Shown in pieces: positions 1 to 50,147 of a stretch of DNA of 50,147 bases. The translations under genes were made by a program, and so were the position numbers. The stretch lies in assembly GCA_943704415.1 (NCBI GenBank), contig CALSCO010002497.1, positions 1 through 50,147 on the forward strand. Reading direction: 5' to 3'. The stretch comes from Parvularia atlantis (lineage: Eukaryota > Opisthokonta > Rotosphaerida). The notes under the pieces were generated by a model. That model saw nothing but the letters and a program-made list of their open reading frames with translations, was not told where the DNA came from and did no database searches. The first letter of the stretch is position 1. Each line of letters starts with the position of its first letter.

Positions 1-120
1 CGCGCGCCGCCCGCCAACGCGCGCGCGCCGCTGCAGGTCGACGCCCTGCGCAAGATCAACAACCTGCAGGAGCTGGTGACGCCCCCCTTCCACCCCTTCA
101 CTGTGTCATGTACGAGTTGA
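1..120 (+). CDS. C-terminal tail of an unrecognised gene (partial)
   Basis: The first 36 bases look like the 3' end of an intron, GC-rich and closing with GCTGCAG. From 37 an open frame runs to a TGA at 118-120 and encodes 27 residues beginning VDALRKINNLQELV. Its codons are strongly G/C-ending, like the real exons elsewhere in the window. The rest of the gene lies upstream of the window and I cannot name the family. It converges on the hydrolase, with 41 bp between the two stop codons. The frame could also be read through from base 1 without the intron. Confidence 0.5.
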   Translation, partial: RAPPANARAPLQVDALRKINNLQELVTPPFHPFTVSCTS

Positions 121-161
121 AGGACGGCAGCGCTGGCCCAAACACTGCCAAAACCAATGCT

Positions 162-1575
162 CACAGCCTGCTCGCCGGCGCCTGCTGCTTGCCGCCGGCG
201 CCGAGTGTGTCGAGCCACGACAGGAACAGGGCCGCTGCGCACGCGCTGAGCACGCGCACACGGGCGTGGGTGGCGGCGCGTGACGCGCACCGGTCTCGCG
301 CGGCTGCTCCATCACCATCAGGTGGTCCATGCCCTCGGCGACGTGCGCGCGCCCGCGGGGCATGCGGCGCGCCATGCGCGCGAGGTACGTGGCCGGCTCG
401 TCGTCCTGCGTCGTGCTGCGGCCGTGTTCAGCTCGGCGCATGCGAACGTGTGCGCGCGTGCGGCGCACTAGGTCAGCGACTTGCCGCCCTGGATGAGCAG
501 CGCCGGGCAGCCGACGGCCTCAATGCGCGTGTACAGGTCCATGCTGCCGGTGCCGCCGTCGAACGACGCCTGCGACAAGCCGTCAGCGGGGCCGAGGCCG
601 TCTTTGCGTCTGCACGCGCCTTCTCCTGCAACGGTGAGCACTTGAGCGTCACACGCATCTCGGGCTCACCGCTCGCGAGCTCCTCCGGCGTCCGGTCGCG
701 CACACCCGCCGTCTGCGATCGCCACGACGTGTGAGTCGCGCGACGGCCACATTGCAAGCGCCGCACCGCGTAGAGCTGCAGCGCGCGGTCGTCCCACGCC
801 CTGAAGACGGCCTTGCGGCGGAACGTGGCCAGCACCTCCTCACGCGACGCAAAGTTGGCGCGCCGCCTGATCGCGCCCTCGGCGAGGTAGAGGCCGGCGC
901 GCGTGCTGCGCCGAGTGAACCCACGCGCACGCACGGCGCGCGCGGCGCACGTCTTTTCGTCCCCACGGTTGTCCAGGATGATCGGCTCGACCGCGAAGAT
1001 GCCGTCAAAGGTGCCCGGGTGGCGCTGCTCGGCCAGCAGGCTTGCGTGTGCCGTCAGACGGCCGGCGGGGATGCCGCAGATGGCACGCACGCGATCGCAC
1101 CGCCACCCGAGTGCCCGACGGCGAGGTACTGGTGCGCGGGCGGCCGGGCGTGCCGCTCCATTCGCACGAACGCCGCCACGTCCTCGGCCATCTCGCGCCA
1201 GTCGGCCACGGCGGCCGGGCTGTTGTCTGCCGGCCGTCGCTCAGCCACACGCCACGGACCCACGCGCACACACGCACCGAGCAAGTGCCGGTTGAGCTGC
1301 GCGCTGTCGCCGTGGTTGCGCATGTCGACCGCGAGCACCTCGGCCGCCTCGTGGTGCCGTCGGAGCTCGTCCACGAACGGCAGGAAGACCTGCGCCGCGT
1401 CAGGCGCCACCGCGGACCTCGCCCGAGCGCATACCTCCTTGCAGAAGCCCGTCGCATGCAGCGCCACGATCGTGCGCGCAGGCGTGGCGGCCACGGGCGC
1501 GGCCGGGCGCAGCCGCAACAGCGCGAGGCGCACGCCGGAGCGCGCGGCAAGCGTGACAGTTTCGACCGCCGCCAT
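162..1575 (-). CDS. Alpha/beta hydrolase, lipase/esterase-like
   Basis: A predicted serine hydrolase of the alpha/beta fold with unknown substrate, about 330 residues in nine exons. The oxyanion-hole strand reads TIVALHATGFCKE, followed by VLAVDMRNHGDSA, the nucleophile elbow GHSGGG, IFAVEPII, and near the C-terminus a candidate catalytic histidine in GMDHLMVMEQP. All introns are about 45-62 nt. The first, after GFCKE, begins GTATGC and ends GACGCGGCGCAG. No signal peptide is evident from the chosen start MAAVETVTL; an upstream in-frame ATG at 1620 exists but would lie inside SPC1. The chosen ATG overlaps the SPC1 ATG on the other strand by two bases. Order and spacing of the motifs make the family secure; the substrate cannot be read. 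Confidence 0.85.
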
Positions 1576-1971
1576 GATTGTGGTGTGTCTGGGAAGTTGG
1601 AGCCACATCCCGCGCCTCACCAGCGTCGGGGCGCAGGACTACCAGCAGCAGCAGCTGGTCGAGACGCTGCAGTACGTCTTGCTCGCGGCGACGGCCATGG
1701 TCGCCTTCACGGCCGGCTTCGTGCAGCAGGACGTGGGCCTGCTGCTGTCGATCGCGGTCGGCGGCGTGCTTGTGACGGCCGTGGTGTGCGGTCGCAGGGC
1801 TGAGGCGCTGCCCCGCGTCGCAGCTGACCCATCACGCAGGTCACCGTGCCGCCGTGGCCGTTCCTCGCGAGCCAACCCATCACCTGGCGCACGCCGCGCC
1901 CGCCCTCGGCCCCCGCCCAGCCCGCGCCCGAAGCGGCAGGCACATCCGCAGACGAGCGCAAGCGCAAGTGA
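1574..1971 (+). CDS. SPC1: Signal peptidase complex subunit 1 (SPC12 family)
   Basis: A small non-catalytic subunit of the ER signal peptidase complex. The spliced product is 95 residues, close to the roughly 100 of the family. It starts MIV, then an intron (1583-1636), then DYQQQQLVETLQYV and two hydrophobic helices separated by the short loop of the family (AGFVQQDVG). A second intron (56 nt) precedes the hallmark TVPPWPFLASQPITW, and the tail is charged (DERKRK). Two membrane spans with both ends cytosolic are expected. The start codon lies on CATG and overlaps the hydrolase start, so the two genes have no intergenic promoter unless one of the starts is wrong. The stop is 58 bp from the convergent DnaJ gene. 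Confidence 0.85.
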
Positions 1972-2029
1972 TTGAGAGCTGTGCAAGGGGGGAAGTCGTA
2001 CATGACACACCAGGGGGAAGGCCGGCGCG

Positions 2030-3478
2030 CTAGCTCGCCGCCGTCGGCTCGCGCGCCGCGATCGCCTGCCGCGCGAGCTTGCGGAACATGCGCCCGACCG
2101 CGCGCATCGCCTCGGCGCGGCGTGTGCGCGTCGCGGCCGACACGCCGTCGTCCTGCCAGGCGCGACATGCCTGTCACACAGAGGTGCGCGACGCGCAGCC
2201 CGCGCACCATTAGCACAGAGGCGCAGACGTCGCGCAGCACCGTCTCGATCTCGAGCTTGTTGAGGCGCCAGAGCATGTCCATCACTGCGCAGCATCTGAG
2301 TGAGCAGGGTGCGGGGCAGGCGGCGCGGGTAACGCACTCTTGCGGGCTATCTGCGACTCGTACTGCTCGCGCCGCGCGTCATCGAGCGTGCCCTTCTGTG
2401 TTTGCTTCATCATGTCTTGCGACTGCACGCTGCTGAGCCAGCACGCCTGGAGACGCGAGGGACGCGGGCGCACCGTCACTTGCATGTCCGCGGCCGAGTA
2501 GATCGCGCTGAACACGCTGCGCATCGCGTGCGCCTTCTCGCGCGTGTAGTGGTACGGGTTGCTCAGCGTCAGGCCAAACACCTAGGCCCTCCGCGGTCAG
2601 CAGCAGGCCACGGCAACACTAATGCGTGCCTTGGCCTGGCTCAGCTGCTGCTGCGACTTGAGCTCGTACACGTAGCCGATTGTCTCGAGCATCTCGGGGC
2701 CGAACGACTCGTCCTGCAGCTCCAGCGCCTCCTTCTGCAGCTCTTCCTCGAAGCGCTGCTGGTCGCCTGTGCCGCCGCGGCGGTGAGCACAGAGCGCGCA
2801 CACGCACACCCAGACGCGCACCTTCGACGTAGGGCTGCAGCCGCACGATGAGCAGCGACGTCAGTTTCTTGACGCGCTTGCGCATCGTCTCGGCGCGCTG
2901 CGCGTCGCGCTCGGCCTCGCGCTGGGCGGTTGCACCGGGGATGCTCGGTGCGACTGTGCCGTCGGCCGCACTTGCCCGCGCGCCCGCATCCCCCGCGCCC
3001 GCATCGCCCGCGCCCTCCGCCATCGCGCTCTCCATCTCCGCCACGACCGCGAGCTGGCCGATGTACGCTTCGAACTGCGTGTGACGCGCGGTCGTCAGCC
3101 GTGCACGGATGCGTTCTCGCGAGTGTCCGCGCCTTGCCGCCGCCAAACAGCGCGTTAAACAGCTCCTTGGCGTTGACCTCGGGGTGGTCCTTGGCCGCGT
3201 CTTTGCCGAAGCGGTCGTACCGCTCCCGCAGCTCTGGGTTGGACAGCACCTGGCGCCGCGGGTGCGTCGGCGCACGTGCGCGATGCTCTGTCGTCACGCA
3301 CTTGGTACGCCTCCGACACCTCCTTGAACCTCGCCTCGGCGTGCGCGTCGCCCGGGTTCTTGTCCGGGTGGTACTGCAGCGCGACGCGGTAGTAGGCCTT
3401 CTTGATCTCGCTCGGCGTCGCGCGCGGGTCCACGCCGAGCGCGTCGTAGTACGAGCGGTCGACCGGAGCGGCTGACAT
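2030..3478 (-). CDS. DnaJ co-chaperone with DnaJ-X domain (Caj1/Djp1 type)
   Basis: An Hsp40 that stimulates Hsp70 ATPase activity through its J domain. The N-terminus reads [18 protein letters not shown] with the HPD tripeptide in YHPDKNPGD. It is followed by [12 protein letters not shown] and a long helical X domain containing [14 protein letters not shown] and [17 protein letters not shown], ending [16 protein letters not shown]. This arrangement, without the zinc-finger region, matches yeast Caj1/Djp1 and S. pombe relatives, which act in the cytosol and in peroxisome or mitochondrial protein handling. There are eight exons. Two introns appear to use GC donors (after GGGK and after LSQAK). 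It is divergent from Apn1, with 181 bp between the chosen start codons. Confidence 0.87.
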
Positions 3479-3659
3479 CGCTGACAGTGATCAGAAGCTA
3501 AAGATCGCGCCCCGCAAGCGCCGCCGCGCATCGTCGCCACCCGGCCCGCCGCCCCAGCGCCCGCGCCGCCCACGCCGGCGCACCGCCCAGGCCGAGCCGG
3601 AGCCATCGACGGAGCCGTCACTGCCCGCCAAGCGCCGGCGCGCGGGCAAGGCCGAGCAG
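3479..3659. promoter_or_regulatory. Divergent DnaJ-X / Apn1 upstream region with open basic stretch
   Basis: This is the gap between the DnaJ-X start and the first Apn1 ATG. Most of it (from about 3482) is an open frame continuous with Apn1 and rich in Arg/Lys/Pro (KRRRASSPP, then KRRRAGK just before the ATG), like a nuclear-localisation tail. It has no ATG of its own. Either it is untranslated leader, or Apn1 starts at an unrecognised upstream exon or a non-ATG codon. Confidence 0.4.
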
Positions 3660-4843
3660 ATGGCCGCGCGGGTGACGGCGGCGGTGGCGGCGACGCGGCC
3701 GCAGCGCCTCGCGCTCGCCCGGGCCACGCGCAAGTTTGTGGGGCTGCACGCGTCCGCGGCCGGCGGCGTGCCAATGGCGCCGGTCGATGCGGCCGCACAC
3801 GGCGCCACCGCCTTCGCGCTCTTCCTCAAGAACCAGCGCCGGTGGGACAGCCCGCCGATCGGCCCGGACGAGCCCGCGCAGTTCCGCGCGCACCTGGCGC
3901 AGTTCGGCTTCGACCCGGCGCACGTCCTGCCGCACGGATCATACCTGGTGCGCGGTGCGCGGGCGCGATGCGCGGCTCTGAGCACGGGGTGCGGCGACGC
4001 AGGTCAACCTCGGCAACGCCGACCCGGACAAGCTCGCCAAGGAGCGCGCATCTCTCTCTGGCTGACGTGCGAGACCTGACCGGCGCCGCAGAGCCGCGCG
4101 GCCTTCCTCGACGACCTCCAGCGCTGCGAGGCCCTCGGCATCCCCCTGTTCAACTTCCACCCGGGCTCGACCGTCGGCAAGCTGCCCGTGGACGCGTGCG
4201 TCGCGCAGATCGCCGACGGCCTCAACTGGGCGCACGAGCGCACGGCCGCGGTCGTAACGGTGATTGAGAACATGAGCGGGCAAAAGTCGACCATCGGCGG
4301 CGCGTTCGAGCACCTGGCCGAGATCATCCGGCGTGCGTGCGACGCGCTCACCTGCGGTCAGGCTGACCATGATGCGGCGCGCAGAGGTCAAGCAGAAGAA
4401 CCGCGTGGGCGTGTGCCTCGACACGTGCCACCTGTTTGCCGCGGGCTTCGACATCCGCACGCGCGAGCGCTTCGCCGAGGTGCGCTCGTGTTGTCGGCGG
4501 ACCGACACTTATGCACGCGCGAGCGCAGGTCATGGCCGAGTTTGACCGCGTCGTCGGCCTGCGCTACCTCCGCGGCATGCACCTGAACGACTGCAAGTCG
4601 GCCCTCGGCAGCCACCTCGACCGGCACGAGAACATCGGCCGCGGGCAGCTCGGGCTGGAGCCGTTCCGCTTCGTCATGAACAGCGCGATGTTTGACGGTA
4701 TCCCGCTCGTGCTCGGTTCGCGCCCCGCCTGCGCCTCGCCGTCCGCGCCGCTGAACCCGTCGCGCCCGCCAGAGACGCCCGCGAGCCACCCGGACGTGTA
4801 CCGCGACGAGATCGCACTGCTGTACGGCTTGGTTGCCTCATGA
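3660..4843 (+). CDS. APN1: AP endonuclease IV (Apn1)
   Basis: A zinc-dependent endonuclease IV that cleaves DNA at abasic sites and trims 3' blocks in base-excision repair. The product, about 305 residues from this start, carries the family signatures in order: [86 protein letters not shown] and a C-terminal [13 protein letters not shown]. The His, Glu and Asp zinc ligands of the family are visible (GLH, NFHPGS, ENMSG, DTCH, LND, DRH). There are six exons; the intron before SRAAFLDDL seems to use a GC donor. An in-frame basic stretch upstream, without ATG, could add a nuclear-localisation tail. It converges on the anoctamin gene, 81 bp away. Confidence 0.9.
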
Positions 4844-4924
4844 CACGCACACAAACAGAAGCCTTAGGCCTATGGGCGCTGACAAAGGAATAGGAGAAGG
4901 GACTACCAGCGGGCGCGCCGCTGT

Positions 4925-7900
4925 TCACACATTCTTGAGCTTGTCGAGAAAGGTCTCGACCTGGTCGTCGGGGATATCGTACGGGCTCTCGTCCGGCTTG
5001 CCCTCGAGCGCGACCTTGGCGAGGTAGTTCTCGCGGTCGATAGCCATCTGCACGGGGCCGGGGACGTCGGGCACGGCCCAGGCGATGAGGATCTTGATGA
5101 AGAACACAACGTGCTCAAACACGAGCACGACGATCAGGCGGTACGCGAGCAGCGGCGTGGCGACCTGTCCCGCCCACGCGCGCGCGCATCAGCTGCCGCC
5201 GGCGAAAACGCACGTTGGCTCTCGCGCCCGTACCGCGTTGGCCGAGTTGAGCGCCTGGTAGCCGGGCACGAACGTGGGCGTGTAGCCGGGGATGTACGAG
5301 CCGAGCGTGTTGGACACCCACGATGACGAGAAGGCGACGATGAACGCGTTGGTGATGACGGCCATGAGGCTGAGCATGTTGAGCACGCCGTACCACGTGC
5401 CTGCGCGCGCAGGCACACGCCTCAGCCGGCACGGCTCAGCGGCGAGGGCGCGGGCGCGCGCACCGATGTCCTGCGCCTCGCGCGCCGGCGGGCGCTGGTA
5501 GCGCGTGATCAAGCGGTACGAGTCCGTGCGGATCTCAATCACGTTGTTGATCAGGCCGGCCAGCGGCGCCGGCGGGAAGGCGACAACGAAGAGCGTCATG
5601 TAGCCAAACTGGGTGGCTGCAACCGCACACGTCACCCGCCGCCGCCTGCCGCGCACGCACACGCTCGCGCACACGCACCCAGCCACGCGTAGTCATCAAA
5701 CAGGTCAAAGTCGCGCTCGAGCTTCTCGTCCTTGATCCACTGCGGCGGCTTGTTCATGTCGTTGTCCGGGTCGATCGCGTTCAGCAGGACCTCGTCGGCC
5801 TCGTTCTCCTTGTCGGTCTGAAGCGGGGCGGCAGGTGAGCAGGCGGCAGCTGCTGCGCGCGCTCAGCGACCGCCGCACCATCTCCTTGTACAGCTTTTCG
5901 AGCTTGACCTTCTCGCGGCGCTCAAGCTCCGCGCGCATGAGCGTGAGCAGGTACCTGGCCCGCACGACACGTCAAGCGAGCGTGTCCAGTACGCGCGCGG
6001 GCGCGTGTGCACGCACGGCACGAGCACGTCCGTGACTTTGAGGATCATCTGCGTGCCCAGGAACACGATCACGAGCTGGATCAGCAGCTCCGTCAGGCAG
6101 CCACCGTACAGGCAGCGGTCCGAGAGGCGCGGCTGGCCAAACAGCGACGCGCCCAGCGTGCCCTTGAAGAAGGCTGCGCAGCGTCACATCAGCGCAAGGG
6201 CCGCGGTCGGCGCCTGGCGCACCGATGTAGAACAGCGTCGTGTACGAGTTGAGGAAGTCGAAGAAGAACTGCTTCGCAATGAGCGCGTCCTCGTAGATGG
6301 TGTCGGTCTTGTGGTTCTCTGTCGGGGGCGCGCGCGGCCACCGCCAATGTCAGCCGTGCACGCCAGCGGGCGGCCACCCCGCCACGCACCCCAGTCGTTG
6401 AGGGTCTTGGCAAGCGTCGGGAACATCTACAAGACGGCGCGCGCGTCAGCGGTGCACACCGAAGGGTACGCGACTGCACCAGCTTGAAGAACTGCATAAT
6501 CGCGAGCGAGATGAAGGCAGCAGAGATGGTCGAGGCGTACGTCGGGTCCACAAACTGGCACGTGGCGCGATAGCCCGGGCTGGTGAGGTACGATGTCGGC
6601 GGGTGGCCGACCGGGTTGTAACCGATTGTGCACGAGACACCGGTCGGATACGCCTGACAGGCTGTGCGCGAGCGCGACTAGGTTCAGACACGCGGGCGCC
6701 GGCGCTTGCAGCTCACGCACCGGGGCGACAGTAGCCGACCGGGGTCGAGACCCACTCGCAGGACGGGTACGGCGAGACGTTGTTGTCGAGGGGGAACTCG
6801 GGCGAGAGCAGCGGCGCCGCGGCGGTGCACAGCGCCTCGCTCGTGTAGCCCCAGCAGCTGTCGCTGCAAGCTGGCAGTTCATGCACATTCAGCCGCCACG
6901 GCACGCCGAGGCACGCGAGCGCACGCGCGCGCACCCGCTGTAAACTCGCTCGGGACGGGGATCGGGCCGATGTTGTTGACGGACGAGCAGTACAGGTCGG
7001 TGCCGTTGACGGGGATGCACTCGCCGATTGTGTTGACGGCCCAGACGCGGTACACGATCGTGGCGGTGACCGACGCGAGCACGATGACGACCTGCGCGCG
7101 GACACGGCGCGCGTCAGCCGCACCCGCGGCGCTCGGGCCCCCGCACACGCACGCCAAAGAAGATGCACAGGAAAGAGATAATCATCTTGGTGTAGCGGAC
7201 CCTGTCGGGGTAGTGCAGCTCGTTCTTGCCGGTGACGGGCGACTTGCGCACCTGCGTGCCGTACCACTCGGGCCGGCTCACCTCCTGCGACGTCCCTCCT
7301 GCGGTCAGTACGCGCTCTCTCGGGCGCGTGCATGACGACGGCGTGGCACGCACCTGCTCCTCAAAGTGCATCATGTCCCACCACCACGCGAGGAACGCCT
7401 GGCGCCGTTTCCAGAACTCGAGGTAGGTCGTCGCTGCGGCGTATTTCAGCGTGTGAGTGTGCGCAGTGCGCAGCCGGACAGTGTCCTACCCCAGATGGAC
7501 ATGAAGATCGCGAAGGGGATGCTGAAGCCGTTGTCGAAGAGAGCCGAGGAGTCGAAGGTGCCGTCCCTGCGCCCGCGGGTGTGAGGCACGCAGCGGGCAG
7601 GCGCGGCCCACGCACGCGTAGGACGCGCCGATGCCGTAGACGGTCGCGATGATGCCGACGATGCTCGCGAGCACGAGCCACCACGTGTAGTAGCCTGTGT
7701 GTTTTCGCCGTGAGAGGCGGCCGGGGGAAGCGACCGAGAACGCGCGCGCGCGCACCGATAAACGCAAAGTAGAGCGCGATGCGCTCGCCAAAGTAGTCGC
7801 GGATCTTGTCGAAGGGCTGGCGGCGGAAGGGCGAGAGCGACCACTGCTGCTTGAGCTGGGTGCTGCTCACGGTGGGTGGGGTGAGCGGTGGGCTGCAGCA

Positions 7901-9218
7901 GGTTTCACGGGCACGCACCGCAGGTTGGGCTTGGCCTGCTTGCTCTTGGTCGAGCCGTCGTGCAGCGGGAAGAAGGCGACGTAGGCGCCGCGCGCCTTGA
8001 GGTGGAGGAAGCCTGCGCGCATCGGCGGCCGCGTGGTCAGTCCGGTGCCGTCGGCCGAGCGGCCGCGCGGCCGCGCGGCACGCACTCATGCGGTTGGTCA
8101 CGCGGAAGGGCAGGTTAAGTGCCTCCAGCTCGGACACGCCCAGCGTGATGTGGGTGATCAGGTGCCATGTGAGCAGCTGGCGCTGCGCCTTGCGGAAGAA
8201 GTAGCGGCGGACGACGTGCGGCTCGTCCGACCCGCGGCACTCGTTCAGCGAGTCCGCGCCGCAGAACTGCGGCGAGGTGCGTCAGCGGCGAGCACGGGTC
8301 CCGGCGCGCGTGGGGCGCGTGCCTCGGCCAGCTTGCTTGGGCGGAATGAGGCCGAGGCCTCGGGCGTGACGCGGTCCGAGAGCGAGAAGAGCGTCGCGAG
8401 GCGCTGGAAGATGCTCTCGGGCTTGGCCACGGCCTCCGGGTCCTGTAGCTTGAGCGCAAAGTTCATCTCGCGCTCCTCGGCGAGCAGCATCAGGCGCTCG
8501 AACGGCGTGAACGCGAGCACGTAGACGTCCTCGTGGTCGTAGAAGGTTTCGTGCACGAGCACGAGGCCCGACTGGACGAGCTGCGCGCCGCCGCCGCGGT
8601 GCGTGAGCGCGACGGAGCGGGCCGTGCGCGACGCCACACCTTGCGCTCAAAGGCCGCGCGCAGTGGCAGGAATTTGCCCTTCATCTTCTCGGTCTCCTGG
8701 ATCTTGAGGACGTAGTCGGGCGCGCGCGAGCGGTACACGACCTTGACGATCGCGTCGCCGTTCTTGCGCTCGCCTGGCGTGGTGCCGCACGGTCAGCGCG
8801 CGACGCGGCGGGCCGGGCGGGGCCCGAACGCACAGTACAGCCGGAAGGCCTCGTCCATGTTTTGGTCCGGGTGCTTGGTGCGGTACTCCTTGACCTCGTT
8901 GAACGTCTCGAGCTCCTCCTGCGTGCCCATGAAGACGCGGCGGCCCTCGATCGAGCCGATGAACACGTCCGGGTACTTGTCGCGCATGGTCTCGTACGAC
9001 AGCTGCGCGGCGCGCTGTGTGAATAACCAGTAGCGCGCGAGATCTGCGCCGGGCCCGTCGCGCACCTGCGCCGCATTGGGCCGGCGCTGCGCCTTGTTGT
9101 CGTCGGCCGGGCGGCTCACGCTCGTGGATGAGGGCGTCGCGGCCAGGGCCGTGTCGTCGCTCGTCATCATGCCCATCTCGACCGACGTGCCGCCGCCCTC
9201 GACGCCGGCGCTGGCCAT
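4925..9218 (-). CDS. Anoctamin/TMEM16 membrane protein, probable Ca2+-dependent lipid scramblase
   Basis: A multispan TMEM16 protein of about 1,000 residues in roughly twenty exons. The N-terminal part is cytosolic (from MASAGVEGGGTSVEM). A membrane region follows, with FFDFLNSYTTLFYIAFFKG, GGCLTELLIQLVIVFLG and LINNVIEIRTDSYRL. In known TMEM16 structures the Ca2+-binding acidic residues lie in these helices, and the glutamate of GGCLTEL and the N..E...D pattern of NNVIEIRTD are present. Unlike yeast Ist2, it has long Cys-containing loops between helices (around CIPVNGTDLYC, CSDSCWGYTSEALC and ATCQFVDP), as in animal anoctamins. The last exon encodes a short acidic tail ending LDKLKNV. One intron (after FRPSKLAE) appears to be GC-AG. 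It may scramble lipid or tether ER to plasma membrane; the sequence does not decide which. Confidence 0.88.
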
Positions 9219-9450
9219 ATGCTTGGCTGCTTCAGGCGAACTCCCGGAGATAATTGAAGCGGTCACATGACCGCTCGTGAACCGTGACGCCGTCTTTTGT
9301 CCCGTCTTTGTCCATGCCGCGTTGCGCGCTGCCCGTGCCGCGCTCGTCGCTGTGTGCCGGGGCGCTGCGCTCGTGCGCGCGGCGGTCGGCGCGGCATGCG
9401 GCCCACCTCGCCCGCTGACGCCGCTGTTGTTCGCGCGCAGGCGCATCAGG
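9219..9450. promoter_or_regulatory. Divergent promoter between anoctamin and flavin monooxygenase, with E-box palindrome
   Basis: This 232-bp gap is one of the few roomy divergent regions in the window. It holds an inverted repeat at 9259-9274, GCGGTCACATGACCGC, whose 7-bp arms flank a CA and whose centre is a CACATG E-box-like core. A GATAATTG stretch lies just beside it, and a further GTGACG follows. Such palindromes are typical dimeric transcription-factor sites, but the factor cannot be named from sequence alone. Confidence 0.45.
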
Positions 9451-11621
9451 ATGAAGGGCGAGCGGCCGCGCGTCGTCGTCGTGGGCGCGGGCGCGAGCGG
9501 GATCTGCGCGGGCGTGCTGCTGCAGCGCGAGCTGGGCACGGCGGTCGACTACGTCGTGTACGAGAAGAGCGCAGCGCTGGGCGGGACGTGGCACGACAAC
9601 ACGTACCCCGGTGCGCTCGCTTCCAACGGCGGCGCGCCCGGACGCTGACCACCCGTGCACGCGCGCGCACAGGCTGCTCGTGCGACGTCCCCAGCCACAA
9701 CTACGTCTTCTCGTTCGAGCTTAACCCCGACTACACACGCCTGTTTACGACGCGTGAGGAGATCTGGCGCTACTTTGACCGTGTCGCGCGCAAGTACGAC
9801 GGTGTGCCACGGCCGCGCCGCGCCGCGCTGCCCGCACTCAGGCCGCGCGCAGTCTTCCCTCACATCCGCTTCCAGACCGAGGTCGTGCAGCTGGCCTGGG
9901 ACGAGCGCGTGTGCATGTGGCGTGTCCAGACGCGCTCGGTCGCCGACGGCACGGTGCGCGTGTGCGTTTCTTCGTCGCCTGCTTGACGCGCATCGCGCCG
10001 CGCCCAGGTCGAGGAGTCGCTGGCGCACTTTGTCATCGCGGGGCCGGGCGGGCTTAACCGGCCCAAGATTCCCAAAGACCTCGCGGGCGTGGGCTCGTTC
10101 GCCGGGCCGTCCTGGCACTCGGCCCAGTGGAACCACACGGTCAACCTGCGCGGCAAGCGCGTGGCCGTGATCGGCAGCGGCGCGAGGTCCGTCCATCTCG
10201 GAGCCGCCGTCGCTGTGCAGCTGACACGCCCGGTGTCAGCGCCGTGCAAATTGTCCCGGAGCTGGCCGACGTGTGCAGCGATGTGTGCACGTACCAGCGC
10301 ACGGCCAACTGGGTCCTGCCGCAGTTCAACGAAAACTACCCGCAGTACCTCAACACGATCTTCCGCAACGTGCCCGGCGCGCTGAGCATGTATCGCCTGT
10401 ACCACTTCTACCTGGTGCGCCCGGACGGCACACGCGCGCGGCCGGCACCGACGCGCCCGACAGGCCGACCTGGTCTTCTTCCACGCCTTCAAGCAGCGCA
10501 CGTTTGCGCAGGCGCAGGCCAGGCGCCTGTGCCTGGGCTACATCCACTCGGTCATCAAAGACCCGGAGCTGCGCAAGAAGGTGTGCCGCGCGAACGGGCA
10601 CACCGTCGCGGCGGCTGAGGGCGTCGCAGGTCACGCCAGACTACGAGGTCGGCTGCAAGCGCATCCTGTTCACCGACAAGGTGCGCGTGTGCACAGGGAC
10701 GACGCCTAGCCGTGCGGCTCACGGTCGCCGCAGTACTTTCCCGCGCTGCTTAAGCCGAACGTGCACCTGATCACGGACGCGATCGAGCGCATCACGCCCA
10801 AGGGCGTGCGCACCAAGGACGGCGTCGAGCGCGAGGTGCGCCGCGCCTCTTATGCGCGCGCACACACACACACGCCTCTGACCGCGTGCGCGCGTGCGGC
10901 CGCTCGCAGTTTGACGCGATCGTCTACGCGACGGGTGCGTATGCGCGCATCGCTGTGCGCTTGCGCGGCTCACCTGCTACCGCTGCACAGGCTTCCTGAC
11001 GGAGGAGTACCTCATGCCGATCGACATCCACGGCGTCGGGGGAGTGTCACTGCACGAGCACTGGCAGCGCCTCGGCGGCGCGCAAGCGTGCGCGCACTGC
11101 CCTGCCACGCGGCCGCGGCCTTCTCATACGTCGCGCGCAGCTACCTCGGTGTGATGACGTCGGGCTTCCCCAACATGTTTTTCAGCCTCGGACCAAACAC
11201 GGGCCTCGGCCACAACAGTGCGTGGCCCGCGCTCTCGTGCACCTGCTGAGTGCGCCCGCAGGCGTCCTGCCGATGATCGAGGCGTCGGCCGGCTTCTCGG
11301 TCAAGATCATCGCGCGCCTCGTGCGGCAGCAGATCGCCTGCGCCGACGTCAAGGCCGCGGCGCAGAAGCGCTACAACGACGAGCTGCAGGAGCAGCTCAA
11401 GAGCATGGTCTGGGCCGGCGGGTGCAACTCGTGGTACAAGGTGCGACACGCACCCGTACCGCGCTTCTGTTGGCTCAGAGGCCGCGCAGTTTGACGACGG
11501 CCGCATCGGCGCGCTCTGGTCCGGGCGCGTCATCGACTACATGAGCGCGACCTCGGCCGTCAAGTGGGCCGACTTTGACCTGGCGCCGCGCGACGGCGGT
11601 GCCGCCCGGGCGCGCCTGTGA
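9451..11621 (+). CDS. FAD/NAD(P)-dependent monooxygenase, Baeyer-Villiger-like
   Basis: A class B flavin monooxygenase of about 500 residues in thirteen exons. It starts MKGERPRVVVVGAGASG, the FAD-binding Rossmann motif, followed by YEKSAALGGTWHDNTYPG and CDVPSHNYVFSFE. The Baeyer-Villiger-type fingerprint F-x-G-x3-H-x3-W is visible as FAGPSWHSAQW. The second, NADPH-binding motif is VAVIGSGAS-AVQIVPELA, split by an intron after GSGA. Later motifs include the FDAIVYATG block and MFFSLGPNTGLGHN. Enzymes of this type insert oxygen into ketones or oxidise N/S groups; the substrate is unknown and no signal peptide is seen. The C-terminus ends GAARARL, 49 bp from the convergent PTPA gene. Confidence 0.87.
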
Positions 11622-11670
11622 CCGTGGCCTGACGGCAGCGGCAGCAGGGGAGCGAAATACACACACGTGT

Positions 11671-13063
11671 CTACTTGCTGACGAGTAGCGGGTTCGGATT
11701 GAGCGAGGGTGTGAGGCGGAAAAGCGAGCCGAAGAGAAAGTGCTGGACGATCGGGAACTTCTTGAGCACCTCGGCGACGTACATCTGCGCTCGCGTGAGG
11801 CGCAGCGGGGCCGAGCGCGCACGGGGCCGCACCTTTTGCAGCCCGATGTTGACCTTGGCCCAGTGCGGCACGGCCGTGATGTCGTGCAGCATGGGCGAGT
11901 GCTCCCTGAACGGCCCCGACTTGACCTGGAGCGCTCTCGGCCGTGAATGTGTGTGTGGGTGTGTGTGGGCGCGGCATGCGCGCACCTTGAAAATGAACGC
12001 GATCGCGCTCATGTACATGAACTCGGGCGCCATCGCCTCGACGACGTCACGCTTGAGCACGCTCGACGGCACACAAGTCGGGTGGTCTGCGCGCCTGAGC
12101 CTCAGCACGGCCCCCGAGTGCGCCGCACTGCACCGCACCGATCAGCTGCGCCGCACCCCACAGGAACGGCATGAACTGGTAGTCGTCCAGGCCCCACACG
12201 CCGTGGCTGCCGGCGGGCTCAAGCCCGTACACGCGCTGGATCTTGCGCATGACGGCGAGGTAGCTGCAGGGCGCGGCGCCGCAGTCAGTCGCGCGCACGG
12301 GCGGCGTGCGTTGAGGGCACGCCTGTTGAACACGCGCAGCACCATCGCGACGCGGTCGTCTGGCCCGACGGCGTGCACGAGCTCGAGGCAGCACATCCAC
12401 GCGACGAAGGCCATCTCGTGCCCTGCGCCGGGCGGGCGCGTCGGTGTCTGCCGCGGCCGCCCGGTGCCGCGTCGGCGGCGCACCCGTGCCGTAGTCGATG
12501 CGCGTTTCGTTGCCCCACGCCGCCGCAAAGTACCCCTCGAGCTCGACGGCCGCGCGGGCGGCGCTCTCGGGCAGGATCTCGCGCATGAGCTGTGGGGCGT
12601 GCTGGGCGCAGCAGCGCGTCAGCGGCACCGTCGTGCGCAGCGCGGACCGGCGCAGACATCTGTCATGCGCGCGAACCAGCGCCGGAAGGCCTTGTTGCCG
12701 TAGCGCTGCGCCTGCGTCTCGGGCGGGATGTCGTCCACCCACGCGGCCATGCGCTCAAACACGGCGAGGATGCGCGCGACGACCTGCGGCTCGCAGCGCA
12801 CTCAGCACGGCCGCCTCACCGCTGCGCAGCGCCGCGCTTTGCCGCACGGGCGAGACGGATGCGGGCGCGGAGAGGGACTTGCCCTTGATGTGCTCGTTCA
12901 TCGTCTGAATGTAGTCGACGAGCATCGACGCGCCCTCGCTGCGCAGCCAGTCGGGCAACTGGCCGGCCGATCGGATCTGCGCCTGCGGCTCCACGAACGC
13001 ATGCGTGGCCGGGTCCAGCGAAGCGCTGTAGTCGACCGCGCCCGCTACGACCTGGGTTGTCAT
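11671..13063 (-). CDS. Serine/threonine phosphatase 2A activator (PTPA, Rrd1/Rrd2 type)
   Basis: A peptidyl-prolyl isomerase-like activator that loads and activates the PP2A catalytic subunit. The product is about 330 residues in eight exons, and the conserved blocks are present in order: [81 protein letters not shown] and the tail [18 protein letters not shown]. The first intron (64 nt, donor GTGCGG after ASVSP) restores the frame into VVARILAV. The intron before YLAVMRKIQ has a GC donor (GCGTGC). It starts [15 protein letters not shown]. It is divergent from septin A with a 47-bp gap. Rrd1 and Rrd2 cannot be told apart by eye. Confidence 0.92.
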
Positions 13064-13110
13064 GTCTGATGTACGTCGGACGCACGCATTCTCGCGCAGA
13101 CATTCTCAGG

Positions 13111-15089
13111 ATGGCGGTGCGCCGCCGTTGCCGTGAGGGCCGCACGCCGTTGCTCACGCCCGTCTCGCGCGCGCGCGCGTGCGCAGTCGCTCGGCGTGCG
13201 CCACAACCTGCGCGAGGCCGGCCGCCGGCACAACCGCAAGGGCGTGCCGCTCAACGTGATGATCGTCGGCCGCTCGGGTGCGGGGCGCTCCTCGCGGCGG
13301 GCGAGATCCGCTGCTCACCCGGCGGTCCTGCGCGCGCGCGTCCGGCCTTTCCCCCAGGGCTCGGCAAGTCGACGCTGCTGCGGACGCTCGTCGGCAAGGA
13401 CTTCTTCCCGGAGGCGAAGCACGCGGCCGTGGCCGACCCGATCGCGGCCAAGACGATCGAGGTCGTGCCCGTAACGCACGGTGCGCACGCTATTTCGGGC
13501 CCCGCGCGGCCCCGCCGACCCCGCCCGCGCGCGCTCACGCGGCAGAGCTGGACGACCTCTGCGGCAACCGCCTGCTGCTCACGCTCGTCGACACGCCCGG
13601 CTTTGGCGACAGCATCGACAACACCGACAGGCACGGTCTCCCTTTTTCCACCCATCGCGCACCAACGCGCACGCCGCGCACGCCGCCGCGCGCAGCCACA
13701 AGCAGATTGAGAAGTACATCCTCGAGCAGTACGAGCGCTTCCTGGCTGAGGAGTCGCGCATCGAGCGCAACCCCAAGTTCCTCGACACGCGCGTGCACGC
13801 CTTGCTCTACATGATCACGCCCTCGGGCCACTCGTGCGGCGCCGCCCCACGAGCCGCGCGGGACGCCCGGCCTGACTGCGCGCGACCCCGGCAGGCTCAA
13901 GGAGCTCGACGTCGCGTTCATGAAGGCGCTCGCGCAGCGCGTCAACATCATCCCGGTGATCGCCAAGGCCGACACGTTCGCCGAGAAGGAGCTGGCCAAT
14001 TTCAAGCGCCGGTGCGGCCCTCGTTGTGACAGCGCGCACCGTTGACGCCGCGCCCCGCAGCGTGATGGAGGACATCGCGCGCTACGACATCCCCGTCTAC
14101 ACCTTCCCGGACCAGTCGGACGAGGAGGACGAGGTCGCGTCGGACAACAAGCTCCTGCGGGTGCGTCGCGCGGGTGTGCTGGCGCGGGTGGCTGACCGTG
14201 CGCCGCCAGAACATGCTGCCTTTCGCGGTCATCGGCAGCGACGCCGTGTATGACGTCGGGGGCCACCAGGTGCACGGCCGCAAGTACCCGTGGGGCGTCG
14301 TGCAGGGTGCGTCGCGCTGCGGCGGGCTTGCGTCGGTGACACGTGCACACGGTGGCCGCCAGTCGAGAACGTGGAGCACTGCGACTTTTTGCAGCTGCAG
14401 AACATGCTGTTCAAGTGCGCACGCGCAGAACGGCTCGTTGCCGCGCGGGCCGGCTCACGCATGCACAGCTCGCACCTGCACGTCCTGCGCGAGGTCACGC
14501 ACGATGTGCACTACGAGAACTACCGCCGCGACAACCTGTCGCAGACGGGCGTGCTCGACAGGTGCGCGGGCACGCTCGGCGTCGGCAGCTGTTGCGCTCA
14601 AGTCGGACGCAGCGCGCAGATCGAGGCGCAGCTGCAGCAGCGCGAGCGCGCGATGACGCAGGCTAAGATGGCCAAGCAGCAGGAGCAGCAGCAGGCAGCG
14701 GCCGCGATGCAGGCGCAAGCGATGGAGGTGCGTGCGCGTGATGAGATCGCACTGCGAGCGTCTCACGCGCGCGGGCACAGACGGCAGCCGCGGCGCAGGG
14801 TGACGACGGCGAGGTCAAGAAGAAGAAGACGGTTGTGCGTGCCCGCGGCGCCGCCACCTGCCGCGCCGCTTACGCGCAGCGCGCTCTCGCAGAAGAAAGC
14901 GGCCGAGGGCGAGGACGGCGCAAAACCCAAGAAGAAGAAGGACAAGGTCTGCGCACACACGCGCACGGACTGCCTCTCACGCGCACACGCGCGCACGCGC
15001 AGGACCTGTTGGCCGCGACGTCGGCCGAGTCGGTGCCGGTGGCCGTGGCCGCGGACGAGGCGATGAACGACGAGTCGGCGATCGTGTGA
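13111..15089 (+). CDS. Septin A (filament-forming GTPase with C-terminal coiled coil)
   Basis: A septin of about 400 residues. P-loop GRSGLGKST (split by an intron after GRSG), switch [14 protein letters not shown]4 AKAD, and the septin-unique element region [17 protein letters not shown] are all present. The C-terminal half is helical and Gln/Lys-rich ([20 protein letters not shown]), as in coiled-coil septins that bundle filaments at the bud neck or septum, and a Lys-rich tail (KPKKKKDK) follows. The start is uncertain: ATG 13111 gives MA, then an intron whose phase fits [15 protein letters not shown] 13062 is also open but its splice phase does not fit. The intron after DSIDNTDS has a GC donor. 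The coiled coil suggests the Cdc3/Cdc11/Cdc12 side of the family rather than Cdc10. Confidence 0.9.
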
Positions 15090-15248
15090 GCGCGGAGGCA
15101 CCATGGCCGTGGCTGTGTGACACGTGACGTTTGAACCCCGAGGGGAACTTCCCGACCGCGCCGGCCCGGGTGCTTCATAAGCTGCCGACCCGCGCGCGCT
15201 CTTGTCAGGCACTTTTCTCCAGGCAAACCCACCCTCCCCCGTCCAGCC
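15090..15248 (+). promoter_or_regulatory. Spacer between septin A and the p62-like gene, with E-box and palindrome
   Basis: These 159 bp hold the septin 3' end and the promoter of the downstream gene. A CACGTG E-box sits at 15121-15126, running into TGACGT (15125-15130), a CRE-like half site. GGGAACTTCCC at 15143-15153 is a perfect inverted repeat around one C. A TATA-like TTCATAAG follows near 15173. A pyrimidine-rich leader precedes the ATG at 15249. Confidence 0.4.
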
Positions 15249-16584
15249 ATGGTGCGGCGCGAGGTGTGCGCACGGCCAGAGCTGACGTGGCGTGCGACGC
15301 CTCGGAACAGTCCGCCGCCGCCGTCGCCGTCGTCAAGGTCCAGCTGAACGATGAGCTGCGCCGCTTCAACCTGCCCGAGGGCACGCGCGTGGCCGCCCTG
15401 CTCGCCTACGTCGCGCAGCTGTTCCCGCAGCTGGCGCAGGTGCGGCGGCGTGCGGGCGCGCGATTCGTCACAGACCGATCGCTGACGTGGCGCGCACAAG
15501 CAGCAGCCCTTCAAGCTGTACTACACAGACGACGAGAACGACCGCATCCGCATCGCGAACGACGACGACCTGGCCGAGGCCGTGCACTATGGCGTGAGCA
15601 CCAAGCGACCGCTGCGCCTCGCCGTCGAGCTCGACCTGGCTGCACCCGCCGTGACCGCCGCCGCCCCGTCATCGAACACGTCGTCGTCATCGACCGCCCC
15701 GCCCGCGCCGGCACAGCAGGAGGCCGCTGACACGTTCGCGTACGACGAGCACGGCCGCGTGCTGCACCTGCAGGTCCAGTGCGATCTCTGCGGCGTGTCG
15801 CCGATCGCAGGCCCGTGCTTCAAGGTGCGTGCGCACACAGGGCCGCGGTGTGTGCTGCTGACGTTTCGCGCAGTGCGCCGACTGCCCGGACTTTGACATG
15901 TGCGAGGCGTGCGAGGCCAAGGGCGCGCACCCGGCGAGCCACGTCCTGCTCAAGATGAAGCTGCCGTCGCACGTCCGCGTCATCAACGCGGCTACGCCGC
16001 GCCACGCTCGCCGCGCGCCCGTGCCTCCTGCTGCTGCTGCCCCTGCCGTGCCCGCACCGTCGCCGTCGTCTGTCCCTGCCGTGCCCGCGTCGCCCTCTGT
16101 GCCGCCGGTCGTGGTGCAGCCCGCGTCGCCGCAGCCGCCCCAGCCCCAGTCGAGCCCGCAGCCGAGCCCGCAGCCGAGCCCGCAGCCGAGCCCGCAGCCG
16201 AGCCCGCAACAGCAGCAGTACCAGCAGCAGTACCAGCAGCAACAGCAGCACTATCTGCAGCACTACCAGCAGCAACAGCAGTATCAGCAGCACTACCAGC
16301 AGCCGGCCACCCCGCAGCAGCAGCAGCCGGCTACCCCGCAGCAGCAGCAGCAGCAGCCGGCCAGCTTGCAGCACCACGGCGTCTACCCGCCCGTGCCCGT
16401 CATACCCACCCCAATCGACAGCCTCCGCGCCAAGTACGCCGACCAGCTGCGTCAGGTGCGCGACATGGGCCTCAGCGCCGACGATGCCGACGTCTGCAAC
16501 CTGCTCGAGGCCTACCGTGGCAACCTCGTCGTGGTCGTCAACGTGCTCGTCGAGCGCCAGCGCGCCACACGGCCGACGCAGTAA
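15249..16584 (+). CDS. PB1-ZZ-UBA protein, p62/SQSTM1-like candidate autophagy receptor
   Basis: The domain order is that of animal p62/sequestosome. Residues about 5-70 form a PB1 domain, with basic VVKVQLND in its first strand and an acidic OPCA-type motif YYTDDENDRIRIANDDDL. Around residue 125 comes a ZZ zinc finger (CDLC, CADC, CEAC, then two His). A low-complexity middle has SPQP repeats and poly-Gln. The C-terminal UBA-like domain contains QVRDMGLSADDADVCNLLEA. The product is about 390 residues. No NBR1/FW domain is seen, unlike typical fungal NBR1/Atg19 relatives. Exon 1 is only the ATG, followed at once by a 59-nt intron (15252-15310). A role in binding ubiquitinated cargo and polymerising through PB1 is inferred from domain order; no clear Atg8-binding motif was identified. 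Confidence 0.85.
16153..16362 (+). repeat. SPQP repeats and poly-Gln tract in the p62-like gene
   Basis: From 16153 a 12-bp unit encoding Ser-Pro-Gln-Pro repeats about four times with perfect DNA identity. It is followed by CAG/CAA-rich sequence encoding Gln with interspersed Tyr, Pro and His, to about 16362. The perfect DNA repetition suggests recent slippage, and this linker is likely length-variable between strains. Confidence 0.85.
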
Positions 16585-16687
16585 ACCATGTACACACTGT
16601 CGTTGTCCCACAGAACCATGCCGGAACTGTGACACACTTTTTGGCGCCAAACGCGAACTGCGCGCCACCTCGCTCGCTCGCTCGACC
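16585..16687 (+). promoter_or_regulatory. SMC1 promoter with E2F/MBF-like palindrome
   Basis: This is the 103-bp spacer between the p62-like stop and the SMC1 start. At 16640-16651 lies TTTGGCGCCAAA, a perfect 12-bp palindrome equal to the classical E2F consensus. It overlaps ACGCGAA at 16651-16657, which resembles the fungal SBF/MBF core (ACGCG / CGCGAA). It sits about 31 bp before the ATG. Cell-cycle control of a cohesin gene through such a site is plausible. Confidence 0.5.
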
Positions 16688-19600
16688 ATGGGCCGCCTGC
16701 TGCGCCTCGAGGTCGAGAACTTCAAGTCGTACCGGTTCGCGCGCGTGCGCGCGTGCTTGCTGCCCGACGGGCGGTGGCTCACGGCCGTGCGCGCGCAAGC
16801 GGCTTCCACACGATCGGGCCGTTTAAGGACTTCACGGCCGTGATCGGCCCCAACGGCGCCGGTGCGCGCGCGCCACACACACGCTGCGCTGCGCGGCGGG
16901 CCGACCGTGCGCTCGCGGCGCAGGCAAGTCCAACATCATGGACGCCATCAGCTTCGTCGTCGGCATGAGCGGTGCGCAGCTGCGCAGCAAGAACCTGGAC
17001 GAGTTCCTGCACCGCTCCGAGGGCTACAAGGCGACACGCGCGCACGTCTGCGCGGTCTACGTCGCGCGCGACGGCACCGAGATCCACTTTGCGCGCTAGT
17101 GCGTGCCGGTGCCGCGCCGTGGCGGTCCCGCTCACGCATCCGCGACGCGTGCGCAGCATCACGGGCGCGCTCAAGAGCGAGTTCCGCATCAACGACGTCG
17201 TGGTCAGCTTCGCCGACTACATCCGCGCGTTCGAGAAAGAGAACCTGCTGGTCAAGGCCAAGAACTTTCTCGTGTTCCAGGTGCGACATGCGCGCGGCCG
17301 GCGAGGAGGCGCTCAGATGCCGCCGCCGCCGCTGCAGGGCGACCTTACGACGATCGTGTCGAGCAAGCCCGAAGACCTCACGGCGCTGATCGAGAAAGTG
17401 AGCGGGTGCGTGATCCGGGGCGCCGCCGCCGCTGCTGCCTGCTTGATGCGCGCTCACCGCGCACGCGCCCGTCCAGCTCGGACGAGCTGCGCGAGGAGTA
17501 CGTCGCGAGCAAGGCCGAGATGGACCGCGCGAACGAGGTCGTGACGCAGGTGCGCGGCCAGAGTCGCACGCCCACGGCGGCCGTGCCTGAAACACGTGTG
17601 CACGCACACAGGCCATCCACCGCCGCAAGTCGATGCAGATTGAGAAGCGCCAGTTCCAGGGCCAGAAGGACGAGGTCGAGCGCTTCGACCGGCTGCTCGA
17701 GGAGAAGGTGCGCGCCACACGTGCGTGCTGCCCGGACCCCGGTTAAGCGCTCGCGGGTCGCGGGCAGCGCCAAACGGAGGTCCTGCTGGCCCTATCGAAG
17801 CTGTTCCGGTTCGACTCGGTCATCGGCGTCGACAGCAAAGCGCTCAAGAAGCTCAACAAGACGCTGCAGACGCACGAGACGCAGCGGGTGCGGCCACTGA
17901 CGCGCACGCGCACCACAGAGAGTGCTCACGCGCGAGGCGCGCGCGCAGGACCGCGCGCAGCAGGTGCTCAACAGCAAGACGGCCGAGCAGGGCGAGCTGA
18001 CGGACGAGAAGCTCAAGATCGACCGCAAGATCGCCAAGAAGCGCAAGGAGCTCGACAAGACGGTCCGCACACACTCTTGTCCGTGTCGTGCGTGCTCACG
18101 CGGCGCCGGTCGGTCAGCGCGAGGACCAGGCAGACATCACCAGCCGCGTCCAGTTCTCGAGCGAGAAGCTGGCCAAGAAGGAGGCCGACCTGGCCAAGCT
18201 GCGCGAAGACGCGGGCCAGCAGCGGCAGGAGGTCAAGGGCATCGAGCAGCGCCTGGCCGAGCTCGACCGCAGCATCACGATCTTCAAGACGAGTGCGCTG
18301 CCTGCCGCGCGTCGTGTGTTTGCGCTCAGACCGCGCGCGCAGGCGCCGAGAAGCGCGCCAAGAGCATTTCGCTCGCCTCAGCCGAGCTGGAGGAGTACAA
18401 CAGCAAGTGCGTCGTCGATGCCGCCCGTGCGCCGCGCTGACACCGCCGACTCTGCAGGAAGGGCCTCGTGCGCAGCAAGACCGAGCGCGAGCATAAGCAG
18501 CTGGAGGACCTGCAGCGGCAGCTGGATAACGACACGTGCGGCGACGTGCCCCCTGTGTTGCGTGGCTCACGCGTCGCGAATCCGTGCAGCCGCGCCAAGC
18601 GCACGCTCCAGGGCGACCGCGCCGAGCTGGACGCGCTCATCGCCGGGTCGCGGGTCAAGCACAAGAGCGAACTCGGCCGTCTGGAGCAGGTGCGGCGTGC
18701 GCAGCTCGCTGTGGCGCCAGCGGCCGACCTGCGCCTTCGCCGCGCACCCAGCTCGCCGAGAAGATCGGGTCGCTCACGCAGGAGCTTGAGCTGAAGCGCA
18801 GCAAGCAGACCGAGGTCCGGCGCAGCCGCGGCGTGCTCGAGTGCGTGCAGCCCCGTGCGCGCATGTCGATCGTGCTCACGCAGAGTGCTTCAACAACACA
18901 GGACGGCTATCAAGGACCTCGAGGACCGGCAGCGCGAGATCCGCGCACAGGCGCGACACCCCGTGGCTGGATCACCGAGCCGCTGAACGGCGCCACGCAC
19001 GCCGCAGATCACCGAGTACTCGCAGGACAAGAAACAGTCGGAGCGGAGCAAGAAGAACGAAGACATGCTCAAGAAGCTCATGACAAGCTTCCCCGGGCGT
19101 GCGTGCGGGCGCCCAGCCGGCTGCCGTTGTTGAGTGGCGCGCACGCACGCAGGCGTGCACGGGCGACTGGTGGACTTGTGCACGCCGACGACGGCCAAGT
19201 ACCGCACGGCGATCTCGGTCGTGCTTGGCAAGCAGTGCGTTGCGCCCGCGTTGCGCCCGCGTGCGGTGTGCACCGGTGGCTGACGGCGCTGGCGGGCGAA
19301 AGTCTCGAGTCGATCGTGGTCGACACAGAGGAGACGGCGCGCGAGTGCATCAACCACCTGAACGAGCTCAAGCTCGGCCTGGCCACGTTCATCCCGCTCA
19401 ACACGATCCGCGTCAAGGACGTGAAGGAGAAGTTCCGCAATCAGCAGCAGTACCCCGGCGTGCATCTCGCCGTGGATCTCGCCCACCCGAGCGCGCCCTC
19501 GTTTGCTCGCGCAGTGCAGTACGCCTGCGGCGACACGATCGTGTGCGACAGCATGGCCACGGCGCGTGAGGTCTGCTACCGCCAGAACGAGCAGGTCAAA

Positions 19601-21950
19601 GCGGTCACGCTCGACGGCGAGGTCTTCCACAAGGACGGCAAGCTCACGGGCGGCGGCTCGGACCAGGGCGACCGCAGCGCGCGCCAGTGGCAGCAGCGAG
19701 ACTACGAGAAGCTGCACGACCAGCAGGCCGAGTGCCAGAAGGAGCTCGAGGCCCGCCACCGCGACCTGCGCAAGCTCGAGGACGAGGCCACGCTGACGTC
19801 GGAGGTCAAGGGCCTCGAGTCGCAGCTCAAGAGCCTGCGCACGGGCCAGGTGCGCGCGCGGCTCGTGCGCTGAGGCGAGCCGCTCACCCGCCACGGGCAG
19901 ACGACCGAGAAGGCCAAGGCCGACGAGATCGAGCGCGTCATGGTCGACGCTGAGACCAAGCTGCGCCAGACGAACGCCGAGCTGGACAAGGTGTGCGGCG
20001 ACCCGCTCGCAAGCGCGCGTGCCGCTCAGAGTCCGCGCGTGCGCAGCTTGATCGGGCCGAGGGGGCGCTCCGCGTCGAGATGGACAAGCTGCAGAAGGTG
20101 ATCGACCGCGTGGCCGACAAGGAGTTTGCGGGTGCGCGGACGGGGCACGGGCGGGCTATGCTCGTGGCTGACGGGCAGTGCAGCGTTCTGCCGCAAGATC
20201 GGCGTGGACAACATCCGCGAGTACGCCGACAAGCAGCACAGGGAGACGCTCGAGATCATCAACAAGAACATCGACCTGCAGAACGCGCACTCAAAGTGCC
20301 AGAAGCAGTGCGCGCCCCGCACAGCGCGTGCACGCGCCTCCCTCACTGCCTGATGCGCTGCCAGGCTCGAGATGGCGAACGACGCCCTGGCGAAGGCCGA
20401 GGCCGCGATCAAGAAGAACGAGAAGGACATCAAGGCCGACCGGGACGCGCTGGTGCGTCCGCCTGCACGCATGCTCGCTCGTGTGACACGGGCCTGAGCA
20501 CACGCCCGCGCGCACAGACGGCGCTCGAGCAGCAGCAGGGCCAGCTGTCGGCCGCGGTCGAGCACGCGTCGAAGGAGATCAAGAAGCTCAAGGACGAGGT
20601 GCGGGGCGGCGCGAGTGCACGTGCACGCGGGCTCACGCACGCGCGCCACAGCTCGCCGTCGCGGAAAAGCGCCTCGAGGCCAAGGCCGCCGAGGTCAAGG
20701 AGGCGCGCCTGTCGCTGGACGAGCTCAAGGCGCAGATCGACGCGGGCGTGAACGAGCGGCTGGAGAAGGTGCGCGCGGGCCGAGAGTGAGCCACAGCGAG
20801 TGACGCTGACGCGCGCGAGCAGGAGTCGGCCATCACGCAGAGCCGTGCGAGCCGGCACGCGCTGCTGCGGCAGTACAAGCTCGAGAAGGTCGAGGTGCCG
20901 CTCGTCGCGGGTTCGCTTGAGGACGCCGAGGGCGACGCGTTCTACGACGAAGTGTGCTCGCTCGTGCTGCGCGGCAGCGCTCACCCGCGACGCAGGCCGA
21001 GATCGACTACGCGCTGCTGCCGGACGACATGCGCGAGCAGGCTGCGGCCGCGGTCGAGACCGAGCTGCTGGACAAGATCAAAGCGCAGGCCGCGGAGATC
21101 GACCGCATCGATCCCAACGTCCGCGCTCTCGACCAGTGCGCCCGCCCGTGGGCAGCGCACGGGCCGTCGTGACGTGCGACTGCGCAGACTTAACGAGGTC
21201 GAGCTGCGCCTACGCTCGGCCGACGACGCGTTCAACCGCGAGCGCCAGGAGGCCAAGGACGCCAAGGACCGCTTCATGCGCGTGCGCAACGAGCGGTGCG
21301 GCCTGACTGGTGCGGCTCGCGACGCACGGCTCACGCGCGGCGGCGCAGTACCGAGCGCTTCCAGAAGGCGTTCCAGGCGATCCGCGAGAAGATGAACACG
21401 ATCTACGCGTCGCTCACGAGCGGCATCACGTTTGTGCACGGCGAGGCGCACCTCGAGGCCGAGGACGACAACGTGCGTGCGCGGGCGCGTGCTGGTCTCG
21501 CTCGCGTGCTGAACACCATTGCGCCGCAGGAGCCGTACCTCAAGGGCGTCCGCCTGCTCGCCAACCCGTCGGGCCGCTCGACGCGCGACGTGGCGGACCT
21601 GTCGGGCGGCGAGAAGACGGTGCGCGCTTGGGGCGCGTCGTGGCACAGACTGCAAACGAAACGGCCGCGCACAGCTCGTCGCACTGGCGCTCTTGTTTGC
21701 GATGCAGAGCTACCGCCAGGCGCCCTTTGTCGTGCTGGACGAGGTCGACGCGGCGCTGGACGCGAGCAACCTGAAGCAGGTGGTCGAGTACATGCGCCAG
21801 CGCGCCTCGCCCGAGTTCCAGATCATCCAGATCTCGCTCAAGAGCACCATGTACGAGCGCGCCGACGCGCTCGTGGGCGTCTACCGCGACCAGGACACGG
21901 CGAGCTCGGGCGTGCTCACGTTCGACCTGACGCCGTACGCTCAGCGCTGA
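16688..21950 (+). CDS. SMC1: Cohesin subunit SMC1
   Basis: The SMC1 ATPase subunit of cohesin, which holds sister chromatids together. It starts MGRLLRLEVENFKSYR, then GPFKDFTAVIGPNGAGKS with the Walker A split by an intron, then SFVVGMSGAQLRSKNLDE. Coiled-coil arms follow. The hinge contains TAISVVLGKQ, SIVVDTEETARECI and AVTLDGEVFHKDGKLTGG. The ABC signature DLSGGEKT and Walker B FVVLDEVDAALDASN close the head, and the C-terminus is VLTFDLTPYAQR. The spliced length is about 1,200-1,250 residues, typical of SMC1. There are more than twenty introns, nearly all 45-75 nt. Its last ten bases overlap the end of the convergent methyltransferase gene. Confidence 0.95.
21941..21950. other. Shared palindromic stop site of two convergent genes
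   Basis: TCAGCGCTGA is its own reverse complement. On the + strand it ends SMC1 (CAG CGC TGA, giving Gln-Arg-stop), and on the - strand it ends the SpoU methyltransferase (also CAG CGC TGA). The two coding regions therefore overlap by exactly these ten bases, and both proteins end in Gln-Arg. Confidence 0.8.
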
Positions 21951-22814
21951 GGTGTTCGATGCTTTGTGCTGTACAGGGCCGTCCTACGGAGCTCGTGCAT
22001 AAGGATGGCGCCGGCCGCGGCGACGTTGAGCGAGCCCGCGGCGAAGCGCGTGTCGAGCGGGATCACGACGCGCTCACCGAGCGTGCGCAGGCGCGGGTCG
22101 ACGCCGTGCGCCTCGTTGCCGACGATCAGCAGCTGCGGCCGCGCCGGATCGGGCACGGGCGGCGCGGCGGCCGAGCCCGACGGTGCGTCGGCCACCCACA
22201 CCTGTCGTCCGTGCACCGCGACCAGGGCGCGCAGGTCGGCGGCGGTGCCGAGGGCGTAGTCGAGCGTGCCGGGCGGTGCTGCGAGCAGCGTGCCGCGCGA
22301 CGCCGCGACGGCCTTGGGGCCGAACGGGTCGGCCCCGGGCTGCACGAAGAACAAGCCGGTCCAGCCGAGCGCGGCCGCGGTGCGGACGAGGGCGCCGGTG
22401 TTGCCCGGATCGCTCACCCGGTCGAGCGCAAGGACGCATCGGTGCGCGGCGAGGTCGCACGGGGCGGGCGCGGCGACGGCGGCGACGACGCCAGCGGGAG
22501 TGGTCTGGCCGCTGATCCGCGCGAGCACGCGCTCGCTCACGGTGAAGACGCGCCGCGGCGGCCGCGCGTTCTGCATGCGGCGGCGCACGTCGGGCATCGC
22601 GGCGGCCGTCGCCGCGAGGACGTCGATGTGGCGGGCCGCGGCGACCTCGGCGACCTTCGCGCACGGTGTCAGCGTCGTCGTCGTCGTCGTCGGCGGCGGC
22701 GGCACGCACCAGCGCTGCGCCCTCGATCAGCACGCGCGCGCCGTCGCGCCGGTCGCGCACGGCCAGCAGCTCGCGGACCAGCGAGTGCGCCGTCGATGCG
22801 ACGACACTCGTCAT
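21941..22814 (-). CDS. SpoU/TrmH-family RNA 2'-O-methyltransferase
   Basis: A SPOUT-class S-adenosylmethionine-dependent RNA ribose methyltransferase of 272 residues in two exons joined across a 55-nt intron. The N-terminal substrate-binding part reads VRELLAVRDRRDGARVLIEG. The catalytic domain has motif 1 LDRVSDPGNTGALVRTAA, motif 2 LLIVGNEAHGV and motif 3 GSLNVAAAGAILMHEL. It looks bacterial in type, so mitochondrial rRNA or tRNA is a plausible target (Mrm family), but the N-terminus (MTSVVASTAHSLVRELL) is not a clear targeting signal. The start lies 22 bp from the divergent acyltransferase start. Confidence 0.87.
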
Positions 22815-22836
22815 TATATTCAACCACCGAGTGCGC
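22815..22836. promoter_or_regulatory. 22-bp divergent start-to-start gap (methyltransferase / acyltransferase)
   Basis: Only 22 bases, beginning TATATTCAACCACC, separate the two chosen ATGs. The AT-rich TATATT is unusual for this GC-rich window. Promoter elements of each gene must lie inside the other's coding region, unless the acyltransferase really starts at its internal ATG about 96 bp downstream. Confidence 0.4.
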
Positions 22837-24035
22837 ATGCTCGCCGCGCCCGCCTCGGCAGCAGCACCAGCAGCAGCAGCGGCGGCAGCGGCGACGACGG
22901 CGACGGCGGCGGGCACGCGACGGCGCGGCGGGATGCTGCGGCTGCTGTGGGCGGTGCCGGCGACGGTGAGCGCGCGCCTGAAACTGCCGCCGCAACGACA
23001 GACGGAGTCACCGTGCCGACGCCGTGCCGCAGGTCGCGCTGTGGGTGCTGTACACGGCGCTGCGCTTCGGCCCGCGGCGCCTCGTCTACTGGTGGAAGCA
23101 GCTCGCGCTGCACGGTGCGCGCGCGCGGCGCCTCCCCTCCTCGCGCCGCCGCTGACGGCAGCACCAGCGCTCATCTTTGTCGCGTCGGCGTACGGCTTCG
23201 CGCTGCTCGTGCTCAACCCGTTCCGCGACCGCGCCAATCTCGTCTACCACGCGGCCAAGCTCTACAGCCAGCTGGCGACGTGCGCCGCCCGCGCGCGAAC
23301 GGACCCCGGCTGACACGCGCCGGCTGACGCGGCACCGCAGGCGCGTGACGGGCGTGACAGTGCGCGTCGAGGGCGGCGAGCACCTGCTGTGCCAGCCGTG
23401 CGTGTACATGGCCAACCACCAGTCGACGCTGGACGTGCTGGTCTGCTCGACGGTCGTGCCGCCGCGCACGGTCGTCATCGCCAAGAAGTCGCTATTCTGG
23501 ATCCCGCTTTTTGGCTGGTTCCTCGCCTTCAGCCGCAACATCTCGGTCGAGCGCGGCGACCACGCGAGCGCGGTGCAGAGCATGAACCGGGCCGCGCGGC
23601 AGCTGCGTGCCGACAAGGTGCGTGGGCGCATGCGCGAGGTCTCCGCAGATCGCGTCCCGACACGTCCGCCCAGGTCGGCGTGTGGATCTTCCCCGAGGGC
23701 ACGCGCTCGCGCACCGACGGCGAGCTGCTCCCGTTCAAGAAGGGCGGGTTCCACCTGGCGATGGACGCGCAGGTGCCGATCGTGCCCGTGATCATCGCCA
23801 ACCAGAAGGCCCTGTACGACTCGAAGACGCACGTGTTCCGGGCGGGCGAGCTCCTCGTGAAGGGTGCGCGCGCTCGTTCCTGCTATGCCCACGGCGAGCC
23901 GCTCACCGCGCGCGTGCGCACGCAGTCCTCCCGCCCGTGCCGACAGAGGGCCTCCGCACCAAGGAGGACCTCAACAAGCTGCTGGACAGCGTGCAGGCGA
24001 CGATGCAGAGCGAGGTGCAGAAGCTCATCCAGTGA
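22837..24035 (+). CDS. SLC1: 1-acyl-sn-glycerol-3-phosphate acyltransferase (Slc1 type)
   Basis: A membrane acyltransferase that converts lysophosphatidate to phosphatidate in glycerolipid synthesis, probably in the ER. About 290 residues in six exons. An Ala-rich N-terminus leads into two hydrophobic segments (VALWVLYTALRFG; IFVASAYGFALLVLN). The PlsC motifs are clear: ANHQSTLDVL (NHx4D), IAKKSLFWIPLFGWF, WIFPEGTRSR and the late block AQVPIVPVI. The C-terminus is helical (LNKLLDSVQATMQSEVQ). The first ATG gives a long Ala/Thr tail; an internal ATG at MLRLLWAV is an alternative start. It converges on septin B, 93 bp away. Confidence 0.9.
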
Positions 24036-24128
24036 GCATCGACGTGCCGCTTTTTTCTTGATAACATGCGCACACACGCACACACGCTCGCCTGCTCGTC
24101 CGCGCACGTCTCACCCCGCCGTCGCGAC

Positions 24129-25748
24129 TCACACTGCCGTCGCGGGCGCGCGGCCGTGCGCCTCCTTCTTCGTCTTGCGCTTCTTGATCGCCGCGTCGGC
24201 CACGCGCGACGGCGCGCCGCCCTGGTCGTCGGCGCCCGGCCCGTCCTCGTCCATGATGATCGAGCTGCGTCGCGAGCCGCGTGAGCACGGCCCACTGTGC
24301 CTGGCACCGGGAGGCGCTCACCTGTCGCGGTTCCCGCGCTTGATCAGGTCAGCCTTGCGGAACGCCTCGTAGTGCACGTCCTGCGTCAGGTCCTTCAGGT
24401 CGTCGTAGTGTGTGCTGCGCGGCGACGGCGGCGCCGTCAGCTAAAGCGCGCGGGAGCGGGCGGCGCCGGACGCACACAAACAGTGCGTTCTTGAGGCGCA
24501 AAAAGTCGCAGTGCTCCTCGTTGTCGACTGCGCCCACCGGGGCGTCAGCCGCCTGTTTCCACCGGCAAGGGCTCGCGCACGCACCCTCAGCGATGCCCCA
24601 CGGGTACTGCCGGCCGCGCACGGCCTCGCCGCGCACGTTGTACTCCTTTTCGCCGCCGATGATGGCAAACGGGATGAGCGACTGCGCGTGCCGTTTTTTG
24701 TGTGTCAGGTGCGCGTCGACCGGCTGCGTGCGCGCGCCACACGCGCGTGCCTCGAGGTAGTCGTTCTCGGCCGCGATCTGGTCGTCCAGGTCCGAGTTGT
24801 ACGGGAAGTCGAAGATCTCGATCGCGTGGTCCTCGATGTCCTGCTTGATCTGCACGCGCGCGCCTCAGTCGTGCGCTCTTCGCAGACACAAGGCGTCCGT
24901 CCGCACCCGCTCCTTGAACGTGGCGAGCTCGACCGGGCTGAGCGTGTCCGACTTGGCGATGACCGGGATCACGTTCGACCGTGTCCCCAGGCGGCGCATG
25001 AACGACACGTCCAGCTGCGTGAGGCTGAATCGCGTCCTCAGCACGTTGCGCAGTGCGCTGTTTGCGCCGCACCCGTGGCCGTTCGGCGCAATGAAGTACA
25101 GCACGACGTGCACGCGCGGATCGAGGAACTTGGCGTTGCGCTGGATGCGCGTCTCCTCCTTGAGGAACGTCTGGAACTGCTCCTCGACGTACGCGGCGAC
25201 GATCTCGAAGCTGGCGCGGCCGCGCGGTCAACGCGGCGTGCGTCCCAGGCGCGTCGCGCGCACCTCTTCGAGTTGTCGACGAGGTCGCCAAAGCCCGGCG
25301 TGTCGATGATGCTGAAGTTGATCTTTTTCCGGTCGATGTCGATCTCTGCGTCAGGCGCGGGCGGCAGGGCGAGGGCGTCAGCGAGGCTTGGGGCGGACCA
25401 CACGTGCGCACCCGTCTTGAAGACGCGGATCTCGGTCGTCTTGGCCAACGTCAGGTCCTGCGGCTTGTCCTCGTCGCGCGGCACAAACTCGCTGTCCTGC
25501 AGCAGCGTGCGGATGAACGTGGTCTTGCCGAGCCCGGACGCGCCTGCGCCGTGTGCGCGCCGTGCGCCGTGTTTGTCGACGGCGAGGGGCGGTGGCGGCG
25601 CGGCGCGCACCCGCGACCATGATGTTGTACGTCGTCGCCTTCTTGACGCGCTTGACGGGCGTGAGCGCGGCCTGGTGCGCGCGCGGCCGGCGGGCGTGCG
25701 CCGCGTGAGGCGGAGGCGGAGGCGGAGGCGCGGCAGGCGGCGCACCAT
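24129..25748 (-). CDS. Septin B (Cdc11-like septin GTPase)
   Basis: A second septin, about 340 residues, ten or eleven exons. P-loop GASGLGKTT, switch II DTPGFGDLVDNSK, then SFEIVAAYVEEQ, RVHVVLYFIAPNGHG, G4 AKSD and septin-unique-element block RQYPWGIAEVDNEEHCDF. SFEI after the DNS, and the GHG-LTQLDVSFMRRL stretch, most resemble fungal Cdc11; this is by eye only. The C-terminus is short and basic (IKKRKTKKEA) without an obvious long coiled coil. Exon 1 is only the ATG, then a 74-nt intron (25672-25745) restores the frame into AALTPVKRVKK. The intron before SLIPFAIIGG has a GC donor (GCACGC). It is divergent from the ankyrin gene with a 28-bp gap. Confidence 0.9.
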
Positions 25749-25776
25749 CGTGACTGACCCGAAAATAGCATTGGTG

Positions 25777-27682
25777 ATGCGCGGCTCTGTTGTGCCCGCG
25801 CTGTTCGCCCTCGCGGCGGCCGCGGCCCTCGCCGGGGCGAGCGCGCGCCTCGACCCGCTGCACTTCCACGTGGCGCGCGCCAACGTCGACCGCGTCGCGG
25901 CCATGCTGCAGCTGCCCGACACGGACGTGAACGTGGTGCGCGCGCCTCGGCGGCGGCGGGTGGGCAGCAGGCGGGCTCACAGCGGCGGGTCACAGCGGGA
26001 CGACGAGAGCGGCGGCCAGACCGCGCTGCACGTCGCCGTCAGCGCCGAGGGGCTGGACATGACGGGGCTGCTGGGCGAGGACGCGCGTGCATGCCTGTGC
26101 CGTGCCGTGCGCGCTGGCTGCGTCGTGACCCCGCGCTCGCACCGCAGTGCGCCATGCGCTCAGCCTGCGTGGGCAGCTGGTGGCGATGCTGCTCGAGCAC
26201 CACGTGCGCCGCGCGTCCTGCCCACCCCACTGCACGCGACGCTCACACCGGGCGCGCAGGCCGACCCGAACCTCGCCGACGACGCAGGCCGTGCGCCGCT
26301 GCACGTCGCCGCCGCCAGCCCGCTCGTGCTGCCGCTCCTGGAGCAGCTGCTGGCTGAGAGCGCCGCGTCCGTGCGGCTGGACGCGGTCGACCGCGACGGC
26401 CGCACGCCCCTCTTTGTCGCCGTTGTGGAGCAGAACGACGGCGCCGTGCTCGCGCTGCTCAAGCGCGGCCCCGAGGCGACGCGCATAAGCGACGCCCACG
26501 GCGCGACCGTCCTGCACGCCGCCGTCGCCAGTGGCGCCGCCGCCACCGTCCAGGCGCTGATCAACGTGCGTACCGGCCGCAGCACACGCGTGGGACTGAG
26601 CGCACGGGCACGCACAGGCGGGCGCCGACGTCAACGCGCGCGACGCCGAGGGCGAGACGCCGCTGCACCGCTGCGTGCGCGCCAACCAGACCGAGATCTG
26701 CGCGCGGCTGCTGGCGCAGGTACGCCGCACGGCGATGCGCCGGGCGAGCTGACGCGGCACGTGGGGGGCCAGGGCGCGCTCAAGAGCGCGCAGAACAAGG
26801 CGCTGCAGACGCCGCTGCACCTCGCAGTCGAGCTGCACGCGGCACCCGAGATCGTCCAGCTGCTCGTGGCGCAAACGTCGACCACGACCAATTCAATCGT
26901 GCGTGCGCTCGCACGGCACGCTGCGGCTGACGCTGACTCGCCCGCGACCAGCCCGACTCACACGGCCGCTCGCCGTTCTTCCTCGCGGCCCTGTCAGGTG
27001 CGGCCGCGTCGTGCTGCAGTCTCAGCCGCTGAGCAGCGCGAGCGGCAGGCAATCTGGACGCGCTCAAGTCGCTGCCGCTCTTGGACTCGCTGAAGCTCAA
27101 GGACGAGCGCGGCTGGACGCCGCTCCACGCCGCCGCCAGCCGCGGGCACGTCGCGGCGGTCGAGTTCCTCCTACGCGCGTACACCGACGCGACGTCGACG
27201 GTGTCGCTGCGCATCCTCCAGACGGTGTCGATCGACACGCACGACAACCGCGGCAACAGCCCGCTGCACCTCGCGCTGTACCACGGCCACGTCGACGCGG
27301 CGCGCTGCCTCGTCTTCGCCGGTGCGCTTCGCCCACGCGCCCGCGCGCCAATGCCGTGCCTCACGGACGATCGCAGGTGCCAAGATCGATGACAAGGCGC
27401 GCTTCCTCCAGGCCACGCTTGGCGAGCAGGAGCGGCACGACGCGATCACCCTCCTGCGCTCGACCATGGTCACGCTGGCGCGCCTGGTCAACTGGTGCAC
27501 CGCGCCTGCCCACCGCCGCCACCGCTGACCGCGCACGCAGGATGCCCGCGCTCGCGATCATCTCGCTGCTCGTCTACGGCGCCGTGGTCTACTTCATGTT
27601 CACGTTCGTGCGCCTGGCCAAGAGCGCGGCGCATGCGTCGGGCCGCGCGGCGGTGCCGGTCAACGGGCTCGACTCTAATTGA
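25777..27682 (+). CDS. Ankyrin-repeat protein with signal peptide and C-terminal membrane helix
   Basis: It begins with a textbook signal peptide, MRGSVVPALFALAAAAALAG ending near ASA. At least five to six ankyrin repeats follow, recognisable by their turn motifs (GGQTALHVAVS, AGRAPLHVAAA, DGRTPLFVAVV, GATVLHAAVA, EGETPLHRCVR, RGWTPLHAAAS, RGNSPLHLALY). A last exon encodes a transmembrane segment ALAIISLLVYGAVVYFMF with a short basic tail (VRLAKSAAHASGR). The inferred topology puts the repeats in the ER lumen or outside the cell, which is rare for ankyrins. If the N-terminal segment is not cleaved, the repeats would still be on the lumenal side. The total is about 470-500 residues. The exon around 26070-26260 is only partly resolved. 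I do not recognise a named orthologue. Confidence 0.75.
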
Positions 27683-27766
27683 GCTAGACACGCACGGCTT
27701 CGTCGTTTTTTGGCCGTGTGCACTAGACGATCCTTCCTTCAGCGCACACGCACACACAGGACAGGC

Positions 27767-29353
27767 TCAGCGCGCCTCGCTGCGCACGCACTTGATGAAG
27801 CGCTCTGTGCGCTCGAGCCACGACTCGGTGTCCTGGGGCGTGCGGGCGCGTGTCACCTGCGGCCGACGTCGTACACGCGCGAGCGCCGCACCTCGGCCTC
27901 GCCCAGGCGATCGCGCTGCACCTTGCACGCGATCAGGTCCGCGCGCGTCAGGTACCCCTGCCCGCGCCGGTCGAGCATGTGCATGAGCGCCTGCACGAGG
28001 CCCAGCGGCACGGGCGCCCGGTACAGCCGCTCGAGTGTGCGCTGGAGCACCTCTGCGTTTGCGCCGCCCCGTCAGCGGCCGCACGCGGGGGCGCCAATGG
28101 GGGCAGCCCGCACCGGCCGTGACAACGTTGGGCGTGTCGACGTGACTCGTGAAGCGTAGGCCGACAATGACGTCGTCCAGCGACGCCAGCATGCGCTCAA
28201 CGAGCTAACATCGGTCAATCTAAGGGGGGCAGCGAGCGTGCGCACAGGCGGACGATGCGCACCAGGTACTGCGCGAGCGTGACGCGCTGCTGCGCAAGCT
28301 CGCGCGGCAAGGACGCGAGCCGCGGGAGGTGGTCGCGCACGAGGTTCGCGTGCGAGAGGAAGAGCACGCCCAGCTGCGCCATCGAGATCGTGCCGTCCGC
28401 ATGCGCATACTGCGCAAAGTGCACGCGCGTGGCGAGTCAGGCCGTGGTGCGCACCCCGAAAGGGAGACGGCGGACGCGTATCTGCACGGACTGGATCTCG
28501 CGCTGCAGCGACTGCACGTACGCCGTGAACTGCTCCACCGAGATCGCCTTGCTGTTGCCGAAGATCTTGGTGACGAGCGACGACTGCTGCGCCGCCGCCG
28601 GCCCCTGTCGGGGCGTGCGCGTGAGCTGGGCCACGTGGGGCGCACGCGCACGCACAGCCACGCCCTTGGACGGCGTCATGCCCGCGTTGAGCGCGAGCAC
28701 GGTCTGCGCGTGCGCCACCGCTCAACTGTGCGTTGCGTGCGAGCGCGTGCGCGCGGCGGACCTGGAACTCGTCGATGTCGAGCGTGCCGCTGCCGTCGGT
28801 GTCAAACATGCGGAAGGCGACGAGCAGCTGGTCGACGTTGGCTGCCCGCCCGCCCGTGAGCGCACCACAGCGAGCACGGCGCGTCCCGCACACTGCATCA
28901 GTTTGAGGAAGAAAGCGTACTCGTCCCAGCTGATCCGCCCGTCGTGGTTGCTGTCGACCAGCTCAAACAGCGCCTGCATGCGCTCGAGCAGAGCGCCGTC
29001 GGCCTGGCGCGCCGCCCCGCTCAGCGGCGTCTCCTCGGGCGCCGTGCTGCGCGCACCGCCACCACTCGCCCGTCACCGGCCGTGTTGAGCGCGAGCGCGC
29101 GCAGCAGGTCCGGCACGCGCATGAAAGCCTCGCCCGACGCCGTGTCGCGCTCGCTCGCGAAGCGCGCAAAGAGATCGCGCTGCGTGCGCACGCCGTCGAG
29201 CCGCACGTCCTGCTCGCGCCCGTTAGAGTCACCCACGTGCAGTGCGGCAGCCGCGGGGAAGCACACCGTCTGCGCAGGATCGGCGCGCGCCGCGGGCCGT
29301 GCGAGCCGCGCCGCCGCGAGCACCGCAGCCGAAGCTAACCAGTACGCGCGCAT
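27767..29353 (-). CDS. MICU-like EF-hand protein (candidate mitochondrial calcium-uniporter regulator)
   Basis: An EF-hand protein of about 380 residues. The N-terminus is Ala/Arg-rich and acid-poor (MRAYWLASAAVLAAARLARP), compatible with mitochondrial or secretory targeting. A LFARFASER...FMRVPDLLRALALN block resembles the MICU 'phase' before the first EF region. Two canonical loops follow, DSNHDGRISWDE and DTDGSGTLDIDE. Then come SSLVTKIFGNSKAISVEQF and YVQSLQREIQSVQ, which parallel the FFG..L....F..FQ..LQ.E...LEF stretch of MICU1, and GTISMAQLGVLFLSHANL. The C-terminal loop (DRRGQGYLTRAD) is degenerate. Exon borders near 29040-29110 could not be reconciled with frame and are uncertain. Alternatives are another mitochondrial or ER EF-hand family. 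Confidence 0.65.
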
Positions 29354-29385
29354 TTGTCCTTGAAAGTGCACGTCGCTTTGTACGG

Positions 29386-31097
29386 ATGCGCGCACCGCTC
29401 CTTGTCGTCGTGGCGACGCTCGCCGCCACCGCCGCCGCCGCCGCGCCGCGCGCCACGTTCGGCCGCGCGCTGCTGGCCGAGTTCCAGATGGCCGAGAGCT
29501 ACGTCAACTTCAACTACGGCTCGTTCGGCGCCGTGCCGCGCGTGGTCATGCAGAGCCTGCGCGACTACCAGGTGCGCGCGCTTGTGCTCTCGTGCTCTCT
29601 CGTGCTCACGCACGCGCGTGCGCGGCGCCACCAGGACCAGATGGAGGCGCGCCCGGACCCGTGGCTGCGCGCCGGCGACAACGGCTACCGCGCGCTGCTC
29701 GTGCCGCTGCGCGAGCGCATGGCGGCGTACCTGGGTGCCGACCCGGCCGACGTGGTCATGGTCGAGAACGTGAGCAGCGGTGCGCGGCCGTCGTGGCGCC
29801 GTGCGCCGTGCCGCCCCACTGACAGCGTCACGTCCGCGCGCAGCCATCAACGCCGTCCTGCGCTCGATGAACCTCCGCGCCGGTGACAAGATTCTCTCGC
29901 TCAGCATCGAGTACCCGATGGTCCGCTACCTGCTGCAGTTCCTGGTCGAGCGGGTCGGCATCGAGGTGCGCGCCCGTGCCGGCTGTGCTCGCGATGCTGA
30001 CCTGAGGCGCGCGGCCGGCACCAGGTCGTCGAGGTCAAGATCAACTTCCCCGTCACTGGCCCCGAGTCGTTCCTTGACCCGATCCGCGCCGCGCTCGACG
30101 CCCACCCGGACATGAAACTCGTCATCATCTCGCACATCTCGTCCACGCCCGCCTTCATCCTGCCGGCCCAGGCACGCTACGCCGCGCACGTAGCCGCCGC
30201 GCTGACCGCGCGCCGCCCTGCAGGAGATCACGGACGAGTGCCGCGCGCGCGGCGTGCGCATCCTCATCGACGGCGCGCACGTCCTTGGCCACCTGCCCAT
30301 CAACCTCGCGCGCCTCAACCCGGACTACTACACCGCCAACGCGCACAAGTGGCTCTACAGCCCCAAGGGCAGCGCGTTCCTCTGGGTGGCCAAGCAGCAC
30401 CAGGAGGAGGTCTCGCCCACGGTTATCTCGAGCGAGTGGGGCAACCCAGGCGCCGACTTTGTCTCGCGCTTCGAGTACACCGGTGCGGCTGCCACGTCGC
30501 CCGGGCCCCAGCCTGGCGCGACGCAGGGCTGACGTGCGCGCATGCAAAGGCACACGAGACTATTCGGCCATGCTCGCGATCAACGCCGCCTTCGACTTCC
30601 GCGAGGCCGTCGGCGGCGACGCGGCCATTTACGAGTACACGCACGGCCTGGCGTGGTGGGCGGCCAACTACCTCGCGGCCACGTGGAACACGACGCTGCT
30701 CGCGCCCGAGAGCGTCATCGGCTTCATGGTGCGCCCCGCCCGTGCGCGCCAGCCGCGGCCGCTCATTTCGCCGCCGCCGCCGTCGCCGCCGCCGCCGCAG
30801 TTTGACGTCGGCCTGCCGGTCAGCGCCGCCAACGCGTCCCTGCTCCAGACGGAGCTGTACGCGCGCTACGGCATGTACATCACCGCGCGCTCGCAGGACG
30901 GCGCGGCGTGGTCCCGTTTGTCGGCGCAGGTACGTGTGACGTGCCCGCGCGCCCTCGCAGCGTGGCCAACCGCGCGCCCGCGCCAGATCTTCCTTGAGCA
31001 GGCCGACTTTGTCGAGCTCGGCGCGCGCGTGCTCGAGCTGGCGCGCGAGATCGAGGGCAGGGACGGCCTGCCGGCATTTGCGGTGCTGTCGCCGTGA
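29386..31097 (+). CDS. Class V PLP-dependent aminotransferase-fold enzyme with N-terminal signal-like segment
   Basis: A PLP enzyme of about 420 residues related to isopenicillin-N-epimerase-like and Egt2/cysteine-desulfurase-type proteins. Motifs: YVNFNYGSFGAVPRVVM, the cofactor-binding ENVS...AINAVLRS, ILIDGAHVLGHLPIN with the PLP-contacting Asp/His, and the Schiff-base lysine in NAHKWLYSPKGSAFLW. Before this, residues 1-20 (MRAPLLVVVATLAATAAAAA) look like a cleavable signal peptide, unusual for a PLP enzyme. The intron before EITDECRARG (30172-30223) has a GC donor. The reaction cannot be read: C-S lyase, desulfurase and epimerase activities all occur in this family. It is divergent from the MICU-like gene with a 32-bp gap. 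Confidence 0.82.
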
Positions 31098-31156
31098 CGC
31101 GTCTTTTCTGGTGGCTGGCGGTGTGTGCAATGCTTTTCTCGGCTACAGGTTGTACA

Positions 31157-33812
31157 TCATGTGAGCGCGGGCAAGGGCGCCCGGCACGTCGGGCACTCGA
31201 GCTTGAGCTGGAGCCACTGCGTCGCGCGAGCACGTGGCAGTCAGCCTGTTATGGGCGGGCGGAGCCAGCAGCGGCGCACGGGCTCGAGGCACTCGCTGTG
31301 GAACCTGTGCCCGCAGGGTGTGAGCATGTGCTTGGCCGTGAGGTCGACCGGGAGCATGCAGACGACGCAGCTATGCGCACGGCCCGCCGTCAGTCACGCG
31401 CCGCGCCCTGACGCGCGCGCACTTGATCTCGTCTGCCCTGTGACCGGCCTCGACGTCGCTCGCCGTGAGCGTTGCGCGCACGTAGTAGTTGTACGTCGGC
31501 GGTGACCACTTTGTGCGCGCGTGTCAGTCAGTGCGCGCTGCTTGCGGCAGGAAAAGGCGCACGCACGCTCTCGGGCAGGAAGAAGCACGGGCCCAGCAGG
31601 TTCTGCAGCAGCAGCACGAGCGCCTGCAGCCCCAGAAACGCGACCAGCGCCCCGCCTGCCAGCGGCGACGTGTCGACACCAAACACATTCGCCGGGCACA
31701 GCAGCAGATCTGGGCGCGGCGGCACGTCAGCGCCGGAGTGCAGCGGCGCACGCAGAGACGCACAGAGCGGCACGATGCACCGCAGCACGCTCATGCCGAC
31801 GATGTAGCCCCTGCGACGAAATCAGTGCTGAACGGCAGCGCGCTTGCTAGAACGCACGCCGTGAGGCCGCGCCGCGTGTTGGTGCGCACGGCGTGCACGA
31901 TCTGCGGGACCCAGAAGCCGTGCAGAAGGAACGAGACGCCGCGCACAAGCACGTCGCCGCCCGCATAGACGATCAGAAGGATCAAGAGGATCGTCCCGTC
32001 TGCGCGCGCGCAGCACCCGCCGTCAGCGAACACGTGCACGGCCGTCGCGTCGACGCACAGTAGAAGCGGTACAGCGCGTTCAGCCCACCGCGCTCGTCAT
32101 CAACCGAGGTCGTCCCCGTGCTTGCCTGCTTGTGGCTCAGTAACGGCATGCTGTGCTCGCTCGACGCACCTTCCACGCGAGCACGAGCAGGCGCATCTCA
32201 AACCCGCCAAACAGTACCATTTTGAGGAACGAGGCCAGCGCAAACGCGCGGTACAGGTGGTCTGGCGCGCAGCGAGCGAGAGCGTTGAGCTTGTCGCGCT
32301 GCAGGTCAAGCACGGCACGGCACGGCACCAAAGGTCGTCGCGCTCATGAAGTGGAGCATGACCTGAAACATGTCCAGCACGCACAGTGTGCCCATCGTGT
32401 ACGCCGAGACGCGCGCCAGTGCCTGCACGGCGCGCTTGAGCACGCAGCGCGAGCCGCCCCGCAGCACGCCGCCCGCACGCTCGACGACGTCAGCCGGTCC
32501 ACCTGGTAGCACGTCAGCAGCAGCTCCAGCAGCGCGGTCACGACCGCCAGCACGGCGTAGTGGGTCAGCTTGCTGTAATAGACGGGCAGGCGCGTGCCTG
32601 CGTCCGCGGTGTCGGTCAGCGATCAAGCGCGGCAGCCCGCGGCGCGAGGACGTGCCGGATGCGGTCATGTTGACGGCCGTACAGGCACACGACTCGTTGC
32701 GCGCAAACAGCAGCCCCTGCACGTCCAGCGCGAGCGGCGCCATGGTCGGCAGGCCGGTGCGGTCCATGAGTTCTGAGCAGGCGGTGAGCGCCGGGCCGCG
32801 TGCGTGCATGCTCGTCACACGCCTTTCTCGAGCTGGCGCACGCTCGCGAGGCGCACGTCCGATGGCAGCGGCGCGAGCTGCAGCACAAGCACCGGCTCGC
32901 ACTCGCGCGAGATGTTCAACTGCAAGGCGCTCTCTGCGGCGCGGCGTTGGCAAGCGCGTCGCGGTGCACAGTAAGCCCGTCGCACCTGTCCTGCGGTGCG
33001 CGAGGATGCTGTCGAGCAGCTTGGTCCGGTCTGGCGCGTTGACGCGCTCGTCCACGAAGCCCTGCACGAGGTCAAAGAGCGGCTCGGACGGCATCGCGAA
33101 CGGCAGCAGCGCGAACGCGTTTTGGCTGCGATGCGGCCGCTGTGAACCGAGCGCACACGCGAGAGCGATGCGGCGCGGGCGCACGTCTCGGACGCCATCA
33201 GCACGACGACGCCGTGCTCGACCAGGTGCACGCCCTGCAGCGGGAACCACGCGGCCCCGTCGGGCGTCTTGAGCGCGATGCTGCGGGCCGCACGGGTCAG
33301 GCACCGGTCAAGGACCCGCGCGACCGGCGTGTCACTCACGCGCCCAGAACGTCGTTCACGCGCGCGTTGTCGGTGGCCACGCTGCACGCGCGCGGTCAGG
33401 GACGGCACGCGCGGCGACGCGACAATGGCGCTCACGCTGTCAGGCTCGCGCGCAGCTCGCCGCCTGGCCCACCGTCCCCGCCCTGCGCCCACTGCCCGTG
33501 GAAGACCGCCGACACGTTCGGGTAGAAGTGCTGCCCGGGGCGCGCGAGCCACGCGTCCAGCTGCGCGACGGCCGCGGCCGGGAAGCGCTGCGTGCGTGCT
33601 TTCGGCGTCACCGACCGCATGTGCGGCGGCGCAACTCAGGCACGCACGTGCGCGGCGTCGCGGTGCGCGAACGTGCTGTTGCGCAGCCCCGTGTCCTCGG
33701 GCGGTGGCTGCCACGGCGCGGCGGACGGCGCCCCGGCGTGCTCCGGCTGCGCCCCGGCGAGCGCCGCGAACGCCGCAAACGCCGCCGCGACAAGCGTGAC
33801 GCTGCGCCACAT
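31157..33812 (-). CDS. TUL1: Transmembrane RING E3 ubiquitin ligase, Tul1/DscA type
   Basis: A Golgi/endosome membrane ubiquitin ligase, the catalytic subunit of the fungal Dsc complex. It starts with a signal peptide (MWRSVTLVAAAFAAFAALAG), followed by a lumenal part with FYPNVSAVFHGQW, the asparagine-rich block typical of Tul1. Several membrane helices follow (for example GTILLILLIVYAGGDVLV and GGALVAFLGLQALVLLLQ). The C-terminal RING is CVVCMLPVDLTAKHML, then PCGHRFHSECLEPW, then CPTCRAPLP: C-x2-C, C-x-H-x2-H-x2-C, C-x2-C. An intron splits the RING before the Trp. About 700 residues. It lies head-to-tail behind the paraoxonase-like gene, only 29 bp downstream of its stop. Known roles are quality control of membrane proteins and, in some fungi, SREBP activation. 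Confidence 0.87.
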
Positions 33813-33841
33813 CGGAAGCGGAGCTGGGCGCGGCCCTTGCG

Positions 33842-35506
33842 TCACAATAGGTATATGCCGACACGGTCCGACAGCGCCGCGCCGATGTAGAGGCCGCCGG
33901 CCCACTCGACGACGGAGCTGGCCGCGCCGAGGACGGTGCCGTTGTGCGCGATGAGCTCGTGCGCTGCCCGCGCGCGCGTGTCAGTGCCTGCGCGTGTGCA
34001 CGCGGGGAGGCGCGAGGACCGCACTCTTGAGCGACCGCAGCGAGATCTGCCGCACCGAGAACGACGTCGGGCACGAGCGCCGCCCCGTCCACAGGCACAC
34101 GAGCCACGGCACGACCTCGGTTGTCGTCGTGAACACGGCACGGCTCCTGCGGTTGCGCGCTCAGCCACCGTGTGCGCACATGGGCCAACACGCACTTGAG
34201 CGGCACAACCGACAGGCCCGACGGCGCCCCGCCCACGTCGACGCACGTCTTGTTGACCTCGCCGGCGTCGCCGTCCGTCACAGCCAGCGCCCCGCCGAGG
34301 CGGCATATCCTTCCCAGGCCTGGGCGATGCGTCAGAACGACGCGCGTCGGCAGTCTCAAACGCGCGCGCGCGCACCCTGCTCGCTCACAAAGATCGCGTC
34401 GCCCAGCGCGAGCACGCCCGTCGGCAGCACCGTCTCGGACTTTGGCACGACGTGCCACTCGCCCGCATGCCACCGACGCACGTCGCCCGTCGGCTGGCCG
34501 AGCAGCCACCCCATTGCGAGCGCGACAGCGTACTGCGGGGTGCGCACGCACGTGGGCCGAGTGCTCACAGGCGGGACGCAATCGCGCACCCTCAACCCGC
34601 CGAGGCCGAACGCGAGCGGCGCGGAGGTGGTGACGAGGAAGGCGTTGTTGGCAAGGGCGTGGATGCGGTTGGCGACCATGTCTGCACACGCGCGCGTTGG
34701 CGGGGCGCGCAGGCGGCACAGCGCGAACGCACTCGGCGGCAGCGGCGTGCAGCCGACCCACGCAACCGTCGTGCCCTTGGGCCCCGTGGCGATGTCGAAC
34801 CACTCGACGGCCTTGCGCTCCTCCGACGACGCCAGCACAAAGAGCCGCACCGTCCCGCCCGTGGCCGGCGCGGCCGAGAGCGCGTGCGGGTGGAAGGTCG
34901 CCTCGCGTGGCGGCTCGGAGCACGTCTCGGGCGTGAGCACGCGTCCGACGTCGCTCGGGCGCCCGATCGGCCAGAGGTGCGTGGGCGGGCGGAGGAAGAC
35001 GCGGCGCGTGCCGTGCTCGCCCGTGGCAATGTTGGGGTCGGGCAGCTGCAGCGCAAACAGGCCGACCTGGCGCCGCGCGATCAGGGCGCGAACGAGCCCG
35101 GCCGGCGCGTCGCACGGGCACGCGGTCGTCGGCGGGGCTCGTCGGCAGACGCGGGCGGAAGCGGATGGTCACGAGCACGTGCAGCGACGGCACGAGCGCC
35201 AGGTCCTCCGGGTTCCACAGGGCGAACCCGCAGACGGACCCCCTGGCGGGGAGGCGGGCGCCGCCGTCACGCACGGCCGGTCGCGCATGGCCGCATCGCC
35301 GCGCACATCACGTTGAGCGGCGGGACGGGGTTGCACGGCGGCAGGCCCGAGCGGTCGAAGCGCACGGCCAGCAGGTACGCCAGCAGCGCCGTGAGCAGCG
35401 CCGGCACGGCCATCGCGGCCGCCTGGCGCCCGAGCGCCGGCAGCTTGTCGACGAGCGTTGGCCGGGGCGGGGCGGGCGCCGTGCCGGGTGCGGAGGCGGG
35501 CCGCAT
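33842..35506 (-). CDS. Paraoxonase/arylesterase-like (SMP-30 superfamily) beta-propeller, membrane-anchored
   Basis: About 400 residues. The N-terminus carries a single hydrophobic anchor (MAVPALLTALLAYLLAV after a Pro-rich stretch), giving a lumenal or extracellular propeller. Family-like blocks in order: FALWNPEDLALVPSLHVLV, FHPHALSAAP with the HPH expected near the active site, RLFVLASSEERKAVEWFDI, NRIHALANNAFLVTT, VLPTGVLALGDAIFVSEQ and the final VVEWAGGLYIGAALSDRVG. Paraoxonase-type enzymes hydrolyse lactones and aryl esters using Ca2+; substrate and activity here are unknown. There are about eight exons, with junctions consistent in phase. The start lies just 14 bp from the dihydroorotase start on the other strand; a later ATG (MAVPALL) is an alternative start. 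Confidence 0.75.
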
Positions 35507-35520
35507 TCTCTTGCGTCAGG
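35507..35520. promoter_or_regulatory. 14-bp divergent start-to-start gap (paraoxonase-like / dihydroorotase)
   Basis: Just TCTCTTGCGTCAGG separates the two chosen start codons. TGCGTCA resembles an AP-1/Gcn4-type half site. Neither gene has room for a private core promoter here. Confidence 0.4.
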
Positions 35521-36789
35521 ATGGATCTGGTCCTGCCCGCCGCGGACGATCTGCACGTTCACCTGCGCCAGGGCGCGCTGATGTGCGCAGTCGTGCCGCT
35601 TGTGCACGGCGGCGGGTGCCGGCGCGTGTACGTGATGGTGCGCGTCGTGCTGCTGCACCGCGATGACGGCTGATGCGCGCCGCCAAGCCCAACCTCACGC
35701 CGCCCATCGCCACCGCCGAGCAGGCCGTGCGCTACCGCGAGGAGCTGCAGCGGCTCGAGCCGCGCGTCGCGTTCCTGATGACGCTGTACCTCAACGCAGC
35801 GCTGACGCCGGCCGACATCGCCGCGGCGCGGGCGGCGGGCGTGGTCGGGGTCAAGTCGTACCCGCGCGGCGTGACGACCAACTCGGAGGGCGGGATCGAG
35901 AGCTACGAGGGGTACTACCCGGTCTTCGCGGCGATGGAGCAGCACGGCCTCGTGCTCAACCTGCACGGCGAGGTGCCCAGCAGCGCCACCGTCAGCGTGC
36001 TCGACGCCGAGGCCGCGTTCCTCCCGCACCTCGAGAAGCTCCACCGCACCTTCCCGCGCCTGCGCATCGTCCTCGAGCACGCCACTACCGCCGCCGCCAT
36101 CGACATGGTCAAGCGCCTGGGCGACACGGTCGCCGCGACCATCACTGTGCACGTGCGCGCGCACGTGCCCCTCATCGCTCAGCACGGCCGCTCAAACGGC
36201 CCGCCGCAGCACCTCGACCTCATCGTCGACGACTGGGCCGGCAAGGCCGTCAACTTCTGCAAGCCCGTGGCCAAGACGCCGGCCGACCGCGAGGCGCTGC
36301 GTGCCGTCGTGCGCGAGGGTGCGGCGCCCGCGGCTCGCGTCGTGCATGCCGCACGCTCATGCAGTGCGCGCGCAGGCAACCCAAAGTTCTTCTTCGGCTC
36401 CGACTCGGCCCCGCACGCGCGCCGCCTCAAGCAGAACGAGGCCGGCGCGCCCGCGGGTGTGTTCACGACACCGTACGTTCTGCCGTACCTGGCGCAGATC
36501 TTTGAGGACCTCGGCTGCCTCGACAAGCTGCGAGGTGACGAGCGTGCTGCTCTCGCCCAGCACGACGACTCACGGCGGCGCGCCCCCGTCAGGCTTCGTG
36601 GCCGAGTACGGCGCGCGCTTCTACGGCCTCGCGCCGCAGACCGAGACCGTGCGGCTCGTGCGGCGCGAGCAGACCGTGCCCGCCGAGATCCCTTTCGGCG
36701 ACGACGCCGACACGTCCCCCGACGCGGCCCGCGGCACGGTGGTGCCGTTCTGGGCCGGGCGCACGCTGCGGTGGTCGCTCGAGGCGTGA
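35521..36789 (+). CDS. URA4: Dihydroorotase (Ura4 / PyrC type)
   Basis: A zinc amidohydrolase that closes carbamoyl-aspartate to dihydroorotate, the third step of UMP synthesis. It is single-domain and about 347 residues, the size of E. coli PyrC. It starts MDLVLPAADDLHVHLRQG with the HxH metal ligands. Next come VMPNLTPP, the carboxylated lysine in GVKSYPRGVTTNS, His ligands in LVLNLHGEVP and LEHATT, and the catalytic Asp in FFGSDSAPHARR. There are five exons with 50-61 nt introns. The gene converges on Mtr10, 74 bp away. Confidence 0.95.
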
Positions 36790-36863
36790 CCGTGCGCAGG
36801 CCAAGAGTGCTGTGCAATTCGTGTGCCGGGGGCCCCCGCAGCAAAGAGAGACACGCGGCGAAG

Positions 36864-37386
36864 CTACGAGTGATGCGAAGAGTAACTGATGTTGCGCAGG
36901 ACCGGCTGCAGGTCGCCGCGGTTGACGAGCACGCTGCGCGGCGCGCGACGTCAGCGCCCGCCCACAGCGCGACCGCGATGGTGTGCGCACCGCATCAGGT
37001 CTTCGTGGTAGTTGGGCGTGACGACGGCGGGGAGCGCCCGCGCCGCGTTGGCCGTCCACTGCAGCGTCTCCTGTGTTGCCGCGTCAGCACATGGCGGGGC
37101 CAGCCGCGGCACCGTACGTACCTCCGGGCAGATCTTGTGCATGACCGTGAGCATGCCGCTCACCCGGTCGACGCACGTCGCCGTGAAGTGGTTGGCCACA
37201 CCGCTCAGCAGCGCCGACACGAGCGACTGCCCTTGCACTGCGTTCCGCGCCGTGTGAGCCCGCGCCTATGCGCCGTGCCGTCGACGACAGGCGCGCACCG
37301 GCCAGGAGCGGCATGAACGCCGCCGAGAACGCTTTGTGCTCGTTGTCGTACACAACGTCTGCGGCGCGTGTCAGCCGGCAGGCAAC

Positions 37387-37417
<31 letters not shown>

Positions 37418-40400
37418 GGATCGTCCGCAGCAGCCACGCTCACGGCATCATCAAGGGCCGCCGCGTGTGGCGCGGCGCGCACAGAGCATGTTCTCGAACA
37501 GCAGCTGGCTCGCCGTAATCGACTCTTCGGTCTTGCTGAATGAGATGTTGGCGATGGCGCACGCCAGTAGCGTCGGGAGGATGTTTTGCGCGTCGTTTGG
37601 CGACGCCTGGAACGCCAGCCGTCAGCCGTCCGCGCGCACTCGCCGGTCGCGCAGGGGTGCACGCCACCTTGGCCATCATCGCAATCGTCGGCGACACGCG
37701 CACGCACTGCTCAAGCAGGCTGAAAAAGTCCTGCACGATGTCGGCCTGCTGCGTGAACGCCTCGGTCGGGTTGACCGAGAGCAGGGCGAATGTCGGCGCG
37801 GCCATCTGCGTGATCATGTACGCAAAGCGCTCGTTGAGCTCTGCGCACAACGGCCCGTAAGTGCACTGCCGGGCCACCGGCTGCCGCAGGCGCGGCGCAC
37901 CCTGAATGTGCCCAAAGGTGCGCACGGCCACGAGCGCGCAGTAGAGGTACTCCGAGTGCCTGTAGCTGACGTACCCCTGGCGCAAGCACGCGCATCAGCT
38001 TTGTCAATGAGCGATATCCGTGCCACGCACCACCGTCAGCTTGGTCAAGAGCGAGTCAAGGTACGGCAAGAAGCTCCCGCCCATCGAGATCATGACCGAG
38101 CGCGAGCACCGGCACAGGCTGCGTGTGGGCGCGCACGCACGGCTCAACGGCGGCTGCTCTAGCCAGCGAGGCAGGCGGCGCACCTCTTCATCACCGACGG
38201 CACGGGCCCGAACCGGTCAAAGATGCGCTCCATCAGCGGCCACGCCCGCGCGATCACCGCCACCGTCGGGCTTTGTCTGGCCTGCGGTCTGCGCGACGCC
38301 AACGAGCGTGAGCAACCGGACGGCGTCCACTGCGCCTCACGCACAGCCCCTGTGCCATGGCTGCGATCTGCGACGACGACGAGTTTGGCGACACCTTGGA
38401 CGAGCGGCTGCAGGGGGGGGGGTGAGCCGCGAGCAAGGGCCTGACGGGCGCGCACGTGCCTCGACGACAGGCGGAAGCAGATACTAAGCCTATCGATGTA
38501 CGACGTGAGCACCGACTTGATCTCGCTCAGCGTCGGTGTCGGCATCTGGCGGCGCGCTTAGGCCGCGCACGTGCGAGGAGCGTGGGCACCGCGCGCGCAC
38601 CGCCTCGAGCACTTGCTGCAGCCCCGCGATGATCGGCGCGCTGAAACGCAGCCAGTACTGCTGCAGCACGTTCTCGGGCAGCGACTTGACGACGTGGGCT
38701 GCGCACGCGTTCGTCAGCCGCGGCGTCTCATGAGCGGCGCACGGGCTCACGAACCTATCGCCTCGGTAAACTCGAGCTGGTCCTCCATCCGCAGCACCTT
38801 GGTCTGTTCCTGGTAGTCGAGCAGCGCGTCCACAAAGCCCGAGATCAGGTGGCCGCACGACTGCGTCAGGTGCTGCGCGGCCAGCCCATCGCGCGTCAGC
38901 ACAGCCCACGAGACCGGCACAGCACCACCCACCCTCAGCGCCACGGCCGACGCCGGCGCCACCTCCGAGTTGGAAAAGCCGCTGAAGATGTAGTCGGCCT
39001 GCGACCCGACGTACTCGGGGTGCAGGCGCGACCACGATGCGTACTGCCCATAGATGAGTGTCACGGTGTACCTGCGAGCGCCGCATGTGTGCCGCGTCAG
39101 CACCCGCTCGGGCCGGCGTGGTGCGGGCCACGGCGCACTGGATCTTCGGGTGGCGCGGCAGGCGGTCGCTGAGCAGGATGCCCATGATGTGCCGCATGGT
39201 CGGGATCTCGTTGGCCTGCTGCTCGCTGCGGACCGCCTCGAGCTGCGCGGCGTGGAGCGGTGAGACGGCCGAACGGGGCGCATGCGCGACCGCACCTGGT
39301 ACACGACCTCACGCGCGAGCGAGCGCAGCGAAAACAAGATCGCCTCGATCGTCTGCCACTGCGAGCCCTGCGCGCGCCGTCTCAGTCACGCGCGCTCATC
39401 GCCGAAGCGCGGCCAGCGCGCGCACCCTTGCCAGCTCGGCCTCTAGCCGCTGTGCGATCTGCTGCAGGACCGTCTCGCTGCGCAACACGAGGCAGCAGTC
39501 CTTGAGCGTGTCGCCCACGGTGTGCCTGTGCGCAAGATGAGCGTGCGCACGCGCGAAAGCAGCCCGAAGCGCACCGAAAGTCCGAGAACTCGTCGCGCTT
39601 CGCCGCGGTCCACGTCTCCGAGTCGAGCGGGTACGACAGCTGCGCGCGTGTGTGTGCGCGGTATGGTCGGCACGGCGCAGCCGCGCAGGGCCCGCGTAGC
39701 GCACTTGACCCAGGATCACGTTGATGACGTTGGTGAAGAACGGCAGGAACATGTCTCTGCTCTGCGCGTTCTCAGTGTCCTACGTGCGCCACGCGGGTGA
39801 GCTGCTCGCGTGCCGCACGGCCCCTTTGGACGGGCGCGCGCACGTGTATCAGCGAGGCCGCCTTGTAGCAAAAGTTGAAGATCATCTGGGCGATGTCCAG
39901 GTCCGGGTGGCCCAGACAAGCCAGGAGCACCTCGAGGAGGTCCTTGGCGTGCGCGGGCTCCTCCACGAGGAAGTTGAGGTATGTCTCGCTCGCCTGCGCG
40001 CGCGCGCGCGTCAGTAGTCCGTGCGGCCATTGCGAGCGCGTCGTCGACGTGCCTCGACAAACAGGCGTGCGTAGCCGCGCGCCGTGTCGAGGTCCCCCGA
40101 CTGCACTGCCTGAAGGTAGCGCGCTCTCCGTGCAAGCAGGCTGCTGAGGATGCCGACGATCATCGGCCGGTTGTTGAGGTTTTCGCCCGAAAGCGCGATC
40201 GCCTTCATGGCTGCGCGTCAGATGCGCCCGTGCGGCGTTACTGCCACGTGCGCACCTCGATCAGCACGTCCACGGCCACGTCAAAAAGCTGCTCTGAGTT
40301 GAGCGCCTCAAAGGCCAGCGTCAGGAATGCCGTCTCCGAGAACGCCTGCGACGACGGCGACGCGCAATCAGCGCATCGGACAGGGCCGTGACGCCCTCAC

Positions 40401-41402
40401 CTCCAGCGGGATGACGCGCGACCGCAGCCAGCTATTCACGCACAGGAAAATCTTCTCAAAGATGCGCACGTCGCCCGCAGCGCTCTGCTCCGGGTGCGTG
40501 CGCGCGGTCGTGGGCGGGGCGCGGTCCAACGCGCACGCGCACGCACGTTGAGGTACGACATCATCAGGTTCATGAACGCGGGCGCGCAGTTGCGCATGTA
40601 GCCCATGAGCATCCTCCTCCGCTCGCGCTCGAGCACTGTGCGCCGGTTCGTGACCTCCTCGGGCAGGACCTGTTGTAGCGCGGCGCATGAGGCGCGCGTC
40701 AGCATGAACAGACGGCGCGTCGCGTCAATGCGGTGCGCGCCTTGAGAAAGTCGATGAGCAGCAGCGCGCTCGGGCCGTCGCTGCCGGCAAACATGCGCAC
40801 GACGTCGGCGATGGGGTCCTGCGCCGTCGCGGCACGCGCGTATCAGTCGCGCTCACACGAGGCAGTCCGGCGCGCACCTCCCAGGTGCCCATGTGCACGA
40901 TCAGGTTGGCCAGCGCGAGGCACAGCTGCGTCCTGATCTCGGTCGGCCCCTCGCGGAACTGCTGCAGCAGCTGGAGGATGGACGCCTGTGGGCCCGGTGC
41001 GCGCGCTCAGCAACGGGGCAACGGCGCGGCCAAGGGCGCGCGCGTCTACCTCGAGCGAGCTGTGCGCGGCCGCGGGCAGCTGGCGGAAGTCGCGCATGAT
41101 CTTGGTGTGCAGCGTGTGCGCGGCAAAGTACTGCGCGTGCGTGCCCAGGTCGGGCCGGCGGATCATCCGGTCGGCCACGGTCCACGCGGCCTCCTGCGTA
41201 ATAGCGACGCGCGCGCGCGCGCGTTTCGGGAGCGTGAGCGTGGCGCCGTCTGCGCCCACGCGCCCGCACGCACCCGCTGCTGGAACTGCTCGAGCCACGC
41301 GTTGGCCTGCGTCTTGCGCGCCATGTCGTCGCCAAAGTAGAGCACCTGCAGCGCCTCGACGCAGGTCGACAGCTCGTCGCCTGAGCCGCCGCCGTCCGCC
41401 AT
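36864..41402 (-). CDS. MTR10: Karyopherin beta, Mtr10 / transportin-SR (TNPO3) type
   Basis: A nuclear import receptor of about 950 residues, a HEAT-repeat superhelix for SR-rich proteins and implicated in tRNA traffic. The N-terminus reads ALQVLYFGDDMARKTQANAW then LEQFQQR, followed by EAAWTVADRMI, QYFAAHTLHTKIMRDF and FREGPTEIRTQLCLALANLI, the classic TNPO3/Mtr10 opening. Internal helices include LDIAQMIFNFCYK and ASQLLFENML; the tail is VLVNRGDLQPVLRNISYSSHHS. More than fifteen short introns. One (37359-37482) is twice normal length because of a 29-base G run on the coding strand. Exon borders in the middle were not all resolved. It was first weighed as Crm1/exportin-1 but the N-terminus fits Mtr10 better. 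Confidence 0.85.
37388..37416. repeat. 29-base C/G homopolymer inside a Mtr10 intron
   Basis: An uninterrupted run of 29 C on the + strand (29 G in the Mtr10 pre-mRNA) lies in the intron 37359-37482. The 3' end of that intron is otherwise normal (CCGGCTGACACGCGCCGCAG). Such a run can form G-quadruplexes and is prone to slippage and sequencing error, so its exact length is doubtful. Confidence 0.9.
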
Positions 41403-41437
41403 GTCGCTGGTTAATCTGCCATTGTCACACTTCCATC
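41403..41437. promoter_or_regulatory. 35-bp divergent gap (Mtr10 / FYR protein)
   Basis: A short AT-richer spacer containing GGTTAATCTGCC and TTGTCACACTTCC between the start codons at 41402 and 41438. No TATA box is seen. Confidence 0.35.
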
Positions 41438-43291
41438 ATGGACACCGACGACTTGCACGACTCGCCTGACCGCACGCGCACGCTCAAGCGCAAGCTCGCG
41501 CGGGCGCAGCAGGTGGTCGCGCGCGTACACGGCGACGCACGTGCCGTGCGCTGATCCCGCTGCTGCTGCTGCAGGCGTGCGACGCGGCCCGCGCCGAGCT
41601 CGCGAGTGTCCAGGGGCAGCTCGCGCGCGCCAACGTGAGGCTCGCGCGCGTGCTGCGCGAGCGAGCGTGCGTTGGCCGGTGTCGTCGTTGTCGACGCGCG
41701 GCTGGGTTAACGCACGCGCACGTGTCCACAGGCTGCTGCTCGAACGGCTGACGCAGCGCGACGGCGCCGAGGGCTACGCGACCGACTCGGCCGCCGGCAC
41801 GGACGCGTCCGACAGCGAGCTGAGCGAGGACGAGCTTGTCTCGCGCTCGGCCACGTCGCTGCACCACGCCGCGCCGCAGACCCCCGCGCACCAGCCGCAG
41901 CCCATGCTCCGTCTGCACGGCACGCTCTTGCACGCCCTGCGGGCGCTCACGGCCTGACGCGCCGAATCGGCAGCCTCGGCGGGCAACAACGGCTACAGCA
42001 ACAACCCGAGCACGCCCGACGACTTTGCCAGCAACGTCGACAGCCCCGCGCCGAGCGCCGCGCGCCCGTCCGGGGGTGCGCCTCGCCGCCTGCCCTCGCT
42101 GGAACAACGCGCCCTGACACCGCATCGCCTCCAAAGGCAAGAAGGTCGAGCGCAAGTCGGCCGCGGTCACCAAGCGCCCGGCCAAGCGCATCTCGTACAT
42201 CCGCCACGTCGACGGCAAACCCGTCCTGCCCATCACCATCGGCGTGCTCACGCTGCTCGAGCTCGGGCGGGTGCATGCCCTGCCGCCGTGCCACCGCGCT
42301 CGTCCGTCCTGACCCACGCACAATGCAGGTGATCTGGGACAGCCCCAACTTCCACAGCCAGCGGTACATCTGGCCCGTGGGCTACCACGCCGTGCGCAAA
42401 TACCAGTCGACCAAGGCGCGCGCGCCCGCGCGGTCATCATACGCTGAGCCACCCGCTGAGCGCGGCGCGCGCGCAGAACGCCAACAGCATTACCAACTAC
42501 GACTGCAAAATCATCGAGCAGAAGGGGCACCCGGCCGTGCGTCTGCGCCGGCTGCTCGCGGCGTGGCGGCTGATGCGCCCGCGTGGCGCAGTTTGTGATC
42601 ACGCCGCAGGACGACCCCGACAACCCGATCACGGCGCCGACGGCCACCGGTGGGCTTGGCGGGAGCGAGCGCGCCCCGTGGCTGACTGCGGCTGTGCGCA
42701 GGCGCGTGGACCGCCGTGCTCAAGTCGGCCAACAAGATCCGCAACCGCGAGGGCAGCAACAGGTGCGGCTGCGGGGGCGAGCGCGCGGGCGCGCCCGGTG
42801 GACGTTACAGAGTCAGCGCCCCCGCCGCGCGCAGCGCGTCCGGCCCCGACTACTTTGGCTTCTCGCACCCGATGATTGCCAAGCTGATCCAGGACCTGCC
42901 GGGCGCGGACAAGTGCGCCAGCTACGTCTGGCAGGTGCGCGCGCCCGTCGACCAGGCGCGGTGCTCACCCGCTCGGGGTCGACAGGACTACATTATGCCG
43001 GACGCGCCGCCACCCGCGGCCAAGCGCGCCAGGCGGAGCGGTGGCGGCGGCGGCGGTGGCGCGGGCGCGGCCGGCGGCAGCAAGGGCATCAAAGTCGAGC
43101 TCGGGGCCGAGCGCGCGATCAAGAGCGGCGACCTGGACTCATCGTCGATCCTGTCGGCGGGCGACGCGGGGCAGGACGAGGGTGCGGCGCGCATAGCTCC
43201 CGCGTATGGCGTGCGTCGAACTCACGCACGCACAGAGTGGGGCGACGACGACATGGACGACATGGACGACGACCTGAGCATTGCGGAGTAG
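41438..43291 (+). CDS. FYRN/FYRC-domain nuclear protein
   Basis: About 400 residues. The N-terminal region is coiled coil (LKRKLARAQQ, AELASVQGQLARANVRLARV, ALLLERLTQRDG). An acidic Ser/Asp-rich linker (DASDSELSEDE) and a basic stretch (KKVERKSAAVTKRPAKR) follow. The FY-rich N-terminal domain reads LPITIGVLTLLELG and NFHSQRYIWPVGYHAVRKY; the C-terminal half is CKIIEQKG, ITPQDDPDNPITAP and YFGFSHPMIAKLIQDLPGA. The tail has AKRARR and an Asp-rich end (DDDMDDMDDDLS). FYR pairs occur in chromatin proteins (TBRG1, MLL/Trx); coiled coil plus FYR is common in uncharacterised fungal proteins. At least two introns have GC donors (41920-41973 and the one after YQSTK). Confidence 0.82.
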
Positions 43292-43332
43292 CGTCTGGCG
43301 GTGTGACAGAGACACGAGCGGCGCATCACGCC

Positions 43333-44356
43333 TCAAACGGCGAGCCCGACGCGGTGCCGCACAAACTGCCGCGCCGTGGCCTCGCGGACCATGAACGTGG
43401 CGATGTCGCCAGTGTCGGGCGCGTCCCCGGCCGGCAGGTGGTCGATCTCGACCTGTGGAGCGCGCGCGTGTTGGCCGTCGTTGTCGCATCGCGGCACCAG
43501 GGGCACGCGCACCTTGCACGGCCCCGTGACGTCGCCGTCCGGCGGCTGCGCCGCGCAGACCATGGTCCAGTCGAGATCACTGCTGCGCAGCACCTGGTAG
43601 ACGCGCAGGTGGCCCTTGGCCTGGCACGACGGCGTCAGCGCGCGACAAGCTGACCTGGCAGCGGCCGCACACCACGTCCTGCAGGTGGTGCGGGAAGCCG
43701 GGCTCGTCCATCATCATCTGCGACGGCGAGCCGCGCACGAGGAGCACGGCGGTGCTCGCGGCGACGACGAGGCGCCGGATCTGCGCCGCGGCGTCAGCAT
43801 CGCGCACGTGCAACAGGACGGCGTGCGCACGTTGAGCTTGCCCATCGCGGCTACGGCGTTGGCGCAGCCGATCGCGTGCAGGTCGTCGCGGACGGTCGGG
43901 CGCGGCGCGTGGTCGGCGTGCTGCGGCATCTCGTGCGCGCGGTGCGGGCTGCGCGGCGCGTCGGTTGCTACGGTGTGCGGCGGCGCCTGCGCGACGCACG
44001 TCTCGGGCGCCGACTGCAGCGGCGCGCCGGTGGCCATGAAGACGACGTCGGCGCCCTTGAGTGCATGCAGCACGCTCTGCACAGCACGCGCGCGCACACT
44101 GAGCACGAGGCGGTCGGGGGCAGCGGCGCGGGCGCTCACCTCGATGTCGAGCAGGTCGCCCTGGACGACGTGCAGCGTGGGCGACTCGAGCGCGAGCCAG
44201 TGCGGGCGATCCGGGACAAGCGCCGTCACGCTGTAGCCATCCTGGTGCAGCTGGCGCACCTGCGCGCGGGCGTGTCACGCGGCACCCGTGCGTGCCCGAC
44301 GTCGGCACCAGCGCATGAGCCATCGGCCCGTCGCCGCACAAGACGCCCGCGTGCAT
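43333..44356 (-). CDS. NmrA/atypical-SDR-like NAD(P)-binding protein
   Basis: About 245 residues resembling NAD(P)H-binding flavin-reductase/NmrA-like proteins. Rossmann elements: VRQLHQDGYSVTALVPD (helix A, strand 2), VVQGDLLD (the D after strand 3), GADVVFMATGAP (strand 4) and RRLVVAAST (strand 5). They are followed by LRSSDLDWTMVCAAQ and a C-terminal DIATFMVREATARQFVRHRV typical of the family. The first glycine-rich loop is odd: GVLCGDGPMA where relatives have GATGxxG. That may mean weak or altered cofactor binding, or a wrong first exon. Seven exons. The stop is 41 bp from the convergent FYR gene, and the start 40 bp from the divergent DHHC gene. Confidence 0.72.
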
Positions 44357-44396
44357 CCCGTTGTTGGTCGAATATCTCCAGTGACTACCGTGACGT
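44357..44396. promoter_or_regulatory. 40-bp divergent gap (NmrA-like / DHHC)
   Basis: This gap contains TTGGTCGAATATCTCC and two GTGAC elements (AGTGACTACCGTGACGT), the second forming a TGACGT CRE-like half site right before the DHHC ATG. Confidence 0.35.
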
Positions 44397-45667
44397 ATGC
44401 CGGGCGCATCCCGCTCGCGCGCGCACTGCAGCGGGCGGCTCGTGCACGGCCCGTCGCTGGGCGGCGTGGCGGGATCGGCGGCGCTGATCGTCGTGCCGAC
44501 GGTGCTGTTCTTCGTGTTCACGTGCGCGCGCCTCGCGGGCGCGCCGATGCGCGCTGACGGACGATGACGGCCGGGAGCAGCGCGCCGTTCTACCGCGGGC
44601 CGCTCGCCGTCCTGCCCGCGCTCACGGGCGTGCTCTGCCTCGTGTCGCTCGCGTCGCTCTTCACGACGTCGCTGACCGACCCGGGCATCCTGCCGCGCGC
44701 GCCCGAGGTGCGCCCGCGATGCGGTCGGCCGCGCAGCCGACAAAGCCGCCCGATACAGCCGCCCGACGAAGCACTTGCGCCGTACAAGAAGGTCGTGCAC
44801 GTCAAGGGGCGCGACATCGAGAGCAAGTACTGCCACACGTGCCACATCTACAAGCCGCCGCGCACGACGCACTGCAGCGTATGCAACAACTGCGTCGGTG
44901 CGCGCGCACGCGGCGACCGATGCCGTGTGCGTGACCTCACACCCGCGTGAGCACGCAGAGCGCTTCGACCACCGTGCGCGCGAGCATGCCTGCTGCGTGC
45001 GGCAGTGCGGCTGACCCACGCCCGCGCTCGCGTGCCAGACTGCCCGTGGACGTCAAACTGCATCGGCCGGCGCAACTACCGCTTCTTCCTCACGTTTGTC
45101 TTCGTCACGGTCGCGTACGCCCTCGCCATCGTAGCGCTGTGCATCGGGCACGTCGTCGCGAGCGCCACGGACGGCACGGCCGTGACGGCGCTGCGTGCGG
45201 CCCCTGTGAGGCGCGTTGTGCCCTGATCGGTCAGCATTGGCCGCGCTGACACGCCGCCGGCCCGCTGCAGCTTCGCGCTCATCTTCTACGCGGTGGCGGC
45301 GGCGGGCTCGGTCGGCTTCCTGGCCGTGTTTCACTGCCAGCTGCTCGCTGGGAGCGTCACGACCAACGAGAAGGCACGCCCTCGTGCGCGCGACTTGGCG
45401 CGCCTGACGCTGCTCCGAGCTCAGCTGACGCTCAAGTACATGACCGGCAACCCGTTCAAGCGGCCGCTCGGCGCGGAGCTGACGGCGATCTGCTCCGGGC
45501 CCTTGCCATCGAGGTGCACCGCGCCGCACGCGCCGCACGCGCCGCCTGACGATGTGTGCGCACCGTGCAGCTTTGTGCGACAGCTGGCGCGCGGCGACGA
45601 AGGGCCAAAGGAGCTCGCGGACTTTGCGGCCGAGGTGCAAGGAGGCGCCTCGGGCTTTGTTGTGTAA
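44397..45667 (+). CDS. DHHC palmitoyltransferase, Erf2-like
   Basis: A membrane protein S-acyltransferase that palmitoylates cysteines, about 280 residues in eight exons. TM1 lies around LIVVPTVLFFVFT and TM2 in LPALTGVLCLVSLASLF, followed by TSLTDPGILPRAPE, the DPG motif. The Cys-rich domain is [32 protein letters not shown]; the catalytic DHHC is split by an intron after DH. TM3 and TM4 follow (FFLTFVFVTVAYALAIVAL; FALIFYAVAAAGSVGFLAV), then the TTNE (TTxE) motif and KYMTGNPF. Erf2 palmitoylates Ras in yeast. The N-terminus is shorter than in Erf2 and may lack an exon. The intron after TTNEK (45374-45424) has a GC donor. Confidence 0.88.
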
Positions 45668-45940
45668 ACACTGCTGCTGCTGTTTCGTGTTGCTGCTTGG
45701 CATGGTTTTGTGCATGGTTTCGTGTTGCTGCACAGACACACACTGACCACCGCACGCTTTGCCCCCCCCGGCCACGGGCACAGGACGACGGCCGACGAGC
45801 CTGCCTGCCGTAGAGGGGGGGGCAGCCGCCGGCGCGCACGGCATTGACACACACGCAGAGACGGGACGAAGACGACGGGCACGGGAGACAGGCACACGAC
45901 ACACGCAGCGGCACCGATGGCGAGCCAGCGCGCTGCTTTT
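45668..45940. other. Longest gene-free stretch: convergent 3' region of DHHC and SEC61
   Basis: At 273 bp this is the largest spacer in the window. It has a T-richer start with a 14-bp direct repeat TTTCGTGTTGCTGC at 45683-45696 and 45718-45731, plus a duplicated GCATGGTTT between them. Then come an 8-base C run (45762-45769) and an 8-base G run (45815-45822) that could pair as a hairpin stem, and a purine-rich GACGGGACGAAGACGACGGG tract. No open frame with family resemblance was seen. Confidence 0.6.
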
Positions 45941-48426
45941 TTAGAAGGAGAACAAGTTGGCCAGGCTGCCGATCTCCTGTTGCTCCTTGGCGAACATCTC
46001 AAAGTACTGGTAGATGATCGTCACCGACAGCAGGATGCCCTGGCAGCACACGCGCGTTTTCAGCCCGAGCGCGCCGCGGCTGCACGACCGGCGCACCGTG
46101 CCGGAGCCGATTGCCCCGAGCAGGTCGGCCGTGACCGAGAGCGCGCCGATGCACATGCCGCCAAAGGCAGCCTGCACGGCATCGCGTGAGCTGTGCTGCT
46201 TGCACAAAGCAGCACGGACGCACCGCGGTGGGGATGTATCGGTTCAGTACTTTCTCGACGGACTCGGAATTGTCCTGGAAGCTCTTGATGACCTACGGCG
46301 CAATGTGAGCGGACGCAGCGCGCCCGGTGGCGTGCCGCGCGCGCGCACCATCTGCTGGTCGCGCAGCTGTTTTGCGACATCGCGCGCTGACGTGCCCGAG
46401 AACTGGACCTGCAGGTGTCGCGCGTGAGCGACGGGCCGGGCGTGCGGCGCAGCGCGGGCGCACCCAAATGGACGAGAAGACGGCGCACGAGCCGAGCATG
46501 AACGCGAGGTAGATCAGGAAGTGCAGCGGGTCCTGCAACGCCGCGCGTGAGTGCTCTGCGATGTGCTAGCGCGCACGACCCGACGCGCACCGTCGCGGCC
46601 TCGGTCAGCGAGCGCGGCGGCGAGAGGTAGTAGGCGAGGCCGCCCACGGCATACATCTGCGCCGACGACTGGTAGGGCTGCGGCACGCACACACAGAGGC
46701 GTCAGGCCCGGCGGCACACGCTCGCGTGCGCACCTTCCACACGCCAAACAGCTGCACCAGGATGTTCTCGGGGAAGCGTGCGTACAGCAGCTGCGAGATC
46801 ATGTACACCTGCGTGACCAGCGCCGACTGCAGGATGATGGGCATGTTGGACGTATAAAACAGCTGCGGCAGCGCGAGGCGCTCAGCAGCGAGCTTGTGCC
46901 GCTCGCAGGCCGCGCGCGCAAACTTTGATCGGGTACAAGCCATTGTTGCCGCGGCTCTGGCGCGACGTGATGCCGATGTCGACACGGAAGCCTGGCGGGC
47001 CGGCGTGTGAGCACCCACAGCGCCGGTGAGTACGCCCAGCCACGCGTACCCTGCAGGTAGATGACCACGGCGAAGACGAGGAAGGTCGCGAGCAGGTTGG
47101 TGATGTTGGGCAGGTTCTCGCGGAAGAAGGCCTCGCGCAGGGCGCGCAGCTGCGCACGCACACCCCCTCCGCGTCAGCTCCAGAGCGCGTATTCGCTCAG
47201 GCCGGCGCGCACCTTGTCTGGCCGGGTCGCGAGCAGGTGGAACAGCGCGACAACCGCGCCCTCAAACTCGACACCGCGGCCCGAGTTGAACGTGTAGAGC
47301 GACAGGGCCTTCCAGACGATCGTCTCGCAGATGTTGGTGGCGATGAAGAGCGAGATGCCCGAGCCCAGGCCGTAGCTGCATCACGCCACGCCGCGACGGA
47401 GCGCGTGAGGGGGTGCGGCTCGGCACGCGCTCATTTCTCGCGCGCGCGCACCCCTTGGTCATCAGCTCGTCGACCAGGATGACGATCAGGCCGGCAAAGA
47501 ACAGCTGGACGACGAGCAGGATGCACACGACCGGGCCGAGGTCGGCCGGGTCGCCGTAGATGCCCGACATGACCGAGATGATGGCCTGCGGGCGGCACGC
47601 GATGTGAGCGGAGCGGTCCGCCAGCAACCGCAGCGCACGCGACGCACCTGCGCGACCGTCCAGACCATCGCCAGCAGCTTCTGCGCGCCGCTAAACAGGG
47701 CGCGGTCCTCCTTGCTGTTCTGGTCAAACTCGATGATGTTGGCGCCCTGGAGTACCTGTGCGTCGCGGCGGTCGGGTGCGTGAGCAGGACGCGCGAGGTC
47801 CTGAAGTGCGCGCCGCACCTGGAAGATCATGCCCGAGGTGATGATGGGCGTGATGCCCAGCTCCATGAGCGTGCCCCGGTTCGAGGCGAGGATCACGCGC
47901 ATCCAGTAGAACGGGTCGGCCTGTGCGCGCGCGCGGCGCCGTTCAGCCGGGTGGGCGGCGGGCGGGTCGCGCGGCGCGCCTTCTCGGACGAGAGGATGCC
48001 GAAGAGCGGCACCTGGCTGCACACGAGGAAGATGAACAGCGACACGACGGTCCACATGAGCTTCTCCTTGAAGGTAATCTGCTCAGCGCGGGCCGCGCGG
48101 CGGCGGCCGTCAGCGTCGCGCGGCCGTTGCGGAATGGCGCACACCTTCTTGTGCTGCTCGGGCGAGGCCACCTCCGGCACGAAGGCCATGAGGGGCTTGA
48201 GCATCTGCAGCACTTGCACTGGCGGCGGTGGCGCGGGTGCAGTGTCAGGCGGCGGCGGCCGGGGCAGCGAGGGACGCGTGAGGGAAAGAGACGCTGACGG
48301 CGTGCGTGCGGGCGCGCGCAGGCGGCCGGCGAGCGGCGGCGCGCACGGGAGGCGGGCGGGAGACGCGTGCGCGCGCGAGGGGCGGGAACGCGGCGCAGGC
48401 GGGGCGCGCGGGGCGCACGCACCCAT
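45941..48426 (-). CDS. SEC61: Sec61 translocon alpha subunit
   Basis: The pore subunit of the ER protein-conducting channel, about 475 residues with ten membrane helices. Blocks in order: [56 protein letters not shown] with [107 protein letters not shown], the [17 protein letters not shown] region and [20 protein letters not shown]. The start is ATGG followed immediately by the longest intron in the window (48219-48422, 204 nt). The intron before ADPFYWMR has a GC donor. The stop is TAA at 45941, giving LANLFSF at the end. Confidence 0.94.
48219..48422 (-). other. Long first intron of SEC61, four bases after the ATG start
   Basis: Donor GTGCGTGCGC directly after ATGG, acceptor CCGCCGCCAG. 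At 204 nt it is three to four times the usual intron length here, and it is pyrimidine/CG-rich throughout. Long first introns close to the start codon often carry regulatory or expression-enhancing elements. Confidence 0.75.
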
Positions 48427-48548
48427 GGCTTTGTCGGCTCGGTGGTGCGGAAAGTGGCGGTCAGCACGCGCGTCCTGCGGCGCCTGCGCAGCTCATGTTT
48501 TCGCGCCCCATGCCACGTCAACGAGCACCCGTACAAGACAGTTGTCGG
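48427..48548 (-). promoter_or_regulatory. SEC61 upstream region / FKBP 3' spacer
   Basis: These 122 bp separate the SEC61 start from the upstream FKBP stop in head-to-tail orientation. They contain a TGACAACTGTCTTGTAC stretch with the inverted repeat GACA/TGTC, but no TATA box. Nothing else stands out. Confidence 0.35.
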
Positions 48549-50115
48549 TTAGTCGACCGCCAAGAGCTTGATCTCAAACGTGAGGCGCGCGTTCGGGGGG
48601 ATGTCGGGCGGGGAGCCGCGGGCGCCGTACGCGAGCGCGGGCGGGATGATGATGTGGCGCTCGCCGCCGACCTTCATGCCGTCGACGCCGCGGTCCATGC
48701 CCGGGATGACATCGCCCTTGCCCACTTTGAACGAGAACGGCGTGCCGCTCGTGTTCGAGTCAAACACCTTGCCGTTGTCCAGGCGGCCGACGTAGCGCAC
48801 CGCGACCTGCGCGGCGCCATCAGCGGTAGCGCCCACTGGGCAGGCTTGGTGGCCGACGGCGCACCTTGCGGCCATTCTGGGCGCGCGGGCCCTGGCCGAG
48901 CTTGACTTCCTTGAGTACGATGCCGCCAGGCAGCTACGCGTGCGGTGCGTCACGGCCGGGCGGGTGTTGCATGCGGCCCCACGCGCGCACCGTCGACGAC
49001 TTGGCGTCGCCCTTCTTGTCCGAGTTGGGCGTGTTCTTGGTCTCGGGCTGCTTCTGACCCGGCGTGTTCTTGGCCTCGGGCTGCTTCTGGCCCGGCGTGT
49101 TCTTGGCCTCGGGCTGCTTCTGGCCCGGCGTGTTCTTGGCCTCGGGCTGCTTCTGGCCCTTGACGTCGCCCTTGGCGGGCGTGGCGGTCTTGACGTCGCC
49201 CTTGGCGGGCGTGGCGGTCTTGGCAGGCGTCGCAGGCGTCGCGCCCTTGGCGGGCGTGGCGGTCTTGGCAGGCGTCGCGCCCTTGGCATCGCCGGTCGGG
49301 GCCGGCTGCTTGCCCTTGCCCTCCTCCTGCTTCGCGGGCGCGGCGGCGGGCTGGGCGCAGCGGGCAAGTCATTCAATCCGCGACAGCCACGCAGGCACCG
49401 AGCACACCTTGCCGCCCTTGTCCGGCACAGCCTGCTTCTTCGCCGGCGGCTGCGGCTCCTTGCCGCCCGCAAGGCGGCGCTTGCAGGCCTCTGCGTTATG
49501 CGCATGTGAGCGGCCGGGACGATCACGGCCGCGCAGCACGCACCGTTCGCCTGCGCGAACGATTTGGCCTCGTCCTCGTCGTCCTCATTCTCATCGTCGT
49601 CGTCGTCGTCGTCGCCGTTCTCCTCGTTGAACTGCGACCAAGCGCGCAGGTGAATAGGTCGGCAGCACCGCCACCTGCACACATGACACACCAGGGCCGC
49701 GTCGTCGTCCTCCTCGTCGTCTTCGTCCTCGTCGTCCTCGCCCTCGTCGTCTTCGTCCTCGTCGTCCTCCTACTTGCGTAGTGAGCAGCACGCATCGCGC
49801 CGCACACGCCCGCGCCGCGCACCCCGTTCATCTCCGCTAGACGCGCGCGCCGGGCCAGGGACGCCAGCTGGAGAGCGCGCTCTATGTCAAGGCGCGCGCC
49901 ACGGTCAGCCATCCGCAATGCCCGAGGCCGCACGGCGAGCAGAGTGCGGAATACTTTGCGTGGCCTCCCGCTTCAACTGCTCGGCCTCCTCCTCCGTCAG
50001 CTCCCGAATACGCGACTTTTTCTGCGCATCCTCCTCGTCTGCGCGTCCGCAGCAGGGTCCCCCGGGCCGATAGAAGCGCGTTTCAGCACCCGGTCCACAG
50101 CCGGCAGCCCCGCAT
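48549..50115 (-). CDS. FKBP-type peptidyl-prolyl isomerase with acidic and basic N-terminal regions (5' end uncertain)
   Basis: The C-terminal FKBP domain is complete: VAVRYVGRLDNGKVFDSN, TPFSFKVGKGDVIPGMD, GMKVGGERHIIIPPALAYG and IPPNARLTFEIKLLAVD, with the expected Tyr, Asp, Phe, Val-Ile and Tyr of the rapamycin/FK506 pocket. Upstream lie a Lys/Pro/Ala-rich part with KTATPAKG repeats and four 11-residue GQKQPEAKNTP repeats, then two exons of almost pure Asp/Glu. This recalls nucleolar FKBPs Fpr3/Fpr4, which act as histone chaperones. However, the N-terminal nucleoplasmin-like domain of Fpr3/4 is not visible. Instead a charged helical segment (SRIRELTEEEAEQLKREA) precedes the acidic exons if introns are placed as I propose; the start near 50115 is a guess, and the gene may continue past the window. 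Confidence 0.8.
49031..49162 (-). repeat. Four tandem 33-bp coding repeats in the FKBP gene
   Basis: Four head-to-tail 33-bp units (49031-49063, 49064-49096, 49097-49129, 49130-49162) encode Gly-Gln-Lys-Gln-Pro-Glu-Ala-Lys-Asn-Thr-Pro. The inner units are nearly identical in DNA, indicating recent duplication. Related KTATPAKG-encoding repeats continue to about 49290. Confidence 0.9.
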
Positions 50116-50147
50116 AGCCCCGGCAGCCGAAGACTGCGCCCCCCCCC

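Follow-up and report, generated by a model that had tools for sequence, protein, structure and literature searches.

The window, that is, the whole stretch of 50,147 nucleotides that was analysed, is one entire contig of a 16.25-Mb eukaryotic genome of about 70% GC, and it raises the question of how polymerase II promoters are accommodated between divergent genes whose start codons lie a few tens of base pairs apart or even overlap. A two-strand gene finder with modelled introns places 25 genes and ten divergent pairs in this compact, GC-rich and intron-rich contig, and its models contain 1181 introns across 127 genes (about nine per gene). For comparison, 250 kb were sampled from elsewhere in the genome (300 kb in total with the window), and start-codon counts were taken over 110 starts (111 in the test for the TISU element), every one of which is a prediction from gene models. 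Among other searches of the genome, a dynein heavy chain gave one match, 5S rRNA gave no match, and the light-harvesting and Chitin_synth_2 families were not found by an exon-by-exon search, which does not prove their absence.

Ten divergent pairs and their start codons

The initial annotation of this DNA had reported that eight of the ten divergent gaps are shorter than 50 bp and that just two exceed 180 bp. Both counts were reproduced when the same ten pairs and gaps were re-derived from intron-containing gene models, the ATG-to-ATG distances being -2 (an overlap), 14, 22, 28, 32, 35, 40, 47, 181 and 232 bp:

1573..1576, CATG start-codon overlap (minus ATG 1575, plus ATG 1574, 2 bp in common): alpha/beta hydrolase (minus) and SPCS1, signal peptidase complex subunit 1 (plus)
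3479..3659, wide gap of 181 bp: DnaJ/DnaJ-X protein (minus, 3478) and AP endonuclease-like protein (plus, 3660)
9219..9450, wide gap of 232 bp: anoctamin (minus, 9218) and flavin monooxygenase (plus, 9451)
13064..13110, 47-bp gap: PTPA, the PP2A activator (minus, 13063) and septin (plus, 13111)
22815..22836, 22-bp gap: SpoU/MRM3-like RNA methyltransferase (minus, 22814) and acyltransferase (plus, 22837)
25749..25776, 28-bp gap: septin (minus, 25748) and ankyrin-repeat protein (plus, 25777)
29354..29385, 32-bp gap: EF-hand protein (minus, 29353) and class-V aminotransferase (plus, 29386), both named from Pfam
35507..35520, 14-bp gap: membrane-type protein (minus, 35506) and dihydroorotase (plus, 35521)
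41403..41437, 35-bp gap: transportin-3-like importin (minus, 41402) and FYRN/FYRC protein (plus, 41438)
44357..44396, 40-bp gap: NAD-binding NmrA-like protein (minus, 44356) and DHHC palmitoyltransferase (plus, 44397)

The analysis establishes the gene pairs and most of these predicted start codons. The finder alone yields six gaps of under 50 bp, and the number rises to eight once two plus starts, which it placed further downstream (1697 rather than 1574, and 22933 rather than 22837), are curated by hand. Judged from the predicted protein, the start at 1574 is preferred, because the finder's methionine (residue 42) falls inside the SPC12 match (E=1.5e-20), which starts at residue 22. The Abhydrolase_6 match of its partner begins at residue 36, and neither protein has a second methionine ahead of its domain. 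A 41-nt intron in the N-terminus of SPCS1 was ruled out, as it breaks the frame. Upstream, the SPCS1 frame is open, with an ATG at -252, and the hydrolase frame has an ATG at -33 and a stop at -66.

Several of the other N-termini are conserved. Residue 11 of PTPA aligns to residue 11 of PDB chain 2hv6_A, residue 7 of dihydroorotase to residue 9 of 6l0a_A, and residue 10 of the importin to residue 7 of transportin-3 (4c0p_A). The plus septin has its domain from residue 20 and its next methionine within that domain (residue 27); the minus septin, in which a GTGCG intron directly follows the ATG, has its domain from residue 14 and its next methionine at residue 19. Matches of the NmrA-like protein to NAD-binding proteins begin at residues 5-10, the palmitoyltransferase has residue 1 as its sole methionine before the DHHC domain (from residue 104), and the FYRN/FYRC protein has no further methionine before residue 114. 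The N-termini of the ankyrin-repeat protein, the EF-hand protein and the aminotransferase resemble signal peptides by eye; the aminotransferase domain begins only at residue 50, so that Pfam alone would also allow Met35. In-frame stops 6 nt (44397), 12 nt (35506), 36 nt (41402) and 45 nt 5' of four starts exclude a position nearer the 5' end of that exon for each of them. Among the wide pairs, the AP endonuclease-like frame meets neither a stop nor an ATG in the 213 nt before its start, and an upstream in-frame ATG of the anoctamin, if used, would shrink the gap to 4 bp.

Taken together, homology, the lack of another methionine or signal peptides judged by eye support both starts in six of the eight tight pairs of the window, two of which lean on the judgement by eye; outside the window, both starts are supported, partly by eye, in two of five tight pairs (L011, gap 32 bp, and L013, gap 21 bp). 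It is very improbable that the starts are generally misannotated and that the true ones lie downstream across ordinary gaps. That reading would draw on the two uncertain starts, since the finder favours ATG 22933 for the acyltransferase (gap 118 bp) and Met32 is an alternative for the membrane-type protein (gap 107 bp). The latter has no Pfam match; the acyltransferase domain begins at residue 117, and that of its MRM3-like partner (substrate-binding) at residue 14. It would also draw on the weak coding signal of codons 2-9, which is -0.155 nats/codon in the 16 tight-pair genes of the window against +0.069 in genes outside it. Allowing any in-frame ATG up to 150 nt downstream brings every gap of the window to 50 bp or more (0/10 shorter, against 4/28 elsewhere); homology, a missing further methionine or the signal peptides judged by eye argue against such starts in six of the eight tight pairs. 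Little room remains for it given the conserved N-termini (PTPA, dihydroorotase, transportin-3, both septins, SPCS1 and the NAD-binding protein), whereas in the two pairs that depend on signal peptides the sole counter-argument is the judgement by eye.

Gap lengths and strand order beyond the window

The proportion of eight in ten is not the genome norm, because only 5 of 28 divergent gaps in the other 250 kb are shorter than 50 bp (12 of 28 when starts are extended to all upstream in-frame ATGs); the median there is 129 bp, and the window count does not extend to the genome. The difference between the window and the rest (Fisher, p=0.0009 with curated gaps, 0.012 with minimal gaps and 0.56 with maximal gaps) is a post hoc comparison, because the window was picked out for its tight gaps. 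Within the window, divergent gaps (median 33.5 bp) are if anything shorter than the stop-to-stop distances of convergent genes (33-273 bp, median 58.5; p=0.049), whereas outside it they are not shorter (129 vs 87 bp, p=0.09). Divergent and tandem gaps have medians of 105.5 and 152 bp in the whole sample (p=0.14) and do not differ significantly without the window (129 vs 175 bp, p=0.51). Moreover, 5 of 28 tandem gaps are shorter than 50 bp, from which it follows that a promoter can be that small in this genome.

It is quite possible, although we would hesitate to favor it, that general compaction alone accounts for the arrangement, with gaps of all kinds being short, this contig lying in the tail and no dedicated bidirectional element being present. 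The occurrence of tight divergent gaps outside the window and the similarity of divergent and tandem gaps agree with this, as does the genic share of the window (94.9%), which is no higher than values seen in other stretches (67-98.6%) and falls between their extremes. On the other hand, strands alternate: the window has only 4 tandem pairs among its 24 adjacent ones (p=0.0008), and in the 300-kb sample 28 of 107 are tandem and 79 opposite (p=4e-7), an alternation that weakens to 55 tandem and 82 opposite of 137 (p=0.013) when the finder is set at its loosest, to split genes. In addition, compaction alone leaves the operation of the promoters unexplained. It is nevertheless compatible with short leaders and denies just a dedicated two-way element. 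In the favored reading, set out below, the tight gaps likewise probably stem from compaction rather than co-regulation, because short gaps also separate convergent and some tandem genes and the partners, going by their names, look unrelated in function.

Leader length, base composition and promoter geometry

The suggestion in the initial annotation that leaders are very short receives indirect support from upstream ATGs. Over the 110 starts, out-of-frame ATGs are depleted at -20..-1 (4 observed vs 15.2 expected, p=0.007) and at -25..-1 (7 vs 20.1, p=0.008), and no deficit is seen further out (7 vs 7.4 in both -40..-31 and -50..-41). This confinement of the deficit to about -25 and nearer suggests that leaders may measure about 20-25 nt or less. 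Among 50 genes from wider divergent pairs, such ATGs are depleted somewhat further out as well (0 vs 4.1 in -30..-21, p=0.045), and these genes may have longer leaders. The tight pairs alone (1 observed vs 3.0 expected) are too few for the test to have power. In several of their genes, however, out-of-frame ATGs lie between -20 and -53, for example at -20 (41402), -23 (25748), -26 (13063), -37 (41438), -41 (22837) and -49 (13111), and these count in favor of short leaders because a long scanned leader would include them.

Both patterns stand against an unlikely alternative, in which transcription begins well within the coding sequence of the neighbor, the mRNAs overlap by at least 50 nt and upstream ATGs are skipped or tolerated. 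The geometry permits such long overlapping leaders; three of the eight tight pairs in the window and four of five elsewhere have no out-of-frame ATG within 60 nt upstream of either gene; and excerpts of a report on Encephalitozoon cuniculi describe overlapping extracellular-stage transcripts that often start in upstream genes (PMC3629993). We regard as equally improbable as misannotation a hidden 5' structure, either a non-coding upstream exon or a trans-spliced leader, which would make the distance between ATGs uninformative about the promoter. Introns are dense, and predicted first exons carry 15 or fewer coding nucleotides in 16 of 110 cases, which suggests that small exons are tolerated; an upstream exon, however, would need to sit within the gene of the neighbor.

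The tight gaps also differ from longer divergent ones in base composition. The twelve tight gaps (353 bp in sum) are 44.2% AT, compared with 31.9% in divergent gaps of 60-700 bp (p=3e-6) and 30.2% across all 300 kb sampled. The enrichment over longer divergent gaps is plain, whereas there is no clear difference from convergent gaps (38.9%, p=0.055), and AT content may therefore be a sign of non-coding DNA and not of promoters. Promoter elements in codons 2-9 of tight-pair genes would be expected to lower GC3 there; the values, 83.2% vs 88.2%, do not differ significantly (p=0.06). A palindromic gap centre serving as a symmetric two-way element was rejected, as the half-palindrome mean was 2.54 in 13 gaps and 2.27 after shuffling, with 52 of 300 shuffles scoring as high as the real gaps. 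No TATA box was found at a set position (no 20-nt bin holds TATA at more than 2 of 110 starts); a gene for the TATA-binding protein is present in the genome. Words enriched upstream of all starts include GTGACA (11 vs 2.1 shuffled) and CACTTT (8 vs 1.1), among many words tested.

The tight gaps are probably the common centre of two interlocked head-to-head core promoters whose mRNAs have very short leaders. The initial annotation had held that core promoters of about 100 bp cannot fit between the ATGs; this is too strong, because a core promoter typically reaches only about 35 nt up- or downstream of the start site, as stated in the cited part of one report (PMC2803860), and its downstream half can sit in coding sequence. 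Given generally very short leaders across the genome, polymerase II would initiate inside the AT-enriched gap or a few bases past it, in either direction, so that the upstream promoter half of each gene would comprise the gap and the first codons of the neighbor. The further proposal that promoters lie inside the first exon of the neighbor holds by geometry for 1573-1576, provided that the ATGs are correct: a capped mRNA with a leader of at least 1 nt begins there in the coding sequence of the neighbor, which places promoter sequence in its first exon, and the two predicted mRNAs would have to overlap at their 5' ends. In this reading, the site may at any one time admit one or the other of the two polymerase complexes. 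It is tempting to speculate, though this is doubtful, that many core promoters are written in the first codons of the opposite neighbor, the same DNA encoding one protein and acting as upstream promoter of the other gene, with mutually exclusive pre-initiation complexes, and that this occurs in an intron-dense, GC-rich genome and not in a reduced parasite.

Comparison with known systems

TISU has the consensus SAAS before the start codon and GCGGC after it. According to excerpts on this element, it supports initiation on leaders of about 12 nt and also acts as a promoter element. Here, its ATGGCG half is enriched (15/111 starts vs 46/1226 internal methionines, p=7e-5), and GCGGC after the ATG is enriched yet rare (3/111 vs 3/1226, p=0.009), which alanine after methionine can account for. 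The upstream half is not enriched (4/111 vs 65/1226, p=0.65), and TISU was set aside.

Tiny head-to-head gaps are already known in other compact genomes, the extreme cases within the literature searched, as far as its excerpts go, being those of microsporidia and Giardia. In E. cuniculi, leaders of less than 7 nt were found by RACE, promoter signals adjoin the coding sequence, and the ribosomal protein genes S16 and L13 stand head-to-head with 35 bp between them (PMC2803860, in part). The present pairs resemble such promoters at the start codon, with tiny head-to-head gaps and leaders that would also be very short, at an indirect bound of about 20-25 nt. By contrast, upstream of the 110 starts, CCC or GGG is unenriched (43 at -20..-1, 40 at -40..-21, 58 at -100..-81 and 45 at -200..-181), and AAATTT occurs at none of them in any of six 20-nt bins from -200 to -1, ribosomal protein genes not being separated; in addition, the present genome is intron-rich, with 16 Mb and 70% GC. 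Giardia is intron-poor, and in this respect too the intron-rich genome studied here differs. For Giardia intestinalis, the cited part of the report gives leaders of 1-14 nt, together with short promoters rich in AT that are suggested to work in both directions (PMC3610916). The very short leaders suggested here would correspond to the former, and the tight gaps are richer in AT than longer divergent gaps, though not clearly richer than convergent ones. In Ectocarpus, excerpts describe adjacent genes placed preferentially on opposite strands, as in the present genome, with one common open region for close divergent pairs and a median divergent intergenic region of 409 bp (PMC7784034), unlike the 105.5 bp from ATG to ATG in the present sample and the 14-47 bp in seven pairs of the window.

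Gaps of 14-47 bp, together with one 2-bp overlap, limit the non-coding DNA needed by a pair of polymerase II promoters. If the same holds where genes average about nine introns, neither tiny leaders nor interlocked promoters would depend on intron loss, and such a genome would offer a natural setting in which to see how ribosomes select a start codon when there is hardly any leader.

Divergent gene pairs and their start codons

The assembly comprises 616 contigs and 16,251,876 bases (approximately 70% GC), and the window (50,147 bases) is one entire contig (C601), in which no tRNA or Rfam match was found. Genes were called on both strands by a purpose-written generalised hidden Markov gene finder trained on the window and 250 kb from elsewhere, whose sequence-based models comprise 127 genes (25 in the window) and 1181 introns in the 300 kb. 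The predicted introns are short GT-AG introns, mostly 45-75 nt, with the donor GTGCG and an enrichment of CTGAC/CTCAC about 22 nt ahead of the acceptor.

The ten divergent pairs of the initial annotation and their ATG-to-ATG gaps were reproduced (overlap, 14, 22, 28, 32, 35, 40, 47, 181 and 232 bp), and 19 of the 20 proteins have a Pfam match. Two starts were curated by hand, namely 1574 replacing 1697, because the SPC12 domain decides the choice, and, as one of two candidate starts, 22837 replacing 22933; uncurated, six of the ten gaps are below 50 bp. In six of the eight tight pairs (gaps <50 bp) the starts are backed, two of these six relying on signal peptides judged by eye.

Basis of the start codons in six tight pairs (minus-strand ATG/plus-strand ATG)
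1575/1574: where the domains begin, with no further Met ahead of them
13063/13111: PTPA alignment from residue 11; septin from residue 20
25748/25777: septin from residue 14; partner's signal peptide by eye
29353/29386: both proteins judged by eye to carry signal peptides
41402/41438: transportin-3 alignment from residue 10; partner without Met before 114
44356/44397: NAD-binding domain from residues 5-10; partner without Met ahead of DHHC

An alternative downstream ATG would widen the gap to 118 bp for 22837 and to 107 bp for 35506. At the AP endonuclease gene (gap 3479-3659), the frame is open for 213 nt 5′ of the ATG with no other ATG there, and looks, by eye, like a proline-rich, basic N-terminus; an upstream exon or a non-AUG codon may supply the start of the protein. 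Two septin genes (13111-15089 and 24129-25748) lie about 9 kb apart, each in a tight pair. In the transportin-3-like gene, a run of 29 C (37388-37416) just beyond 37358, where an exon is predicted to end, is probably intronic and possibly an assembly or sequencing artefact.

Outside the window, 5/28 divergent gaps are below 50 bp (12/28 if every upstream in-frame ATG is taken), with 1/8 in 60 kb of a different contig, C5; thus, the window, picked for its gaps, sits in the tail of their distribution. In the pooled sample, gaps below 50 bp separate 13/38 divergent, 5/28 tandem and 11/41 convergent pairs. Strands alternate more than expected (tandem, 28/107 adjacent pairs, p=4e-7; window, 4/24, p=0.0008). 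The tandem count in the sample varies with finder settings from 20/99 to 55/137 (p=0.013 when set to split genes), and divergent (38-39) and convergent (41-43) counts are nearly constant.

Leader length and start-codon context

With scanning ribosomes, out-of-frame ATGs are expected to be rare along the whole leader. They were counted upstream of 110 starts (the finder's, with the two curated), using five permuted triplets as control and -200 to -51 as baseline. Four were seen in -20 to -1 against 15.2 expected (p=0.007), and seven in -25 to -1 against 20.1 (p=0.008); no deficit was found in -40 to -31 or -50 to -41 (7 seen, 7.4 expected in each). Since the deficit is limited to the vicinity of the starts, it points to leaders no longer than about 20-25 nt. 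It persists in -20 to -1 when window genes are removed (3 versus 11.3, p=0.024). Tight pairs alone, which give the test no power, have one such ATG against 3.0 expected. In wider divergent pairs (50 genes), the leaders may be somewhat longer, because the deficit extends to -30 (0 versus 4.1 in -30 to -21, p=0.045). Several tight-pair genes have out-of-frame ATGs 20-53 nt upstream; in 3/8 tight pairs of the window and 4/5 outside it, the 60 nt upstream of both genes are free of them.

The start-codon context is weakly Kozak-like, with A at -3 in 35/111 starts versus 239/1226 internal Met codons and G at +4 in 50/111 versus 427/1226. Given short leaders, first exons cut just after the start codon would be very small. 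Examples of introns placed right after the ATG are at 25746-25748, 13111-13116 and 48423-48426 in the window, and at 6996-6998 of locus L011. In the predicted models, at most 15 coding nt are present in 16/110 first exons, but in 6.0% of last exons and 2.7% of internal ones, and a GTGCG donor follows within 4 nt in 7/111 starts versus 7/1226 internal Met codons; this excess is possibly in part a gene-finder artefact.

Proposed interlocked promoters and gap composition

With such leaders and gaps of 14-47 bp, the promoter half upstream of a start site would hardly avoid the neighbor's coding sequence, and transcripts of the overlapping pair (1575/1574) would have to overlap, provided both ATGs are used. 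Together, these features favor interlocked head-to-head core promoters, arising by compaction, as a plausible mechanism in tight pairs. The initial annotation had proposed promoters inside the neighbor's first exon, or one nucleosome-free site firing both ways with very short leaders; this is partly supported, the ATG deficit indirectly favoring very short leaders and the gap geometry lending weight to promoter parts in coding sequence. Judged by name, the partners share no obvious function (e.g., hydrolase and SPCS1, methyltransferase and acyltransferase), which speaks against selection for co-expression.

AT content is 44.2% in the 12 tight gaps of positive length; it drops to 31.9% for divergent gaps that are longer (p=3e-6) and is 38.9% for convergent ones (p=0.055). 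Among genes outside tight pairs, GC3 is 88% in codons 2-9 versus 94% in codons 26-100; in tight-pair genes, codons 2-9 are slightly lower (83%, p=0.06). The last 80 nt before the 110 starts are enriched in GTGACA (11 versus 2.1 in shuffles) and CACTTT (8 versus 1.1), and GTGAC is most frequent at -40 to -21. TATA is scarce upstream of predicted starts, and TBP is encoded in the genome. No palindrome, CCC or AAATTT signal was found in gaps or upstream of starts, nor a full TISU signature at predicted starts.

Comparison with known short-leader systems

Published accounts describe leaders below 7 nt and one head-to-head gap of 35 bp in E. cuniculi (PMC2803860), and leaders of 1-14 nt in Giardia, with AT-rich promoters of suggested bidirectionality (PMC3610916). 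In Ectocarpus, alternating genes share nucleosome-depleted regions (median gap, 409 bp), and the transcript abundance of partners is described as uncorrelated (PMC7784034). In mammals, TISU is an element serving short leaders (PMC2518114). Toxoplasma, whose leaders are near 800 nt, shows that short leaders are not a necessary consequence of a fairly compact genome (PMC7854901). The tiny-gap head-to-head arrangement is already known elsewhere; its setting here is unusual, in an intron-rich, GC-rich genome that, unlike microsporidia, lacks the CCC and AAATTT motifs.
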